From assembly GCF_018141425.1 (NCBI RefSeq), contig NZ_CP058561.1:2294001-2358000 (forward strand): a DNA stretch of 64,000 bases, written 5' to 3'. The translations under genes and the position numbers were made by a program. Shown piece after piece: positions 1-64,000 of this stretch. The number at the start of each line of letters is the position of its first letter. Position 1 is the stretch's first letter. The DNA comes from Vallitalea guaymasensis. GTDB lineage: Bacteria > Bacillota > Clostridia > Lachnospirales > Vallitaleaceae. Below the pieces are notes generated by a model that saw only the letters and a list, made by a program, of their open reading frames with translations, had not been told where the DNA came from and did not search any database.

Positions 1-645
1 ATTCATATAAGAACCCATAGTTACTGGTTTATCAGGGTCCAAGAGATGGTAGTCTGGCTCATACTTGCCAACGAAGCCCTGAACATCTTCATCTTTTGCA
101 AAAACCTTTGCTCTTCTTTTTTGATGACTGGTGAAGAATCCGTCAAAAGCAACTATTACAGGCAATTTAACTTTTTCAGCAATCTTAAGAGCACATATAT
201 TCATGTCATATACTCTCTGAGGGTCTTTTGCAAAGAGAATCACCCATCCTGCATTTAGAGTATACATAATATCACTGTGGTCACCTTTTATAGAAAGAGG
301 ACCAGATACCGTACGACATACTACATTAAGTACCATGGGAAGTCTAGTACCTGACTGTACAGGTAATTGCTCTAGAGCATATAGGAGACCATTAGCTGAT
401 GTAGCATTGAAAACACGTCCGCCACCAGCTGTAGCTCCATAACAGATACCAGCTGCTCCATGCTCTCCATCACCTGGTATCATCATTACGTCATGTTCTC
501 CTTCTGCTTTTAACAGATCCAAGTGTTCTGCTATCTTGGTTGATGGAGTAATTGGATAATAACCCATTATATGATAATTTATTTGTTTAGCCGCATAAGC
601 CGCCAGCTCATTCCCACTATCAAAAACAATCTTTTGTTCTACCAT
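1..645 (-). CDS. 2-oxoacid:ferredoxin oxidoreductase alpha subunit, partial (3' end outside the window)
   Basis: The open frame runs off the left edge; 215 codons are visible. It starts at ATG 645 behind an AGAGGAGG ribosome binding site. The product opens with MVEQKIVFDSGNELAAYAAK and then carries a YYPITPSTKIAE segment and a GDGEHGAAG segment, typical of the pyrimidine-binding (alpha) domain of pyruvate/ketoisovalerate:ferredoxin oxidoreductases. These enzymes decarboxylate a 2-oxoacid to acyl-CoA and pass electrons to ferredoxin in anaerobes. It lies 20 bp behind the fused gamma/delta subunit gene, so the two form an operon. The thiamine-binding beta subunit is expected beyond position 1. 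Substrate (pyruvate, 2-oxoisovalerate or another) cannot be told from the sequence. Confidence 0.88.
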   Translation of the reverse strand, partial: MVEQKIVFDSGNELAAYAAKQINYHIMGYYPITPSTKIAEHLDLLKAEGEHDVMMIPGDGEHGAAGICYGATAGGGRVFNATSANGLLYALEQLPVQSGTRLPMVLNVVCRTVSGPLSIKGDHSDIMYTLNAGWVILFAKDPQRVYDMNICALKIAEKVKLPVIVAFDGFFTSHQKRRAKVFAKDEDVQGFVGKYEPDYHLLDPDKPVTMGSYMN

Positions 646-665
646 TATTAATCCTCCTCTACTTT

Positions 666-1724
666 CTAATTTCCGCTCTCAGTATTGACAATTGAATTAG
701 CGCCAGTATCCTGAAATTCCATCTGATCCACAATCAAGTCTTTATTTCTGACATGTAATTTACTGATATCATAATCTCTTTCTAATTCAGCTGTCAATGC
801 CGCTGTTGGACAGACTTCTATACATCTAAGGCAGCCTTTGCAATGATGATAATCCAATCCTTTATTGACCATTGCAGGTTTTCCTTTGTATTCTCCTTCA
901 ACAAATTGGAATACCATATCTGGACATGTAGTATCACATAGACCACAATGTATACATTTTTCTACATGGAATATAGGAACATAACCTTGCCTGCTGGCAG
1001 ATAAATCATTAGTCACTGTACTACCAGGTATAGTATTGACACCACCTATAGGAGCATTAGCATAACCCCAATCTCTTTTTACTTCTTTATATTCTTGATA
1101 TGGGTATTTACCATCATCATCATATTTTGTGATTGTTATTTCTTCATAACCTCTTTTAACTCCAGCCAAGTTACCTTCCAATGCAACTGGATATTTCTTA
1201 CCTATAGTCTCCTTTACTACTTGTTCCAAAGATTCCAATGAAATGAAACCTGTAGCTTTTCCTATTGCTCCTAACAATACCATGTTGATTCTTGTATGTT
1301 CTTCCAATGCTATTTTGAGAGCATCTACACATATTAAGGTTCCGGCATGCATTTTTAATCTATCTCTTATAACGTCCGGCTCGTCATTTGTATTCACTAC
1401 AACCATAGTATTTTCATCCACACCAGCCATTACTGGTATTTTGCCAGCTAGATTCTCATGAAATATCCCTAATACATGAGGTTTCTCTATTGGACTGTTG
1501 ATTCTTATTTCCATATTTGGATCACAATATCTAATAAATGCTTTAACTGGTGTTCCTTTTTTTTCTGAACCATAACTTGCGAAGTTAGAGCTATTAAGGT
1601 CAAGATATAGAGCACCTAACTCACCTAAAATTTTACCAATAAGATTGGCTCCCAGACCTCCAATACTCTCAAGCCTAATCTCATAAAAACCATGTTCATT
1701 TGTAACAGGTAGATTTACACTCAT
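666..1724 (-). CDS. 2-oxoacid:ferredoxin oxidoreductase, fused gamma and ferredoxin (delta) subunits
   Basis: This 352-residue protein has a POR gamma domain at about 15-195, beginning with the glycine-rich IGGLGANLIGKILG segment. After a linker, a two-cluster ferredoxin domain covers about 250-310. Cysteines at 257, 260, 263, 267 and 295, 298, 301, 305 fit two [4Fe-4S] clusters and would carry electrons from the thiamine site to external ferredoxin. Gamma and delta are separate proteins in many archaea; the fusion is common in bacteria. The start ATG has a good AGGAGG site. The alpha subunit follows 20 bp downstream, so this is the first gene of the visible part of the operon. Confidence 0.9.
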   Translation of the reverse strand: MSVNLPVTNEHGFYEIRLESIGGLGANLIGKILGELGALYLDLNSSNFASYGSEKKGTPVKAFIRYCDPNMEIRINSPIEKPHVLGIFHENLAGKIPVMAGVDENTMVVVNTNDEPDVIRDRLKMHAGTLICVDALKIALEEHTRINMVLLGAIGKATGFISLESLEQVVKETIGKKYPVALEGNLAGVKRGYEEITITKYDDDGKYPYQEYKEVKRDWGYANAPIGGVNTIPGSTVTNDLSASRQGYVPIFHVEKCIHCGLCDTTCPDMVFQFVEGEYKGKPAMVNKGLDYHHCKGCLRCIEVCPTAALTAELERDYDISKLHVRNKDLIVDQMEFQDTGANSIVNTESGN

Positions 1725-1789
1725 CTTCTTTCCTCCTTTTATGTGTTAAAAATCAATAGTAAAATTACTAAATATATCCTTTGACAATC

Positions 1790-1817
1790 ATTATAACATA
1801 ATAATAATTATTATCAA
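1790..1817 (-). promoter_or_regulatory. Sigma-A-type promoter of the oxidoreductase operon
   Basis: Read on the minus strand, TTGATA (1812-1817) and TATAAT (1790-1795) are separated by 16 bp. Transcription would begin near 1783 and leave a leader of about 60 nt before the ATG at 1724. The spacer is nearly self-complementary (ATAATAATTATTAT), which may be chance in AT-rich DNA or an operator. The rest of 1825-1984 shows no gene. Confidence 0.6.
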
Positions 1818-1984
1818 GTACTTATTATCTAATTTTATGTTCTATTTTTATACTCATACCACTTTCAGTATAAGTAAAAATATAACGGAATATACCAATT
1901 ATTTATTTAAAAACAGTGTAATATTCAATTACTACTTAGCAAAGAGTTTTATTCAATTCACTTTAAAATAGAATTTTTACAGAA

Positions 1985-2046
1985 ATAAAAAAATCATCCT
2001 ATCACTTACCGATTCCACACATTCTACGTAAGTGATACAATGATTT
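1985..2046 (-). terminator. Rho-independent terminator of the membrane protein gene
   Basis: ATCACTTA (2001-2008) pairs with TAAGTGAT (2029-2036), and AAATCA (1991-1996) pairs with TGATTT (2041-2046). On the minus strand the stem is followed by a run of seven T. It lies just behind the stop codon at 2056. Confidence 0.8.
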
Positions 2047-2055
2047 TCTTTAATC

Positions 2056-2802
2056 TCAAGACATTATCTCTTTAATAACATCTTCCAAGACATTTTCATC
2101 TAATAAAGGACTTTTTCTTTTTGCTTTTGTCCCTCTTGGAACTTCTGAACTGTTTGGTATATTTTCATCCCTGTCCCTACTAACCCTAGGATAGTTTGAA
2201 ATATCGTATATACCTTTTTTGCCTTTTTTATAAATTTTTTTGTTTTCTTTATTTTCACTATAACCTTCATTAGCAATCTTAACCCCATTCATAACGATTT
2301 CCAATTCATTATCCAGATGGTTGCACAGATAAATTGCAGCAATTTCCTTTTTATCCTCTAACCGGCATATCATTCTGACTCCAAGTAGTACTAATCCAAG
2401 TACTAAACCTACTATACCACATATTAAAACATTAGGTAAATTATTTATATTTATTTTATTCAACAATGCTATTTCCAGAAAAGTGAATGTAAGACCAATA
2501 AGTATTGTAAAATAAAGTGTATTGATAGCAATATCCTCCAATATACTAATAGGTATCTTATTTATTTTAATATCGTACAGATTCTTTTCAATAAAAATTT
2601 TTGTATTTAGTGGCTTAGTTCCCGAAACAACCCTATGTCTATATTTATGTTCAATCATCATGACATCCTTGTCCATAAATCTACCATCAATAGTCTTTAG
2701 AATTCCATTATATTTATTATTAGCCGATAAACAGCTAAATACACCTATAATAAAAATAAAAAATAATATTGAGCATACTATTAAATTAATTGTATCAAAC
2801 AT
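2056..2802 (-). CDS. Uncharacterised membrane protein with three predicted transmembrane segments
   Basis: I do not recognise this family. The start was set at ATG 2802 (MFDTINLIVC), not the upstream in-frame TTG at 2820, because GGAAGGGGAG lies directly before 2802. The 248-residue product has a hydrophobic segment at about 6-24, then a charged stretch rich in K, R and H. Two further hydrophobic segments lie at about 82-105 and 118-138. The polar C-terminus of about 100 residues is lysine-rich and probably cytoplasmic. It is monocistronic: it has its own terminator downstream, and the nucleosidase gene upstream is separated by 84 bp. No catalytic motif is visible. Confidence 0.75.
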   Translation of the reverse strand: MFDTINLIVCSILFFIFIIGVFSCLSANNKYNGILKTIDGRFMDKDVMMIEHKYRHRVVSGTKPLNTKIFIEKNLYDIKINKIPISILEDIAINTLYFTILIGLTFTFLEIALLNKININNLPNVLICGIVGLVLGLVLLGVRMICRLEDKKEIAAIYLCNHLDNELEIVMNGVKIANEGYSENKENKKIYKKGKKGIYDISNYPRVSRDRDENIPNSSEVPRGTKAKRKSPLLDENVLEDVIKEIMS

Positions 2803-2886
2803 AACAAACTCCCCTTCCAATTATTTACAATTATTATACATCAATATTGCAATTTTTGGAAGAGTTATTTGGAAATTATTTACAAT

Positions 2887-3585
2887 TTATAAAATTTCAA
2901 TCATTCCTTCAATTATTTTCGTTGAATTATCAGCAGCAATCATAGTAAATTCTGCAAAATTAGTTTCCGCTGAATTATCTGCTTTATCTGATATGGACCT
3001 TATAACAACAAATGGCACATTATTAAGATGGCAAACATGAGCTATAGATGCCCCTTCCATCTCAGTACAGAATCCTCCAAAATTATCTAATAGTCTTTTT
3101 TTCACTTCCATATCTGAAACAAATTGGTCTCCACTGACAATTCTCTCAACAAAAACATTATGATCAGTAATCTTATTCTTACTTGCTTTGCTTGCAAGTT
3201 CAATCAACTTTTCATCTGCTTTGAAACAGCTTACATCCATTCTTGGTATCTCACCAAGTTTATACCCGAATCCTGTAGCATCCATATCATGTTGAAGAGC
3301 ATCACTTGAAATAACTATATCAGCAATATTCAATTCATTGCTGACAGCACCAGCTACTCCTGTATTGATTATCATATCTACATTGAATTTATCAATCATA
3401 ATCTGGGTACACACTGCTGCATTGACTTTTCCAATACCACATCTAACAACTACTACATCTTTGTCAAAGATCTTACCTATGTAAAATTCTAGACTTGCAC
3501 AATGTTCAACTTGATCAATAACCATTTTTTTTTGTAAAGCTGCTACTTCTTCTTCCATAGCACCTATAATTCCTACAACGCTCAT
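2887..3585 (-). CDS. mtnN: 5'-methylthioadenosine/S-adenosylhomocysteine nucleosidase
   Basis: The protein opens with MSVVGIIGAMEEEVAAL, the signature N-terminus of MTA/SAH nucleosidase (Pfs). It would cleave adenine from methylthioadenosine, S-adenosylhomocysteine and 5'-deoxyadenosine in the cytoplasm. This recycles inhibitory by-products of methylation, polyamine synthesis and radical-SAM enzymes. Catalytic residues of the family are visible: Glu12, the MEGA glutamate (177) and the base Asp200 in ISDKAD. At 232 residues it has the normal length. Start ATG 3585 follows TAGGAGGAAA. It lies between two terminators or gaps and appears monocistronic. Confidence 0.95.
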   Translation of the reverse strand: MSVVGIIGAMEEEVAALQKKMVIDQVEHCASLEFYIGKIFDKDVVVVRCGIGKVNAAVCTQIMIDKFNVDMIINTGVAGAVSNELNIADIVISSDALQHDMDATGFGYKLGEIPRMDVSCFKADEKLIELASKASKNKITDHNVFVERIVSGDQFVSDMEVKKRLLDNFGGFCTEMEGASIAHVCHLNNVPFVVIRSISDKADNSAETNFAEFTMIAADNSTKIIEGMIEIL

Positions 3586-3634
3586 TATTTTCCTCCTAGA
3601 TCATATATATATTTATCGCTTATAAATAGCAAAA

Positions 3635-3683
3635 AGTGTTCACATATATAATTATCTCATAGTACCAATAATTTGTGAACACT
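3635..3683 (-). terminator. Terminator-like hairpin behind the DUF5107/TPR gene
   Basis: AGTGTTCACA (3635-3644) pairs perfectly with TGTGAACACT (3674-3683) around a 30-nt loop. Reading on the minus strand, the stem is followed by TTTTTG. It lies about 70 bp behind the stop codon of the 1113-residue protein. Confidence 0.65.
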
Positions 3684-3751
3684 AATTTTTTAAATATTGC
3701 TATATTAAATTTTAAAATTGAATATTATGTAACATTTATATAATCCTTATA

Positions 3752-6700
3752 TCACATTTTAACAAATTTTTCATTTAACTCTCTATGAACCATGATCCCT
3801 TGATGATTCATATTAAGCTGGTAAGCTTCTTGCAAATATTTTAATCCACTGTTGATTTTGCCTATTCCTAATTCTCCAAGCCCCATTAGATATAGGCAAT
3901 GGACTCTGTTCTTAACATTCAAATCATCTTCAAATACTAGGAAATCTGGTAGGGAAACAGCAAAATAATCTATCTTCTTGTTATCATAAATATGATTTTC
4001 ACCATAATCAAATAGCTTGTTGAACATTCCCTTTGCTTCACTGACTCTATTTAACTTCGCTAGAGCTAACCCTTGATAGAACATCATATCAGCAGGCTGG
4101 TCATTGTAATACATAGCATCCGTAGGCTCATCTATTCCATAAGAAGCTTTATCATAACATTCTACCGCTTTACTTTCTTCACCAATAAGTTCATAAGCCA
4201 TTCCCATAAAATAGTATATATCATTTTCTGCTGCTGCTGGAAGTTTACCTTCACCAAGATTATGAGGATATACTGTACACTCTTGTAATAACTTGATAGC
4301 TTCCTCAGCTTTATTACTCACTATAGCTTCCTTGGCAAGTTCAATACGGCAACGTTTGTACTGGGTAGTTACTTTTCCTTCGCCACCCTCCCAAGGATGG
4401 AATTTTCTATTAGCTATAAGTTCCAATGCCTTGCTATAATCACCAATGTTGTTATATAAGGTAATGTATTCAATAAATAGATCATCTCTCTTTTCTACAG
4501 TTTCCATATGTTCTTCAAGGAAAGTTAATCTTTCTTTATAAGGTCTTTGCAGTTTTTTATACAGTTGGTCAAGTTCAAAAAGCACTCTTGCATCAGTCTG
4601 ATCCAAGTCAAATGCTTTTTCCAAATAGAATAGCCCCTTCTTGGTATCATCATTCTTATTAACATAAGCTAATGCTAGGTTCCTGCTGGCTATTGCAAAG
4701 GTATTGTCTTTTTCAATACTTGCTTCCCATAATTTTATTGCTTTTTGATACTGTTTTTTATCATATAACAGGTTAGCCAGATAATAAGGTGCCTTGGAAT
4801 CTTTATTATTGATGTACATAGCTTCCGCTAACACTAAAATAGACTCTAACCTATTAGGGAAACAATAATCTGGTTTTATAGCCGCAGCCTTCTCATAAGC
4901 TTCTACAGCCTTATCCTTATCATCAGCTCTCATATAATAATATCCCATGTAATAATTAATCAATGGATAACTATCTTCTCCTTCATCATACAAGGATAAA
5001 ATATCTATGGCATCTTCATAGAGACCTCCATTACCATAATCAATAGCAAGTTCAAGATAATTATGATGGTATCCTCTTAATAGATCATTTAATCTTTTGA
5101 AATACTTATCTGCCAGCTCTTTATCATCAAGGATAGTATAATTTTTATATAATTCATATACAGCTCCAAAATCTATAGGGTCAATATCTATAGTTTCTAA
5201 TGCCAGTTTTACACTGGATTCATTGCGTCCCAAAATTCTTAGGATAGAAGATTTTAGATTACGTGCTTTAGTGTTATGATAATTTCTTACAATAGATTTA
5301 TCTATATGTTCTAATCCTAACTCCCATTCTTCGTTAATACAATTAATACAAGCAATTTCATAGTAACCACTGTCTTGCCAAGCACTACTCCATACACTCT
5401 TATAGAATGCATCATAAGCTTCACTATATCTGCCTTGTTTTTTTAATGTTAATCCTAGATTATAATATGGTTCACTATCATATGGGTTTGGATTCTTTGC
5501 CGTTACAGTTTCTATTGCTTTTCTAAAATATTTTTCACTCTCTTCAAAATTACCTCGTCTGTACATAAGCAGTCCATAAGCATTATTGTTCCTTATATCT
5601 CCTTCGTCTCTCTTAAGAGCTTCAAGATAATAATCTTCTGGTTGATACGTTGCATGGCGATATTGCTCTATATGGAGACCAGTCAAGAAAAGTTCCTCAC
5701 AAGTCTTGATATCCTTTGGTTCCAATGCAGGTTTTGCAGGGTCTGGAGTCTGAAGTATCTCAGGTTTAGCTGGTCTATAACTAATCAACTCCTGTCCGTT
5801 ACTCTTTCTTACAATCACTTCTAATCTATATTCCTCAACTTTACTCTTTAATTCAATACTTTCTTCTATTGCAGCAACTGGAGATATTTCTTCTATTGGC
5901 TGTTCATATATCAACTCATCATCTAGATACAAGCTCATAGTCAGCCCTTCAAAGATACTTGTTGTATATAACATAACTCTTGCTATATCTTCTACTACCT
6001 CTAGATTCAACACAGCATCAATGGTAGCATTCTTCACTTCTCCTACTTTTTTGTAAGGCATAAAATATTGTTTGAAAGTCTTTTCTTCCTTTGGTGCTAA
6101 CCATGTAAAGTCTGGTTGATTATCAGTATAGATCCCTGTCATAAGTTCAATATATGGTCCGTCTTCATCAGTTAGATTTCTATCCCATGCCTGTCCAAAA
6201 TCACCATTACCCCAAGTCCATTGTTTCTTACCTGGTGAGATATGATGGTCAGCTATATGAAGTATTCCTGCTTCAACCGAGAAATCATAGCCTCCCACAA
6301 AATTATAATCCGAATGATACGCCATATAGGAGGTTGGAACTTGAAGATTCTTATATCTGGATATGTCCACACCTTCTGAATAATCCATCTTATAATAGAC
6401 CCCTGTTGCTATAGGAAATCTGGAAACATCTCTTTTACCATGGTCGAAAACTGCATGAACATCTGGAGGGAAGATTGATTTTGTATAATCATTGACTTCT
6501 ACAGCCGGATTAGCCCACCATAAAAAAGTCTGAGGTACTTCGGTTCTATTATACAATTGTCCTCTTACTTCAATATAAGCTTTATCTTTATATACTGTAA
6601 AACCAGCCATTCCCTTAGTTCCATACATACGGTCTATTTCACTTACCCAACAGGTCTTGCTTCCGTCCTCATTTTCCTCAATAGCATACTCTATAGGAGA

Positions 6701-7093
6701 AAAAGTACTAGGTCTATGGTGTTGAGGCCAGTTGAATTCAATACCTCCAGAAACCCAAGGTCCTGCTAATCCTACCAAAGCAGGTTTTACCACATGATTA
6801 TAATAAACAAAATCATAGTTATTGGTCTTATCATATGCTCTATAGATCTTACCACCCATTTCAGGCATAATCATAACCTTGATATACTCATTTTCCAAAT
6901 ATACCACTTCATAAGTTTTCATTACTTTTTCATCAATCAGTTCATCTGTAAAAGCAAGAGGATATATCTTACCCGAACTGCCTTGATAAACTCTTTTCTC
7001 TAGAAACAGTGGATTCTTATTAGGTTCACCCACTGGATATGTAGGTAAATCAATAGTATCTACCCAAATCTTAGCATCCATTATATTACTCAT
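3752..7093 (-). CDS. DUF5107 (mutarotase-fold) protein with long TPR array
   Basis: This 1113-residue protein has two parts. The first ~450 residues match my recollection of DUF5107, a galactose-mutarotase-like beta-sandwich, with segments such as MPEMGGKIYRAYDK and WVSGGIEFNWPQHHRP. From about residue 480 to 1090 there are many tetratricopeptide-like helical pairs (for example NPYDSEPYYNLGLTLKKQGRYSEA cut short here). There is no signal peptide, so it is cytoplasmic. The likely role is carbohydrate recognition or conversion, but no reaction is established. It starts at ATG 7093 behind AAGGAAGG, 54 bp downstream of the aldose-epimerase-like gene. Both probably respond to the divergent AraC regulator. 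Confidence 0.75.
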   Translation of the reverse strand: MSNIMDAKIWVDTIDLPTYPVGEPNKNPLFLEKRVYQGSSGKIYPLAFTDELIDEKVMKTYEVVYLENEYIKVMIMPEMGGKIYRAYDKTNNYDFVYYNHVVKPALVGLAGPWVSGGIEFNWPQHHRPSTFSPIEYAIEENEDGSKTCWVSEIDRMYGTKGMAGFTVYKDKAYIEVRGQLYNRTEVPQTFLWWANPAVEVNDYTKSIFPPDVHAVFDHGKRDVSRFPIATGVYYKMDYSEGVDISRYKNLQVPTSYMAYHSDYNFVGGYDFSVEAGILHIADHHISPGKKQWTWGNGDFGQAWDRNLTDEDGPYIELMTGIYTDNQPDFTWLAPKEEKTFKQYFMPYKKVGEVKNATIDAVLNLEVVEDIARVMLYTTSIFEGLTMSLYLDDELIYEQPIEEISPVAAIEESIELKSKVEEYRLEVIVRKSNGQELISYRPAKPEILQTPDPAKPALEPKDIKTCEELFLTGLHIEQYRHATYQPEDYYLEALKRDEGDIRNNNAYGLLMYRRGNFEESEKYFRKAIETVTAKNPNPYDSEPYYNLGLTLKKQGRYSEAYDAFYKSVWSSAWQDSGYYEIACINCINEEWELGLEHIDKSIVRNYHNTKARNLKSSILRILGRNESSVKLALETIDIDPIDFGAVYELYKNYTILDDKELADKYFKRLNDLLRGYHHNYLELAIDYGNGGLYEDAIDILSLYDEGEDSYPLINYYMGYYYMRADDKDKAVEAYEKAAAIKPDYCFPNRLESILVLAEAMYINNKDSKAPYYLANLLYDKKQYQKAIKLWEASIEKDNTFAIASRNLALAYVNKNDDTKKGLFYLEKAFDLDQTDARVLFELDQLYKKLQRPYKERLTFLEEHMETVEKRDDLFIEYITLYNNIGDYSKALELIANRKFHPWEGGEGKVTTQYKRCRIELAKEAIVSNKAEEAIKLLQECTVYPHNLGEGKLPAAAENDIYYFMGMAYELIGEESKAVECYDKASYGIDEPTDAMYYNDQPADMMFYQGLALAKLNRVSEAKGMFNKLFDYGENHIYDNKKIDYFAVSLPDFLVFEDDLNVKNRVHCLYLMGLGELGIGKINSGLKYLQEAYQLNMNHQGIMVHRELNEKFVKM

Positions 7094-7147
7094 AAAAACA
7101 CCTTCCTTATTATAATTTTTATTTTACATTTATCATTATCTTTCTAA

Positions 7148-8104
7148 CTAATCAGTAACACTTGTTAAACTAAGCTCTATACTGAATTCAAAATCAGTAT
7201 TTGGTTCTAACTTCATAAATTTATTATTCTCGTAAACACTTTTCATACTGTCATAAAAACCATTAGAAGGTTCTAAAGCACAATTATAGTCACCTCGAAA
7301 GCCACCTTCTGTAACCCAAAATCCTAGATAAGGTAATTTTGTTGCATCATATTTTGTAACGAATTCAATTCCTTTACTGGGATAGTAAGCACCACAGATT
7401 CCATCTTCTATCTTATCCATTACATAATACTTTTCGTATCCATTACTATCAGGTGATTTAACATGGTCTAGAAAAAAGCTTTTTCCTTCATTTGTCTGTG
7501 TTACAGGAAAAGGATGTATACTACCTTTTTTACCTAAAAAGCTGCTTTCCAGTACATTTATAACTTCCTTTGTCTCACTAGGGAATTTCAAGATTATATT
7601 TTTCTCACAATTTATCAGACAATGCATGGTATAAAAACAATCAATCACTTCTGAACCAGTATTTTTGATTTTGTAATCAATCAAAATAGTATTCTCATTA
7701 ATTCCGATAGACTTCTCATAGGTATAAGGCAATAACCTGCTTGCATATTTTAACTTAACCCTATCACCAATGATCTCATAGTCAAAACAACTACTCCATA
7801 TCTCTCCATGATCTGGATACTTGATCTTCTCGGAACCAAAATCTGCAAAACCCTCATCAACACTTGGAAAACAATCGTCAAAACCAGAAGCATCATATAA
7901 TGAGAAATCATCATACATATCTGGCTTCATATATTCGTCCTTCTTATTCTGAAATAATAATTCAAACTTCTTATCTTTATGATAGAATGAAGCAATCTTC
8001 CCCCCCAGCTCGGGTAATATAGTACAGCTAATCAAGTTATTACTCATATGTATACTTTTTGCATTCCTATAATTACTCTCATATATCTCTAGCTTTTCTT
8101 TCAT
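7148..8104 (-). CDS. Aldose 1-epimerase-like (galactose mutarotase fold) protein
   Basis: The 318-residue cytoplasmic protein has the ILPELGGKIASFYHKDKKFE segment common to aldose-epimerase and DUF5107 families. A beta-rich body follows, with GFDDCFPSVDE and PDHGEIWS motifs that resemble sugar-binding loops. It probably binds or epimerises a hexose or hexose-containing glycan. Together with the DUF5107/TPR gene 54 bp downstream it forms a two-gene operon of two mutarotase-fold proteins. Start ATG 8104 follows AGGTGAT. The substrate cannot be inferred. Confidence 0.72.
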   Translation of the reverse strand: MKEKLEIYESNYRNAKSIHMSNNLISCTILPELGGKIASFYHKDKKFELLFQNKKDEYMKPDMYDDFSLYDASGFDDCFPSVDEGFADFGSEKIKYPDHGEIWSSCFDYEIIGDRVKLKYASRLLPYTYEKSIGINENTILIDYKIKNTGSEVIDCFYTMHCLINCEKNIILKFPSETKEVINVLESSFLGKKGSIHPFPVTQTNEGKSFFLDHVKSPDSNGYEKYYVMDKIEDGICGAYYPSKGIEFVTKYDATKLPYLGFWVTEGGFRGDYNCALEPSNGFYDSMKSVYENNKFMKLEPNTDFEFSIELSLTSVTD

Positions 8105-8204
8105 GTAATCACCTGCCTTATCTTTATACTATTATTCTAATAAGTTAAGAGGATATTAGAAATATCATATATCAATCAAAAGATGGATTATATTACTTTT
8201 TTCA

Positions 8205-8233
8205 TTGCCAAAATAATTTTATTAATGTATACT
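8205..8233 (+). promoter_or_regulatory. Promoter giving a probable leaderless AraC mRNA
   Basis: TTGCCA (8205-8210) and TATACT (8228-8233) are separated by exactly 17 bp. The -10 box ends 6 nt before ATG 8240, so transcription should begin at or next to the A of that ATG. No Shine-Dalgarno sequence precedes either candidate start of the AraC gene. Confidence 0.5.
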
Positions 8234-8239
8234 AACTAC

Positions 8240-9130
8240 ATGAATAGAATCAAGATAGAACAAGGATTCAAGAGTGAAAAACTCATTGTGATTCCCAAGC
8301 CCATTCTGGAAAAAGTTACTATTCATCCATTAATAAAACCTTTGTTCATAACAGACATAGGTTATTTTCCAGAAGCTAGACATCATTATAGAGAAAGAAA
8401 GGAAGGTTCTAATCAATACATCTTACTTTTTTGTGTTTATGGAAAGGGAAAAATAGTATATGATACAATGGACTTTACTCTAGAAAAAAATCAGTTAACC
8501 ATAATAGAAGCTAATAGAAATCATATATATTATGCTGATGAATGTGACCCATGGAGTATATACTGGATACATTTCAACGGTGACTTAAGCTGTGAATATT
8601 ATAACTATATCATGAAAGAAAATGAACCTGTAATAACGGTGTCACCATTGAAACACAGTAATCTGGTAAAACAATTTGAGCAGATATATCATCTCCATGA
8701 AAAAGGATATTCAATCAATAACATGATATATATCAATAAATTGCTTGGTGTGTTTTTAACAAGTATTATTCATGATGGAAAAAATAACTACGGAAACAAT
8801 TGTGGTGATTGTGGTTTCATCAATCAGTGTATTGAATATATGAATAAAAATATTGACAAGAAAATAACCCTGGAAGGTCTAAGTAATCACCTATTTCTTA
8901 GTAAAAACTATCTTATACATGTTTTCAAAGAAAGTACAGGTTATTCTCCTATTGATTATTTTATCCATTTGAAGATGCAGAAGGCTTGTCAACTATTGGA
9001 TACCACCAACAAGAGTATAAAAGAAATATCCAAGATACTAGGTTACAAAGATCCTTATTATTTTTCTAGAGTTTTCAAGAATAATATTTCTCTATCTCCT
9101 AATAACTATCGAAATATTAAAAAAGGCTGA
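8240..9130 (+). CDS. AraC-family transcriptional regulator
   Basis: The 296-residue product has an N-terminal cupin-like sensor at about 40-150 (YILLFCVYGKGKIVYD, then YWIHFNG). A C-terminal double helix-turn-helix AraC domain lies at about 195-295 (LSKNYLIHVFKESTGYSP, DPYYFSRVFKNN). A longer frame opens at ATG 8183 but has no ribosome binding site and would contain the promoter; I therefore prefer ATG 8240. It is divergent from the epimerase/DUF5107 pair and likely activates it in response to a sugar. The intergenic region is short (about 135 bp), consistent with shared control. Confidence 0.85.
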   Translation: MNRIKIEQGFKSEKLIVIPKPILEKVTIHPLIKPLFITDIGYFPEARHHYRERKEGSNQYILLFCVYGKGKIVYDTMDFTLEKNQLTIIEANRNHIYYADECDPWSIYWIHFNGDLSCEYYNYIMKENEPVITVSPLKHSNLVKQFEQIYHLHEKGYSINNMIYINKLLGVFLTSIIHDGKNNYGNNCGDCGFINQCIEYMNKNIDKKITLEGLSNHLFLSKNYLIHVFKESTGYSPIDYFIHLKMQKACQLLDTTNKSIKEISKILGYKDPYYFSRVFKNNISLSPNNYRNIKKG

Positions 9131-9164
9131 TTAATCAATAACATCTTAGAAAGGATAGATACAT

Positions 9165-9416
9165 ATGTACGAATATCATACATCAGGAACATGCTCTACA
9201 AAAATAACCTTTGACATCAAGGACAACAAGGTAACTAATGTAAAATTTACTCGTGGTTGTGCTGGTAACTTATTAGGTATCAGTACCTTGATTGAAGGTA
9301 TGGAAGTAGATGAGGTCATAGAGCGTTTGGATGGACTTCCTTGTGGCTCCAAATCCACATCATGTCCAGACCAGTTAGCACAGGCATTAAAAAAGTACAA
9401 GCAAAATAACGCTTAA
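9165..9416 (+). CDS. TSCPD-domain small protein
   Basis: This 83-residue protein contains YHTSGTCSTKITFDI near the start, RGCAGNLLG in the middle and SKSTSCPDQLAQAL at the end. That arrangement of conserved cysteines is the TSCPD domain, found alone in many clostridia or at the C-terminus of vitamin B12-dependent ribonucleotide reductases. Its role is not established; metal or substrate binding by the cysteines is plausible. Start ATG 9165 has an AGAAAGGA site. It lies 34 bp behind the AraC gene but is probably unrelated in function. Confidence 0.88.
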   Translation: MYEYHTSGTCSTKITFDIKDNKVTNVKFTRGCAGNLLGISTLIEGMEVDEVIERLDGLPCGSKSTSCPDQLAQALKKYKQNNA

Positions 9417-9425
9417 TATTTTTAT

Positions 9426-9500
9426 AGGCTATCTCATAATTCATTTAGAATCCTTCTACAGGGATATTCAAGTAAATGTATATTGGGATGGTCTCTTTTT
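9426..9500 (+). terminator. Rho-independent terminator after the TSCPD gene
   Basis: AGGCTATCTC (9426-9435) can pair with GGGATGGTCT (9485-9494), with three G-U pairs, and is followed by CTTTTT. The loop is long (49 nt) and has its own weak hairpin. The remainder of 9501-9679 holds nothing I can identify. Confidence 0.5.
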
Positions 9501-9679
9501 AAGTTACAAACACGTTATTTTTATCTATTTTCATCTAAATACCTTACAAGAATATCCATATTTCCATCTTATTGCCCAAATAAGCCCTAATACAATTATT
9601 TCCTTTCAGCTAAATTCCTTTATATTTCACAGTTTTCCACAGTAAAAACAAAAATTTTATACTTTATGCACAAAACACC

Positions 9680-9708
9680 TTGAATAATGTAAAAAAATAT
9701 GCTACACT
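9680..9708 (+). promoter_or_regulatory. Promoter of the GntR gene
   Basis: TTGAAT (9680-9685) and TACACT (9703-9708) are 17 bp apart. Just downstream, GTGA and TCAC half-sites flank CGAGATGACA (about 9723-9740), an imperfect dyad that could be an autoregulatory GntR operator; that part is speculative. Confidence 0.55.
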
Positions 9709-9767
9709 CTACCTAACTGGTAGTGACGAGATGACATCACGTTAACACCACCTTAAGGAGGAATAAT

Positions 9768-10502
9768 ATGAAAAGTATCGATACGCCAATACCTTTGTAC
9801 TATAAGTTAAAACAAGAAATCATAAGAATGATTGAAGATGAAGAAGTGAATGCTGATGAACTAATACCCTCAGAACGTGACATGATGGAGAAATACGATA
9901 TCAGTCGTACTACAGTTAGAAAAGCAATCGACGTATTAGTTAACGAAGGTTATTTGTACAAGATTCATGGTAAAGGCACATATGTAAAAGGTAAAAAATT
10001 CGCACAAGGATTACTAAAATTGACTAGTTGTACTGAGATGTTGAGAAGCAAAGGCTTCGATCCTATATCAAAAGTTTTGAAATATGATGTGTTCACGCCA
10101 AGTAAAAGAATAATTCATCATATGAATCTAGATAATAAGGACAAAGTGTTCTATACAGAAAGAGTTAATCTAATTGAAGGTACTCCTATCAACTACACAA
10201 AATCCTATATACCCTACAAATATGTACCTTCCATTGAAAATTTTAATTTTAATAATAACTCAATCTATAAAACCCTTTCACAGGTTTATAAAATAGAGAT
10301 TATAGGAACTAACAGAACAGTAGAAGCAGTATTACCCTCCGAAGAACTTGCAAAAGCATTGGATATCAGTCTTAACCTTCCATTGCTGAAATTCAACGGC
10401 TGGGTATATGGAAAACATGATAATGACAAAATATTAGTAGAATATTTTAAAACTTATTACCGCTCTGATAGATCAAAATTCTATATGGATTTTGTTGAAT
10501 AA
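9768..10502 (+). CDS. GntR/HutC-family regulator (UTRA ligand domain)
   Basis: The 244-residue protein has an N-terminal winged helix at about 8-72 (PLYYKLKQEIIRMIEDEE, then SERDMMEKYDISRTTVRKAI). A UTRA effector domain follows at about 95-238. HutC-type regulators of this design typically sense sugars, amino acids or nucleosides and repress adjacent uptake operons. The next gene is the nucleoside-type BMP importer, the likely target. ATG 9768 follows AAGGAGGAATA. A strong terminator closes the gene, so it is a separate transcript. Confidence 0.9.
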   Translation: MKSIDTPIPLYYKLKQEIIRMIEDEEVNADELIPSERDMMEKYDISRTTVRKAIDVLVNEGYLYKIHGKGTYVKGKKFAQGLLKLTSCTEMLRSKGFDPISKVLKYDVFTPSKRIIHHMNLDNKDKVFYTERVNLIEGTPINYTKSYIPYKYVPSIENFNFNNNSIYKTLSQVYKIEIIGTNRTVEAVLPSEELAKALDISLNLPLLKFNGWVYGKHDNDKILVEYFKTYYRSDRSKFYMDFVE

Positions 10503-10529
10503 GCAGATACTTTCCAATTTTACTAATAA

Positions 10530-10587
10530 CTTTCGTACCAAACTTAATAAAATGTTTTACCCATCCCTTTGGTACGAAAGATTTTTT
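10530..10587 (+). terminator. Strong rho-independent terminator after GntR
   Basis: CTTTCGTACCAAA (10530-10542) pairs perfectly with TTTGGTACGAAAG (10568-10580), followed by ATTTTTT. Confidence 0.92.
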
Positions 10588-10662
10588 AAAAAGTAGAATG
10601 GAAGTTATCATAAATGTCAAAACTAATTAAAACTTATTTAATTACAAAAAAGGAGGATAAAA

Positions 10663-11718
10663 ATGAACTTAAAAAAGGTATTTGCAATTATGTTATGCTT
10701 AACTCTATTATTAGTGGGTTGTACAAAAACCGGTGACAACAAGAATAATAACACCGACACTGATGATAAAGATACAGCAAAAGACAAAACATTCAAAGTT
10801 GCTATGGTAACAAGTGCTGGTGGACTTGGAGATCGTTCCTATAATGATTCAGCATATGAAGGACTCAAAAAGATCGAATCAGACATGAACATGGAAATAA
10901 AAGTTGTTGAACCTGCTGATGTTTCAGAGGGGGAAAAATACCTGACTGAACTTGCAAAAGCTGGATATGACTTAGTTTGTACCCTTGAATATGGACACGC
11001 TGATATTCTTAACACAGTAGCTCCTCAATTTCCAGATACAAGATTCGCAATATTCAACATAGTAGTAGACCAACCTAATGTTACTTCTGTAATTTTCAAA
11101 GAACATGAAGGCTCTTTCTTAGCTGGTGCTCTAGCAGCTATGGTAACTACTGATGATTCCATTGATAAAACAAATGATCAAAAGATAATCAGTGCTATAG
11201 GTGGTGTTCAATCTCCTGGTATTGATAAATTTATCGTAGGATACGAAGAAGGTGCCAAATATATAGATCCTGACATCAAAGTATTAAAAGGTTATTCCAA
11301 CTCATTTGGTGATCCAGCAAAAGGAAAAGAACTTGCATTAGTACAGATTGACCAAGGTTCAGATGTAGTATATCAGATAGCAGGCGGAACCGGTGAAGGT
11401 GTATTCGAAGCAGTAAAAGAGAAAAATGTTTTTGCTGTAGGTGTTGACTCTGACCAAGATTATATTGTTCCTGGCAACATTCTTACAAGTATGATGAAAA
11501 GACTTGATATGGCGATGGTCATGCTAGCAGATAAATTACAAGATGGTACTATTGGCGATGAAAATGTTATAGAGCTTGGATTAAAAGAAGGAACAGAACT
11601 TAGTAAAATGGAACACACAAAAGATATGTTAAAACCAGAATATCTCGACCAACTAGAAGAAATAAGAGAAAAAATAGTTAGTGGAGAAATTAAGGTCACT
11701 GATGTGACAAAAGAATAA
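10663..11718 (+). CDS. BMP-family ABC transporter substrate-binding lipoprotein (nucleoside type)
   Basis: The 351-residue protein starts with a lipoprotein signal peptide; its lipobox LLVGC puts the lipidated cysteine at residue 20. An acidic, Asn/Thr-rich linker follows. The mature part is a PnrA/Med-like periplasmic-binding fold with the family hallmarks VTSAGGLGDRSYNDSAYEG and AIFNIVVDQPNV. BMP proteins bind nucleosides or related purine/pyrimidine compounds and deliver them to an NupOPQ-type ABC importer, which is encoded next. Start ATG has AAAGGAGG. This is the first gene of the long nucleoside operon. Confidence 0.93.
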   Translation: MNLKKVFAIMLCLTLLLVGCTKTGDNKNNNTDTDDKDTAKDKTFKVAMVTSAGGLGDRSYNDSAYEGLKKIESDMNMEIKVVEPADVSEGEKYLTELAKAGYDLVCTLEYGHADILNTVAPQFPDTRFAIFNIVVDQPNVTSVIFKEHEGSFLAGALAAMVTTDDSIDKTNDQKIISAIGGVQSPGIDKFIVGYEEGAKYIDPDIKVLKGYSNSFGDPAKGKELALVQIDQGSDVVYQIAGGTGEGVFEAVKEKNVFAVGVDSDQDYIVPGNILTSMMKRLDMAMVMLADKLQDGTIGDENVIELGLKEGTELSKMEHTKDMLKPEYLDQLEEIREKIVSGEIKVTDVTKE

Positions 11719-11730
11719 AAAAAAGATATC

Positions 11731-11804
11731 AACTAATCCTTGCCGCAATACATTTCAAGGTTTGGAATAAGGGAAAAGGCCTTGGAATGTATTGTAGATT
11801 AGTT
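11731..11804 (+). other. Long mRNA hairpin between binding protein and ABC ATPase genes
   Basis: AACTAATC (11731-11738) pairs with GATTAGTT (11797-11804), and a 15-nt inner arm (11746-11760) pairs with 11780-11794. There is no T-run behind it. Such stems after binding-protein genes usually stabilise the upstream mRNA or reduce read-through, raising binding protein above membrane components. Confidence 0.75.
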
Positions 11805-11883
11805 AATACCTGTATAAACATATAAAATCATCCAAGTTTACATCATAAATAAACGAACTCGTTATGTAAAGGAGTGAATTTCC

Positions 11884-13413
11884 TTGTATATCATAGAAAC
11901 TAAAAATCTCACAAAAAAATTTGGAGATTTTACAGCTAATAATAAAATTAACCTCCAAGTTAAAGAGGGTGAAATCCATGCAATTGTTGGGGAAAACGGT
12001 GCTGGAAAATCAACTCTCATGAATATGTTATATGGTTTATTACAACCAACAGAAGGTGAAATATACATTAAAGGAAAACACGTATCCATAAATAATCCTC
12101 GTGATGCAATTAACCTTGGAATAGGTATGGTTCACCAACATTTCAAATTAGTACCTACATTTACAATCTTCGAAAACATCTTATTGGGTGATGAACTCAC
12201 AAAAGGCATCAGAATCAATAAGAAAAAAGAAATCAAAGTTGTAAAAGAACTTATTGAGAAATATGGTTTTAATATTAATCCAAAAGATAAAATTCAAAAC
12301 GTACCCATAGGAACTGAACAAAGGGTAGAAATATTGAAAATGCTTTATCGTAACGTGGATATTTTAATACTTGATGAACCAACTGCTGTACTTACTCCTC
12401 AAGAAGTCGATGAACTACTTATCAGCCTTAATGAACTTCGTGAGGCGGGCAAGACAATCATCATTATTACACATAAGCTAGGAGAAGTCAAGAGATGCTC
12501 AGACAGCGTAACTGTCATAAGAAAAGGTGAAATTGTTGACAGGGTCGAAACAAAAGATGTAACAGAAAAAGACCTAGCCAAATTAATGGTGGGAAGAGAT
12601 GTTCTACTCCAAGTAGAAAAACCGGAACCCAAAATTGGTGATGAACTCTTTTCTGTCAATAACCTTAGTGTAACCAATAAGCAAAAGGTTAGATTACTTG
12701 ATAATGTAAATTTCGCTGTTAAAAGAGGAGAAATTCTTGGTGTTGCAGGGGTTGAAGGAAATGGTCAATCCCAATTAATCAAAGTACTCACAGGGCTTAT
12801 GAAATGTACTAATGGAAAAGTAACATACAAAGACAAGAACATAACTAATTATCCATCTGAAAAAATTAGAAAACTAGGAATTGGTATTATTCCAGAAGAT
12901 AGATATAAACATGGTTTGTGTAGGAATATGAAAATATCAGAAAATCTTATGGCAGGTTATCATGATACTGATAAATTTGGTTCTACCTATCATTATAACT
13001 ATAAAAAAATAAGAGATAACCGTGATGAATTAATAAATGATTTTGATATTCGTGTAGGTTCAGCAGATGGTGATGTTGGACAGCTATCTGGCGGGAATGC
13101 ACAAAAAGTAATTATTGCAAGAGAATTATCTATGAATCCTGATCTAGTTATCGCCAGTCAGCCTACTCGTGGAGTTGATATTGGTTCCATAGAGTTCATC
13201 CACAAACAACTCATCAGTCTCAGAAATGATAATAAAGCCGTACTAGTGGTATCTTCTGAACTATCGGAGGTTATGAATCTTAGCGATAGAATAATTGTCA
13301 TGTACAAAGGTAGTATAATCGGCGAAGTCAATGCAAAAGAGACTACAAAAGAGGAACTTGGATATCTTATGGCTGGAATAACAGATAAAAGAGAGGTAGA
13401 GAATGATGGCTAA
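11884..13413 (+). CDS. ABC transporter double ATP-binding protein (NupO/RbsA type)
   Basis: The start is a TTG at 11884, placed 7 nt behind AAAGGAGTG. The 509-residue protein has two ABC domains. The first has a full Walker A (GENGAGKST, 36-44) and Walker B (ILILDEPTAVL), but a degenerate signature (PIGTEQRVE). The second has a degenerate Walker A (GVEGNGQSQ) and a normal LSGGNAQK signature; its Walker B reads VIASQPTRG, without the catalytic glutamate. This asymmetry is normal for the RbsA/NupO class and means one working ATP site per fused dimer. It energises nucleoside import with the two permeases that follow. Confidence 0.93.
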   Translation: MYIIETKNLTKKFGDFTANNKINLQVKEGEIHAIVGENGAGKSTLMNMLYGLLQPTEGEIYIKGKHVSINNPRDAINLGIGMVHQHFKLVPTFTIFENILLGDELTKGIRINKKKEIKVVKELIEKYGFNINPKDKIQNVPIGTEQRVEILKMLYRNVDILILDEPTAVLTPQEVDELLISLNELREAGKTIIIITHKLGEVKRCSDSVTVIRKGEIVDRVETKDVTEKDLAKLMVGRDVLLQVEKPEPKIGDELFSVNNLSVTNKQKVRLLDNVNFAVKRGEILGVAGVEGNGQSQLIKVLTGLMKCTNGKVTYKDKNITNYPSEKIRKLGIGIIPEDRYKHGLCRNMKISENLMAGYHDTDKFGSTYHYNYKKIRDNRDELINDFDIRVGSADGDVGQLSGGNAQKVIIARELSMNPDLVIASQPTRGVDIGSIEFIHKQLISLRNDNKAVLVVSSELSEVMNLSDRIIVMYKGSIIGEVNAKETTKEELGYLMAGITDKREVENDG

Positions 13414-14476
13414 AATAAATTACAAGCAAATTTCAAAAAAAGTATTTTATCTTATATTACCTGTTATCTTTGCCTTTTTAGTAGGAGCAATATTAATTGT
13501 TGTATCAGGACACAACCCAATAGAAGCTTATGGTGCTATGTTCAGAGGTGCCCTGGTTGGGAAAAGCGCTCTTTATAATACACTATTCAGCTCTACTCCT
13601 ATCATTGTAACCGGTCTTGCAATAGCAGTTGCTTTCAAAGCCAATCTCTTCAATATGGGTGTTGAAGGTCAAATGTATCTAGGTGCATTTGCTGCTGCGT
13701 ATGTAGGATTTACTTTAAAAGGACTACCACCTGTACTTCATGTAATTCTATGTATACTAGCTGCTGTTGTGGTAGGTGGACTATTTGCTCTTATTCCGGG
13801 AGTATTAAAAGGCAGATTTAACGTAAATGAAATGGTTGTTACCATTATGTTGAACTATGTAGCAATATTATTGACTGATTACTTAACCAACTTCGTGTTC
13901 TACTCTGGAGAAGGTTATGCTGCTACATACCCTATAGAACAAAGTGCTTACCTTCCCCGTTTTATGAAAACATCTCAATTAAACTGGGCATTCATCATTG
14001 CTCTAATTATGGCATGTATAGTCTATTATATATTCAAATATACAAGACTAGGTTTTGAGATAAAAGCCATTGGTCATAATGTAAGCTTTGCAGAAGCTAC
14101 TGGTATGAATACCAGAAATAAAGCAATCATCATTATGGTAGTTAGTGGAATGCTTGCAGGTATTGCTGGTGCAGGGGAAGTTCTAGGTGTTCATCATCGA
14201 TTTATAGCTGGATTTTCACCTGGGTATGGATGGGACGGCATGACAATCGCCCTTCTTGGTAAAAACAACCCTATTGGTATTCTGATAGCAGCACTATTTT
14301 TTGGAATACTAAAAAATGGCGGAAGCACTATGGAACTAATGGTTGGCGTACCAAGATCCCTTATCAGTATAATTCAAGGTCTAATAATATTCTTCTTAGC
14401 TGTAGATTATTTAAATACAGAATTTGGTTTTATGTCAAGACTGAAACTTATGTTTAGAAGGAAAGTGAGGGGTTAG
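13403..14476 (+). CDS. Nucleoside-type ABC transporter permease (NupP type)
   Basis: This 357-residue integral membrane protein overlaps the ATPase gene by 11 bp, so they are translationally coupled. Its sequence shows about eight to ten hydrophobic segments and the BPD_transp_2 family features FKANLFNMGVEGQMYLG near residue 80 and GAGEVLGVHHRF in the C-terminal third. The pair of permeases forms the membrane channel for the nucleoside-like ligand. Two adjacent ATG codons (13403, 13406) follow an AGAGAGG site; either may be used. Confidence 0.92.
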   Translation: MMAKINYKQISKKVFYLILPVIFAFLVGAILIVVSGHNPIEAYGAMFRGALVGKSALYNTLFSSTPIIVTGLAIAVAFKANLFNMGVEGQMYLGAFAAAYVGFTLKGLPPVLHVILCILAAVVVGGLFALIPGVLKGRFNVNEMVVTIMLNYVAILLTDYLTNFVFYSGEGYAATYPIEQSAYLPRFMKTSQLNWAFIIALIMACIVYYIFKYTRLGFEIKAIGHNVSFAEATGMNTRNKAIIIMVVSGMLAGIAGAGEVLGVHHRFIAGFSPGYGWDGMTIALLGKNNPIGILIAALFFGILKNGGSTMELMVGVPRSLISIIQGLIIFFLAVDYLNTEFGFMSRLKLMFRRKVRG

Positions 14477-14477
14477 T

Positions 14478-15386
14478 ATGTTAGAAGCTATATTACACAC
14501 ATCATTAAGAATGGCAACACCTATAGTATTAGCTGCACTTGGCGGACTGTTTACTCATAAAGCCAATGTTCTTAATATTGCATTAGAAGGTATGATGCTT
14601 ATGGGTGCTTTCGCAGGCGTACTAGCCAGCTTTGCTACTGGAAACATCTTTATTGCAATAATTGCAGCTATATTCGCTTCAATGTTATTCGCATTACTAT
14701 TCAATGTATTCGGAATCACTTTAAAAGGTAACTTCATAATTACAGGACTTGCAGTTAATATATTTGCAGCTGGTCTCACATCTTTTGTTTTGCAGGTTGC
14801 CTTTGGCAGAAGAGGTGTGTTCTCAGATCCAAAAATAGTCGGAACAACTCCTGTTCATATTGATTTTTTAGATAAAATCCCTTTTATAGGGCCTATAATA
14901 AATGACCATTCACCTATGGTCTATGTAAGTATCCTTATTGCCATAGCTGTATATTTTGTACTCAATCATACAAAATACGGAATCTATGTCAGAGCTGTTG
15001 GCGAGAACGAAGAGGCTGCCAAAGCCATTGGAATCAAAGTCAATCGTATAAAATACTCTACAGTTTATATAAGCGCAATCCTATGTGCCTTAGCTGGTGT
15101 TAATTTATCTCTCGGTAATCTTACCATGTTTGTTGAGAATATGACTAATGGACGTGGATTCATTGCACTTGCAGCTATATTCTGTGGTAGAGGTACCACC
15201 CTTGGTACTTATGTATTCAGCTTCCTATTTGGGTTTGCTGACTCCATTCAACTTAGATTGCAGAATCTAAACATACCAGGAACTTTCGTACAGATGATAC
15301 CTTTCATATTCATAGTAGTGGTATTATCCATTGTTGGTGCTATAAGAATGATTGGAAACTTAGATAGGGGGATAAAAGATGAATAA
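14478..15386 (+). CDS. Nucleoside-type ABC transporter permease (NupQ type)
   Basis: This 302-residue membrane protein is the second, shorter BPD_transp_2 permease. It carries the corresponding loop FTHKANVLNIALEGMMLMG near residue 30 and VGENEEAAKAIGIKV in the coupling region that contacts the ATPase. It starts 1 bp after the stop of the first permease, with GAGGGG before ATG 14478, and overlaps the next gene by 8 bp. The order of binding protein, ATPase, long permease and short permease is the standard NupNOPQ layout. Confidence 0.92.
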   Translation: MLEAILHTSLRMATPIVLAALGGLFTHKANVLNIALEGMMLMGAFAGVLASFATGNIFIAIIAAIFASMLFALLFNVFGITLKGNFIITGLAVNIFAAGLTSFVLQVAFGRRGVFSDPKIVGTTPVHIDFLDKIPFIGPIINDHSPMVYVSILIAIAVYFVLNHTKYGIYVRAVGENEEAAKAIGIKVNRIKYSTVYISAILCALAGVNLSLGNLTMFVENMTNGRGFIALAAIFCGRGTTLGTYVFSFLFGFADSIQLRLQNLNIPGTFVQMIPFIFIVVVLSIVGAIRMIGNLDRGIKDE

Positions 15387-15957
15387 AAAAACGGCTCTTC
15401 TTATTGTGGATATGCTTTTTGACTTTGCCCACCCTGATGGAAAAGTGTTTTATCCTCAGAACCAAGAGATTCTACCTAGAATCAGAGAGGTAATAGACCA
15501 TTGCAGAGAAAAAAATATATTGATTATTTTTGCCAAACACTATCATAGAAAATATTTATTTGATAAAGAACTAGGCTCAGGAAGAAGAATAAATTGTCTT
15601 GAAGGTTCTGGTGGAGAAGATATCATGCCAGAACTTGGATATCAAGAAGAAACTGATTATATAGTCAAAAAGAGAAGATACAACTCCTTTTTAGGTACTG
15701 ACCTAGACCTTATTCTTAGAGAACATGATATAAGAAACCTTCTAATATGCGGTACAAAAACCAATTGTTGTATTAGAGCGACTGTGGAAGGTGCTTATCA
15801 TTTGGACTACAATCCAATTGTTGTAAAAGAATGTGTAGCGACCAATGATGAAGTTGTTAATAAAGTTCACTTAGCAGATATAGAAAAATACTTAGGCAGT
15901 GTTATTACAATGAAGGAACTCTACGAGAAGCTGGATGGTGGTGAATTAGATGACTAA
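15379..15957 (+). CDS. Isochorismatase-family cysteine hydrolase
   Basis: The 192-residue cytoplasmic protein has the ALLIVDMLFDF strand with Asp11, a lysine at 97 or 98, and GTKTNCCIRAT containing the probable nucleophile Cys131. These form the Asp-Lys-Cys triad of the family that includes nicotinamidases, ureido-hydrolases and N-carbamoyl hydrolases. It overlaps both neighbours by 8 bp, so it is tightly coupled to the importer and kinase. In this setting it could hydrolyse an amide of a nucleobase or its ring-opened product, but the substrate is not determined. Confidence 0.85.
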   Translation: MNKKTALLIVDMLFDFAHPDGKVFYPQNQEILPRIREVIDHCREKNILIIFAKHYHRKYLFDKELGSGRRINCLEGSGGEDIMPELGYQEETDYIVKKRRYNSFLGTDLDLILREHDIRNLLICGTKTNCCIRATVEGAYHLDYNPIVVKECVATNDEVVNKVHLADIEKYLGSVITMKELYEKLDGGELDD

Positions 15958-16906
15958 AGATATAGATTTCATAGCAGTCGGCTATCCCAGCCTAGACAGG
16001 ATAATTAAAACAGGAGACTCCATCTCTATTGGAAAGACTTCTATAATCCAAAATGCTGACAACAGCAAAATATACTATGGGGGCTGCAATGTGAATATAG
16101 CCTACACATGTGCAAAATTATCACTGAAATCAATGTTGATGATGCGTGTTGGAAATGATTTTGAATCCACAGGATATAGGGATTTCCTACACAATGTCCA
16201 CATTTGCTTAGATGGTGTAGAAGTTATTGAGGAAGATGTAACCTCGAACTCTTATCTGATAGAAAACAATATGGGTAATCATATAACCTTGTTTTATCCA
16301 GGTGCCATGTCTGATAAATACCCTATTCATATTGATAAAGAGATAATTAAAAGGGCAAAATACGGAGTCATAACAGTCGGAAACCTCAAGTACAATATGG
16401 CCTTTGCTGAAGCTTGTGTAAAAGAAGATGTACCAATCATATTTGGTATGAAATGTGATTTTGACGCTTTTCCAAAAGACAGTCTAAAATATCTGCTCAA
16501 TTCTTCTACTATCATCTTTATGAACGAAGGAGAAAAAGAAGAAATCAAGAAGTTATTTGGGCTTCATGACATTTGTGAACTGTTTAATAATGGTCGCTGT
16601 AAATGTTTAGTTATCACACAAGGAAAGAACGGTAGTCTTATCATATGTAACCATAATGATACTATCCTCAAAGAAACAGTACCAATCGCCAAGCCTGACA
16701 AGGTTGTAGATACATCAGGTGTGGGAGACTCATATATTGCAGGTTTCATATACGGATTAGTTAATGATATGTCTTATATTGATTGTGGAAAAACGGGAGC
16801 TACTGTTGCTTCATTCATAATAGAAGAAATGGGATGTCTAGGCAATGTTCCTACAGAAGAACAATTAAAAGAGCGTTTTGATACTAATTTCATAAATAAT
16901 AAATAG
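15950..16906 (+). CDS. PfkB-family carbohydrate/nucleoside kinase
   Basis: The 318-residue protein has the ribokinase-like fold: GGCNVNIAYTCAKL near residue 45 (substrate side) and VDTSGVGDSYIAGF near residue 255, which contains the anion hole and catalytic Asp. The usual GAGD reads GVGD, a tolerated variation. It would phosphorylate a sugar or a nucleoside on the 5' or equivalent hydroxyl. It overlaps the hydrolase gene by 8 bp and precedes the phosphorylase by 30 bp. Ribokinase, adenosine kinase and pseudouridine kinase are all possible; no pseudouridine glycosidase is nearby. Confidence 0.86.
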   Translation: MTKDIDFIAVGYPSLDRIIKTGDSISIGKTSIIQNADNSKIYYGGCNVNIAYTCAKLSLKSMLMMRVGNDFESTGYRDFLHNVHICLDGVEVIEEDVTSNSYLIENNMGNHITLFYPGAMSDKYPIHIDKEIIKRAKYGVITVGNLKYNMAFAEACVKEDVPIIFGMKCDFDAFPKDSLKYLLNSSTIIFMNEGEKEEIKKLFGLHDICELFNNGRCKCLVITQGKNGSLIICNHNDTILKETVPIAKPDKVVDTSGVGDSYIAGFIYGLVNDMSYIDCGKTGATVASFIIEEMGCLGNVPTEEQLKERFDTNFINNK

Positions 16907-16936
16907 ATAATGGACAATAGAAAGGAATTGGCATAA

Positions 16937-17695
16937 ATGGAAAAGACTTTATATCTGAAATCAACAGATAAAGACATTAGCAAATACGTTGTTTTTTCTG
17001 GCGACCCAAGAAGAGTCGAAAAAATAATTAGTTTCATGGATGATGTTAAAGAAATTGCAGTCAGCAGAGAATTTCACTCTTATACTGGATTTTATAAAGG
17101 TGTGAAAATAACAATAAGCTCAACAGGTATTGGAGGTCCTTCAGCCGCTATAGCAATGGAAGAAATGTACGAATGCGGTATGGAAGTCGCTATTCGTCTA
17201 GGAACAGTAATGGGACTTAGAGATGATCTGTTAGGAAAATTCATTATACCTGTAGGCGCTATGCGTGAAGATGGGACAACAACAACATATGTTGATAAAT
17301 CATATCCTGCAGTTGCTGACTTTGAACTAATTGAATACATGAATAAAAGTGCTGAAAATAATGGATTCGGTTATGATAATTCTATTATCTGCAGTTATGA
17401 CGGTTTCTACAGTCAAATGCGAGAATCCAGATTATCCACTAAGCTTGAAATGTCTATCGTAGAAGATATTCAAGAGCTTAAAAAGTTCAACATTGGTGGA
17501 ATTGATATGGAAAGCAGTACAATCCTTACACTCTCACGTCTAATGGGTATAAAAGGATGTGTTGTAACTATGACAACCGTTCTTGAAAACCTTAAGAACT
17601 ATTTAAAAGGCGGTAATAGACAAAAGGCTGAAGAAGAAGATCTTGTACGTGTAGTACTTGATGGTATTGTCTTATATGATACAGCTAATAAATAG
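16937..17695 (+). CDS. Uridine-phosphorylase-like nucleoside phosphorylase
   Basis: The 252-residue protein belongs to the PNP/UDP phosphorylase family 1. SGDPRRVEKI near residue 21 gives the phosphate-binding Gly-Asp-Pro, STGIGGPSAAIAMEE near 60 is the nucleoside loop, and GGIDMESSTILTLSRLMG near 190 holds the ribose-contacting Met-Glu. It would release a free base and a pentose-1-phosphate from the imported nucleoside. ATG 16937 follows AAAGGAATTGG. It is in the same transcript as the importer. Base specificity is not certain. Confidence 0.9.
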   Translation: MEKTLYLKSTDKDISKYVVFSGDPRRVEKIISFMDDVKEIAVSREFHSYTGFYKGVKITISSTGIGGPSAAIAMEEMYECGMEVAIRLGTVMGLRDDLLGKFIIPVGAMREDGTTTTYVDKSYPAVADFELIEYMNKSAENNGFGYDNSIICSYDGFYSQMRESRLSTKLEMSIVEDIQELKKFNIGGIDMESSTILTLSRLMGIKGCVVTMTTVLENLKNYLKGGNRQKAEEEDLVRVVLDGIVLYDTANK

Positions 17696-17782
17696 ATAAC
17701 TATATTATAACTTAGACATTTTATGCAATAGATTCAAGGAAATATAAAATAGATATTCCTAGATAAGAAAGGAAGATGAAAC

Positions 17783-18583
17783 ATGAGTTGGTGTGAAGAA
17801 CTATTTGGAACAAATAAACCTATTATTGGTATGGTACATCTAAAAGCTTTACCTGGTACAGCTAATTTTGATGGTGATATGGAAAAAGTGTATGCTGCTG
17901 CAATAAAAGATGCAAAAGCTTTGGAAGAAGGCGGCGTCAATGGAATAATGGTAGAAAATGATGGAGACATGCCTTTCACACATTTATTGACCACTGAACA
18001 AACTGCTGCTCTTGCAGCCTTGACAGCTGTAATCAAGGAACATACTAATGTACCTATTGGTGTAGATGCGGCTTTTAGTGATTATAAAAGTGCTCTTGCT
18101 TGTGCAAAAGGTGCTAGAGCTGATTTTATACGTTTACCTGTTTTTGTTGATACTGTTGTCAGCTTCAATGGAATCATGGAAGCTTGCAGTGGAGAAGCCC
18201 TAAAATACAGAAAAGCTATTAATGCAACTGAAATTAGAATATTAGCTGATGTACAGGTAAAATATACTCATATGTTAAACCCAAATATCAGCCTTGAAGA
18301 ATCTGCTGTATGGGCAGGGGCTTGTGGTGCTGATGGTGTTATCGTAACTGGTTCACATACTGGTGGAGAAACTCCTCTTGACGCAGTTAAAAGAGTTAAG
18401 AGCAAGGTTAAAATCCCAGTATTCATCGGTAGTGGTGTTACAACTGATAATGCTGATGAACAGCTTGATATTGCTGACGGAGCTATTGTTGGATCAAGCC
18501 TTAAGACTGATGGTGTTATTGATAGTAGTAAGGTTAGGGAATTAATGGAAAAGATATTATTTAGGTGTGCTTCCGTAGGTTAA
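17783..18583 (+). CDS. BtpA/SgcQ-family TIM-barrel protein
   Basis: The 266-residue protein opens with FGTNKPIIGMVHLKALPGT, the BtpA signature, and continues with GGVNGIMVENDGDMPF and, near the end, PVFIGSGVTTDN, a phosphate-binding-like barrel loop. BtpA was first linked to photosystem I stability in cyanobacteria; SgcQ-type members in heterotrophs sit in sugar operons and have no settled reaction. It lies 87 bp behind the phosphorylase, before the Fe-dependent dehydrogenase, so it is probably an enzyme acting on a phosphorylated sugar. Start ATG has GAAAGGAAG. Confidence 0.85.
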   Translation: MSWCEELFGTNKPIIGMVHLKALPGTANFDGDMEKVYAAAIKDAKALEEGGVNGIMVENDGDMPFTHLLTTEQTAALAALTAVIKEHTNVPIGVDAAFSDYKSALACAKGARADFIRLPVFVDTVVSFNGIMEACSGEALKYRKAINATEIRILADVQVKYTHMLNPNISLEESAVWAGACGADGVIVTGSHTGGETPLDAVKRVKSKVKIPVFIGSGVTTDNADEQLDIADGAIVGSSLKTDGVIDSSKVRELMEKILFRCASVG

Positions 18584-18763
18584 TATATATACAAAACAGC
18601 TCATGTTAAATATAAGAAGAAAAGCTAATTTCGCTCCAATTAATATTACTAAACCTTAACAACTCCTTCGTCAAACAGTTAAGGTTCTTAACGTAATATT
18701 AATTTCCGCTCACTAAGATTTTCTAACTTATATTTAAAAATCGCTTTGTTTGTATATATATTA
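18581..18763 (+). repeat. 183-bp imperfect inverted repeat between BtpA and dehydrogenase genes
   Basis: The 21-bp outer arms (18581-18600 and 18743-18763) match with one indel. Inside, ATATAAG/CTTATAT, AGAAAA/TTTTCT, AATTAATATTAC/GTAATATTAATT and ACCTTAAC/GTTAAGGT continue the pairing toward a 17-nt loop near 18661-18677. One symmetric internal bubble interrupts the stem. The left arm includes the stop codon of the BtpA gene. It could be a MITE-like insertion or a regulatory mRNA structure; no transposase is near. Confidence 0.8.
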
Positions 18764-18856
18764 CCTACTGGGCTACGTTAAATTTGAATTATTAATATAC
18801 AATAATAGTTTTATAAATTAAAATTTTTTTAATTAATATAAGGAGAGTGACTTAAG

Positions 18857-20023
18857 ATGATGAGACCTATGAAGTTAGGTGGAGAGCAATTGATGTTCGG
18901 GCAGGGTGTTCTTGAACATTTGAAGACTATAGATGGTAAGAGGGCTGTGATTGTTACAAGTGGTGATTATCTGATTGTAAGTGGTCATATGGCTAAGATT
19001 CAAGGTTATTTGAAAGATGCTGGTATTGAGTCAATGGTTATTGATGATGTTGAGCCAGACCCATCTTTTGAGACAGTTTATAGAGGTGCTAAGGTAATGA
19101 TGGATTATGGTCCTGATTGGATTGTAGGTGTTGGTGGTGGTTCTGCTATGGATGCTGCCAAAGCTATGTGGATTATCTATGAGCATCCAGAAATTGATAG
19201 CATTGATAAATTTGAAGCGAAGCATAATAATATGCCTCCACTTAGAAATAAAGCTAGAATGATAGCAATTCCAACTACCAGTGGTACTGCAAGTGAGGTT
19301 AGTCGTTCTGTAGTTATAACCAATACAGAGACTCATAAAAAATCTGGTGCAAGTGATATGAAGATGATACCTGACGTAGTAATACTTGAACCTGATATTA
19401 CTGCTTCCATGCCTCCAAAACTTACTGCGGCAACTGGTATGGATGCTCTTACACATGCAGTAGAAGCTTATACTTCAACAAGAGCCAACATGATATCTGA
19501 TGTTCTAGCTGAAAAATCAGTAGCTATGATACTTGATAACCTTGTAACAGCTTATAAAACTGGTGATGATTTGACTGCAAGAGAAAATATGCTAGTAGCA
19601 TCATGCCTTGCTGGTATGGCATTTACTAATGTATCCCTTGGGATAGTACATAGTATCGCACATACCGTTGGTGGATTATTCGGTATTCCTCACGGTTTAG
19701 CTGATGCTATTATACTTCCTTATGTAATTGAATTCAACATGTCTGATAAGACAGCTGAACAACGTTACAAAAAACTAGCTGGAAAAATTAATAAAGACTC
19801 TTTATTAGAAGCAGTAAAAGAAATTAATGAAAAACTAGATATACCTACATCATTAAAAGAAGTAATCAATGATGATAAATCATTCAATGAACAATTAGAA
19901 GAAATAGCAAAATTAGCAATCGCTGATGGATGTACTAAAACTAACCCAATCGTTCCAAATGTAGATGAAATGAAAGCATTAATACTAAAAATATACAACG
20001 GAGGTACAGCTAATGAGTGTTAA
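18857..20023 (+). CDS. Iron-containing alcohol dehydrogenase
   Basis: The 388-residue protein has the NAD(P)-binding GVGGGSAMDAAKA motif at 91-103. The metal ligands are Asp196 and His200 (GMDALTHAVEAY), His265 and His279 (GIVHSIAHT, GIPHGLADA). It would reversibly oxidise an alcohol or reduce an aldehyde. Its placement between BtpA and a TrpA-like gene suggests a phosphorylated or sugar-derived substrate and not simple ethanol metabolism. Two start ATGs are adjacent; AAGGAGAG lies just upstream. Its end overlaps the next gene by 11 bp, showing tight coupling to the TrpA-like protein. Confidence 0.92.
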   Translation: MMRPMKLGGEQLMFGQGVLEHLKTIDGKRAVIVTSGDYLIVSGHMAKIQGYLKDAGIESMVIDDVEPDPSFETVYRGAKVMMDYGPDWIVGVGGGSAMDAAKAMWIIYEHPEIDSIDKFEAKHNNMPPLRNKARMIAIPTTSGTASEVSRSVVITNTETHKKSGASDMKMIPDVVILEPDITASMPPKLTAATGMDALTHAVEAYTSTRANMISDVLAEKSVAMILDNLVTAYKTGDDLTARENMLVASCLAGMAFTNVSLGIVHSIAHTVGGLFGIPHGLADAIILPYVIEFNMSDKTAEQRYKKLAGKINKDSLLEAVKEINEKLDIPTSLKEVINDDKSFNEQLEEIAKLAIADGCTKTNPIVPNVDEMKALILKIYNGGTANEC

Positions 20024-20723
20024 AATAATAGGTTACTTATCCTTTGGTTACCCAACAATAGAAAAAAGTATAGAAAGAGCAGATATCTATACCAAGGCAG
20101 GCTGTGATTTTCTAGAAGTTGACTTCCCTACTGACAACGCATATCTAGATAGCGACTTCATAGGCGGTAGAATGAAAGCTGCCATGGAAGCTTGCGATGA
20201 TTTTGACAAATATTTCGACGGCATCAAAATCCTAAAAGAAAAACATCCCGATACTCCAATAATCCTATTAGCCTATGAACACACCATAAAAGCTATTGGC
20301 GTAGAAAAATTCATCACCCGCTGTAAAGAACTAGAAACATATGACCTAATAATGGTTGGACTAGAAAACGAAGACATAAAAGATCAATTAATCAACCAAG
20401 GTATAAAAATATCTTGCTGGGTACCTTTCGACTTACCAGAAGAAAACGTTACTAGCGCAGTAGCCTCCAATGGTTTCGTATACCTACAATCCAAATCAAG
20501 CGGCGAAGTAAAAGAAGGCTACGAAACACTAGACAAATGCGTAGAATACCTCCGACAAAAAGGTATCAAAAACCCTATCTACTGCGGAGTCGGCGTCTCA
20601 ACACGTGAAGATATACTACGAATACAAAAAGCCGGAGCCGACGCAGCCTTCATAGGAAGCGCCCTATTAAAACAAGAAACCGACCAAGATATCATGACTT
20701 ACATTCAATCTTTAAAAGGCTAA
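20013..20723 (+). CDS. TrpA-like (tryptophan synthase alpha-type) TIM-barrel lyase, no TrpB nearby
   Basis: The 236-residue protein follows the TrpA pattern: YLSFGYPTIEKSIERAD at the start, CDFLEVDFP with Glu35 at the position of catalytic Glu49, Asp46 aligning with Asp60, and GVGVSTREDILRIQKAGADA plus FIGSALLK as the phosphate-binding C-terminal loops. It is shorter than true TrpA (about 265). No trpB or other tryptophan gene is in the window. It overlaps the Fe-ADH by 11 bp. A retro-aldol cleavage of another glycerol-phosphate adduct is plausible. Its last third uses more C-ending codons than its neighbours. Confidence 0.8.
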   Translation: MSVKIIGYLSFGYPTIEKSIERADIYTKAGCDFLEVDFPTDNAYLDSDFIGGRMKAAMEACDDFDKYFDGIKILKEKHPDTPIILLAYEHTIKAIGVEKFITRCKELETYDLIMVGLENEDIKDQLINQGIKISCWVPFDLPEENVTSAVASNGFVYLQSKSSGEVKEGYETLDKCVEYLRQKGIKNPIYCGVGVSTREDILRIQKAGADAAFIGSALLKQETDQDIMTYIQSLKG

Positions 20724-20793
20724 ACCTACTAAGTATCTAATTTGGGTTTTCTATCAAAAACCTAAAATTACCATAGCCATCAGTCATGCCAAT

Positions 20794-20975
20794 CAGAAGA
20801 AAAAGTGTTTTGTAACCCTATTAACGGTTACTTAAAGCAAAAGAGTATATGTATATGTGGAGTAGTGAGGCAGGACGCCGAACCCAGCAGTTTGCTCAGG
20901 ACGAGCAATTTCGCTGGCGTAACATATACATATACTCTTTTGCAAAAACCAAGTCCGAACAAAACACTTTTTCTG
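20794..20975 (-). repeat. Palindromic repeat element, copy A
   Basis: Outer inverted arms at 20794-20813 and 20959-20975 enclose perfect 22-bp inner arms (20837-20858 and 20922-20943) and a 63-bp GC-richer core. The core can fold as nested hairpins: CGCCAGC opposite GCTGGGTTCGGCG, and TTGCTC opposite GAGCAA around GTCCT (read on the minus strand). It is inverted relative to copies at 39.5 and 42.0 kb. It occupies the gap between the TrpA-like gene and the uracil-DNA glycosylase gene. Short ORFs across it are translations of the repeat. Confidence 0.9.
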
Positions 20976-21026
20976 ACATACATGCAATAATCTTTCCAAA
21001 AATACCTTAATGATACCCCCAATCTA

Positions 21027-21055
21027 TTTCCAACCTCATAAATATCTGATATAAT
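21027..21055 (+). promoter_or_regulatory. Promoter of the uracil-DNA glycosylase gene
   Basis: TTTCCA (21027-21032) and TATAAT (21050-21055) are 17 bp apart, ending 34 bp before the ATG at 21090. A GTGAGGCG site precedes the start. Confidence 0.6.
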
Positions 21056-21089
21056 AATCTCATCAAGAACATTGTGAGGCGAAAATAGA

Positions 21090-21644
21090 ATGTTAGATTG
21101 GAATGAACTTGAAAAAATATGTAATAATTGCACAAGATGCAATCTATATAAAACCAGACATCACATGGTATTCGGCAAAGGAGATATCAATACAAACCTA
21201 ATGTTCATTGGTGAAGGTCCCGGTGAACAAGAGGATTTAACCGGTACCCCCTTTGTAGGAAAATCAGGTCAGCTATTCGATAAAATCCTAAAAGCGGTAG
21301 ATATAACTAGAGAAGAAATATACATAGCTAATATTGTAAAATGCAGACCACCTAGAAATAGAAATCCCCTTGAAAACGAGAAAAACGCCTGCTTACCATA
21401 TTTAAGATATCAAGTTAAACTGATTCAGCCGAAAATAATAGTATGCCTTGGACGAGTATCCGCCCAATGTATCATAGACAAAAACTTTAGGATTACACGA
21501 GAACACGGAAATTGGGTTGAACGAAAAGGATATAACTTAATAGCAACCTACCATCCTTCTGCCCTATTACGTGACCCATCAAAAAAGAAAGATGCCTGGG
21601 AAGATTTCAAGAAAATCAAAGAAAAATATGTTGAAATTAGTTAA
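21090..21644 (+). CDS. Uracil-DNA glycosylase, family 4 (iron-sulfur)
   Basis: The 184-residue protein has CNNCTRC near residue 11-17 and further cysteines in IVKCRPPRNR and NACLPYL, which together bind the [4Fe-4S] cluster of family 4. GEGPGEQED is the uracil/water-activating motif and HPSALLRDP the DNA-intercalation loop. It removes uracil from DNA to start base-excision repair. Length is normal. It has its own promoter and stands alone between the repeat element and a convergent gene. Confidence 0.93.
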   Translation: MLDWNELEKICNNCTRCNLYKTRHHMVFGKGDINTNLMFIGEGPGEQEDLTGTPFVGKSGQLFDKILKAVDITREEIYIANIVKCRPPRNRNPLENEKNACLPYLRYQVKLIQPKIIVCLGRVSAQCIIDKNFRITREHGNWVERKGYNLIATYHPSALLRDPSKKKDAWEDFKKIKEKYVEIS

Positions 21645-21659
21645 CATAAAACTCATCAA

Positions 21660-21690
21660 AAAGGGACTGTCCATTAAAACAGTCCCTATA
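21660..21690 (-). terminator. Terminator between convergent genes
   Basis: GGGACTGT (21663-21670) pairs with ACAGTCCC (21679-21686) around an 8-nt loop. The T-run (CCCTTTTTG) is on the minus strand, ending the metallo-hydrolase transcript; in the plus direction the tail is weaker. Confidence 0.85.
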
Positions 21691-21712
21691 ATATAATACT
21701 ATCACATCAATA

Positions 21713-22579
21713 CTAACAAATATCTAACCCATCATATGCAACTACAACCTTATAATCAGTCTTGTCAAATGTATCCTGAAGCTCTTGGTGCATCAGATCA
21801 TGTGAATGGCTCATATGAGTAGCATATATCTTAGTATTCTCATCTATAAAATTCCTTTTCTTAAACTCATCAAGCATCTCTAAATACCCTTTGATATCTA
21901 AATGAGAACCCGCTCTTTTACCTTTATTCTTACTATCAGTTGTACAACATTCCATTATTACATAATCCATTTTACCTTCTAGATGTTCAAATGTTTCATC
22001 TGGATAATATCCTGTATCAGATGCATATAATACCTTAACACCATTTTTAAATGTAAAAATATAATTTATACTCTTTTCTCCTTCACCATATGCATCATGA
22101 TTACCTTTAAGAGTATAGATTTTCATATCACCTACTTCATAATTCTCAAAATAATCTAGAGGAATAAAATTAACATACTGTGACTCTGTAGACTCATTAA
22201 ATGGACTTGTCCTCATGGCTGCATATAATTTTTCCATATAACCATAAGCTGGTTTACTCAAGTATACATTCAATTTCTCACGCCCTTTGGCTCCTCCATT
22301 TTTATGTGCATGTGAAATATTCAATAACTCGTTCAAGCTGAAATGATCCTCATGACTATGTGTTATAAAAATATTCTTCAATTTATATAATTCCAGTTCG
22401 AATTTCTGGGATTGGGCATTAATATCTTGTCCTATATCTATTAGATTATTTTCATCAAGAAGAAAAGAAGCTCTCATCCTGATATCTTTTCCTTTTCTTT
22501 TCCTTGCTTCCATACAATGAGCACATTGACAGTGCAGATTAGGGATTGAATCAGCTGCTGATGTTCCTAAAAATTTCAT
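21713..22579 (-). CDS. PhnP-like metallo-beta-lactamase-fold phosphodiesterase
   Basis: The 288-residue protein begins MKFLGTSAADSIPNLHCQC and continues AHCMEARKRKG, like the cysteine-rich zinc-structural start of PhnP. ITHSHEDHF near residue 72 is the HxHxDH metal site, with further ligands in ASDTG and the C-terminal ATHMSHSH. PhnP opens cyclic ribose phosphates; family members also cleave other phosphodiesters. It follows the sugar isomerase gene by 42 bp, so both are probably co-expressed and act on a phosphorylated sugar. ATG 22579 has TAGGAGGTAG. Substrate is inferred only from the family. Confidence 0.82.
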   Translation of the reverse strand: MKFLGTSAADSIPNLHCQCAHCMEARKRKGKDIRMRASFLLDENNLIDIGQDINAQSQKFELELYKLKNIFITHSHEDHFSLNELLNISHAHKNGGAKGREKLNVYLSKPAYGYMEKLYAAMRTSPFNESTESQYVNFIPLDYFENYEVGDMKIYTLKGNHDAYGEGEKSINYIFTFKNGVKVLYASDTGYYPDETFEHLEGKMDYVIMECCTTDSKNKGKRAGSHLDIKGYLEMLDEFKKRNFIDENTKIYATHMSHSHDLMHQELQDTFDKTDYKVVVAYDGLDIC

Positions 22580-22621
22580 TTTAGCTACCTCCTATGTCGT
22601 AGTAATTATATATTAGTTAAT

Positions 22622-23572
22622 CTATAACTCATCTAATTTGTTTTTTAATTGCTCTACACCAGTTTTTATCATATCAGAAGTATTGTTTTTGCTTAATTCC
22701 AATACTTTTATAGGAGCCAAGTCTATTATATCCAGGTAATTATCAAGCTTATTACTAACTGAATAAGGTGCTAGATGATCCAAGAATCTGTCATCAACAT
22801 CATGTATATGTACTCCCAACAATTTATTCCTATACTTACGAAGCACTTTAAACCCATCAAAAACTCCTAATTGATTAAGCATTTCACCATGTCCAATGTC
22901 ATACCATACATAAACTGGTTCATCTGTCAATCTATCAAAAATCATTCTATACTCTTCTTCGTCAGGCATCTCATGATACATTGCCCTATTTTCCAAACCT
23001 AACTTAACATGTATATTCTTTTTAAACATGTAATCACAAATTTCTTCTAAACTCTCAATAATCAATTCAGTCTGTCTTTTACTTTTTTTCTGCCTAATAG
23101 CCATAGCTACATTACATGTATCCTTATATTCCTTAGAATCCATACCATATTTTAAAAATACTCTTCTTAACTCTTTGTTATAATACTCATCATCCTCTGG
23201 GCATACAATTATCTTACTTGAGTGGATAACCACTCCTTTTGCACCTAACGCTTTGGCATATTCAATTGTTCTTATGGTATAATCTATAGCCTGTTTCCTC
23301 TTATACTGGTCTTCAAAACCTAACAATATGGATGATGGACCATATTCTTCAGATGCTTTGGGAAACACATTATGTAAACTAGACACTTTCATTTCTCCAG
23401 TTTCCAATAATGGATACATCTCTCTAAGTGTTTGTTCTGTTACATTATAATTTAATTCAACTTGGTCAAAACCCAAATCTTTAATTTCATGCAGTATATC
23501 ATATCCTGTAATATTTTTTTCTTGAGCTTTATGCCCATTCCAAGAAGTTGAACAAGAAAAATTATATTTCAT
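22622..23572 (-). CDS. Sugar phosphate isomerase/epimerase-family TIM-barrel protein
   Basis: The 316-residue protein has the AP endonuclease 2/xylose-isomerase-like barrel: FDQVELNYNVTEQ near residue 33, GAKGVVIHSSK near 110, KLGLENRAMYHEM near 190 and VWYDIGHGEML near 220. Glu, Asp and His at these strands bind a divalent metal. It would interconvert or epimerise a sugar or inositol-type polyol. The gene follows the AraC regulator by about 140 bp on the same strand and precedes the PhnP-like gene. ATG 23572 has GAGGGAAATT. Confidence 0.85.
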   Translation of the reverse strand: MKYNFSCSTSWNGHKAQEKNITGYDILHEIKDLGFDQVELNYNVTEQTLREMYPLLETGEMKVSSLHNVFPKASEEYGPSSILLGFEDQYKRKQAIDYTIRTIEYAKALGAKGVVIHSSKIIVCPEDDEYYNKELRRVFLKYGMDSKEYKDTCNVAMAIRQKKSKRQTELIIESLEEICDYMFKKNIHVKLGLENRAMYHEMPDEEEYRMIFDRLTDEPVYVWYDIGHGEMLNQLGVFDGFKVLRKYRNKLLGVHIHDVDDRFLDHLAPYSVSNKLDNYLDIIDLAPIKVLELSKNNTSDMIKTGVEQLKNKLDEL

Positions 23573-23711
23573 AATTTCCCTCCATTAGATTCTTTTCTGT
23601 AATTTTTATATAGAAGCACTATCTTTTACAATTGATGTAGTGTCATTTTTATGTTTTATATTAATATTATAAATGTTTTTCATTTTCCAAACATGGTCTT
23701 TTCTGTTTTAA

Positions 23712-24566
23712 TTATGGTCTATTCTGCTTTCTATATTTTGATGGTGAGACACCAAATATTTTTTTGAATTTCTTTGAAAAGTACAAAGAATCATTATAAC
23801 CTAATTTATAAGCTATCTGATTTATATTAAGATCACTACTTGTTATCATAGTCATGGCTTCATTCATTTTAATACTCTCAATAAACTGCAAAAGTGTTAG
23901 TTCTGTGATATCTTTGAAAATATGAGATAAATAGTCAGATGAGACATTGCAATTATCAGCTATCTGTTTTACTGTCAACTTTTGAAATTTATTTAGCTTA
24001 ATATATTCCACTGCCTTTTTTACAAGTGTATTCTTGTAACCAAATCTATTAGGATTTTTATCCTCTACAATATTCAGTATTCTTCTTACTCTCCAAACAA
24101 GCTCTAAAATGATGGCTTCTACTATTTGCTTAGCACCAGATTGCTGATTCTCTAATTCTAGAAGAATCTTTTCTATGAGTTCAATTACATCTTTATCTAC
24201 ATTTCTTATTAATTGTAATCCTGAATCATCTAATTTTATCTTATTATTATATCTGAACTTTAGATATATGAACTCAATAGGTTCACTATAACTTATCTCT
24301 TTATGCTTTTGCTCTGGTTGTATAAAATAGAAATCCCCTTCATGTGCAACAAATTCTTCCCCGTCACACCAATATTTTATACTTCCCTTTTTTACATATA
24401 TGTATTCATGGGAATGGTGCATATGCTCATAAAAACTCCACTTTTGATCAGATTTCACACAACCTATTGCTACAAAATCCGGTATGGTATATAACTTAAC
24501 ATGTCTATCGTCCAATTCATATACAGTATTATGAGTAGCAGATTGCTCATTATCATTTATCTTCAC
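23712..24566 (-). CDS. AraC-family transcriptional regulator (cupin sensor)
   Basis: I placed the start at GTG 24566 and not ATG 24644, because GGATGGAGG lies 7 nt before the GTG and nothing lies before the ATG. The 284-residue product has a cupin domain at about 25-110 (HSHEYIYVKKGSIKYW) and an AraC double helix-turn-helix at about 185-280 (SSDYLSHIFKDITEL, DSLYFSKKFKKIFGVSPSKY). It likely controls the downstream isomerase and PhnP-like genes and perhaps the importer operon upstream. A terminator separates it from the binding-protein gene. Confidence 0.88.
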   Translation of the reverse strand: MKINDNEQSATHNTVYELDDRHVKLYTIPDFVAIGCVKSDQKWSFYEHMHHSHEYIYVKKGSIKYWCDGEEFVAHEGDFYFIQPEQKHKEISYSEPIEFIYLKFRYNNKIKLDDSGLQLIRNVDKDVIELIEKILLELENQQSGAKQIVEAIILELVWRVRRILNIVEDKNPNRFGYKNTLVKKAVEYIKLNKFQKLTVKQIADNCNVSSDYLSHIFKDITELTLLQFIESIKMNEAMTMITSSDLNINQIAYKLGYNDSLYFSKKFKKIFGVSPSKYRKQNRP

Positions 24567-24644
24567 AATATAACCTCCATCCAATATGCATTTAATCTCA
24601 TTATATACTATTAGAAAATGACTCTTCAAGTATTCATCAAACAT

Positions 24645-24696
24645 AAAAAAATATTAAGGGACGCTCATTTTTGTATAAACTTGTCCCTTAAATATT
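24645..24696 (-). terminator. Terminator of the sugar ABC importer operon
   Basis: AATATTAAGGGAC (24650-24662) pairs with GTCCCTTAAATATT (24683-24696) apart from one bulge; on the minus strand TTTTTTTATG follows. It lies just behind the binding-protein stop at 24706. Confidence 0.88.
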
Positions 24697-24705
24697 AATT
24701 CTATA

Positions 24706-26067
24706 TTATTTACACTGTTCCTTCAACCAATCCTCTGCTTCTTTTTGAGCATTGTTCAAAGCTTCTTCTGGACTCATTTCTCCTAATAATGCTTTTTCAA
24801 CGTTGGTAGCCAGGATATAACGTGGTTGACCAGAACGATATGGATAACGAGGTGTCCATAACAAACTCATAGACCTTAACATGACATCCATCTGTGGAAC
24901 AGCTTTGATACTCTCCCATTCTCTAGCTGATTTTAGGACAGGAAGAGCCATATATTCATCCCATAGATATTTTTGGTAGTATTCACTTCCAGTAAATTTC
25001 AAATACTCCCAAGCAAGTTCTTTATTTTCACTGGCTTTTCCAATAGAACATGGACTTCCCGAAAACGCCTGACCCATACCTTTATCTGGATTCACAAAAA
25101 GTAAAGCAGCATCATAACGGTCTCCCAATCCAGTTGAATAGATGGCTTTCATAAAACCAGGAGCAGTTCTTATATTCATAGCTATATTATTATTCTCTTT
25201 TAGGAATAATTCACTTCCTTGAGATGACAAAATACCTCTTGGTGCATAGTTAAGTGCTTCTTTTGTATAATTTAATGCTTGTATCATCTCTTTTGAATTG
25301 AAATTGATTTTCATATCTTTCCATAAGAAACCACTTCCCCATGTACCCCCAAGTGATTCACTAATATTCATTGCAACATCGGAAGCATACTTTCCTCTAA
25401 AGATAATCCCGAAATTTTGTTCTCCTGTAACGGGATTTTTACCTGTCATTTTTTTTGCTTTTTCAAGTATCTCATCAATACTTGGTGATTCAGATAGATA
25501 TTCAACTCCCCAATCGTCAAATAATTTTTTATCATATACTATTACTCTTGTATCCCCCAAAACAGGCAAACCATATATTTCTAAATTTTCATCACTGGAA
25601 CTCATGGCTTTCCATCCATCAATTTGACCATCAATATATGCATCCAGATCATATTTATCCTTTTCTATGTATGAAGCCAAAGGTTCTAATAAATCTTGAG
25701 AAGCAAAATTGGAGATTCCTGGTACTTGATATACATCTGCTTCCCCAGACATTAACATAGCTTGAGTTTTTTGTTGATAACTGTCCCATCCCATCAAGAC
25801 AAATTCAACTGTAGCACCAGGATGTGTTCTTTCGAACTCTTCTTTCAATACATGAACCCCTTTAGTTTTTGTTCCTGAAACGGGATCTGTTGAATCTTTC
25901 ATTTTGAATTCACCTATCATCTGGACTTTTACAGTTCCTGACCATTGTTTATCTTCAACCCCATCTTTATTGACTTGTTCATCATTATTATCTTTTGAGC
26001 CACATCCAGTTAGAAACGTAGTCATTAACAATATTGCTGATAAAATTAATGTTATTATTTTTTTCAT
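24706..26067 (-). CDS. Sugar ABC transporter substrate-binding lipoprotein, paralogue 1
   Basis: The 453-residue protein has a lipobox LTGC with lipidated Cys22, then a family 1 extracellular solute-binding fold with ATMSGEAD-like core segments (KTQAMLMSGEADVYQVPG) and conserved tryptophans toward the C-terminus. It is very similar along its whole length to the second binding protein at 27357-28754, by eye about three quarters identical, so the pair arose by duplication. The phosphohydrolase gene sits between them. It would capture an oligosaccharide for the MalF/MalG-type permeases. No ATPase gene is in the operon, so a shared MsiK/MsmX-type ATPase elsewhere is expected. Confidence 0.92.
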   Translation of the reverse strand: MKKIITLILSAILLMTTFLTGCGSKDNNDEQVNKDGVEDKQWSGTVKVQMIGEFKMKDSTDPVSGTKTKGVHVLKEEFERTHPGATVEFVLMGWDSYQQKTQAMLMSGEADVYQVPGISNFASQDLLEPLASYIEKDKYDLDAYIDGQIDGWKAMSSSDENLEIYGLPVLGDTRVIVYDKKLFDDWGVEYLSESPSIDEILEKAKKMTGKNPVTGEQNFGIIFRGKYASDVAMNISESLGGTWGSGFLWKDMKINFNSKEMIQALNYTKEALNYAPRGILSSQGSELFLKENNNIAMNIRTAPGFMKAIYSTGLGDRYDAALLFVNPDKGMGQAFSGSPCSIGKASENKELAWEYLKFTGSEYYQKYLWDEYMALPVLKSAREWESIKAVPQMDVMLRSMSLLWTPRYPYRSGQPRYILATNVEKALLGEMSPEEALNNAQKEAEDWLKEQCK

Positions 26068-26168
26068 GAAATTCTCCTCCTATTTACCTCTTAAAAATTC
26101 ATTTTTGTCCATCTCCTTGTCAATACCTTTAGTATACTTAAATCAAATTAACCATCCCCTTAACACTA

Positions 26169-27233
26169 TTAATTTTTTTTGAAATAAGCTTTTAGTACAA
26201 TGGCATTATGATCTGATATTTCAATACCTTCACTCTGTTCCATTTGAAATCCAGATAATTCTTTATTACAAAAAATAGTATTTACAACATTTGTTTGATG
26301 ACAATGCATATCTTTGACAAAGAACCAATCCAGATTAAGCAGAAGATCATCTTTACCTATCTTATGTTTTCTACGTGTAAGCTTGCCTTTAACATTAGCG
26401 TTAGTATAATCAAACCCATGTTCTTCAACAGCTTGAAAAATCTCTTCATATAGTTGAGGTGAATATATTCTATCCTTCTCTTTCTCGAAATCAAGATATG
26501 CTTTCTCTACATCCTTCTTGTCGTTACTGTTGAAAGTATTTGTATTCATATCTCCTGCTATGATAACTGGTATATCAGGATAATGCTTATCTGCTTGTTT
26601 TAAGATATAATCCATTTGATTCTTCCTGCCTGTTGATGAAGTCATATTTTCTAAATGAGTACAAACAAGTCCTACTTCATTGTTCCCGACTCTGACTTTA
26701 GTTAATAATGCCATTCTTCCCCCAAGACGTTTTTGATTATCATGAAACCAATCATATTCCAAAGGAAGTCTTATAAGAAAAGAATCCTTTAATTCATAAC
26801 GTGACATAATAGCGTTTCCATGAAAAGCTTCATTGTTTTCACCTGGTACTTTTCTTTCTCTAGAGCCACCTTTAGTCAGTTCCAGAAATTCCACTCCATA
26901 GATATAGTTCATTGATAGTCTGCCAGCAAGTTCCAAGGCAGTATCTTTGTTTCCTGTTCTAATCATCCCTTTATCCAATTCATTGAAGAAAATGATATCA
27001 GCATCTATTAATGCTGGATGATACTTCATGTACGCATCTATTTCCTCAAGGTACTTTCCTCTTTCAGCATTGAATAAAACTAATTTCAAGTAATCCTTTT
27101 TCTCTATGGAATCAAATCTATTAGTGCCTTCAATGTCATTCAACTCCGGAATGATCTCTAGGGCTTCAACACCGGAAGTATCATTTGCTTTATCAATTGC
27201 TAATTGTATTTTTTGAACTTCAATTTTATTCAT
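26169..27233 (-). CDS. Endonuclease/exonuclease/phosphatase (EEP)-fold phosphohydrolase
   Basis: The start is ATG 27233 (MNKIEVQKIQ) with GGAGG seven bases before; the in-frame TTG at 27245 overlaps that site. The 354-residue protein has no signal peptide and shows all EEP motifs: LVLFNAERG (Asn), IIFFNELD (Glu, metal), LVCTHLEN (His), IIAGDMNTNTF (Asp/Asn) and ISDHNAIV (Asp-His). The fold hydrolyses phosphodiesters or phosphomonoesters of lipids, inositol phosphates or nucleic acids. Because it sits between two sugar-binding-protein genes in an import operon, a small phosphorylated glycan or glycerophosphodiester is more likely than DNA. Confidence 0.85.
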   Translation of the reverse strand: MNKIEVQKIQLAIDKANDTSGVEALEIIPELNDIEGTNRFDSIEKKDYLKLVLFNAERGKYLEEIDAYMKYHPALIDADIIFFNELDKGMIRTGNKDTALELAGRLSMNYIYGVEFLELTKGGSRERKVPGENNEAFHGNAIMSRYELKDSFLIRLPLEYDWFHDNQKRLGGRMALLTKVRVGNNEVGLVCTHLENMTSSTGRKNQMDYILKQADKHYPDIPVIIAGDMNTNTFNSNDKKDVEKAYLDFEKEKDRIYSPQLYEEIFQAVEEHGFDYTNANVKGKLTRRKHKIGKDDLLLNLDWFFVKDMHCHQTNVVNTIFCNKELSGFQMEQSEGIEISDHNAIVLKAYFKKN

Positions 27234-27250
27234 TATGTCCTCCAATAATT

Positions 27251-27311
27251 AAGGGGCTGTCCCGTAATACATCTATGGTGATAAATATTTGTATAATGGA
27301 TACAGCCCCTT
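27251..27311 (-). other. Intercistronic hairpin between binding protein 2 and EEP genes
   Basis: AAGGGGCTGT (27251-27260) pairs with ACAGCCCCTT (27302-27311) around a 41-nt loop. The T-run is strong only on the plus strand (CCCCTTTTTAC). On the minus strand it is a partial terminator or mRNA-stabilising stem, similar in position to the one at 11731-11804. Confidence 0.75.
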
Positions 27312-27356
27312 TTTACAGATTATATTATGTTTTTATTAATAAGTTATTGTTCTATG

Positions 27357-28754
27357 TTATTTTTGCTGCTCTTTAATCCATTCTTCTGTTTCTTTTTGAG
27401 CATTGTCTAGAGCTTCTTCAATTGTTGCTTGCCCTAATAACGCTAATTCAACATTAGATGCTAATATTGATTTTGGTTGTGCAGAACGGTAAGGATAACG
27501 TGGTCCCCATAATCTACCCATTGCTTTTAATACTACTTCCATCTGTGGTACTGCTTTTATATGTTCCCACTCAGTAGCTGATTTTAACACTGGAGCTGCC
27601 ATGTACTCATCCCATAGATATTGTTGGTAGAACTCACTTCCAGTGAATTTTAGGTACTCCCAAGCTAACTCTTTGTTTTCACTGCTCTTTCCAATTGCAC
27701 ATGGGCTACCTTCAAATACTCCACCCATTCCTTTTTCAGGATTTACAAAAAGTAAAGAAGCACCGTATCTCTCATCTAATCCATTTGAATAAATAGGTTT
27801 TAAGAATCCAGGACCTATTCTTAATGTCATTCCAATATTATTATTTTCAGTAAGGAACAACTCGTTTCCTTGCTCTGATAAAATTCCACTTGGAGCATAT
27901 GCTACAGCATCTTTCAAATATTGTACTCCTTTTTTCATTTCTTCAGAGTTAAAGTTGACTTGAAGATCCTTGTATCTGAAACCAGTTCCCCATGTTCCAC
28001 CAAGAGATTCACCAATATTCAATGCAAGGTCAGAAGCATATTTACCTCTAAAATATAGACCATAGTTTTCTTCACCTGTTACAGGATTTTTACCTGTCAT
28101 CTTAGCCGCTTTTTCCATGATTTCATCTATAGTAGGCTCTTCTGAAAGGTATTCAACTCCCCAATCATCAAATATTTTCTTGTCATACACGATAACTCTT
28201 GTATCTCCCAATACAGGTACACCATATATCTCTAAATCTGAATCTTCAGGACCCATTGCCTTCCATCCATTAATTTGTCCGTTGATATATTTCTCTAGGT
28301 CATAATTTTCATTTTCAATATAAGGTGCTAGTGGTTCTAACAAACCTTGAGCTGCAAAACTTGCTATACCTGGTACTTGATATACATCAGCTTCACCAGA
28401 CATTAACATGGCTTGTGTTTTTTGTTGATAACTATCCCATCCCATTAATACATATTCTACTTTTGCACCTGGATGAGTTCTTTCAAATTCTTCTTTCAAA
28501 AGATGTACACCTTTTGTTTTAACACCTGAAACTGGATCAGTTGAATCTTCCATCTTGAATGAACCGATCATCTGAACTTTAATAGTTCCTGACCATTCTT
28601 TTTCATCTGCTACATCTTTGCCAGTATCATTATCTGTACTATTGTCAGTTGTTGTACCATTATCAGTTTTATCATTATCTTTTGATCCACATCCAACTAA
28701 AAATGTTGACATAGTCAATACTACAATAAGAATTAAAGCCATAATTTTTTTCAT
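27357..28754 (-). CDS. Sugar ABC transporter substrate-binding lipoprotein, paralogue 2
   Basis: The 465-residue protein has a lipobox LVGC (Cys22), an Asn/Thr/Asp-rich linker and the same family 1 binding-protein body as the paralogue at 24706-26067. Examples shared by both are DSYQQKTQAMLMSGEADVYQ and the C-terminal WGPRYPYRSAQP/WTPRYPYRSGQP region. The longer linker and scattered substitutions suggest divergence in ligand range. It follows the MalG-type permease by 58 bp and would be the primary binding protein. ATG 28754 has AAGGAGGAAG. Confidence 0.92.
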   Translation of the reverse strand: MKKIMALILIVVLTMSTFLVGCGSKDNDKTDNGTTTDNSTDNDTGKDVADEKEWSGTIKVQMIGSFKMEDSTDPVSGVKTKGVHLLKEEFERTHPGAKVEYVLMGWDSYQQKTQAMLMSGEADVYQVPGIASFAAQGLLEPLAPYIENENYDLEKYINGQINGWKAMGPEDSDLEIYGVPVLGDTRVIVYDKKIFDDWGVEYLSEEPTIDEIMEKAAKMTGKNPVTGEENYGLYFRGKYASDLALNIGESLGGTWGTGFRYKDLQVNFNSEEMKKGVQYLKDAVAYAPSGILSEQGNELFLTENNNIGMTLRIGPGFLKPIYSNGLDERYGASLLFVNPEKGMGGVFEGSPCAIGKSSENKELAWEYLKFTGSEFYQQYLWDEYMAAPVLKSATEWEHIKAVPQMEVVLKAMGRLWGPRYPYRSAQPKSILASNVELALLGQATIEEALDNAQKETEEWIKEQQK

Positions 28755-28812
28755 AATTCTTCCTCCTTATTTGTGTTGGTATTTAGTCACGAGATGTTTT
28801 CCTTCATCTCTA

Positions 28813-29667
28813 CTATTCTCCCTTGAGTCCGCTTAGAGCAACACTCTGGATAATATATTTTTGCAAGAATAGGAATACTATTATAACTGGAAGAATACTA
28901 GCAGTAGCTAATCCCATTGTTAATCCAGCATAACGTGTCCCATCTTCCATGGAAAAACTTGCTAAGTAGATTGGAACTGTTTGTAATTTTTGATCACTAA
29001 GTACAATCATTGGCCAAATGAAGCTGTTCCAACTTCTCATAAATGATAGAATTATCAATGTTGCTGATATTGGCCCTGTCAATGGTAAAAATATTTTTGT
29101 AAATATTCTTACTTCACTCGCTCCGTCAATCTGAGCTGCTTCTCTTAAACTATTTGGTAATTTATCAAAATACTGTTTAGTCAATATTATTCCAAATCCA
29201 AATAATAGACTTGGAAAGATAATTGGATAGAATGTATTCAACAGTCCTACTTTATTGAACATCATATACATTGGAATCAATGTTATTTCCCCTGGAATCA
29301 TCATAGTAGCTAGAATAACTACAAATAGTAGTTTCTTACCTTTGAAAACACCTTTAGAGAATGCATATCCTGCTAACAATGCTGAAAAAATATTTAATGC
29401 AACAGAACCTAACGCTACTACAAATGAATTGAAATAAGCTTTGAGCAGACTCCCATTTTCCAATATGATCTCATAATTGAAAAATGAAAATTCTTTTGGA
29501 AATAATCTAGGTGGGAACGGCGGCTGAATATTTGCCATCCTCTCGAAACTAACACTAACCATCCATATGAAAGGTCCCATCATAATAAGACCAAAGCAAA
29601 ATAAGACAACAACTTTTATAATCTCTATTGTTAACTTTTTTGATTTATTTGAACCATTTTTTTTCAT
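28813..29667 (-). CDS. Carbohydrate ABC transporter permease, MalG type
   Basis: The 284-residue membrane protein has six hydrophobic segments and the EAA loop LREAAQIDGASEVRIFTKIFLP near residue 160-180, which docks on the ATPase. It belongs to the CUT1 subfamily for oligosaccharides. It follows the MalF-type permease by about 40 bp, and the two should form the import channel. The N-terminus is lysine-rich and cytoplasmic. No anomalies are visible. Confidence 0.93.
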   Translation of the reverse strand: MKKNGSNKSKKLTIEIIKVVVLFCFGLIMMGPFIWMVSVSFERMANIQPPFPPRLFPKEFSFFNYEIILENGSLLKAYFNSFVVALGSVALNIFSALLAGYAFSKGVFKGKKLLFVVILATMMIPGEITLIPMYMMFNKVGLLNTFYPIIFPSLLFGFGIILTKQYFDKLPNSLREAAQIDGASEVRIFTKIFLPLTGPISATLIILSFMRSWNSFIWPMIVLSDQKLQTVPIYLASFSMEDGTRYAGLTMGLATASILPVIIVFLFLQKYIIQSVALSGLKGE

Positions 29668-29708
29668 CTTCTACACCTTCTTAGATATTTTTTAGTTTGT
29701 ACATTATA

Positions 29709-30587
29709 TTAATTAGCTTTATTCATCTTGGATATCTTAAGATTAAATATGGTGAATATAAGGATAATAGCAAATAGTATATATGCTGCTGCTGATGCTA
29801 CTCCAAATTCATTTCCTCCAAAACCTCTTTCATATATGAATCCAACTATTGTATACAGAGATCTTCCTGGACTTCCTTGTAATCCTCCCAAGATATATGT
29901 TTCTGAAAAACGCTTCAATGCGCCAATCCAACCCATTACAACAAAAAAGGCAAATGTTCCTGTCATATTTGGTATAGTGATGAACCACCATTGTTTAAAT
30001 CTATTAGCTCCATCAATAGATGAACTTTCATAAATATCATTTGGTATAGCCTGTAGATTCGCTAAGCTAATTATTATAATAAAACCTAGTTGATGCCAAA
30101 CAGATAAAATAATTACTCCCCATCTTGCTGTTGTTGAATCTGCCAGCCATGTAGAAGTAGGAAGACCCAAACTACTTAATAAAGTATTTAGAAGTCCCAT
30201 GTCTGGATGTAGAACATAAAGAAAAACCATAGCTGCTGCTACAATGGATGTAACATAAGGTATAAAAAATATTACCTTAAAGAAATTCTTGAACCATTTC
30301 ATTTGATTGATTATTGAAGCAATAATAAATCCAAGTGGTATAGAAATAAGTAATTGAAAAAAACCGATATAAAACGTATTTCGTACCGCTTGCCAAAACC
30401 CTGCGTTCTTGAATACATATATATAGTTATCAATACCTGCCCATTTTTCAATGGTTCCATTTGACCTGAAAAAACTTAATCGGAATGATTCCATAACTGG
30501 ATAAGCCATAAATAAAGCTAAGCCCAGAAAACTAGGGAGTAGAAATAAATACCATACCAACTGTGTGTTTTTGTTTTTCTTCTTCAT
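29709..30587 (-). CDS. Carbohydrate ABC transporter permease, MalF type
   Basis: The best start is ATG 30587 (MKKKNKNTQLVWYLFLLPSF), 10 nt after AAAGGAG; ATG 30596 is only 1 nt from that site and the open frame beyond it (to 30728) contains leader sequence. The 292-residue protein has six transmembrane segments and the EAA loop with ESSSIDGANRFKQWW near the middle. It is the first gene of the LacI-controlled importer operon. The leader from the predicted transcription start is about 250 nt long and carries a second operator-like palindrome. Confidence 0.92.
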   Translation of the reverse strand: MKKKNKNTQLVWYLFLLPSFLGLALFMAYPVMESFRLSFFRSNGTIEKWAGIDNYIYVFKNAGFWQAVRNTFYIGFFQLLISIPLGFIIASIINQMKWFKNFFKVIFFIPYVTSIVAAAMVFLYVLHPDMGLLNTLLSSLGLPTSTWLADSTTARWGVIILSVWHQLGFIIIISLANLQAIPNDIYESSSIDGANRFKQWWFITIPNMTGTFAFFVVMGWIGALKRFSETYILGGLQGSPGRSLYTIVGFIYERGFGGNEFGVASAAAYILFAIILIFTIFNLKISKMNKAN

Positions 30588-30675
30588 TTTAACCATACTC
30601 CTTTTTTGTGCTTTAGATAAATTACCTAAGTACCTCTTATGATAATTTTTTGTAGAAATACATTTAAATATTACA

Positions 30676-30689
30676 TGATATCGATACCA
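30676..30689. promoter_or_regulatory. Auxiliary LacI-type operator in the importer leader
   Basis: TGATATCGATACCA is a near-perfect palindrome around CGAT, of the same class as the spacer operators at 30848, 35077 and 41934. Its centre is 172 bp from the main site, suitable for looping or road-blocking. A weak promoter (TTGAAT, 17 bp, TATCAT) overlaps it on the minus strand. Confidence 0.55.
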
Positions 30690-30841
30690 TATAATATATT
30701 CAATATTACCTGTTTGAATACAGGCCATAAAATAATTAGTACATTATCAACAAATAAGTTTTACATTAACATATTAAACTATGAATTTTTACATTGCCAC
30801 TAACTTAGATATTGGGTTATATGTATACTATTTATGATAAT

Positions 30842-30870
30842 ATTATATGATACCGATTTCAGATTGTCAA
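30842..30870 (-). promoter_or_regulatory. Importer operon promoter with LacI operator in the spacer
   Basis: On the minus strand TTGACA (30865-30870) and TATAAT (30842-30847) are 17 bp apart. The operator-like palindrome TGAAATCGGTATCA (plus coordinates 30848-30861) fills the spacer directly next to the -10 box. Geometry is identical at 35071-35099 and 41928-41956. This copy has the least symmetrical half-sites. Confidence 0.8.
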
Positions 30871-30978
30871 TAGTTATACGGATAAATATTTTCTTGTATG
30901 CAAATTACTACGTATAAGAAGCATTTTTAAGGGATATATTTATTATGTTTTTATAAAAAACTTGTTCTTTTTCTATGC

Positions 30979-33900
30979 TTATTGTGTTTTTTTCATATAT
31001 TGGTTTCCATTCTTTTTCAGCTTTAGCTTGAAAGTTCGTATTTCATATGGTTTAATCTGGAAATGAAAACTCATATTATTGATTGGAATATTTTCCAATT
31101 CTTTTTCCATCATATTACACTCAATTACCTCATTCAATTCACTAAAGAACTTGATGGTAACTTCACATCGTCTGTTATAGCACTCATACAGTCTAATAAT
31201 GATATAATCACTGTCTTCAGCTTTCTTTATGGTTTCAATAATAACATTTTCCTGATCTACTTGTATCATTGATAATTCCCTTGGAAGAAACCCTTCATGT
31301 GCTTGTTCTAGCCTTGTATATAATGGTGTATTTAGATTATATGCCATTTGAACTGTATTTCCGTATTTCCAGTTCCCTACATGAGGATATAAGGAATACA
31401 CAAATCTGTGTTCTCCTTGATCTGCTTCCTGTGGTTCTATCCCTGATTTCAATAGTGTCAAACGCATATCGCTGTCTTTTATATCATAACCATATTTGCA
31501 ATCGTTTAACAAACTGATTCCATAGGCATCTTCTGATAGATCAGCCCATTTATGTGCACATACCTCAAATTGTGCAGCATCCCATGAAGTATTATTATGA
31601 GTTACTCTCTCTACATTTCCGAATTGTATATCATAAGTAGCTTTATCCCCTTGTATATCTACAGGAAATGCGGCTTTTAGGAGAAGCTGGTTTTCTTTCC
31701 AGTCAATATATGTATCAAAATCAATTCTAGGAATATTGCTGTAAATATATATTGTCTGAATTATGGTAGAATCCAGGAATTTTTTATGGATTTTCAACCC
31801 ACCCCTAACAGGTCCCTCTTCTACAATTTCCACCTTTGTAACTTCATCAATCTCCCACATTTTCTCTTTATAATAGATGTCTATATCCCAGTTATCATAT
31901 TTCATAGGTTTATCTTCAAATACTTGTAATTGATTTCCTCTTTTACCTTGTCTCAGTATCTCACGATTATTGACCTTATCATAAATAGATGTAATTGTAC
32001 CTTTGCCATCAATTGCAATTGAAAAGTATTTATTACTTAGCTTTGAAGCTTTTACAATCAACTGATCAATATGAGTATTTTTTTCATGGTCATTCCTGAT
32101 ATTAAATGCTTTATATCCTTTAGATGGTATTTTTTCTGAAAAAAATACAGCTTTTGGTTTATCTATATCTTCAATAATCTGACATGGTATAATATTGCCC
32201 ATTTCATCTTCTATGCATGGATTTTCATACCCTTCTGGTATATCAAAAACAGCTATGTCCGATCTATCATAAGACAAAGTATTATATACAACAATTGATG
32301 TGTTTTCTAATTTAATATTTTCTGAAATTTTTTTCAGACCTTCTTCAGCTAATATATTACCTTCTTGCAATACTGTTTCATACTGTCTATGGGAATCTTC
32401 GTATACTTCTCTTATAGAAGTACCAGGTAATATATCATGAAATTGGTTCAGCAGGATTGTTTCCCAATTTTCATTGATTTTTTGCTGAGGATATTTATTA
32501 CCAAAGTTCATGGATAAAGAGTATAAAAATTCTATATCCTGATAAAGAAGCTCACTTTTACGGTTATACCATTTATTCTTAGCCATAGAAGTATATGTTC
32601 CACGGTGGTATTCCAGATATAATTCCCCTACCCATTTAGGCAGCAGTTCCCCTTCATGGAATTTTTCATCCAATCCTTTGAAATAATCACCTGCTTTTCC
32701 TATCTCCACCTTTGGACAACCAGGAATACCTTTATTCATTCTACGACCAGTTTCTAGCATTTCTATTGTAGCTCCGCCGCCGCCATCACCAAAACCGAAT
32801 GCAACAAGTATGTCATTATTGATGTTCTTTTGCTGATATCTATCCCATCCACCCATGATTGCACCAGGATGAATAAATCCATTATAGGTTGTGTAATATG
32901 TTTCAGGGTCATAGTAAGGATTACGGGTAGATATAAAATATGTCATTATCTCACTACCATCGATCCCTCTCCACATGAAGGTATCATTAGGTAATTTATT
33001 GAATTGATTCCAATTTATTTTAGTAGTGGTAAAATACTGTATTTCTGATCTTTTTAGAATTTGTGGAAGAGCTGCGCTATATCCAAATACATCTGGTAGC
33101 CAAAGAATTTCATTTTCAACATCAAATTCTTTCTTGAAAAATCTTTTGCCAAACATGATCTGTCTTATTAGGGATTCTCCTGATGAGATATTGCAATCTG
33201 CCTCTAACCACATTGAACCTTCAGGTTCCCATCTGCCTTCTTCTATCCTTTTTCTAATTTTTTCATATATCTCTGGGTGATCTTCTTTAATGTATTTATA
33301 GAGCTGAGGTTGACTTGACATGAATGTATATTCAGGATATTCTTCCATAAGTTTCAGTACCGTCGAAAAACTACGTGTAACTTTTTCCCTTGTCTGTTTT
33401 AATGTCCAAAGCCAAGCCACATCTATATGTGTATGCCCTACACAAGTAGCTATTACATCTTCGTGACCGCACATTTTATTATATAATTCTTGTTCAATGA
33501 ATTGGTTTGCTTGATTGATTGATTTGAAAAATAAATCTGATAAAGGTTTTCTTAAGTCAATTAAATTGATTGTTTGATTTAGAACTGTTAGTATATCAAT
33601 ACGTCTTTTGTCATCTTGTTGAAGGTTTTCTGTAACCCATATGGGTACTTGAATATTGTAGTACAGCTTTCTTACGGATTCGTCTATGACAACCAATTCT
33701 CCAAAAAGCTCACTGGTTATTTTTTCTTTGCCACTGCTATAGGCATGAAGGTCTATTTGATATTCCTGTCCTGCATGAGCCTTATCTGTAATACTTACTT
33801 CTCTATGGTTAATATCCAGCCCTTGTATAAGCATTTTATCCACATATAGGATGAACTGTGGGTTATAGACATCCCAGCCATCATTATCAACGGATAATGG

Positions 33901-34176
33901 TTTTGGCTCGCCGGTATAGAAACATAGTCCAACTTTTTTTCCTGCAAAATCCTCTGGAATCTCAACTTTTGTCCTGAACCAGAAATGGGAATCTATCCCT
34001 CCCCAAAAATCTCCCCGATTGAATTCCTGCCACTTGGTTTCTGCTTTTTCTACCTGTTCGATGTTTTTGTAATTTCCTTTTTTCATTAGATATTTGTCTA
34101 TATTGATTCTTTTTGAATATATGTATTTCTTTAGTTCTTGGGTTATTTTCTTTAATCTTTCCAAAGTTATATCCAT
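30979..34176 (-). CDS. Cytoplasmic alpha-mannosidase, glycoside hydrolase family 38
   Basis: The 1065-residue protein has no signal peptide. GHTHIDVAWLW gives the metal ligands His248, His250 and Asp252. WLEADCNISSGESLIRQ contains the probable nucleophile Asp327, and LPDVFGYSAALPQIL follows as usual for the family. C-terminal beta domains fill the last ~500 residues; the total is normal for the bacterial/eukaryotic cytosolic (class II) type. It would release mannose from imported alpha-mannosides. The gene follows the histidine phosphatase by 75 bp in one transcript. Start ATG 34176 has GGGAGGAAT. Confidence 0.95.
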   Translation of the reverse strand: MDITLERLKKITQELKKYIYSKRINIDKYLMKKGNYKNIEQVEKAETKWQEFNRGDFWGGIDSHFWFRTKVEIPEDFAGKKVGLCFYTGEPKPLSVDNDGWDVYNPQFILYVDKMLIQGLDINHREVSITDKAHAGQEYQIDLHAYSSGKEKITSELFGELVVIDESVRKLYYNIQVPIWVTENLQQDDKRRIDILTVLNQTINLIDLRKPLSDLFFKSINQANQFIEQELYNKMCGHEDVIATCVGHTHIDVAWLWTLKQTREKVTRSFSTVLKLMEEYPEYTFMSSQPQLYKYIKEDHPEIYEKIRKRIEEGRWEPEGSMWLEADCNISSGESLIRQIMFGKRFFKKEFDVENEILWLPDVFGYSAALPQILKRSEIQYFTTTKINWNQFNKLPNDTFMWRGIDGSEIMTYFISTRNPYYDPETYYTTYNGFIHPGAIMGGWDRYQQKNINNDILVAFGFGDGGGGATIEMLETGRRMNKGIPGCPKVEIGKAGDYFKGLDEKFHEGELLPKWVGELYLEYHRGTYTSMAKNKWYNRKSELLYQDIEFLYSLSMNFGNKYPQQKINENWETILLNQFHDILPGTSIREVYEDSHRQYETVLQEGNILAEEGLKKISENIKLENTSIVVYNTLSYDRSDIAVFDIPEGYENPCIEDEMGNIIPCQIIEDIDKPKAVFFSEKIPSKGYKAFNIRNDHEKNTHIDQLIVKASKLSNKYFSIAIDGKGTITSIYDKVNNREILRQGKRGNQLQVFEDKPMKYDNWDIDIYYKEKMWEIDEVTKVEIVEEGPVRGGLKIHKKFLDSTIIQTIYIYSNIPRIDFDTYIDWKENQLLLKAAFPVDIQGDKATYDIQFGNVERVTHNNTSWDAAQFEVCAHKWADLSEDAYGISLLNDCKYGYDIKDSDMRLTLLKSGIEPQEADQGEHRFVYSLYPHVGNWKYGNTVQMAYNLNTPLYTRLEQAHEGFLPRELSMIQVDQENVIIETIKKAEDSDYIIIRLYECYNRRCEVTIKFFSELNEVIECNMMEKELENIPINNMSFHFQIKPYEIRTFKLKLKKNGNQYMKKTQ

Positions 34177-34206
34177 GTATTATTCCTCCCAGTCGAATTC
34201 CCATAA

Positions 34207-34238
34207 GGATGTACCTCATAACTTTATCAAGTACATCC
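34207..34238 (-). other. Hairpin between phosphatase and mannosidase genes
   Basis: GGATGTAC (34207-34214) pairs with GTACATCC (34231-34238) around a 16-nt loop, with no T-run behind it on the minus strand. It is probably an mRNA-stabilising stem and not a terminator. Confidence 0.6.
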
Positions 34239-34251
34239 CTATGTCAACTAT

Positions 34252-34956
34252 TTAATAAAAATTTGCTGTCAACCCACTTGATGAATTCTCGATACCTGCT
34301 TCGTATAGATGTGATGTATCTCCAAACCCAATACATCTAGGAACTGCCCATTCTTTTGATCTTTCCTCAAACAAGATAGTTGTTACGGAAGTTGGTGAAA
34401 TCCAAAAACTAGCCCAAAAAATAGTAAGAGGTATATTCAATAACTGAGAAATCCACGTTCTTCCAAAAGCTCCATGACAAAAAATAGCTATCTTTTCTTC
34501 ATTTGGATTCAATAGACGATATTTTGTATCTTGTCTTTCATATCCTAATTCTTTTAAGAACTTATCGGATTCTTCCTTTATCTCATCGTACTTATTTTTG
34601 ATATTGACTTCTTTTATTATAGGTAATTCATGCCAATTCTTATGAGTCAAATAAGATATATCATCAAAAATTATTTCTCCTGGTAAGTTCCAAGCCGGCA
34701 ATCTGCCTATTCTCTCATCTTCAACTTGCATTTTAGATAATTCCCTAGTCCAATCAAGTATTACAGGCTTGATACCTAGCAGCTCAGAAGTATATTCCAT
34801 AGTTGCAACAGCCCTACCTAATGGTGAACAATAAATCTGAGTAATACCTTCCTTTTGAAGCTTTTTAGCTAATGCTTTTGCTTGTCTATGCCCTTCCTCA
34901 GTTATTGTATCGTTCTCATAATCTGGTTCTGCATGACGAATAATATATAATCTCAT
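34252..34956 (-). CDS. Histidine phosphatase (phosphoglycerate-mutase-like), paralogue 1
   Basis: The 234-residue protein starts MRLYIIRHAEPDYEN; RHAE contains the phospho-accepting histidine (His8). YCSPLGRAVATMEYT has the second arginine, and FCHGAFGRTWISQLL the distal histidine. The family removes phosphate from sugars, nucleotides or acids. Encoded directly upstream of GH38 and behind a LacI-controlled promoter, it probably dephosphorylates a product of the same catabolic route. It is closely similar to the protein at 36382-37086. ATG 34956 follows AAAGGAGAAT. Confidence 0.9.
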   Translation of the reverse strand: MRLYIIRHAEPDYENDTITEEGHRQAKALAKKLQKEGITQIYCSPLGRAVATMEYTSELLGIKPVILDWTRELSKMQVEDERIGRLPAWNLPGEIIFDDISYLTHKNWHELPIIKEVNIKNKYDEIKEESDKFLKELGYERQDTKYRLLNPNEEKIAIFCHGAFGRTWISQLLNIPLTIFWASFWISPTSVTTILFEERSKEWAVPRCIGFGDTSHLYEAGIENSSSGLTANFY

Positions 34957-35006
34957 AATATTCTCCTTTCACATATTTAATTTTTCACTTCTAAAAGCAA
35001 ATATTA

Positions 35007-35020
35007 TGGTATCGTTTCCA
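35007..35020. promoter_or_regulatory. Auxiliary LacI-type operator before the phosphatase/mannosidase operon
   Basis: TGGTATCGTTTCCA lies in the transcribed leader, its centre 70 bp (about seven helical turns) from the spacer operator at 35077-35090. The sequence has the same TGG(A/T)ATCG(N)TTCCA pattern. Confidence 0.65.
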
Positions 35021-35070
35021 ATACGCATAATATTTAACTAATTAATTTTAAAAATTCTTTATTTACTTAT

Positions 35071-35099
35071 ATTATATGGAATCGCTTCCATATTGTCAA
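35071..35099 (-). promoter_or_regulatory. Phosphatase/mannosidase promoter with LacI operator in the spacer
   Basis: Minus-strand TTGACA (35094-35099) and TATAAT (35071-35076) are 17 bp apart. TGGAAGCGATTCCA (35077-35090) fills the spacer next to the -10 box. A bound repressor would directly exclude RNA polymerase. The LacI gene ends only about 80 bp upstream. Confidence 0.88.
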
Positions 35100-35172
35100 T
35101 AACTTCATCGTAAGTTTAGAACAGAAAAGTGAATTATTAATATTTTACAAAACATCAATATTCATTATAGAA

Positions 35173-36177
35173 TTATACTTTTTTACAACTATCTCTAACA
35201 ACTAATTCATGATTAACAATTACTTCATTAACCAATGTCTGTTGTTTATTTATCTTTTGAATAAGCATCTCAACAGCCATTGTACCCATTTCTTTTATTG
35301 GTTGCTCCATAGAAGTTAATCTTGGACGTACAATATCAACCACAGCTGTGCCATCAAAACCTATTACCGATATATCATCTGGTACCTTCAATCCATTATC
35401 CTTAATACAATTGATTGCTCCCACAGCCATATCATCACTGGCAGCAAAAACTGCTGTTGGAAGTTTTTTGCATTTTAGGATTTTATTCATTATAGAATAC
35501 CCATCTTGTAAACTGTAATTACCAAATTCAACATATTCTTCAACTAATGGTATTTTATTGTTTTTTAATGCATTTCTATAACCATTGTATCTCTCTTGTC
35601 CAGAAGTGATATCTCGTCTATCTCCCCCAATGAAAGCTATCCTCTTGTGACCTAGACTGGTTAGATATTCAGCAGCATCATAAGCCGCTTGATAATTATT
35701 TACAACTATAGCTATATGCTTTTGATTACTAGGTTTAGCACTTGCAAAAACAATAGGTATATTGATGCTTTCTAAAAAGTCTCTAGTTTTATCATCTATC
35801 TTTTCATTGGTTATTATGATACCGTCTACTCTCATCTCTTTGAAAATATTTAGATATTTATATTGTTTATCTAGATTTTCAGCCATATTACAAACTATGA
35901 TATTATAATTATTCTTACTTGCTGTCTCTTCTATTTTGCTCAAAATAATTGAATTGACACTAGCCGTAATATTAGGAACTATGACAGCTAATAAATTGGT
36001 CTTTTTCAATACTAAACTTCTAGCTATAAAACTAGGCGAATAGTTCAGTTCTTCTATGGCTTTTTTAACTTTTTCTTTTAATTCATCACTGACATATTTT
36101 CCATCATTTAGAACTCTAGATACTGTTGTAACTGAAACACCTGCTTTTTTTGCTACATCTTTTATCTTTACAGCCAT
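35173..36177 (-). CDS. LacI-family transcriptional repressor
   Basis: The 334-residue protein has the LacI helix-turn-helix at 1-50 (IKDVAKKAGVSVTTVSRVLN), the hinge helix near 50-60 (SPSFIARSL), and a periplasmic-binding-type effector domain (GDRRDITSGQERYNGYRNAL, SVIGFDGT). It most likely binds the CG-centred palindromes at 30848, 35077 and 41934 and their auxiliary copies. The ligand would be a sugar from the mannoside route. ATG 36177 has AGGAGGAGAA. Its own promoter carries a different palindrome, so it may not be strongly autoregulated. Confidence 0.93.
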   Translation of the reverse strand: MAVKIKDVAKKAGVSVTTVSRVLNDGKYVSDELKEKVKKAIEELNYSPSFIARSLVLKKTNLLAVIVPNITASVNSIILSKIEETASKNNYNIIVCNMAENLDKQYKYLNIFKEMRVDGIIITNEKIDDKTRDFLESINIPIVFASAKPSNQKHIAIVVNNYQAAYDAAEYLTSLGHKRIAFIGGDRRDITSGQERYNGYRNALKNNKIPLVEEYVEFGNYSLQDGYSIMNKILKCKKLPTAVFAASDDMAVGAINCIKDNGLKVPDDISVIGFDGTAVVDIVRPRLTSMEQPIKEMGTMAVEMLIQKINKQQTLVNEVIVNHELVVRDSCKKV

Positions 36178-36222
36178 TTATTCTCCTCCTATCCCCTAAT
36201 ATTTTTTTCACTATATTATGAA

Positions 36223-36251
36223 ATTTTATCATAAATTGAACTGTTGTTCAA
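36223..36251 (-). promoter_or_regulatory. Promoter of the LacI gene
   Basis: TTGAAC (36246-36251) and TAAAAT (36223-36228) on the minus strand are 17 bp apart. A small dyad, TTGAAC/GTTCAA around TGTT (36236-36251), overlaps the -35. Further upstream, an imperfect inverted repeat spans about 36298-36358 without a clear terminator tail. Confidence 0.55.
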
Positions 36252-36381
36252 TATAGTACCTTGTTTAGGTCAAAATAAAATCTTTTTTTGACATACTTAT
36301 ATATATATTGAACTTATAAAAATGGGTGTATATACGTTTAAGTCCAATATATATAATTTAATCAAAATTTATTCTTTATAT

Positions 36382-37086
36382 TTAGTAAAAGTTTCCTGCT
36401 AATCCAGTAAATGAACATTCAATTCCAGCTTCATATAAATGAGATGTATCTCCAAATCCTATACATCTAGGTACAGCCCATTCCTCTGATCTTTCCTCGA
36501 ATAGGATAGTTGTCACAGAAGATGTTTTAATAAAAAAGCTTGCCCAGAACATAGGTAATGGAATATTAAGTAAATGGGCAATCCATGTTCGTCCAAACCC
36601 TCCATGACAGAAAACAGCTACTTTCTCTGTATTAGAGTTCAATATACGATATTTGTTCCCAACTCTCTCATATCCTAATTGCTTTAGAAACATATCTGAC
36701 TCTTCTTGTATTTCAGTAAATTTTTCTCTAGCTTTTACATCTTTTATTATCGGTAGATTATGCCAATCTTCCAGGGTCAAGTAAGATGATTCTTCAAAAA
36801 TTACTTCTCCAGGTAAATTCCAAGCTGGACAATCTTCTATATTGTCATTAGTTATTGGCATTCTTGGTATTTCCTGGGTCCATTCAAGTATTTCTGGTTT
36901 AATCTTCATTAAATCAGCAGTATACTTCATTGTATCAATGGCTCTACCTAATGGTGAGCAATATATCTTAGTGATACCTTCTTTGTCAAGCTTTCTAGCT
37001 AAAGCTTTTGCTTGTTCATGACCATATTCCGTAATGGTATGATTCTTGTAATCTGGTTCTGCATGACGAATAATATATAATCTCAT
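36382..37086 (-). CDS. Histidine phosphatase, paralogue 2
   Basis: The 234-residue protein has the same length and layout as the phosphatase at 34252-34956: MRLYIIRHAEPDY, YCSPLGRAIDTMKYT and FCHGGFGRTWIAHLL, and an almost identical C-terminus (PRCIGFGDTSHLYEAGIE). The paralogues flank the LacI gene. This copy follows the MATE pump gene by 47 bp on the same strand and lacks a LacI-type operator. ATG 37086 has GGGAAGGTG. The two may have separated in regulation more than in chemistry. Confidence 0.9.
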   Translation of the reverse strand: MRLYIIRHAEPDYKNHTITEYGHEQAKALARKLDKEGITKIYCSPLGRAIDTMKYTADLMKIKPEILEWTQEIPRMPITNDNIEDCPAWNLPGEVIFEESSYLTLEDWHNLPIIKDVKAREKFTEIQEESDMFLKQLGYERVGNKYRILNSNTEKVAVFCHGGFGRTWIAHLLNIPLPMFWASFFIKTSSVTTILFEERSEEWAVPRCIGFGDTSHLYEAGIECSFTGLAGNFY

Positions 37087-37133
37087 CTTTTCACCTTCCC
37101 GTATTAATTGTATAGATTAAATCCCCTTGCATA

Positions 37134-38489
37134 TTACCACTTCAATAATTGTTCTTCATATATTTTCTTGATTGATACCAATACAACTACGATACCAACA
37201 ATCTCTGCTAAAACAAATGAAACCCATACTCCGTCCAAACCAAATAATTTACCCAAAATGAACGCTCCAGGCAATAATACCACTAATTGTCTTAGGATTG
37301 AAACAATCATACTGATATATGCTTTTCCCATCCCTTGAAATGCAGTACCACACATTATGGAAACTGCGGCCAGAGGAAATACATAGCTGATAATCCTAAA
37401 TGCTGGAACTCCAATTTTCATCATTTCATCTGAACTGTCAAACAGCTCTAACAGCTGTGCGGGTATTATTTGGAATACCAAGAATCCTAGTGTCATATAC
37501 ACAACTGCAGCGATAATACCAAGTTTCAAAGCTTTCATTAATCGCTTTCTATTCTTAGATCCATAATTATATCCAATTATAGGCATGACTCCTTGAGACA
37601 ATCCAAAAACAGGCATAAATATAAGTGATTGAAGCTTATAGTAAACTCCTAGAACCGTAACTGAAGCCTCTCCAAATCCTGCAAGAATCAAATTCAATCC
37701 AGTAACCATGACTGAGCCTATTGCCTGCATTATTGTAGCTGGTAATCCAACCTGCATTATTCCTTTTAGAATCTTACTATCATATTTGAATGTTCTGAGA
37801 TTCAATTTTACACTATTTTGCTTAGTAAATAGAACTATCAATATATAGACCATAGATAAAATTTGAGCTGATATAGTAGCAATGGCCGCTCCTTTAACTC
37901 CTAATGCTGGAAATCCCAAATATCCAAATATAAGGATTGGGTCTAAAATAATATTGAATACAGCTCCACATAACTGTGATATCATTGGATGAATCATATT
38001 ACCGCTACCTTGTAGGATACTTGTTCCTGCTTGAGCCAGTAATCTACCAAATGAGAATATCATTATTATCTTTATGTATTCAGTTCCTAAGTTAATGATA
38101 TTTTGACTATCTGTAAATAATGTGAAGAAACTGTTGGCAAACAAGATACCAATTAATAAAATGATTACATATAAAACTATACATAGAAGTATACCATGTT
38201 CAGCCGCATTAGATGCTGCTTCATGATCTTGTTCCCCTAATTTCCTTGATATAAGTGAATTAATTCCTATTCCAAGCCCCACAAAGCAAGCAATTATTAT
38301 TAATTGTATAGGAAATGCTAGTGATACAGCTGTTAATGCATCATCACTTACTCTTGAAACAAATACACTATCTACTATATTATATAATGCTTGGACTAAC
38401 ATAGATAATATTGCTGGTATTGACATGGAAACCATAAGCTTAGATACTTTCATAGTACCCATCTTGTTCTCTTTAGTATTATTATTCAT
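37134..38489 (-). CDS. MATE-family efflux transporter
   Basis: The 451-residue protein has twelve hydrophobic segments in two homologous halves and the MATE family pattern (LYNIVDSVFVSRVSDDALTAVSLAFP near residue 30, QPIIGYNYGSKN-like VMPIIGYNYGSKNRKR near 285). It would export a cationic drug or metabolite by Na+ or H+ antiport. A clear promoter lies upstream and the histidine phosphatase follows. ATG 38489 has AAAGGAAAAG. No substrate evidence is visible. Confidence 0.93.
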   Translation of the reverse strand: MNNNTKENKMGTMKVSKLMVSMSIPAILSMLVQALYNIVDSVFVSRVSDDALTAVSLAFPIQLIIIACFVGLGIGINSLISRKLGEQDHEAASNAAEHGILLCIVLYVIILLIGILFANSFFTLFTDSQNIINLGTEYIKIIMIFSFGRLLAQAGTSILQGSGNMIHPMISQLCGAVFNIILDPILIFGYLGFPALGVKGAAIATISAQILSMVYILIVLFTKQNSVKLNLRTFKYDSKILKGIMQVGLPATIMQAIGSVMVTGLNLILAGFGEASVTVLGVYYKLQSLIFMPVFGLSQGVMPIIGYNYGSKNRKRLMKALKLGIIAAVVYMTLGFLVFQIIPAQLLELFDSSDEMMKIGVPAFRIISYVFPLAAVSIMCGTAFQGMGKAYISMIVSILRQLVVLLPGAFILGKLFGLDGVWVSFVLAEIVGIVVVLVSIKKIYEEQLLKW

Positions 38490-38562
38490 TGCGACGACTT
38501 TTCCTTTCAGTATGGCTATATTATAAACAAAGCAAATACTATTTTTTTATTCTGTAAAATTC

Positions 38563-38591
38563 AGTTTAGTAGTTTTAGATAGAAATGTCAA
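38563..38591 (-). promoter_or_regulatory. Promoter of the MATE/phosphatase operon
   Basis: TTGACA (38586-38591) and TAAACT (38563-38568) on the minus strand are 17 bp apart; transcription would begin about 65 nt before the ATG. Confidence 0.7.
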
Positions 38592-38614
38592 CTATGTTTT
38601 TAACAACTTCCAGT

Positions 38615-39340
38615 TTACTTATTTATAATTAACAGGGTTCCCAGAACAAACATTAAGACAATAACTATTTTATGTAATATTACACTATTTATTTTCTGGA
38701 ACATGCTCAACCCAAGCAGATTTCCAATACTAGTACCTATTCCTCCAAATAGCGCAAAAATTATTATTTCCTTATTGATATTTCCATATACAATATGCAT
38801 AACTACAATCATCATTGATCTAATTAAGAAACTGAATTCTAGAGTTGCTTTGTAGGACAACCTGTTTTTGATTCCGTATAAGTAATATACGACCAAAGGT
38901 GGTCCACCAACATTGAACATTCCGCTCATAATTCCACTTAATGAACCTGCTATAATTCCATTTTTTACATTAGTCTTGATTTTTATTTCTTTTCTACTTT
39001 TTATAAATAGGAAAATGGAAATAGAGACTATAGTGATTCCAAGAATTCTTTTTAATATATTTTCATTTCCAAAGACCAACAGACGCACTCCAATAGGTAC
39101 AAGTGCTAATGAAGATATTAGAGGTACCATGGCTATTTTGTAATCAATATGTTTTCTGAACTTAAAGACAACATAAGTACCCATAAAAAAGGTTTGCATA
39201 CCTGTTACTATGGCTGCCACTTTTAGAGGCATGATAAAGGGAAGAAAAAACATAACAAACATTGCAAAACCGAATCCTGATAAACCTTGAATTAAACTGC
39301 CGCCGAAACAAATCATTAAAGTCAATATTTTTTCTGTCAT
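38615..39340 (-). CDS. TSUP (TauE/SafE) family permease
   Basis: The 241-residue protein has about eight hydrophobic segments, the GGSLIQGLSGFGFAMF glycine-rich start and GSLSGIMSGMFNVGGPPLV repeat in the second half, hallmarks of TauE/SafE sulfite/organosulfonate permeases. It probably moves a small organic acid, sulfonate or sulfite. Its gene stands alone between the MATE promoter and repeat copy B. ATG 39340 has GAGAGAACC, a moderate site. Confidence 0.88.
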   Translation of the reverse strand: MTEKILTLMICFGGSLIQGLSGFGFAMFVMFFLPFIMPLKVAAIVTGMQTFFMGTYVVFKFRKHIDYKIAMVPLISSLALVPIGVRLLVFGNENILKRILGITIVSISIFLFIKSRKEIKIKTNVKNGIIAGSLSGIMSGMFNVGGPPLVVYYLYGIKNRLSYKATLEFSFLIRSMMIVVMHIVYGNINKEIIIFALFGGIGTSIGNLLGLSMFQKINSVILHKIVIVLMFVLGTLLIINK

Positions 39341-39474
39341 AAGGTTCTCTCCGTATTTTAGTATTTATAGTGTTATTATTGTTTTTTAGTTATTACTATT
39401 ATACTAAAATATATCATGTTTTGACCTTTTTGGCAAAAAGGTTAATGTGAGATTTAATATTGTACCAGTAGGTC

Positions 39475-39652
39475 GGAAAGAATGTTTTGTTCTGACGTGG
39501 GTTTTGCAAAATAGTATATGTATATGTTTCGCCAGCGGAATTGCTCGTCCTGAGCAAACAGCTGGGTTCGGCGTCCTGCCTCACTACTCAACATATACAT
39601 ATACTATTTTGCTTGTAGTCCCCTTCAATTTTAATCACAAAATATTATTTCC
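39475..39652 (+). repeat. Palindromic repeat element, copy B
   Basis: Perfect 22-bp inner arms (39506-39527 and 39591-39612) enclose the conserved core: GTTTCGCCAGC, TTGCTCGTCCTGAGCAAA, then AGCTGGGTTCGGCGTCCTGC. Outer arms at 39475-39490 and 39637-39652 are more degraded than in A and C. It fills the gap between the TSUP gene and the glycerol-1-phosphate dehydrogenase gene. Similarity to copy C continues about 20 bp beyond the right arm, up to a TTGGCTATTT-like sequence. Confidence 0.9.
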
Positions 39653-39684
39653 TCTTTGAGAATTATTGTTGGCTATTTCATACT

Positions 39685-41022
39685 TTATATAGAAGCAAAT
39701 TCATCTAGCAATCCTACATCCCACAAAAGCTGTAGTACTGTATATCTTGCTCTTAGTTCTTTAGCTATCTTTATGCTGTCTGAGACTGTGGTGGAATCTA
39801 CTTCTACTTGGTTTGGGGTTATGGTGGCTCCTACTTTAAGGAGTATGGCTTTTAGTTCTTCTGTAGGGGGGATGATATCTTTTATTGTGTCAATTATTTC
39901 GTCCCAGTTTTGGTTTATTTTTTGTATTCTTATTTTATGTTCTTCTTTGGAATTTTTGTTGGTTTTTTGTTCTAGTTTAATAACGTCATTGGCGGCGTGT
40001 TTATATTTTTGTTTTATATTTTTAACCCAGTCATTGTAGTCAAATTCCTCTGCGTGTTTTAGTGCTTTTTCAAAGTCTAGATTGGTGTTGGTAAGCATTT
40101 CGTATAGTTTGGCAATGATAAGGGTGGCTATACCTACTTTTGTGCCATGGAGTACTGCTTCTTTGCCCTGGAATAGAAACATCATTTCCCAGTAGTGAGA
40201 TAGGTGATGTTCGGCGCCTGAAGCTGGTCTTGAATTTCCTACGAAACTCATAGCAATACCAGATAGTATCAGGCCTTCAGTTAGATTTTTTATGGCGATT
40301 GTATCTCTATTTTTAATGCCTTCTATATCTTTAACACATCTGTGTATAGATTCTTTTACTAGGTCTACGACGCTTTCACAATAGTATTCATCGTTTATTA
40401 TTGAACTTATTTTCCAGTCACACAGACATGTATATTTACCTAATATATCTCCTAATCCAGCAGTTATCATTTCCATAGGAGCTTTTTTTATTATATTTAT
40501 ATCTGCTATTATGGCTTTTGGTGAATTGACTTCGTATGTGGTTTTTAGGTTATTTACTATTAGGGGTGATACAGTTGAGGCGTATCCATCCATAGATGGT
40601 GCTGTAGCTACAATAAAATATGGAATATGTATCTTATAACTTACGAATTTTGACAAATCATTCAGAGTACCAGAACCTACTGTTATCATCAGGTCTATAT
40701 TATCATCAATATTAGTTAGAAGTCTTCCTACAGCTTGTTCATCAGGTACTAATTGATTGGTTTCTTCAAAAACATAGGACGTACAACTGATTTGGCTATC
40801 TTTTAATATTTTTTCTACGGTTTCTCCTAGTACTTTATAAGTATTGGAGTCTGAAACGATTAGTATATTCTTATAGCCGTATTTATTAATGAGTTTTGGT
40901 AATTCAAGGGTTACATTTTCCCCTATTAGTATTTCTTCAATAGATGTTCTGTGTACTTTATTACAATTGCATTTAAAGCTTTTGTTAAGAAAATCCTCAA
41001 TCTTGAATGTTTTAAAGTCCAT
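39685..41022 (-). CDS. sn-Glycerol-1-phosphate dehydrogenase (AraM/EgsA family)
   Basis: The 445-residue protein has the NAD(P) motif TVGSGTLNDLSKF near residue 115 and the family-specific APSMDGYAS segment. Metal ligands are in AGLGDILGKYT (Asp), AEHHLSHYWE (His) and VLHGTKVG (His). Bacterial members make glycerol-1-phosphate, the archaeal lipid enantiomer, from dihydroxyacetone phosphate; in Bacillus it feeds heptaprenylglyceryl phosphate. The C-terminal ~90 residues are a helical extension rich in Lys and Glu. The glycerophosphodiesterase gene lies 134 bp upstream but is separated by a terminator. Confidence 0.88.
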   Translation of the reverse strand: MDFKTFKIEDFLNKSFKCNCNKVHRTSIEEILIGENVTLELPKLINKYGYKNILIVSDSNTYKVLGETVEKILKDSQISCTSYVFEETNQLVPDEQAVGRLLTNIDDNIDLMITVGSGTLNDLSKFVSYKIHIPYFIVATAPSMDGYASTVSPLIVNNLKTTYEVNSPKAIIADINIIKKAPMEMITAGLGDILGKYTCLCDWKISSIINDEYYCESVVDLVKESIHRCVKDIEGIKNRDTIAIKNLTEGLILSGIAMSFVGNSRPASGAEHHLSHYWEMMFLFQGKEAVLHGTKVGIATLIIAKLYEMLTNTNLDFEKALKHAEEFDYNDWVKNIKQKYKHAANDVIKLEQKTNKNSKEEHKIRIQKINQNWDEIIDTIKDIIPPTEELKAILLKVGATITPNQVEVDSTTVSDSIKIAKELRARYTVLQLLWDVGLLDEFASI

Positions 41023-41094
41023 GATTTGCCCTCCATTGTAAGATTATTATACTTCATATTTTTATTTTCTTTATAACTCTATTTTACATATTTA

Positions 41095-41132
41095 TTCAAA
41101 AAAATGAAAGAGCTTTTACCCTTTCATTTTTA
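41095..41132 (-). terminator. Bidirectional terminator after the glycerophosphodiesterase gene
   Basis: AAATGAAAG (41102-41110) pairs with CTTTCATTT (41121-41129). T-runs flank it on both strands; the minus-strand run is seven T. Confidence 0.85.
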
Positions 41133-41156
41133 TAAGTTTAATCCTATAATGGATTC

Positions 41157-41888
41157 TTATTTACTTAATATATTCTCTTTTATATGTTTTAGTGTATTGA
41201 TTTTATTTGTTGTTATTGAATATACTCCTAGTTCTATATATTTTTCCATGTCACATTCATTATCTATAGTCCAGACTGCTACTGGTAAAAATCTGGAATG
41301 GAAGTACTTGATTATTTCCTCATTGCAATATTTGTAGTCAATATTTATTCCACAACAAGACATGGAATTGGCTTCATTACAAATTTCTTCTATTATTGAT
41401 TGTTGATTAAAATCTTCTTCGCTTAATGAATTGGTATCTACATTTAGTAGATATTGGAATTGTGGATAGTTATTATATAGATATATTGCTTTTTCTTTTT
41501 TGCAACCAGAAAGGATTACATGATTATTCATTTTTTCATAATTTACCAGTGCTGCTATGGAATCAATGGCATCTAATGATTTTATATCCAAGTTAAGTAC
41601 TATATTATATTGTTGTGCTATATCTAATGCTTCCAATAATGTTACCATCTTATTGTTGATATGTTTTTCTAGGTCTTCAAAAGTGGTTTCATTAACTTGT
41701 ATTTGTTCATCCTGTATAGTATTTATTGAAGGATCATGAATTAATATTGGCACACCGTCTTTTGTGGCTCTTACATCGACTTCAATAATATCTGCACCTG
41801 TTTCTATTCCTTTCATTATTGATTCAATTGAATTTGGTACTGTATTCATACAACCTGCATGTGCTGTAATTAGTGGTAATCTGCTCAT
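41157..41888 (-). CDS. Glycerophosphodiester phosphodiesterase
   Basis: I chose ATG 41888 (MSRLPLITAHAGCMNTVPNS) because AGGAGGAG lies 7 nt upstream; the longer frame to 41963 runs through the promoter. The 243-residue cytoplasmic protein has the GDPD motifs HAG(C), EVDVRATKDGVPILIHDP (metal-binding Glu and Asp, catalytic His) and LNLDIKS. It hydrolyses a glycerophosphodiester to glycerol phosphate and an alcohol. The usual HRG reads HAG (HAGC). The gene is under a LacI operator identical in position to those of the mannosidase and importer operons, which links it to that route. Confidence 0.92.
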   Translation of the reverse strand: MSRLPLITAHAGCMNTVPNSIESIMKGIETGADIIEVDVRATKDGVPILIHDPSINTIQDEQIQVNETTFEDLEKHINNKMVTLLEALDIAQQYNIVLNLDIKSLDAIDSIAALVNYEKMNNHVILSGCKKEKAIYLYNNYPQFQYLLNVDTNSLSEEDFNQQSIIEEICNEANSMSCCGINIDYKYCNEEIIKYFHSRFLPVAVWTIDNECDMEKYIELGVYSITTNKINTLKHIKENILSK

Positions 41889-41927
41889 TTTTCTCCTCCT
41901 AGAAGATGTTTGTCTATTATTAATATA

Positions 41928-41956
41928 ATTATATGGAATCGATTCCAGATTGTCAA
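41928..41956 (-). promoter_or_regulatory. Glycerophosphodiesterase promoter with perfect LacI palindrome in the spacer
   Basis: Minus-strand TTGACA (41951-41956) and TATAAT (41928-41933) are 17 bp apart; TGGAATCGATTCCA (41934-41947), a perfect 14-bp palindrome, fills the spacer. The leader to ATG 41888 is only about 33 nt. Repeat copy C begins about 30 bp upstream of the -35. Confidence 0.9.
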
Positions 41957-41985
41957 TATGCATTTGGTTTACTGTACAGGTAAGT

Positions 41986-42162
41986 CAGAAAAAATATTTT
42001 GTTCTGACTTGGTTTTTGCAAAATAATATATGTATATGTTTCGCCAGCTACTTGCTCGTCCTGAGCAAAAAGCTGGGTTCGGCGTCCTGCCTCACTACTT
42101 CACATATACATATATTATTTTGCTTGAAGTAATCTTGGATATAATCACAAAACATTTTTTCT
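41986..42162 (+). repeat. Palindromic repeat element, copy C
   Basis: Outer arms (41986-42002 and 42147-42162) differ by one base; inner arms of 22 bp (42018-42039 and 42102-42123) are perfect. The core is almost identical to copy B and to the reverse complement of copy A. The remaining gap to 42388 has no gene; it holds only a weak stem, TTGTTGC (42238-42244) with GCAACAA (42266-42272). Confidence 0.9.
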
Positions 42163-42388
42163 TCTAGTTGACATAACTACTGGCTATTTATGATTTTTGG
42201 CATAACGAAATAACTTTTTAACGAGCGACTTTTACGCTTGTTGCCATCCTTTAAAACAGATAGAAGCAACAAACATAACAAGAGTGTATTATCATTATAT
42301 ATGATTTCAATATACGACCGTTGTCTGTTTAATACTTTGTCGACAGTCTAAATTGGGCTTTACGCTCAATACATATGAACTTTTATTA

Positions 42389-43768
42389 TTACATATTTTT
42401 CTCTGCAATCTTAGCTAATGGACTACGTTCTACTCTCTTAAGTGCTACGTGCCCTGTTATATTAAAGGATTTCATCTTTTCTACGGTATATACTAAGCCA
42501 TTGGATTTTGAATCTATGTAGTTATTATCAATCTGGTTATCACTTGGGTCTCCCAAAAATACAAATTTGGAATGTTCTCCTGCTCTAGTTAACATAAGTT
42601 TAGCTAAATGGGGGGTCATTTCCTGTGCCTCATCTACTATAATCAAGGAATTAGTGAATGTCCTTCCTCTCATGTAGGTAAAGGTCTTGGTCTCTATTAC
42701 CCCTCTTTGGCGAAATTGCTCTATAAAATCCTCTACAGTGAAAGTCGGTTTTCCTCCATTGTTCTTATTGGTTTCTTTTATATCAGATAAATTCTCTATA
42801 GCATCATAGAAACTTCCCATCCAAGGTTTCAGTTTTTCCCGTTCTGTACCTGGAAGATAACCTATATCATTTCCTGCTGCTATTACTGGTCTAACAAATA
42901 CTATTTTCCTATATTTATTAGTTTCTATTACATTTTGCAAAGCTGTAGCTGTTGCAAGAATTGTTTTTCCTGATCCTGCCCCACCTATAATTGTTACAAA
43001 ATGTATATCCGGGTTCATAAGTAATTCAAATGCCATCTTTTGCTCTCTATTGATTGGGTTCAGCCCCCAGGCATTTTCATTGGCATGTATAAGTGGAACT
43101 ATTTTATTTCCGTCATATCTGGCTAATATTTCGTGAGAAACTTGGTCCTTACTTTTAATATGGAAAAATTCATTAGGGTATATTTCCTCTTGTAGATCAG
43201 GAACTTCTAATCCTCCATCAAATATTTTGTTAATGTCTTTTGACAATAATTCAATCTCGGTATAACCTTTATAGATAGTATCAATGTCAATACGGTCACT
43301 TTGATAATCTTCTACTTCAATTCCTAATGACCTAGCTTTTATAGCCATATATAAGTCTTTTGTAACTAATATTATCCGACTACTATCATTGACTTTTTTT
43401 AGGCTTAATACAATAGCTAATATTCTTGAGTCATTTTTATTGGTATCAAAGCCATTAGGAAGAATGTCTATATCCATATGATTCAATTCTACACGCAAAA
43501 CACTTTTGTTGGGTAATCTTATTCCTTTTTCTATGTCTCCCTTTTCCATTAATAACTTAATCTCTTTTGCTACCATTCTAGCATGGAATCCAACTAATCC
43601 TTCTCTTCTTTTTAGATTATCCAGTTCTTCTATGCAAAGTAAGGGTATGATTATATTGTTACCTTCAAAATTATGCATGAATTCAGGATCATGAATCATT
43701 ACATTAGTATCAATTATATAGTTTTTAACCGTATAATTTCCTCCCTTCAAAAATACCATTAATGTCAT
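42389..43768 (-). CDS. PhoH-family ATPase with N-terminal PIN domain (YlaK-like)
   Basis: The 459-residue frame has a PIN nuclease domain at about 14-150 (YIIDTNVMIHDPEF with the metal-binding Asp) and a PhoH ATPase at about 230-450 (IIGGAGSGKTILATATAL Walker A, SLIIVDEAQEMTPHL Walker B, FLGDPSDNQID). Such fusions are thought to act in RNA metabolism or in sensing RNA status. The start is uncertain. Homologues normally begin just before the YIIDTN strand, where GGGAGGAAAT is present but no standard start codon follows. The nearest ATG codons are 43768 and 43759. Confidence 0.88.
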   Translation of the reverse strand: MTLMVFLKGGNYTVKNYIIDTNVMIHDPEFMHNFEGNNIIIPLLCIEELDNLKRREGLVGFHARMVAKEIKLLMEKGDIEKGIRLPNKSVLRVELNHMDIDILPNGFDTNKNDSRILAIVLSLKKVNDSSRIILVTKDLYMAIKARSLGIEVEDYQSDRIDIDTIYKGYTEIELLSKDINKIFDGGLEVPDLQEEIYPNEFFHIKSKDQVSHEILARYDGNKIVPLIHANENAWGLNPINREQKMAFELLMNPDIHFVTIIGGAGSGKTILATATALQNVIETNKYRKIVFVRPVIAAGNDIGYLPGTEREKLKPWMGSFYDAIENLSDIKETNKNNGGKPTFTVEDFIEQFRQRGVIETKTFTYMRGRTFTNSLIIVDEAQEMTPHLAKLMLTRAGEHSKFVFLGDPSDNQIDNNYIDSKSNGLVYTVEKMKSFNITGHVALKRVERSPLAKIAEKNM

Positions 43769-43819
43769 GGGGACGTTTCCCTCGTCATGTTCTCAAGTCA
43801 TTCTTATGATAATAATATT

Positions 43820-44317
43820 CTATTCCGGTATACTATCTTTTATGTCCTTAACAATTTCTTCCAGATTTTTGTCATCACAATCAATAACTATATTTGCATA
43901 TTTTTCATAGAGTTCAACTCTTTGGTCATAGACATCTTTCAATGTATGTCCTTTTGCCATGGCTATGCCTCTAGTAGTTATATTATTGACTCTTCTTTCA
44001 ATTTCTTCATAAGAAACTTTTAGATAGATTATATCTCCCAGTTTCTTTAGATGTTTCATTGTTTCGTTTCTAAAAATTACGCTTCCACCAGTTGCTATAA
44101 TAGATTTTGATACATCTATACTTAGAACCGCTTCTTTTTCTACATCTAGAAATCTTTCCATTCCAATATCATCAATGATCTCTTGCAACAACCTGTTTTC
44201 TCTTTTTTGTATGACCAAATCAGAATCAATGAAAGTAAATCCCAAAGTTTTGGCTAATACCACACCGATTGTACTTTTTCCTGCTCCTGGCATACCAATT
44301 AATACCATGTTTTTCAT
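43820..44317 (-). CDS. aroK: Shikimate kinase
   Basis: The 165-residue protein has the P-loop GMPGAGKST at 8-16, FIDSDLVIQKRE with the shikimate-binding Asp, ERFLDVEKEAVL (Arg and Glu of the lid side) and IIATGGSVI near residue 75. It phosphorylates shikimate at the 3-hydroxyl in aromatic amino acid synthesis. No other aro gene is nearby. ATG 44317 has GAGAGGAAG. The length fits the family (about 165-175). Confidence 0.9.
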   Translation of the reverse strand: MKNMVLIGMPGAGKSTIGVVLAKTLGFTFIDSDLVIQKRENRLLQEIIDDIGMERFLDVEKEAVLSIDVSKSIIATGGSVIFRNETMKHLKKLGDIIYLKVSYEEIERRVNNITTRGIAMAKGHTLKDVYDQRVELYEKYANIVIDCDDKNLEEIVKDIKDSIPE

Positions 44318-44441
44318 CTTATGCTTCCTCTCATATGATAGTATAATATTATGTTTTCTATATAATATAAATTAATTAATCTTTTAATTTTTTTTTATTA
44401 TACTTTATATGATGGTTTATTTCAATATCAGTGATTTAGAA

Positions 44442-45443
44442 CTACTCAAGTCCAAATGCGATTTTAAATCCGTTTACTATCTCATTGGATATAACCTCAC
44501 TATGTCCACCTTCTGATAATATAATCTTAGCATTTTTTGATTTCAAGAAATTGATTTCTTCTTCTGATAATTTTCCAACAGCCTCATCTTCCATTGCGCT
44601 AATGTAGGTAATATTCTTCAAATCATATTTATCTAGCTTTTCAGTGTATCTATTTTTACCTAATCCAGCAGCTAGCTTATTTACATTTTTCTCACTGTTA
44701 CTAGGGATAGCATCTGATTCAGGGTCATCCATTATTCCATTTTCATTAGCTACAGCCTTGACACCATCTACAAAATATCCTGTACCACCTTTACTAAAGG
44801 ATTTCCAAATAACTTCTGGCATATCAAGTCTACCAACAATAATCAGGTATTTATCTGCTATATCAACACCATATTCTGAAATTAATTCTTGGGCCATCAA
44901 AGCTCCAAAAGACATACCTAGAACATACACCTTTTTCCCTTGTTCCTTATAATAGTTTATTACCTTCGCTAACATCTGAATACTTTCCTTATCATATTTT
45001 ATAGCTTCTTCAAAAGATATTTCTTTGTCTTGGAACAGTTCAGGATTCTTGGTTTGCTTTTGATGTACATTAACTATAAAGAAATCTCTATTCTTAATTT
45101 CTTCTGTCTCTTCTTTTACCGTAGTTGTATCAAAATCATACATAGGTCCACCTTGTGTATTAATAACAACAGCACTGCTCTCTTGATTTCCAGATATACT
45201 GATTAATGAACTAATCTCTTCAGGGATACCATTTAGTGGCTCATCTTGTATCTCATCTTGCATCTCATTTTGTTTCTTAACTTCTTTTTGCTCTTCTTCC
45301 TCCTTTGGTTGAGTACTGAATTCAGTTTCATTTTGCTTCTTAACCTTACTTTTTTCCACTGGTTTTGATTTACAACCAGAAATCACTGTACTAATTGTCA
45401 TAACTATCACTATTAACGAATAAATTAATTTTCTAGTTTTCAT
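44442..45443 (-). CDS. Lipoprotein with alpha/beta-hydrolase-like domain
   Basis: The 333-residue protein has a lipobox ISGC (Cys24), a 60-residue charged linker rich in Lys, Glu and Gln with an approximate direct repeat (KVKKQNE, EVKKQNE, MQDEIQDE), and an alpha/beta-hydrolase-like domain from about 90. VLGMSFGALMAQE is the nucleophile elbow with its serine, and EGGHSEVI holds a probable catalytic histidine. It may be an extracellular, membrane-anchored esterase. No neighbours suggest its substrate. ATG 45443 has AGAGGAGT. Confidence 0.78.
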   Translation of the reverse strand: MKTRKLIYSLIVIVMTISTVISGCKSKPVEKSKVKKQNETEFSTQPKEEEEQKEVKKQNEMQDEIQDEPLNGIPEEISSLISISGNQESSAVVINTQGGPMYDFDTTTVKEETEEIKNRDFFIVNVHQKQTKNPELFQDKEISFEEAIKYDKESIQMLAKVINYYKEQGKKVYVLGMSFGALMAQELISEYGVDIADKYLIIVGRLDMPEVIWKSFSKGGTGYFVDGVKAVANENGIMDDPESDAIPSNSEKNVNKLAAGLGKNRYTEKLDKYDLKNITYISAMEDEAVGKLSEEEINFLKSKNAKIILSEGGHSEVISNEIVNGFKIAFGLE

Positions 45444-45825
45444 TTTTATTACTCCTCTTAAGTTTATTTTTCTTGAGCATCTATTTACAAGTATATTGTA
45501 CTTAGAATTTCTTTTGATATAATGAATAATTTCTTAAAATTTTCTTAATGTTTACTAATTAGGAATGTGTATAGGACTAGCTATTGACATATATACTACT
45601 CAATACATAATTCAGATATCTAATGAATACTTAGCATTATTAAAATATTCAATATAGTATAATCTTTTCATATAACAGATGGTAAATTTTGGTACAATTT
45701 GCTACTTAAATTTGGTTATAAATGATGATATCTCTATTTAATAGAATACTGCTACAATTAAATTGTTACTTATACTGTGATTAATCATATGTTACTGTCA
45801 ACAAAGTGGAATGAGGAGGAATAAT
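45444..45825. other. Divergent intergenic region of about 380 bp
   Basis: No gene is visible. On the plus strand TTGACA (45584-45589) and CATAAT (45606-45611), 16 bp apart, could drive the repeat protein with a leader of over 200 nt; a TACAAT near 45753 is a closer but weaker -10. The minus-strand promoter for the lipoprotein is not clear. Confidence 0.4.
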
Positions 45826-48800
45826 ATGAGCAAGGCAAAAAAGAAATCAAAACTGTTTCAATTAATGGTTGTAGGACTGGGAATCAGTTTGACAACCCCT
45901 TGTTTCAGCACATATGGGGCTGAAATAGAAACCAACACTATAATTGAAACCTCTACAACTAGTAAACTAGAAGATAATAATCTTCCCATTATGAACGAAA
46001 ATATTATAAGTAATACTAATAACACCAGTTATGGTACTTTACTCAATCAGTATACTGAATATCTAAGATCAAAAACACCAGAAACCATTGATAATATTAT
46101 CTTAAGCTTAGAAGACCATGAATTCTACTCTGCTCTAGTTAAAAGAACCTTCATTGATAGACTTGGTGCTGATAATCTAGAAAAATTCAAGGCTAAGAGT
46201 ACTGACCATGCTACTTTTTTATCAACTATTTTCAATAGAGACGATCTTCTTAATTTATTTTTGCAAGGAAGATCTGATTATAAACAAGATAGACTGGTGA
46301 AATCTCTAGATGTCTGGAAAGATCTATGGGAAAACGATGAGGATTGTCATGATGGCTTCTATGCAAAATTTGCTATCGCAATGGCTTTAGTTCATGCTAA
46401 TCCTATTAAGACCTATGATTCTAATCACACAGTTATAGATCCAGTTGTAAGATATGATCATTATAAAAGACTTAACACTGAAGGTAAATTATTCCCGTCT
46501 TTTAACAATCTTGATGTTACACATCTTACCATGGTAGCAGATAATGCTACTTCAGATGCAGATATAGATTGGCTTCACGATTTTCTTAGAACCAAACACC
46601 CTGATTATATAACTCAAAGTACATTAAAAAAAGCAGCTTTTTTAATGCCTTATGGAAAAAGGGACGGTAGAAATTACAAGGGTGAATGGAAATTAAAAGA
46701 TTTACTTGAAATTGGTGGTGTCTGTACAAGAATATCATATTTTGGTACTCTAATATACAGATCCTTTGGTGTACCTTCAACGGATGTAAGACAGCCTAAT
46801 CATATGGCTTTTTTATATATGAAATCAGAGGATAGCTGGGGACTTGGTAATAATATTGGTGGTATAGGATATGCTTGGAATAGACCCGCAACTACTATAC
46901 CTTGGGGAGATCATCCAATCTATGCAAAATTATTAGCAGAAGCTACTAAGGATAGGGATAGCTTAGATAAATCTAACCAATTACTTTGGCTATCTGAAGT
47001 AATTGATTCAACTAATAAAATAGAAATCATTAATAAAGCAATAGATATTAATAAAAAAAATCTGATTGCATGGTACTATAAGATAGATTCCATGATTTCT
47101 AATGATGCCACAATCAAAGAATGGGAACAAATAATAGCAGATATACTTGATATCTTTACATATCACCCAAAAGTTATGACAGACCTTCTTAATAGATTAC
47201 CAATACAAAAAATTTCAGATTATGATAGAACTATCTTACAAGAACTAATCCTTAACATATATGCTGCATTTGATAAGAACACAGACAGCGAACAACTGAG
47301 CACTATTAAAGCACTACATAAAAGATTGCCACAAGGAAATTTAGTACTGGCTAAATACTCTGTAGACGGTTCAAATGCTTATAGACTCATGGGTATCAAA
47401 AAAGGTGAAGAATATAGTATAGACGGTGGTAACACTTATATAACTGCTTCTGAAGACGATTTGTTACTTACAGATGATGAGATTAAGTCTATCAACACAA
47501 CAGATCATATTAGAATTAGGATCAACAGCACTTATGAACCTTACGTGTTACATATCTATCGATACTATTTAAAACAGCACCATGTAATAATGAATAATAA
47601 AGCAAACACTTTAACAGGTATGAAAGGGTATATGGAGTTTTCTACTGATAGAGTAAATTGGATTAAATATAAAAACAATCTTCCTGATCTATCTGGTAAT
47701 ATTACAATATATATAAGAAGAAGTGGATCTGGAGCGAGTCTTTCCAGTAATATCTTAACTAGACAATTTACCGCCGCTTTATTTTCTTTTGATGGTAAAA
47801 ATGCTAACAGACTTATGGGATTAAAAAAAGGTGAAAAATATAGTCTAGATGGTGGTAAAACTTTCACAACTGCTAATGAGGATGACTTGTTATTAACAGA
47901 AGCTGAAGTGAAATCTATTAATAGTACAAATAGTATAATAATGAAACCTATTGATACAGATAAAGAATTTGTAATATATATTAAAAATGGAAGTTTAAGT
48001 GATAAAGTTATCAAGCATAGTGATCTAGATAATACAATTTCTGGTCTAAATAATACAATGGAATTTTCTATAGATCAAACTAATTGGACTAGATATAATG
48101 GAGATAATCTTCCTGATCTATCTGGTAACATTACAATATATATTCGTAAAGCTGCTACTGGTCTTTATATGCCAAGTAATATTATTTCTAGGAAATTTAC
48201 TGCTGCTACATTTTCTTTTAGCGGTGAAAATGCTGGTAGACTCATGGAAATTACAACAAATGCTGAATACAGTTTAGATGGTGGTATCACTTATACCACT
48301 CCTTCCGAAGATAACGTATTACTTACCAAAGATGAGTTAGACTCTATAACAACTACACATGGTATTCTTGTTAGAATGAAAGGTACTGATGATATTCTTA
48401 CAATTAAGATTGTTAGAGAAGGATTGCTAAGAAGTACAATTAAATCTAACGATGCTTTAAATACTCTAACAGGTATTAGAAGTGGTATGGAATTCTCCAT
48501 TGATAATAAGAATACTTGGACTAGATATAATGGTAATAATCTTCCTGATTTATCTGGTAATTTAACTATTCATGTTCGTAAATATGCTAAGAACAATTCT
48601 CTAGCTAGCCCTATTGTTACTAAAATATTTACTGCTGCTTCATTCTCCTTTAGCGGTGAAAATGCGGGTAGACTTATGGGGATTACTCCTGACATAGAAT
48701 ATAGTTTGGATGGCGGTAATACTTACACTACTCCTTCTGAAAAAAACGTACTGCTTACTAAAGATGAGTTAGAATCAATTACTACTGCTCATGGTATTCT

Positions 48801-49989
48801 TATTAGAATGAAAGGTAATGATGATACTCAATTAATCAAAATCGGTAAAAATAGATTATGGAACAGCACAATAAAAGCTAATGATACCGAAAATACTCTA
48901 AAAGGTCTTAGTAAGTACATGGAATTCTCTATTGATAATAAAGAGATTTGGACTAAATATAATGGCAGCAATCTTCCTGATTTGACTGGTAATTTAACTA
49001 TTCATGTTCGTAAATATGCTAGAGGTACTTCTCTACCTAGTCCAATTGTTACTAGAAAATTTACTGGAGATACTTCATCTATAGTTTTATCTGATATTTC
49101 ATTCTCCTTTAGTGGTGATAATGCAGGTAGACTTATGGAGATTACTCCTGATGTAGAATATAGCTTGGATGGTGGTATCACTTATACTACTCCTTATGAA
49201 GATAACATATTACTCTCTGATGCTGAGCTTGAATCCATTAATTCTAATGATAATATATTAGTCAGAAGTAAAGGCATTAATGAAACTTACACAATTCATA
49301 TTAATGATAGCAATTTAAGCTCTAGTAGTCTGGCTGCCAATGATACTGATAATACTATTTTATTAGATACAAGCTTAGAGTATTCTTTTGATAAAATTAA
49401 CTGGACTAAATATGATGGTTATAATAATCCTGATTTATCTGGTGATGTTACTCTCTATGTTCGTAAATATGCCGCAGGTACTACAACTTCCAGCAATATT
49501 GTGGAAATAGCTTATACCCAAGATATAATAGTCCCAGCTGAATTAGATCCTGTTAGCTTCTCCTTGGATGGGCAAAATGCTAGCAAACTTATGGGGATTA
49601 CAACATATGCTGAATATAGTTTGGATGGTGGTATCACTTACACCACTCCTTATGAAGATAATGTATTGTTAACTAAGGATGAGTTGGATTCCATGACTGC
49701 TGCTAACGGTATTCTTATTAGATTAAAAGGAACTGATAAAACTCAACTTATCAAATTAGACCAAAGAATAATACATCCTCGTAATATTAAATCCAATGAT
49801 AGCAATAATACTGTAACTATTAATAATAATATGGAATTTTCTATTGATGATAAAAATACTTGGATCAAATATAACGGTAGCAACCTTCCAGATTTGACTG
49901 GTGACATAACTATTCATATCCGTAAATATGGAACAGGTAGATCATTACCAAGTAAAATTGTTACTAGAACATTTACACAAGCAAAATAG
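45826..49989 (+). CDS. Giant secreted protein: transglutaminase-like domain plus six DUF4073-like repeats
   Basis: Start ATG 45826 (MSKAKKKSK) follows GAGGAGG; the ATG at 45811 lies inside that site. The 1387-residue product has a signal peptide of about 35 residues. A region up to about 480 contains GGVCTRISYFGTLIYRSFG (Cys300) and RQPNHMAFLY (His326), the Cys-His pair of transglutaminase-like proteins. Six repeats of about 145 residues begin near 510, 655, 794, 938, 1091 and 1241, each with NAxRLMGIT and EYSLDGGxTYTT motifs resembling DUF4073. It may crosslink or bind cell-wall or surface proteins; it has no sortase motif or S-layer domain that I can see. Confidence 0.82.
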   Translation: MSKAKKKSKLFQLMVVGLGISLTTPCFSTYGAEIETNTIIETSTTSKLEDNNLPIMNENIISNTNNTSYGTLLNQYTEYLRSKTPETIDNIILSLEDHEFYSALVKRTFIDRLGADNLEKFKAKSTDHATFLSTIFNRDDLLNLFLQGRSDYKQDRLVKSLDVWKDLWENDEDCHDGFYAKFAIAMALVHANPIKTYDSNHTVIDPVVRYDHYKRLNTEGKLFPSFNNLDVTHLTMVADNATSDADIDWLHDFLRTKHPDYITQSTLKKAAFLMPYGKRDGRNYKGEWKLKDLLEIGGVCTRISYFGTLIYRSFGVPSTDVRQPNHMAFLYMKSEDSWGLGNNIGGIGYAWNRPATTIPWGDHPIYAKLLAEATKDRDSLDKSNQLLWLSEVIDSTNKIEIINKAIDINKKNLIAWYYKIDSMISNDATIKEWEQIIADILDIFTYHPKVMTDLLNRLPIQKISDYDRTILQELILNIYAAFDKNTDSEQLSTIKALHKRLPQGNLVLAKYSVDGSNAYRLMGIKKGEEYSIDGGNTYITASEDDLLLTDDEIKSINTTDHIRIRINSTYEPYVLHIYRYYLKQHHVIMNNKANTLTGMKGYMEFSTDRVNWIKYKNNLPDLSGNITIYIRRSGSGASLSSNILTRQFTAALFSFDGKNANRLMGLKKGEKYSLDGGKTFTTANEDDLLLTEAEVKSINSTNSIIMKPIDTDKEFVIYIKNGSLSDKVIKHSDLDNTISGLNNTMEFSIDQTNWTRYNGDNLPDLSGNITIYIRKAATGLYMPSNIISRKFTAATFSFSGENAGRLMEITTNAEYSLDGGITYTTPSEDNVLLTKDELDSITTTHGILVRMKGTDDILTIKIVREGLLRSTIKSNDALNTLTGIRSGMEFSIDNKNTWTRYNGNNLPDLSGNLTIHVRKYAKNNSLASPIVTKIFTAASFSFSGENAGRLMGITPDIEYSLDGGNTYTTPSEKNVLLTKDELESITTAHGILIRMKGNDDTQLIKIGKNRLWNSTIKANDTENTLKGLSKYMEFSIDNKEIWTKYNGSNLPDLTGNLTIHVRKYARGTSLPSPIVTRKFTGDTSSIVLSDISFSFSGDNAGRLMEITPDVEYSLDGGITYTTPYEDNILLSDAELESINSNDNILVRSKGINETYTIHINDSNLSSSSLAANDTDNTILLDTSLEYSFDKINWTKYDGYNNPDLSGDVTLYVRKYAAGTTTSSNIVEIAYTQDIIVPAELDPVSFSLDGQNASKLMGITTYAEYSLDGGITYTTPYEDNVLLTKDELDSMTAANGILIRLKGTDKTQLIKLDQRIIHPRNIKSNDSNNTVTINNNMEFSIDDKNTWIKYNGSNLPDLTGDITIHIRKYGTGRSLPSKIVTRTFTQAK

Positions 49990-50036
49990 GAGTACACAAA
50001 TTTTACATAGCTTAATATAATTTTTTATATTGTTGA

Positions 50037-50080
50037 CAAACCGTTATTCATTCCTCCGAAGAATAACGGTTTGTTTTTTT
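50037..50080 (+). terminator. Strong terminator of the repeat protein gene
   Basis: CAAACCGTTATTC (50037-50049) pairs perfectly with GAATAACGGTTTG (50061-50073), followed by seven T. Confidence 0.95.
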
Positions 50081-50115
50081 ACCATATTTTAACATTTCTT
50101 ACCAAAAAATACCCC

Positions 50116-50144
50116 TTTACCTCGAACACATGTTCGTGTATACT
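50116..50144 (+). promoter_or_regulatory. SOS promoter with perfect LexA box
   Basis: TTTACC (50116-50121) and TATACT (50139-50144) are 17 bp apart. CGAACACATGTTCG (50123-50136), a perfect match to the Gram-positive LexA/DinR consensus CGAAC-N4-GTTCG, fills the spacer. DNA damage should induce the polymerase gene. Confidence 0.93.
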
Positions 50145-50163
50145 AATTTTAAGAGGTGTTTTT

Positions 50164-51414
50164 ATGGAACATAGAATTTTTCATATTGATGTAAATTCAG
50201 CTTATTTAAGTTGGGAAGCTACTTATAGAATGAACACACAGATATCCTGCATTGACCTTAGAACCATACCTGCAATTATAGGTGGCGACGAGTCCAAAAG
50301 ACATGGAATAGTATTAGCAAAATCCATTCCTGCTAAAAAATATGGTATAAAAACAGGTGAGTCATTATTCAGCGCTCGTCAGAAATGTCCATCTCTTGTA
50401 ATAGTACCTCCTAATTATAAACTTTTTATGCAATGCAGCGATGCAATGGTAGATATATTCAAAGAATATTTTCCTCTTGTTGAAAGATACAGTGTTGATG
50501 AATGTTTCCTTGATTATACTAACATGAGCCACCATTTTGGTTCTCCCATCAGCTTTGCTCATCATTTGAAAGACAAAATACAAAAAGAATTAGGATTTAC
50601 CGTTAATATTGGTATTTCTAATAATAAACTATTAGCTAAAATGGCATCGGATTTTGAAAAGCCTAATAAGATTCATACGTTATTTCCAAACGAAATACAG
50701 GAAAAAATGTGGCCTTTACCAGTAAGAGACTTATTCATGGTAGGTAGAGCAACCAATGCAAAGCTTATAAAGCTAGGTATCTACACCATTGGTGAGTTGG
50801 CAAATTCAGACCCTGAACTCTTATATGCCCATTTTAAGAGCCATGGATACCTTATACACGCTTATGCCAATGGTATAGCTACCTCTATTGTAAAACCATG
50901 TTCCCCCGAAGCAAAAGGCATTGGTAACTCTACTACCATTTCATTTGATGTGACAGATTCCCGTACGGCAAAGCTTATCTTATTATCCCTTACTGAGACT
51001 GTTTGTATGCGTTTAAGAGATTCTGATATGATAGCAAAAATGGTGAGTGTAAGTATAAAATCACATGATTTCATTTCATTGTCTCATCAAATGCAGCTGG
51101 CAGAATCTACTGATATAACTAATGATATCTACAGAGCCATATGTACTTTATTTGACGAAGCTTGGAACAAAGAACCTATCAGACACCTTGGAGTCAGAGT
51201 ATCTTCTCTTTCTTCAAAAACCAATACACAGCTGTCTCTGTTTGATTTTGATAAACATGAGAAATACACAGCTCTTGATGAATCAATTGATAAGATACGT
51301 TTAAGATATGGAAATACCGCTATTATTAGAGCTTCATTTTTGCATAGTGGTCTAAGACCTCTTAATGGAGGTATGCCAGAAGAAAATTACCCTATTATGT
51401 CAAGCCTTTTATAA
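50164..51414 (+). CDS. dinB: Y-family DNA polymerase IV (DinB/UmuC type)
   Basis: I set the start at ATG 50164 (MEHRIFHIDVNSAYLSWEA) with AAGAGGTG upstream; the frame opening at 50071 runs through the LexA box. The 416-residue protein has the palm motif HIDVNSAYLSW (metal Asp), SVDECFLDYT (catalytic Asp-Glu), NIGISNNKLLAKMASDFEKP and a C-terminal little-finger domain. QLSLFDF near residue 360 is a good beta-clamp binding motif. It performs translesion synthesis after damage. The small gene 36 bp downstream is probably co-expressed. Confidence 0.94.
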   Translation: MEHRIFHIDVNSAYLSWEATYRMNTQISCIDLRTIPAIIGGDESKRHGIVLAKSIPAKKYGIKTGESLFSARQKCPSLVIVPPNYKLFMQCSDAMVDIFKEYFPLVERYSVDECFLDYTNMSHHFGSPISFAHHLKDKIQKELGFTVNIGISNNKLLAKMASDFEKPNKIHTLFPNEIQEKMWPLPVRDLFMVGRATNAKLIKLGIYTIGELANSDPELLYAHFKSHGYLIHAYANGIATSIVKPCSPEAKGIGNSTTISFDVTDSRTAKLILLSLTETVCMRLRDSDMIAKMVSVSIKSHDFISLSHQMQLAESTDITNDIYRAICTLFDEAWNKEPIRHLGVRVSSLSSKTNTQLSLFDFDKHEKYTALDESIDKIRLRYGNTAIIRASFLHSGLRPLNGGMPEENYPIMSSLL

Positions 51415-51450
51415 GTTTTGAATCAATATTAAGAAAGGAAGGGCGACTTT

Positions 51451-51714
51451 ATGAAAGTAATAATGGAACCTATTGAGATGATTGGATGGTTCAATTTAAA
51501 AGGAGTCTTGATGCCTCTAAGATTCAGACTCGAAACCAAAGAACACGAACTGAAGACAGTTAAAGTAAACAAAGTTCTATATCATACCGAAGAAAAGATT
51601 GCAGGAAATCCCATGAGAAGTTACACATGTCTAGTTGCTATAAATGGTGTGGAAAAATCCTGTGAATTAAAATACGAATTAAATACCTGTAAGTGGATAC
51701 TTTTCAAAATATAG
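51451..51714 (+). CDS. Small protein co-transcribed with the Y-family polymerase
   Basis: The 87-residue protein is not clearly assigned. It begins MKVIMEPIEMIGWFNLKG, followed by PLRFRLE and VNKVLYHTEEKIAGNP, a beta-rich pattern that resembles small proteins (DUF6504-like) often found beside DinB polymerases, but I could not verify that. It starts 36 bp behind dinB with AAAGGAAGGG and shares the SOS promoter. A weak stem GCCCAGA/TCTGGGC (51728-51766) follows. A role in damage tolerance is inferred from context. Confidence 0.7.
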   Translation: MKVIMEPIEMIGWFNLKGVLMPLRFRLETKEHELKTVKVNKVLYHTEEKIAGNPMRSYTCLVAINGVEKSCELKYELNTCKWILFKI

Positions 51715-51812
51715 GTAATAAATATAAGCCCAGACCCTTTGAATGTTAAATCCTAAGAATCTGGGCAATACATATAATTTATATAAGAATGTTTCTTAAA
51801 ATAAGTTCATCA

Positions 51813-52391
51813 TCATATTTCTTTGGGATTCTTAAAACAATGATAACAGACAGGTACATACTTCTCAAGTCCTCCGATATCAATAGGTTTACCCTCATAT
51901 ACAGGCTTACCATCAACAAGTTTTAAGTTATGGGTAGCCTTATTATTGCAAAACCAGCAAACAGTCTTTATCTCTTCTAGTTTATCAGCAAGTTCAAATA
52001 GTCTTTTACTTGCATCAAACAACTCTAACGTATAACTAACTCTAAGACCATAACAAATGACTGGTGTATTATACTCATCAACAATTTCTCTAAGTTGATC
52101 GATATGTTTAGATTTTAACATTTGGCATTCATCCACAAGTATACAATCAATATTATCTTTTTGCTTACGATGTGAAACATATAAATCATAAATATCTGTA
52201 TCATCATCTATTAGCTCTGCTGGCATTTTGAATCCTGCTCTAGTAGAAACATATCCGTCACTTCTAGTATCTATTTTAGGAATTAAAAGTAATACTTCTT
52301 TGCCTTGAGTTTGATAATTATGAGCTGTAGCTATAAGGTTCAAAGATTTTGCAGAAAAAACTGTGCCGTATTTAAAAAATAACTTAGCCAT
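51813..52391 (-). CDS. tdk: Thymidine kinase (type II), with altered P-loop
   Basis: The start is ATG 52391 (MAKLFFKYGT) with TAGGAG 7 nt upstream; the longer frame to 52433 has no site. The 192-residue protein has the type II thymidine kinase layout: P-loop region at 9-16, KIDTRSDG, ILVDECQML with the catalytic Glu, CYGLRVSY, and a four-cysteine zinc site (CWFC and CYHC). The P-loop reads GTVFSAKS where the usual form is GxxxSGKS/T; Ala replaces the last Gly. It salvages thymidine to TMP. The gene is convergent with dinB. Confidence 0.88.
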   Translation of the reverse strand: MAKLFFKYGTVFSAKSLNLIATAHNYQTQGKEVLLLIPKIDTRSDGYVSTRAGFKMPAELIDDDTDIYDLYVSHRKQKDNIDCILVDECQMLKSKHIDQLREIVDEYNTPVICYGLRVSYTLELFDASKRLFELADKLEEIKTVCWFCNNKATHNLKLVDGKPVYEGKPIDIGGLEKYVPVCYHCFKNPKEI

Positions 52392-52574
52392 ATGTATTCT
52401 CCTAACATTAATTATTGAAACTAATTTTTTCATCCATTATATATTATGACATATATTAATTTTTATCTCAACAATGTTTTTACCTAAGTCTTATGACCTA
52501 TTTTTACTCATTTTATTATAGGACTATATAATCAATTTAAACTTTTTTTCATTTTTTTGTAACCTTTTGGGGTG

Positions 52575-52775
52575 TTTAACATCTTATATAATAGAGGGAG
52601 TATTTTAATACATACTCATTAAATTTGTAAAAACAACTAGAGCAATGCCCTTTGTTCTAAGAAAAGTACCTTTAGGAAGGTACCAGTACACTTATTAAAA
52701 GCAGTATACATATATTGCTGTTCCGGTCAAAACCATGAAGTTGCCCTACTTCATGGTTTTGGTATATATGTAAAA
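52575..52775 (+). ncRNA. Hairpin-rich stretch, candidate non-coding RNA
   Basis: A TATAAT-like box lies near 52588. It is followed by GAGTAT/ATACTC (about 52599-52618), AGAGCAA/TTGTTCT (52640-52660), GTACCTT/AAGGTAC (52667-52684), and a perfect 14-bp stem (52728-52741 with 52748-52761) around TGCCCT. ACATATA and TATATGT extend the last stem outward. No ORF crosses it. The final stem lacks a good U-tail, so an end is uncertain. I cannot match it to a known riboswitch; 6S RNA is conceivable but unproven. Confidence 0.4.
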
Positions 52776-52794
52776 TTTTAATCATTTTTGGTAG

Positions 52795-53030
52795 TTATCC
52801 ACATTTTTCCTGTTGATAACACCATTTTCTTGGGGATAACTTTAATAACTATACACAATTTTGTCATGCCTAATACTAAAATATCATTATATATCCATAA
52901 AAATAATTTTAAAAAAATTTATAAAAAGGTTAATTTCTTAACAAAGTTAAGATGTTATCATACTCTAATAAATAATTACAGCAAATTATTATGTCGCTTT
53001 TTGTCCCTGTGGATAAAAATTTGTGGATAA
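52795..53030. other. Cluster of DnaA boxes with AT-rich interior
   Basis: Perfect TTATCCACA boxes lie at 52795-52803 (+), 53008-53016 (-) and 53022-53030 (-). Near-consensus boxes are TTATCAACA (52811-52819, -) and TTATCCCCA (52831-52839, -). The DNA between 52850 and 52990 is extremely AT-rich. The two groups face each other across this segment. No dnaA, dnaN or rpmH gene is near, so it is more likely a DnaA-titration or regulatory cluster than the chromosomal origin, although an unlinked origin cannot be excluded. Confidence 0.75.
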
Positions 53031-53180
53031 AATTTGTCTTTTCATTTTTTACCAGTATAATTATTATCATATTTTCCCAAAATATAAATGAAAGTATAAA
53101 AGAATTTTAACATACATTGTTATTATCCTTTAGTGTATTAAAAATTAATTTTTAGTGTATTTAGGAAGGAGATCTAATCA

Positions 53181-53342
53181 ATGAAATTTGCAACAGGTTT
53201 AATAGTAGGAAGTGTAATCGGTGCATCATCATTGGCTCTTGTGAATATGGACAAACGTGATATGCGTAAAATGCAAAGAAAAGGCAAAAAAATGATGCAT
53301 AAAGCCGAAAGATTAATGGATGACTTAAAAGAAATGATGTAA
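53181..53342 (+). CDS. Small 53-residue protein with N-terminal membrane segment (YtxH-like)
   Basis: ATG 53181 follows AGGAAGGAG. The product begins MKFATGLIVGSVIGASSLAL, a short hydrophobic glycine-rich helix, and continues with a strongly basic, methionine-rich amphipathic helix ending MDDLKEMM. The layout resembles small YtxH-like membrane-associated proteins of Firmicutes. Its function is unknown. The strong ribosome site and the terminator directly behind it support a real gene. Confidence 0.78.
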   Translation: MKFATGLIVGSVIGASSLALVNMDKRDMRKMQRKGKKMMHKAERLMDDLKEMM

Positions 53343-53358
53343 TATATGCTTCTATTTT

Positions 53359-53408
53359 AAAAGGCTCCCACCACATACATAATATATGGTGATAGCCTTT
53401 TATTTTTG
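53359..53408 (+). terminator. Terminator of the small-protein gene
   Basis: AAAAGGCT (53359-53366) pairs with AGCCTTTT (53394-53401) and CACCA with TGGTG inside; TTTTATTTTT follows. It can also serve the convergent TetR gene. Confidence 0.8.
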
Positions 53409-53414
53409 GTAATT

Positions 53415-54032
53415 TCAGCTTTTCAGAACTTTTAATAAGAGATCATAGATTGTGTTAATGTTTTCTTCATCATCACCTATAGTGATATCATTTTGTTCTA
53501 GGAATACGTCTTCTCCAGAAAACTCATATGATAATATCACCAAAAGGTTCTGCCAAATCACAAAAGTCATTTTATCTTTTGGCTTATCTATAATACCTTC
53601 CTTGACTCCTAGTTCAATAATTTCTTCCAAGAGATTATATAGTTTCATTCTAATTCCAAGCATAATATTTTTGATTTGTTCATGAGTATCTACCTTGGAT
53701 TTGAAGGTCTTATCGCATTCGCTTATCATGAATATGAAATTAGTATTTCCTTGTCTTATGGTTGCTATAATTATTTTTATGAGACCCTTGATGGTCATTT
53801 CGAAACCCTTATTATCAGTAAATAGCCTTTGCTGAATTTCTTCAACATATTTTTCTCCCATATAATTTATAGTCTTGTATATGAGTTCATCTTTGCTCTT
53901 AAAATATTCATATACGGTGCTTTTACCAATATTGGCCTCATTAGCAACCTTAGATATAGTAAGTCCGTTAACGCCTTCTCTTATCATAATTGTCATAGCA
54001 GCTTCATATAACAGGTTTTTTTTGCTCATCAT
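53415..54032 (-). CDS. TetR-family repressor of the RND pump
   Basis: The 205-residue protein has a TetR helix-turn-helix at about 5-55 (EAAMTIMIREGVNGLTISKVA, then GKSTVYEYFKSKDEL) and a helical ligand domain. It starts at a double ATG (54032/54029) behind AGAGGGATAG, 29 bp after the RND pump gene on the same strand, so both are in one operon. A perfect 11-bp-arm palindrome lies at the pump promoter, the expected binding site. Ligand unknown. Confidence 0.92.
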   Translation of the reverse strand: MMSKKNLLYEAAMTIMIREGVNGLTISKVANEANIGKSTVYEYFKSKDELIYKTINYMGEKYVEEIQQRLFTDNKGFEMTIKGLIKIIIATIRQGNTNFIFMISECDKTFKSKVDTHEQIKNIMLGIRMKLYNLLEEIIELGVKEGIIDKPKDKMTFVIWQNLLVILSYEFSGEDVFLEQNDITIGDDEENINTIYDLLLKVLKS

Positions 54033-54061
54033 CTATCTATCCCTCTTTTATAAATATAATA

Positions 54062-57000
54062 CTACGCTTTTTTTGAAATCTTCTTTTTAAATCCATAAAA
54101 TATTGAGTAGATGACTGGTACAATTATCAATGTTAAGAATGTAGACATTATCAAACCACCAATAACTGTTACACCTAATGGAGCAATCATTTCTGCTCCC
54201 TCACCAATACCTAGAGATATTGGAATTACAGCCAATATAGTTGTTAGAGCTGTCATTAGAATAGGTCTTATTCTAACACTTCCAGCTTCTATTATAGCAT
54301 CTTTTGTAGATTTTCCAACTTTTATTAGTTTATTTATATAATCCACTAGTACGATACCATTATTAACAACAATACCAGCTAACACAATCATACCTAAGAA
54401 TGCTACTATACTAAGTGGTGTTCTAGTAATGAATAATGCAATAAATGCTCCTGTAAATGCCAGTGGCACACTGAATAAGATAATAAATGGATATAGGAAT
54501 GATTCAAATTGTGATGCCATAATCATATATATTAGTACTACACCTAATAGCAATGCTAATAACAGACTTACGAAAGCATCCTGAATCTCTTTATTTTCTC
54601 CGGCATTTTCAATACTATAACCATCCGGTATATCTATATCTTTTAATTTCTCATCTAATATCTTACCGACATTACCAGCACTTACTCCTTTTTCTAGTTT
54701 ACTGGTAACACTGATTACTCTCTTTTGATTAGTTCTATTGATTGAAGTATAACCTACTCCTTCTTCAATATCTGCTATATCTCCTAATTTAACAGTTTTA
54801 CCTGTCATAGAAGTAAATGGAAGCTCTTCAATATCCTTTGTCTGAAGCTCAGTATCGGATGTCTTATTAATATAAACATCTACTTTTTTACCATCTAAGT
54901 CAAGTGTTGTAGCTTTAACATCTGTTAGTCTTTGTCTGATTGTACCTGCCACAGCAGCTGTAGTAATACCAAGAGGCCCTGCTATTTCTCTATTTAATGT
55001 GATATTAAGCTCTGGTGCTCCTTTTGATATACCATTATCAACTTCAACTGTTCCATCAATACCTTCAACGATAGAAGTAACTTCCTTAGCAAGTTTTTCT
55101 AATTCATCAAAGTCAGTACCAGCTATGTCAACTTGAACAGGTACAGTGGAGAAAGCCATCATATTAGATACTGCGTTTACTTCTAAATCACATTCTACCT
55201 TACCTAATATACTGTTTCTTATATCATCTGATATTTCCTGAGTGCTTTTATCTCTTTCTGACTTAGGAACAAGAGTTAAATTGAGTGTACCACTATCTGT
55301 TGATCCACCTCCCATGAGCTGACCCATTCCTCCGCCGCTTCCTACAGAAGTACTGATAGTCTCTATATCTGGGAAATCAATAAGTATATCTTCTATCTCT
55401 TTTATTTTTGCTACTGTATTATTATACGTAGTACCTTTTGGCATTGAAGCAGTAATTGTTATCTGCCCTTCATCAGTAGTAGGCATCAGCTCTGTTCCTA
55501 TTGTCATAGCTCCAAAGATACTAGCTACAAATAAGATAACTGTTAGTATAACAACTAAAGCTCTATGTTTCAAAGATCCTTTTAATAATCTTATATATAA
55601 ATTTCTAAATCCGTCCATTGCTTTATGATGAGTACTTGTATCTGGCTTCTTGATAAGTTTTGATGATAACATTGGTACTAATGTCAAAGCAACCAATAAA
55701 CTTGCAAGTAATGTAAGTGTAACAGTTATAGCCATTTCTTTGAATATTTGTGCTGTCATACCTTGAACGAATATAACAGGTAAGAAAACTGCTATGGTCG
55801 TTAGTGTTGAAGCTATGATAGCTCCTGATACCTGTTTACTTCCTTCAATAGCTGCTGAAACTCTGGATTTTCCTTCTTTTCTCATTCTATAGATATTCTC
55901 CAGAACAACTACCGCATTATCCACCAGCATACCCGTTCCAAGTGCCAATCCACCTAATGATACAACATTAAGGGAAATGCCGCTTAACCATATGAATGTA
56001 AATGATACAATGATACTAATAGGTATTGCTACACCAATAACAATGGTTGGTCTTAAATCCTTCAAGAATATGAATAAGATCAATATTGCAAGTATTGCTC
56101 CTACTATTGCATTAACGGTAACTGAAGAAACCATATCGTTAATATACTTGGCTTGGTCTAATGTAACCAATATATTCATGTCTGGGTATTCTTCTTTTAT
56201 CTGATCTATAGTATCATTGACTTTCTTAGAAACATCTGTAGTGTTGAATTCTGTTTGTCTCTGAATCATAAGTGAAATACTGTCTTCACCATTAACTTTG
56301 GAATACATTTTACTGTTCTGGGCTACTTCTTTTATTGTTGCAAGATCACTTAATCTTATCGTAGTAGTTTCCATTTTTATTTCAGGCATAGGCATATTGT
56401 CAGGGATAGTATTTGGTATTTCATTAGGGTTAGGTATCATGCCAGTATTTGGAACCCCATTAGAGTCCTGTGGCTTGTTGCCATTTTCTTTTTGTTGTTT
56501 TAACATTTCCCATACATCTGCTTTTTCACCTTGTATAACAGGAACAGGTATTTCCAATAAGATAAAATCTTCAATATCTTCTATACTGTCAAACTTACCT
56601 ATAGTACGGATTGTTATATCCTTGTCCCCTTCGGTAATCTGTCCAGCAGGCATATCAAAATTGGAACCTTGCAGTAGTTTAGATATCATATCACTATCAA
56701 TACCTAACAGTTCCATTTTATCTGAATCCAGTGTAACTTCAACTTGCTTCTTAACATCTCCATTGATAGTTACAGAAGCTACACCTTCTATTCTCTCTAA
56801 TCTTGGTTTAACAATATTTTCTACAAAATCTCCAACTTCTGACATATCACTGCCTTCTTTGGTAACAGCGAATCCCATGATAGGCATCATACTTGGATTG
56901 AATTTTATAATCATAGGAGAACCTACTTCGTCTGGAAAATAACCAGTGACCATATCGAGCTTTTCCCTCATATCCAACATAGCTACATCCATGTTAGTTG

Positions 57001-57289
57001 ATTCATTAAATTCTACTATAACTATAGAATTATGCTCTGATGAAATAGATTGTATTTTCTTTACATTCTGCACAGTTGCCAGTGCACTTTCAATATTTTT
57101 TGATACAGTATTTTCAACTTCCCCAGGGCTTGCTCCTATATAAGTAGTTGATACTGCCGCATAAGGAATATTCATACTTGGTAATAGATCCGTATTCAGC
57201 TGAGTAAATGATACTGCTCCGAATATTATAAAAATGAGTACTATCATTACTATTGTTACGGGTTTTTTTACACTGAATTTTGATAACAT
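54062..57289 (-). CDS. RND-family efflux transporter permease
   Basis: The 1075-residue protein has the RND layout: one N-terminal helix (VKKPVTIVMIVLIFIIFG), a large outer domain, a bundle of five to six helices from about 340, and a second copy in the C-terminal half (LLLALLLGVVLIYMIMASQFESF, then GIVVNNGIVLVDYIN with proton-relay-type residues). It resembles the Gram-positive AcrB/SwrC group, which export lipopeptides or antimicrobials. No membrane-fusion protein gene is adjacent. ATG 57289 has AGAGGAGA. Regulation by the downstream TetR is likely. Confidence 0.93.
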   Translation of the reverse strand: MLSKFSVKKPVTIVMIVLIFIIFGAVSFTQLNTDLLPSMNIPYAAVSTTYIGASPGEVENTVSKNIESALATVQNVKKIQSISSEHNSIVIVEFNESTNMDVAMLDMREKLDMVTGYFPDEVGSPMIIKFNPSMMPIMGFAVTKEGSDMSEVGDFVENIVKPRLERIEGVASVTINGDVKKQVEVTLDSDKMELLGIDSDMISKLLQGSNFDMPAGQITEGDKDITIRTIGKFDSIEDIEDFILLEIPVPVIQGEKADVWEMLKQQKENGNKPQDSNGVPNTGMIPNPNEIPNTIPDNMPMPEIKMETTTIRLSDLATIKEVAQNSKMYSKVNGEDSISLMIQRQTEFNTTDVSKKVNDTIDQIKEEYPDMNILVTLDQAKYINDMVSSVTVNAIVGAILAILILFIFLKDLRPTIVIGVAIPISIIVSFTFIWLSGISLNVVSLGGLALGTGMLVDNAVVVLENIYRMRKEGKSRVSAAIEGSKQVSGAIIASTLTTIAVFLPVIFVQGMTAQIFKEMAITVTLTLLASLLVALTLVPMLSSKLIKKPDTSTHHKAMDGFRNLYIRLLKGSLKHRALVVILTVILFVASIFGAMTIGTELMPTTDEGQITITASMPKGTTYNNTVAKIKEIEDILIDFPDIETISTSVGSGGGMGQLMGGGSTDSGTLNLTLVPKSERDKSTQEISDDIRNSILGKVECDLEVNAVSNMMAFSTVPVQVDIAGTDFDELEKLAKEVTSIVEGIDGTVEVDNGISKGAPELNITLNREIAGPLGITTAAVAGTIRQRLTDVKATTLDLDGKKVDVYINKTSDTELQTKDIEELPFTSMTGKTVKLGDIADIEEGVGYTSINRTNQKRVISVTSKLEKGVSAGNVGKILDEKLKDIDIPDGYSIENAGENKEIQDAFVSLLLALLLGVVLIYMIMASQFESFLYPFIILFSVPLAFTGAFIALFITRTPLSIVAFLGMIVLAGIVVNNGIVLVDYINKLIKVGKSTKDAIIEAGSVRIRPILMTALTTILAVIPISLGIGEGAEMIAPLGVTVIGGLIMSTFLTLIIVPVIYSIFYGFKKKISKKA

Positions 57290-57323
57290 ATTAGTCTCCT
57301 CTCACAATTTCGTTTATTGTCAA

Positions 57324-57349
57324 TTACCGACCGACTGTTCGGTCGGTAA
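57324..57349. promoter_or_regulatory. TetR-type operator
   Basis: TTACCGACCGA (57324-57334) and TCGGTCGGTAA (57339-57349) are perfect inverted arms around CTGT. It lies at +1 of the RND promoter, so bound TetR protein would block initiation. It is unusually GC-rich against the local background. Confidence 0.92.
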
Positions 57350-57353
57350 CACT

Positions 57354-57382
57354 ATAATACCTATCTTTTATACTTTTGTCAA
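57354..57382 (-). promoter_or_regulatory. Promoter of the RND/TetR operon
   Basis: TTGACA (57377-57382) and TATTAT (57354-57359) on the minus strand are 17 bp apart, immediately upstream of the TetR-type palindrome. Confidence 0.85.
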
Positions 57383-57866
57383 CACCAATTATATCTAAAT
57401 CTTATTCTATAATATAATGACAATAACCAAACTGGCTAATAATCCAAAATGTTTTAACTCTAAAAATATAGTTAATCCTAAGGAATTTTCCCTGACCATA
57501 TATATAATGTTTACCCTAAAAAACAAGTAATTATGCACATTAAAACCTACATCCTTTATATATTTAACATTTGTATATCTTGTAATTAATTGGAAATAAC
57601 TATTATCAATAGAAAAACTATAATTATTAATTTTATATTAATTTTTATTAATATTACTATACATGCTAGTAATATTTGTTATTATGTAGTTAACAAGATA
57701 CTGACTTAAGTTTTTATCTGCTTATATGAATAAGTCATTTCAAAAATACTTTTCAAGGAATTATAAATAGTATAATTAAAAATTTTATTAGATATAAGAT
57801 ATATTTAATTTTAATATATATAACGAAGAAATATGAAATATATTATTCTCGTATTTATACGATGAA
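57383..57866. other. AT-rich intergenic DNA, about 480 bp, no gene
   Basis: No ORF with a ribosome binding site is present. It is very AT-rich and would originally have been the upstream region of the AI-2E transporter gene now separated from it by the insertion sequence. I see scattered TATAAT-like boxes (for example near 57771) but no convincing promoter. Confidence 0.5.
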
Positions 57867-57874
57867 TTTACTGT
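57867..57874. repeat. Target site duplication, left
   Basis: TTTACTGT directly flanks the left inverted repeat; the identical 8 bp lies at the right end. Confidence 0.95.
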
Positions 57875-57959
57875 GGTAGTGTAAAGTAGCCTATGAAAAA
57901 CAAAAACAAAAAATAATTAAGCCTTAAAAGAAAAAAAGGTAACAGAAATAGCTCTTGGT

Positions 57960-58095
57960 AACTTACGCCACCCTTGACAGCACCATTAAACAATGCTTAA
58001 AAATGGTGCCGACGGTGAAAAACTCAAGAACAGATAGACCTATCCCGTCGTAATCATGGCATTGTAGCATTGTTTAATGATGCTATCAAGGGCAT
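57960..58095 (-). other. Long inverted repeat in the IS non-coding tail
   Basis: A 26-bp arm beginning CCCTTGACAGCACC near 57970 matches the reverse complement of the arm ending GATGCTATCAAGGG near 58093, with two mismatches. A GACGG/CCGTC pair lies inside. The 12-bp sequence AAGAACAGATAG occurs both here (about 58026) and at the transposase stop (58140). It may be a terminator, a remnant of an internal duplication or a structured RNA. Confidence 0.65.
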
Positions 58096-58136
58096 GTCCC
58101 TGCGGGATGGCTGTATCAGTGCCTCTGGTTCAAAAT

Positions 58137-59594
58137 CTAAGAACAGATAGATTGTTGCTCTTGTAAATGAAGAATGGTTTTTTGACCAAGGTATATAAGG
58201 AGTTGCCATTTTCCAGGCATGTTATCAGCTTTGGAGAGCAAATTAACCCTATTCAAAGGCTTTTTATAGCAAGTAACTTTATGGGGACGTAGGAAATTGT
58301 AATAAGCTACCCATAAAGACAAGGCATAATTAGCACCATCATAATTATCGTAACCATTGGTTATACGATAAGAAGCTTTAAAAGTTCGGTTAAGGCGTTC
58401 TACAATCTGCTTGAATGGGCGAAACTTTTTAGAAACTTCGTCATCATTGGAAAGACCTATTACCTGAGTGATATCAAACTTAAGAGGATCTTTCTCACGG
58501 AGAGCGAATTGTTGAGAAGCTAAAGGATAAGCGCTATAGCCATCAGCAATAAAACGAAATTTATCAGGAAGCTTTTTAAGATTGCGAAAAGCCATACGCA
58601 TAGCAAGGATACAAGGACCTACGCCACGATTATCAGATACCCTGTAACCAAGGATAGAACGAGAAACAGCATCCATAATGAACCAAACATAACCTTTGAT
58701 ACCACGGACTTTGATATAAGTTTCATCAGCTATCATAGTAGAGAAATGGTTGTAATTATAATTATCAACAAAAGGTTTAATAAGAGTAGCAGCGGAATGA
58801 GCATAGTTAGCAACCATAGTATGAGAGATATCAATACAATGAATGTCTTTTAAAGCCTGAGCAGTTTTTCTTAAAGATAGTCCAAGGTTTACATGATAAG
58901 ACAAACAAAGTCCCATGATATAAGCACTTTTACTACGGAATTTAAAAGAAGAAGCATTTTTAGGAAGAGAATCCAAATCCATAGCAAAAAAATCTACAGA
59001 GAATTCACGGTAGATATAGCGTAGTTTATACTTATAGCGATCAGAATGTTTTACGTCATTAGGTAATTTACTCACATTGGATATATAATAAGAGCACTTA
59101 TTATTAATGCACTTATGTACATTAAAATGTTTCCTATCTTTTTTTGCAACAAGAGAATGATTGCAATAAGGGCATTTAAGAACAAGAGGAGAAGAAACTT
59201 GTTCACCCGTAACAAAAGTTTTTTGGCAAACTTTACACTTAAATTGGCCTTTACCACCATTATTATCGTAAATATATTGCTGTGGAGCACCACATAAAGG
59301 GCAAATGGTATCGTTAGGAACATTACGGATTTTACCTTTTTGAGTCCTAACAGGTTTTAAAGGTTTACCATAACGAAGAAGATAGTATTCAGTCAAAAAT
59401 TGCCAATCTTGTTTAACAAAGCGTTTAATAATAGGTAGTTTATCGGTCTTGAATTTCTGATACTTAGGTGAATGAGCATCATCAAAAGCCCATTGCTTAA
59501 GAGGAATAAATTTAGAGATGAAAAGAAGTAACCAAGAAATTTGTTGATTTTGGTATTGAATTATATTAAGTAAATAAGTTATAATTGAAGGCAT
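58137..59594 (-). CDS. DDE transposase with N-terminal zinc ribbons
   Basis: The 485-residue protein has two CxxC zinc-ribbon pairs near 97-125 (CPLCG, CKVC) and further CPYC and Cys pairs near 140-165. A DDE catalytic core follows: MIADETYIKVRG (first Asp), FIADGYSAYPLA (second Asp) and QIVERLNRTFKASYR (Glu). The core resembles IS6/IS240-type transposases; the long zinc-containing N-terminus is an extension. The frame is intact and starts at ATG 59594 behind AAAGGATG, so the element may be active. Confidence 0.9.
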   Translation of the reverse strand: MPSIITYLLNIIQYQNQQISWLLLFISKFIPLKQWAFDDAHSPKYQKFKTDKLPIIKRFVKQDWQFLTEYYLLRYGKPLKPVRTQKGKIRNVPNDTICPLCGAPQQYIYDNNGGKGQFKCKVCQKTFVTGEQVSSPLVLKCPYCNHSLVAKKDRKHFNVHKCINNKCSYYISNVSKLPNDVKHSDRYKYKLRYIYREFSVDFFAMDLDSLPKNASSFKFRSKSAYIMGLCLSYHVNLGLSLRKTAQALKDIHCIDISHTMVANYAHSAATLIKPFVDNYNYNHFSTMIADETYIKVRGIKGYVWFIMDAVSRSILGYRVSDNRGVGPCILAMRMAFRNLKKLPDKFRFIADGYSAYPLASQQFALREKDPLKFDITQVIGLSNDDEVSKKFRPFKQIVERLNRTFKASYRITNGYDNYDGANYALSLWVAYYNFLRPHKVTCYKKPLNRVNLLSKADNMPGKWQLLIYLGQKTILHLQEQQSICS

Positions 59595-59694
59595 AGCAAT
59601 GACATCCTTTCAGGAATTTTTGGTGTGTTGGAACTTCAATTATAACTGAAAATAGGGGGTCATTGTTATTTTATTGCAAAAAACTGTGAAACCC

Positions 59695-59723
59695 TTGATA
59701 AATAAAGAATTTAAACAAATAGT
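59695..59723 (+). promoter_or_regulatory. Possible outward promoter at the IS right end
   Basis: TTGATA (59695-59700) and AATAGT (59718-59723) are 17 bp apart and point toward the AI-2E family gene, whose start is 47 bp downstream. Confidence 0.4.
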
Positions 59724-59746
59724 GTAGTGTTAAACTTTACACTACC

Positions 59747-59754
59747 TTTACTGT
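59747..59754. repeat. Target site duplication, right
   Basis: TTTACTGT, identical to 57867-57874, follows the right inverted repeat directly and lies just before the ribosome site GAGGAGGG of the next gene. Confidence 0.95.
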
Positions 59755-59769
59755 TGAGGAGGGCAAAAT

Positions 59770-60996
59770 ATGAAAATTCAATGGAACAAACGATATACCA
59801 CTATAAGTATCTATGCAATCTTAGTTGTTTTTGTTAGCTTAGTTTTTTATAAATTCATTGGTAACTGGGAAGAAACAAAAGTTTTTTTTAGAAGTACTTT
59901 ATCAACTTTATCGCCTTTTATAATAGGTTTTCTGATAGCATATTTCATTAATCCTTTAGTAGTCTGGTTTGAGAAATTGATAGGTAAGATAAGAATCAGG
60001 AAAAAAAGTATTAAAAGTCTAAAAGCCAAAAGATCTCTTGCTATATTGTTTTCATATATCACTGTATTAGGTTTTATCATAATCATTTTAGCTTTTATCA
60101 TTCCAGAACTTCTAAACAGCTTAGCTGATACAATAAACAAATTACCCGATTTGATAACAGAGTTGATTGATAAAATAAATCATTTTGTTAATAATAGTTC
60201 AATCGAATTCATTGACCCTAAGGCTATCAACCAATTCATTGATGATAACCTTAATAATATCCCTGCTGCATTAAACAATGTTTACGATGTATTCAGTAAT
60301 ATTGCACCTTCCCTTTTGAATTTCACAAAAAGCTTTACTTTCGGTCTTCTAAATGTTTTAGTAGGATTCATTATAGCTATATACTTATTAGCAAGTAAAG
60401 AGAAATCATTAGCAAGTTTTAACAAAGGTATTATAGCTTTGTTTAGAGAAAATACAGCCAATAGTTTACTAGGGATATTAAAAGATAGTCATCAGATTTT
60501 TTCCAAATTTTTTGTTGGAAAACTTATTGATTCATTAATTATAGGTGTCCTATGCTTTATAATTACCCTGATATTCCATATACCTAATGCTCTATTGATT
60601 AGTGTTTTCGTAGGTGTAACTAACATGATTCCTTATTTTGGTCCATTCATAGGTGGTTTTGCAGGAATTATACTAGTATTCATAATCAGCCCTATACAAG
60701 CTTTATGGTTTGCTTTGATAATATTAGGTCTTCAACAATTTGATGGTAATATACTAGGACCTAAAATCCTTGGAGATTCAACAGGGCTCAGTCCATTTTG
60801 GGTTATCTTTGCAATATTAGTTGGTGGAAAACTATTTGGTTTGATAGGAATGTTTTTAGGTGTACCATTCTTCGCAGTAATCAAGAATATAATAGATAAA
60901 CAAATAAATAAGAAATATGAAATGAAGATGCATAAAAAACAAGAAGAAACAATACTTGATAATATGCAAACGGAAATAGACGAAGAGGTTGAATAA
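59770..60996 (+). CDS. AI-2E-family transporter
   Basis: The 408-residue membrane protein has two N-terminal hydrophobic segments, a 50-residue loop, and a C-terminal bundle with the family signature NMIPYFGPFIGGFAGI near residue 280 and LGPKILGDSTGLSPFWVI near 325. Members export autoinducer-2 or act as Na+/H+ antiporters; the role here is open. ATG 59770 has GAGGAGGG. The insertion sequence ends 24 bp upstream of the start, so the original promoter has been cut away. Confidence 0.9.
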   Translation: MKIQWNKRYTTISIYAILVVFVSLVFYKFIGNWEETKVFFRSTLSTLSPFIIGFLIAYFINPLVVWFEKLIGKIRIRKKSIKSLKAKRSLAILFSYITVLGFIIIILAFIIPELLNSLADTINKLPDLITELIDKINHFVNNSSIEFIDPKAINQFIDDNLNNIPAALNNVYDVFSNIAPSLLNFTKSFTFGLLNVLVGFIIAIYLLASKEKSLASFNKGIIALFRENTANSLLGILKDSHQIFSKFFVGKLIDSLIIGVLCFIITLIFHIPNALLISVFVGVTNMIPYFGPFIGGFAGIILVFIISPIQALWFALIILGLQQFDGNILGPKILGDSTGLSPFWVIFAILVGGKLFGLIGMFLGVPFFAVIKNIIDKQINKKYEMKMHKKQEETILDNMQTEIDEEVE

Positions 60997-61010
60997 CCTC
61001 TTCGTCTTCT
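60979..61010 (+). terminator. Terminator overlapping the end of the AI-2E family gene
   Basis: GACGAAGAGGTT (60979-60990) pairs perfectly with AACCTCTTCGTC (60995-61006) around GAAT, followed by TTCTTTT. The stem includes the last codons and the stop codon. It also ends close to the convergent gene at 61015. Confidence 0.9.
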
Positions 61011-61014
61011 TTTA

Positions 61015-63006
61015 TCAATTAAGCAAAATAGGATTATCAAAATATCTTTGAACCTTGGTAATCCACCAATAATCATCAGTTGGAGGTGAACCAACTCCAT
61101 CAGTACTGCTATTGACTCCAGCACCGAATAGTATTGAAATGACTCCAGATTCTTTTGCTTTGTCCATATGATGTGCCCATGTTATAGTATCAGTTCCATT
61201 ATCTGTTATTTTATTATCATTATGTGCGTTAAGCTTGAAATAATTAAATCGCTCTGTAGAACCTGGTTTGAATATATCTCCAAGGAAATACACTGGTGCA
61301 GAATCTTCATATTTTGTAGAAGTTCCATTCAAGTCAGGGAAAAGACCATTATTATATGGGTTAGATGCTTGACTTGTATTGATATGCCCTACTGGTATCT
61401 GCCATAATATAACAGGAAGATTAGAACTTGTATTCATGACTTTTACAAACTCAAGATAATTATTCCATATATCACTATTCCAGAACCAAGTGGAACCTGC
61501 AGGATCGGCAGCGGCTTGAGGTGTTACTCCACCACCATCCAGTCCATATTTATCTATTGAAACAAAATTCGCTCCATATGATTTTACACCTGCACTAACA
61601 TAATAATCTGTAATAAGCTGAGCTTTACTTCTAATGAAGTTCAATCCATCAGTTACCCCCATTGTCTCTGTTTTATGTAAAATACCATTGTTAGGAACAT
61701 CATGTCCATCATAGGCCCATAGATTGAATTGCCATCCATAATAAGCTTGTGGATAGTATTTGCTTACAATATAGTTCACCGATTTGACTAATCCTTCAAC
61801 AGTATTAGGAAAATCTGGGTCTACACCACTGGTCAATACACCACTGCTATATGCTGCACTTACTAACGCTGTTATCTCATTTGGCTGTTTACCTGATTGC
61901 TGCATCATATAACCAAGAAAATCTGGTTCAAACACTATACCTACTGTATCATCTTCTGCATACTCCTTACATATGTCTAAAAAGAATTTTAAATCCTTAT
62001 AATAGGCATCCATATATGTTGAATCTTGAATATGAGCTAAATCCAGACTATAGCTTTCTCCACTGTCAGGAATGTTATAGTATACGAAGAATGGGATTAT
62101 ACCTAATTTTCTGCTTTCAATAATAAAGTTCTTAGCTCGTCCACCATCAACATTAGTCCAAGTACGCCATCCATTTATTGGACCGCCATTAATATAGATA
62201 TATCTTATGTCCATCCTCTTATTCTTGTCATCAGTGTGGAAATCCCTCCAGAAATCAAGATCTCCCTGTTTATCTTCACTTACAGAGCCTATAGAAAGAT
62301 AATTAGGCATACCTGGAATACTTCCATCAGCATTTTTGATTCTTATTCCAACATATCTCTCTTCCCCTGTAGTGCTTTCTTTTAGTTTAATAGAAGCTCG
62401 TCCAGCTTTTTTACCATTAATCTTAAGAGTATTATTATTTACTATTGAACAATCAACTACTGAACTATTATTCGTAATAACAGTAAAAACAGGATTAGCG
62501 ACTCCATTAAAACTTAGAGTATAATCATTCATTCCTTGAGCCTGAGTAAACTGATAGACCACTTTTTGGGTATCTATACCGTTTATTATTATGTTGCCAG
62601 TTGCATTCCCCACTACAACAGAAATCTCGTCACTAGCTGTAGTTCCATATGAATTAGTCAGCTCAATATAATATTTATATGTCCCTTCAATTGTTCTTCC
62701 TTTTACTTGAAAGGTCTCACTTTGAGGATTAGGTGTATCATCAATTAAAGTACCACTATGTATTTCTTGATAATTGCCTGCCCCGATCTTCTCGAATAGC
62801 TTCCAACTTGTCCCATTGTTTCCATACCATATGTTCCAAGTCAAATCATAATCACCATCAATATCTCCTGACCATTGATTATGGCTTAATGACGGTTTTA
62901 CAGGAACCCCTGTCCCTGCTGCGCTTGTAGGTATAATTGTAACTGCCAAGATTAAAGTAATGCATAACAATATTGAAAAAGTCTTGAAATATCTTTTTAA
63001 AAACAT
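61015..63006 (-). CDS. Secreted glycoside-hydrolase-like protein with chitinase-type N-terminal domain
   Basis: The 663-residue protein has a clear signal peptide (about 1-30, cleavage near TSAAG). At about 35-130 is an Ig-like domain resembling the ChiA N-terminal domain (LTWNIWYGNNGTSWKLFE). At about 140-225 a second beta domain is followed by a TIM-barrel-like region from about 235: FFVYYNIPDSGE, VGIVFEPDFLGYM (candidate acid Glu/Asp), WQFNLWAYDGHD and LPVILWQIPVGH. It probably cleaves an extracellular polysaccharide such as chitin or cellulose-like glycan. I cannot assign a GH family. ATG 63006 has AAGGAGGAGAA. Confidence 0.7.
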   Translation of the reverse strand: MFLKRYFKTFSILLCITLILAVTIIPTSAAGTGVPVKPSLSHNQWSGDIDGDYDLTWNIWYGNNGTSWKLFEKIGAGNYQEIHSGTLIDDTPNPQSETFQVKGRTIEGTYKYYIELTNSYGTTASDEISVVVGNATGNIIINGIDTQKVVYQFTQAQGMNDYTLSFNGVANPVFTVITNNSSVVDCSIVNNNTLKINGKKAGRASIKLKESTTGEERYVGIRIKNADGSIPGMPNYLSIGSVSEDKQGDLDFWRDFHTDDKNKRMDIRYIYINGGPINGWRTWTNVDGGRAKNFIIESRKLGIIPFFVYYNIPDSGESYSLDLAHIQDSTYMDAYYKDLKFFLDICKEYAEDDTVGIVFEPDFLGYMMQQSGKQPNEITALVSAAYSSGVLTSGVDPDFPNTVEGLVKSVNYIVSKYYPQAYYGWQFNLWAYDGHDVPNNGILHKTETMGVTDGLNFIRSKAQLITDYYVSAGVKSYGANFVSIDKYGLDGGGVTPQAAADPAGSTWFWNSDIWNNYLEFVKVMNTSSNLPVILWQIPVGHINTSQASNPYNNGLFPDLNGTSTKYEDSAPVYFLGDIFKPGSTERFNYFKLNAHNDNKITDNGTDTITWAHHMDKAKESGVISILFGAGVNSSTDGVGSPPTDDYWWITKVQRYFDNPILLN

Positions 63007-63289
63007 TTTTCTCCTCCTTATACATATATATAGATTTGTGCCTCACCTCTAATTGTGGTAACCACCTCCATTGATTTTAGTTATTCATTGGGTAATATTA
63101 AATGATTAGATATAGATATAAGTAGAAAAATATTAAGTAAGACTTAAGTAGATAAAAATATATATAAACACTCTTGTATCATTATACATTTTTTTATTGT
63201 ATTTTGAATTAGTCTATCTTGTTATTACTTGTACTATTTTGGCTTGTATATTTTACACCATTAAAATTACAATTATTAATTTTTGATAA
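63007..63289. other. Intergenic region upstream of the secreted protein, about 280 bp
   Basis: No gene seen. On the minus strand a small GTGGTTACCAC hairpin and purine-rich AGAGGTGAGGCAC sequence lie in the leader of the secreted protein (about 63035-63075). I checked them against common riboswitch cores from memory and found no match. The rest is AT-rich. Confidence 0.4.
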
Positions 63290-63327
63290 AAAAATAAAGC
63301 CTATTTACCTTTATATGATAAATAGAC
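63290..63327 (-). terminator. Terminator of the thioredoxin gene
   Basis: GCCTATTTA (63299-63307) pairs with TAAATAGAC (63319-63327), one G-U or mismatch at the base; on the minus strand TTTATTTTTTT follows. Confidence 0.85.
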
Positions 63328-63341
63328 TTCCTTATCTTACT

Positions 63342-63659
63342 CTACATAGCTGATTCAATTTTTGATTCCAATTGTTGTTTTGGAACTGCTCCCACTACAG
63401 TGTCTACAACTTGACCATTTTTGATTAATAACATTGTAGGAATACTCATTACTCTATATTTTTGAGCTGTTTCACCGTTTTGATCAACATTCAATTTTCC
63501 TATTTTAGCTTTTCCTTCATATTTTTTTGCCAATTCATCTATAACAGGTGCCATCATCTTACATGGTCCACACCAATCTGCGTAAAAGTCAACTAATACT
63601 GGTATATCTGAGTTAAGAACCTCTGCTTCAAAATTAAGATCTGTAAATGCTAGTGCCAT
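63342..63659 (-). CDS. trxA: Thioredoxin
   Basis: The 105-residue protein has the classic fold and active site DFYADWCGPCKMMAPV with Cys30 and Cys33, followed by KIGKLNVDQN, the cis-proline loop SIPTMLL and a VVGAVPK end. It reduces protein disulfides in the cytoplasm. It is monocistronic, with a strong ribosome site (AAGGAGG) and its own promoter and terminator. No thioredoxin reductase gene is next to it. Confidence 0.96.
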   Translation of the reverse strand: MALAFTDLNFEAEVLNSDIPVLVDFYADWCGPCKMMAPVIDELAKKYEGKAKIGKLNVDQNGETAQKYRVMSIPTMLLIKNGQVVDTVVGAVPKQQLESKIESAM

Positions 63660-63705
63660 AATTAAAACCTCCTTATTAAATTATATTTGTATTAATTATA
63701 ATATC

Positions 63706-63735
63706 ATTATATTCTAATATAGTGATATATGTCAA
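63706..63735 (-). promoter_or_regulatory. Promoter of the thioredoxin gene
   Basis: TTGACA (63730-63735) and TATAAT (63706-63711) on the minus strand are 18 bp apart; the leader is about 40 nt. The AT-rich stretch 63736-63965 shows nothing further. Confidence 0.75.
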
Positions 63736-63965
63736 TACATTTTTAAAGTTTTTGATATTATTTTATTATTTATTATCCCTGAATCAAATAACAGTATCCC
63801 TTGTTCTATCATATGCAAAGACTCCAATATTATTTAACATAATACTATATCTAAGTTAAATATAGAATACTCTTTATAATATTTATTCAGCTATAATATA
63901 TAATGTGTATATATCAATTTAAATATACCACTTTATACCATTAATTTCAATAATTTGGTTATTAT

Positions 63966-64000
63966 AAAAAAGATGACTTCTGCATTATACAGAAATCATC
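63966..64000 (-). terminator. Terminator of a minus-strand gene beyond the right edge
   Basis: GATGACTTCTG (63972-63982) pairs with CAGAAATCATC (63990-64000), with one mismatch; on the minus strand TTTTTTATAA follows. The gene it serves lies outside the window. Confidence 0.8.

Follow-up and report, generated by a model that had tools for sequence, protein, structure and literature searches.

A window of 64,000 nucleotides from Vallitalea guaymasensis (contig NZ_CP058561.1, positions 2,294,001 to 2,358,000 of the forward strand) contains three copies of a palindromic element. The reading to which we assign a probability of about 0.6 is that each copy encodes an RNA of the TwoAYGGAY type, and that the family would constitute a distributed decoy for CsrA, spread as short dispersed elements.

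Fold of the three copies

The features of the three copies are as follows.

20774..20986, plus strand: copy 1, whole unit (subfamily A, TAGCCA ... TGCA, short form), delimited by the conservation profile of 53 copies
20837..20943, plus strand: copy 1, P1 stem (22 + 22 nt, 0 mismatches) with a 63-nt core, from the model match
20869..20879, plus strand: copy 1, hairpin 1, GGC-AGGAC-GCC, with a CsrA-type loop and GA on either side, from the sequence and the pair and loop counts
20884-20888 paired with 20913-20917, plus strand: copy 1, stem P2
20892..20908, plus strand: copy 1, hairpin 2, TTGCTC-AGGAC-GAGCAA, with a CsrA-type loop, atop P2, from the sequence and the pair and loop counts
39463..39675, minus strand (the RNA strand): copy 2, whole unit, short form, from the conservation profile
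39506..39612, minus strand: copy 2, core with both GGA-loop hairpins, enclosed by the P1 stem, from the model match
41975..42186, minus strand (the RNA strand): copy 3, whole unit, short form, from the conservation profile
42018..42123, minus strand: copy 3, core with both GGA-loop hairpins, enclosed by the P1 stem, from the model match

The initial annotation had described an element of about 180 bp at these three places. The element is real, and the repeated unit is longer than was claimed, as the coordinates above show. The account of the arms and the core is borne out: the inner arms pair over 22 bp with 0 mismatches in each copy, their letters differ between copies and match within each, and the conserved core measures 63, 63 and 62 bp. 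The GC content of the enclosed cores is 57-59% versus 31-36% in the 500 bp on either side (32.5% for the window). The fold itself had been drawn as two nested hairpins. Instead, a three-way junction closed by P1 (22 bp) presents, on one strand, two hairpins side by side.

The GGA-loop strand of copy 2 (191 nt, outer arms included) folds with -62.9 kcal/mol (z -7.2), a value equalled by 0 of 200 shuffled sequences. Its complement folds equally well (-65.6 kcal/mol, z -7.5), which any palindrome would be expected to do. At the gathering cut-off, the whole window gave no match to Rfam, and a search for tRNA and tmRNA gave none. When Rfam was searched at E ≤ 10 with three stretches (L001, L030 and L019), only STnc490, snoZ5 and ceN93 appeared, all of them outside the element.

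Units, subfamilies and the two-hairpin module

The copies are not confined to the window. BLAST and covariance-model searches of the genome (5,626,074 bases) gave 78 loci after merging by hand and removal of antisense echoes, and seven further loci were found via their insert. When a diverse model was run over the resulting 85 stretches, it returned 84 distinct matches, of which 83 are near complete, so that the structured RNA family proposed in the initial annotation is indeed present throughout the 5.6-Mb genome. The set of 83 excludes a 55-nt mini copy (L195) and duplicates; the half copies L150 and L153 and the truncated L243 are absent from the matches of the diverse model. Short forms account for 52 of the 83 and long forms for 31, a tally made from 84 rows after one antisense row of L201 with shared coordinates had been removed by hand.

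The P1 sequences fall into two main families, A (GCAAAATAGTATATGTATATGT and variants), to which all three window copies belong, and B (...AGTATAGGGGAATAT). The sizes of the subfamilies depend on the rule applied, and are either 53 and 25, or 49, 25 and 9. The unit of subfamily A starts with TAGCCA and ends near TTGCAA, and conservation falls sharply at both ends (53 copies). Measured on 49 copies, the short forms are 209-224 bp long, the long forms 268-278 bp and one mini copy 159 bp.

The long form carries about 64 bp of extra sequence between P2 and hairpin 2, which is predicted to fold into two further hairpins. Eight orthologous pairs between the genome of the window (G000) and that of a second species (G005) were tried, and seven could be aligned (L043 was missing). 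Four of the seven pairs differ by the module, with the long form in G000 at three loci and in G005 at one, and the other three agree. The module occupies the identical place in subfamily B and is found in two subfamilies. It comes and goes whole, whether by insertion, by excision or by conversion.

High copy number and sharp ends speak for a selfish DNA element of the MITE or REP type. Its palindromes would serve a trans-acting transposase as DNA, double- or single-stranded, and the likeness to RNA would be a relic or incidental. This possibility, which we consider rather unlikely, also gains from the imperfect similarity of the two unit ends, from two internally deleted copies (L195 and L250), and from one locus at which a copy in the second species faces an empty site in the genome of the window. 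The occupied and empty sites differ by about 320 bp, including some DNA outside the unit, and the difference may represent either an insertion or a deletion. Against a selfish DNA element stands the search for the flanking duplications that the initial annotation had suggested looking for: no signal of a target-site duplication was found in 49 subfamily-A copies, where the best offsets gave 2-4 matches among thousands of combinations, and none was found at the occupied and empty pair. The suggestion of a MITE is thus only partly supported, by the unit ends and by the occupied and empty site, and not by the duplications.

The elements are nearly identical between the two species where the adjoining upstream DNA differs, and the module is present or absent between species with few linked changes. 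Together with the long perfect arms, these observations speak for a process at the DNA level, either hairpin-templated correction or gene conversion between copies, which would keep the arms identical in place of selection on the fold. As the sole explanation such a process is very improbable in view of the strand signal and the loops described below, although it may act in addition.

Strand signal, loops and genomic context

The compensatory change that the initial annotation had seen in three copies is found genome-wide at a level above the controls. Neither of the outcomes that the initial annotation had named as refuting, copies confined to the window or a loss of covariation in the wider alignment, occurred. 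Among 32 copies of subfamily A (21 of them distinct), 99.9% of the pair cells are standard, and two-sided changes occur at 8 of 36 pairs (shuffled mean 0.8, reached in 0 of 500 shuffles). Among 24 copies from several genomes, two-sided changes occur at 29 of 36 pairs (shuffled mean 17.4, 0 of 500). The share of cells that pair is 97.5% in this set, versus 34-46% when the partners are slid. The alignment of these 24 copies (A3), like a further one (A4), was fitted to a model and is biased towards the structure of that model.

One-sided departures from Watson-Crick pairing carry information on the strand, since what reads as a G·U pair on one strand appears as an A·C mismatch on its complement. 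Of the cells in 73 distinct rows read on the GGA strand, 2419 are Watson-Crick pairs, 34 are G·U, 4 are A·C and 44 are of other kinds. Counted as column types, the proportion is 19 G·U to 3 A·C, and the diverse set gives no more than 7 to 3. The binomial probability of 6e-7 for the excess of 34 over 4 is too optimistic because the rows are related and because strand-specific mutation could contribute. Furthermore, with folding restricted to P1 and the core, the GGA strand is more stable than its complement in 68 of the 83 copies and less stable in 15. As judged from these sequence counts, the excess of G·U over A·C on the GGA strand favours selection on RNA. It is opposed to a selfish DNA element, and a correction or conversion process predicts no such preference.

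The loops point in the same direction. Hairpin 1 has a 3-bp stem, and its loop reads AGGAC in 52 copies, ATGGAC in 27, ATGGAT in 2, AGGAT in 1 and ACGGAC in 1. Hairpin 2, on P2, reads CAGGACG in 54 copies, CATGGACG in 19 and CACGGACG in 10. All 83 near-complete copies have both loops in the form A(N)GGA(C/T), and most of the loops are the 5-nt AGGAC, not the 6-nt AYGGAY. GGA is thus presented in a pair of hairpin loops, as it is in RNA that binds CsrA. Hairpin 1 is flanked by GA on either side in 82 of 83 copies of this genome and in 23 of 24 in the alignment of several genomes; by their position, these flanks probably pair as tandem G·A. The invariant A(N)GGA loops match a known RNA family, which argues against a selfish DNA element, and they are left unexplained by correction or conversion of the arms.

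At 76 of 78 loci the element overlaps no gene predicted by a custom hexamer scorer. With respect to the RNA strand, the upstream and downstream neighbors are both in the same direction at 39 loci, both opposite at 21, divergent at 10 and convergent at 8. The G-rich strand of the chromosome half carries 51 of the 78 loci. That each copy is a cis-regulatory leader controlling the gene directly downstream is suggested by the Rfam type of the TwoAYGGAY family RF01731 (Cis-reg), by the downstream gene lying on the RNA strand at 49 of 78 loci, and by the three window copies, all of which are co-directional with both neighboring genes. A strict version of this reading is weakened by gene orientation, since both neighbors are opposite at 21 loci and the downstream gene is convergent at 8 more; the distance to the downstream start varies widely as well. 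We consider the leader explanation improbable, and a function as leader common to all the copies is unlikely.

Transcription of the copies themselves is plausible from the sequence upstream of them. In 33 of 49 copies, TAGCC is preceded by a TATAAA-like box whose end lies 6-16 nt away, compared with 16 and 12 in control windows and with a mean of 17 and a maximum of 26 in composition shuffles (n=200). A -35 peak was looked for upstream of the copies and none was found, nor was a terminator. T-runs of at least 5 that start 20-39 nt past P1 number 43 among the 53 subfamily-A copies and 3 among the 25 others, but their reading as terminators was rejected, as they lie in the outer arm, which is able to pair with the 5' arm.

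CsrA and related systems

The preferred reading, that of TwoAYGGAY-type RNAs forming a distributed decoy, makes it possible to describe how the family might work. The long lineage-specific P1 would close the three-way junction and present the two A(N)GGA(C/T) hairpins. The sites of the CsrA dimer come in pairs, according to the accessible part of PMC4333381, and the two loops on one junction might occupy both RNA-binding faces of a single dimer. The copies would be transcribed from the nearby -10-like box or by read-through, and more than 80 intergenic copies would then titrate CsrA. Single copies lying within transcripts might place the neighboring transcript under the control of CsrA and FliW. 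The units themselves have probably spread as short dispersed elements.

The genome of the window has one csrA gene (a Pfam match), located between ORFs that resemble fliW and flagellin genes in their translations. The element model R2 detects the element in 14 genomes out of 295 in the order and in 6 of its 129 genera; this search scored no more than 13 candidates per genome, so that copy numbers are lower bounds. csrA is present in 14 of the 14 genomes bearing the element versus 177 of the 295 overall, and in 6 of the 6 genera versus 86 of 129. At the level of genera this co-occurrence is weak, because csrA is common anyway, and the element is absent from many genomes that carry csrA.

P1 sequences are unrelated between genera. 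By eye, the second GGA loop is not intact in 5 of 11 relatives, one of which (L130) is without both loops; in the alignment of several genomes it is lost in 1 of 24 copies. A scan with a short pattern gave 50 stretches, 37 of them titled Vallitalea. A wide taxonomic spread of this pattern was rejected when the 13 other stretches were run through the model: only L260, from a metagenome-assembled genome titled Mollicutes, fell below E 1e-5, with a match cut by the contig end, four were weak (E 0.05-0.9) and eight gave no match. Spread by viruses was likewise rejected: one stretch from viral_contigs fitted the pattern and was not confirmed by the model.

Two copies in the genome of the window exceed the gathering cut-off of RF01731 (43 bits) and the others lie below it. 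In relatives, 6 of 7 loci match RF01731 with 25.7-37.6 bits, below the same cut-off, the weakest at E 4.2. Among 22 genomes of the family, 9 have a match at E ≤ 1 and 2 exceed the cut-off. In the reverse direction, 14 RF01731 loci out of 20 fetched were given to R2, which recognises 5 of them. We file the family as a variant of TwoAYGGAY-type RNA and not as an established CsrA sponge. The accessible text of PMC2864571 reports RF01731 from the human gut, Gammaproteobacteria and Clostridiales. The binding of TwoAYGGAY RNA to CsrA is a prediction only, and CsrA-sequestering small RNAs had at that time been identified only in Gammaproteobacteria, TwoAYGGAY being proposed as the clostridial counterpart (PMC4333381, in its accessible portion).

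Possibly, the buffer for CsrA here is a mobile set of genes for CsrA-binding RNAs, numbering more than 80 in each genome, in place of a single decoy sRNA gene. These RNAs would be assembled from interchangeable pieces: a clamp stem particular to the lineage, an unvarying core with the two loops, and an optional two-hairpin module that copies can gain or lose and that crosses subfamilies. We offer this extension tentatively and regard it as somewhat doubtful. If it is true, the CsrA/FliW switch would be tuned by the number of copies, and a mobile element would owe its spread to the binding site of a global regulator that it carries. The family would then exemplify an RNA that binds a regulator and has been dispersed as a repeat. 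The clostridial proposal, as given in the accessible part of PMC4333381, is directly testable in this genome, which offers more than 80 copies, a preferred strand and, by comparison with a second species, the same loci with and without the module; its csrA adjoins genes resembling fliW and flagellin genes.

Among known systems, the REP elements tagged GTAG or CGTC are likewise extragenic palindromes of high copy number. In the accessible part of PMC3733652 they are single palindromes of 20-40 bp with an unpaired end tag, whereas the present units are about 212 or about 275 bp long and contain a three-way junction. Membership in the REP family was rejected on this ground. The REP-like label of the initial annotation is not the best one; the closest kind of element is TwoAYGGAY RNA, which had not been named there. 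The repeats bcr1-bcr18 of the Bacillus cereus group are also dispersed, intergenic and structured; bcr1-bcr3 are MITE-like, and bcr repeats are often part of transcripts (PMC3446304, accessible part). CsrA-type loops are unmentioned in that part of the source, and the two groups are set apart by description, not by sequence.

With the small RNAs of the CsrB/RsmZ type the element shares hairpin loops of the form C-AGGA(U/C)-G and a common Rfam clan: RF01731 and the CsrB of E. coli, which was run as a yardstick, both belong to CL00106. CsrB gathers many GGA sites in a single long RNA, whereas here each unit has two sites and there are many loci, and the sequestration would be an analogous, presumed function.

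TwoAYGGAY RNA, as described in the accessible portion of PMC4333381, has tandem G·A and an external stem of low conservation. The present family resembles it in these two respects and in its two hairpins with loops of the A(Y)GGA(Y) type. It also occurs in several copies per genome, which is a property of the wider RF01731 family, since 17 of the 27 genomes over the cut-off (among 391 of the class) have at least two matches; no more than seven candidates were scored per genome, and these copy numbers are lower bounds. A literature search on TwoAYGGAY RNA returned nothing on high copy number or mobility. Unlike TwoAYGGAY RNA, the family numbers more than 80 copies and is organised as a repeated unit of defined extent that includes outer arms; it also has the pentaloop version AGGAC and the two-hairpin module of about 64 bp. 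The copy number, the sharply bounded unit of about 212 bp and the module look new.

Variation in the module hairpins and outer arms

The orthologous copies L248 and L251, which are of the long form and belong to subfamily B, carry AGAC/GTCT in a hairpin of the two-hairpin module, as against GGAC/GTCC in most copies (compared by eye). Judged from the sequences, this is a compensatory change within the module. Additional palindromic arms, also recognized by eye, lie outside P1, the stem closing the three-way junction, in L122 and L131 (genome G204) and in L121 and L129 (genome G129); these copies come from another family of the same order.

The block containing copies 2 and 3

A block of about 2.9 kb (39440-42380) is absent from the corresponding site in genomes G003 and G005. 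It contains two copies of the element, both in the same direction, and two ORFs:

39685-41022, ORF
41157-41963, ORF

The difference may represent either a composite-like insertion or a loss. Copy 3 is adjoined by a distinct interspersed repeat of about 130 bp (42223-42358), which has numerous matches in G003, G004 and G005.

Half copies

In two copies in the genome holding the window, the 3' half of the unit alone is retained, and other sequence takes the place of the 5' part:

genome position 1172403, half copy L150
genome position 1263886, half copy L153
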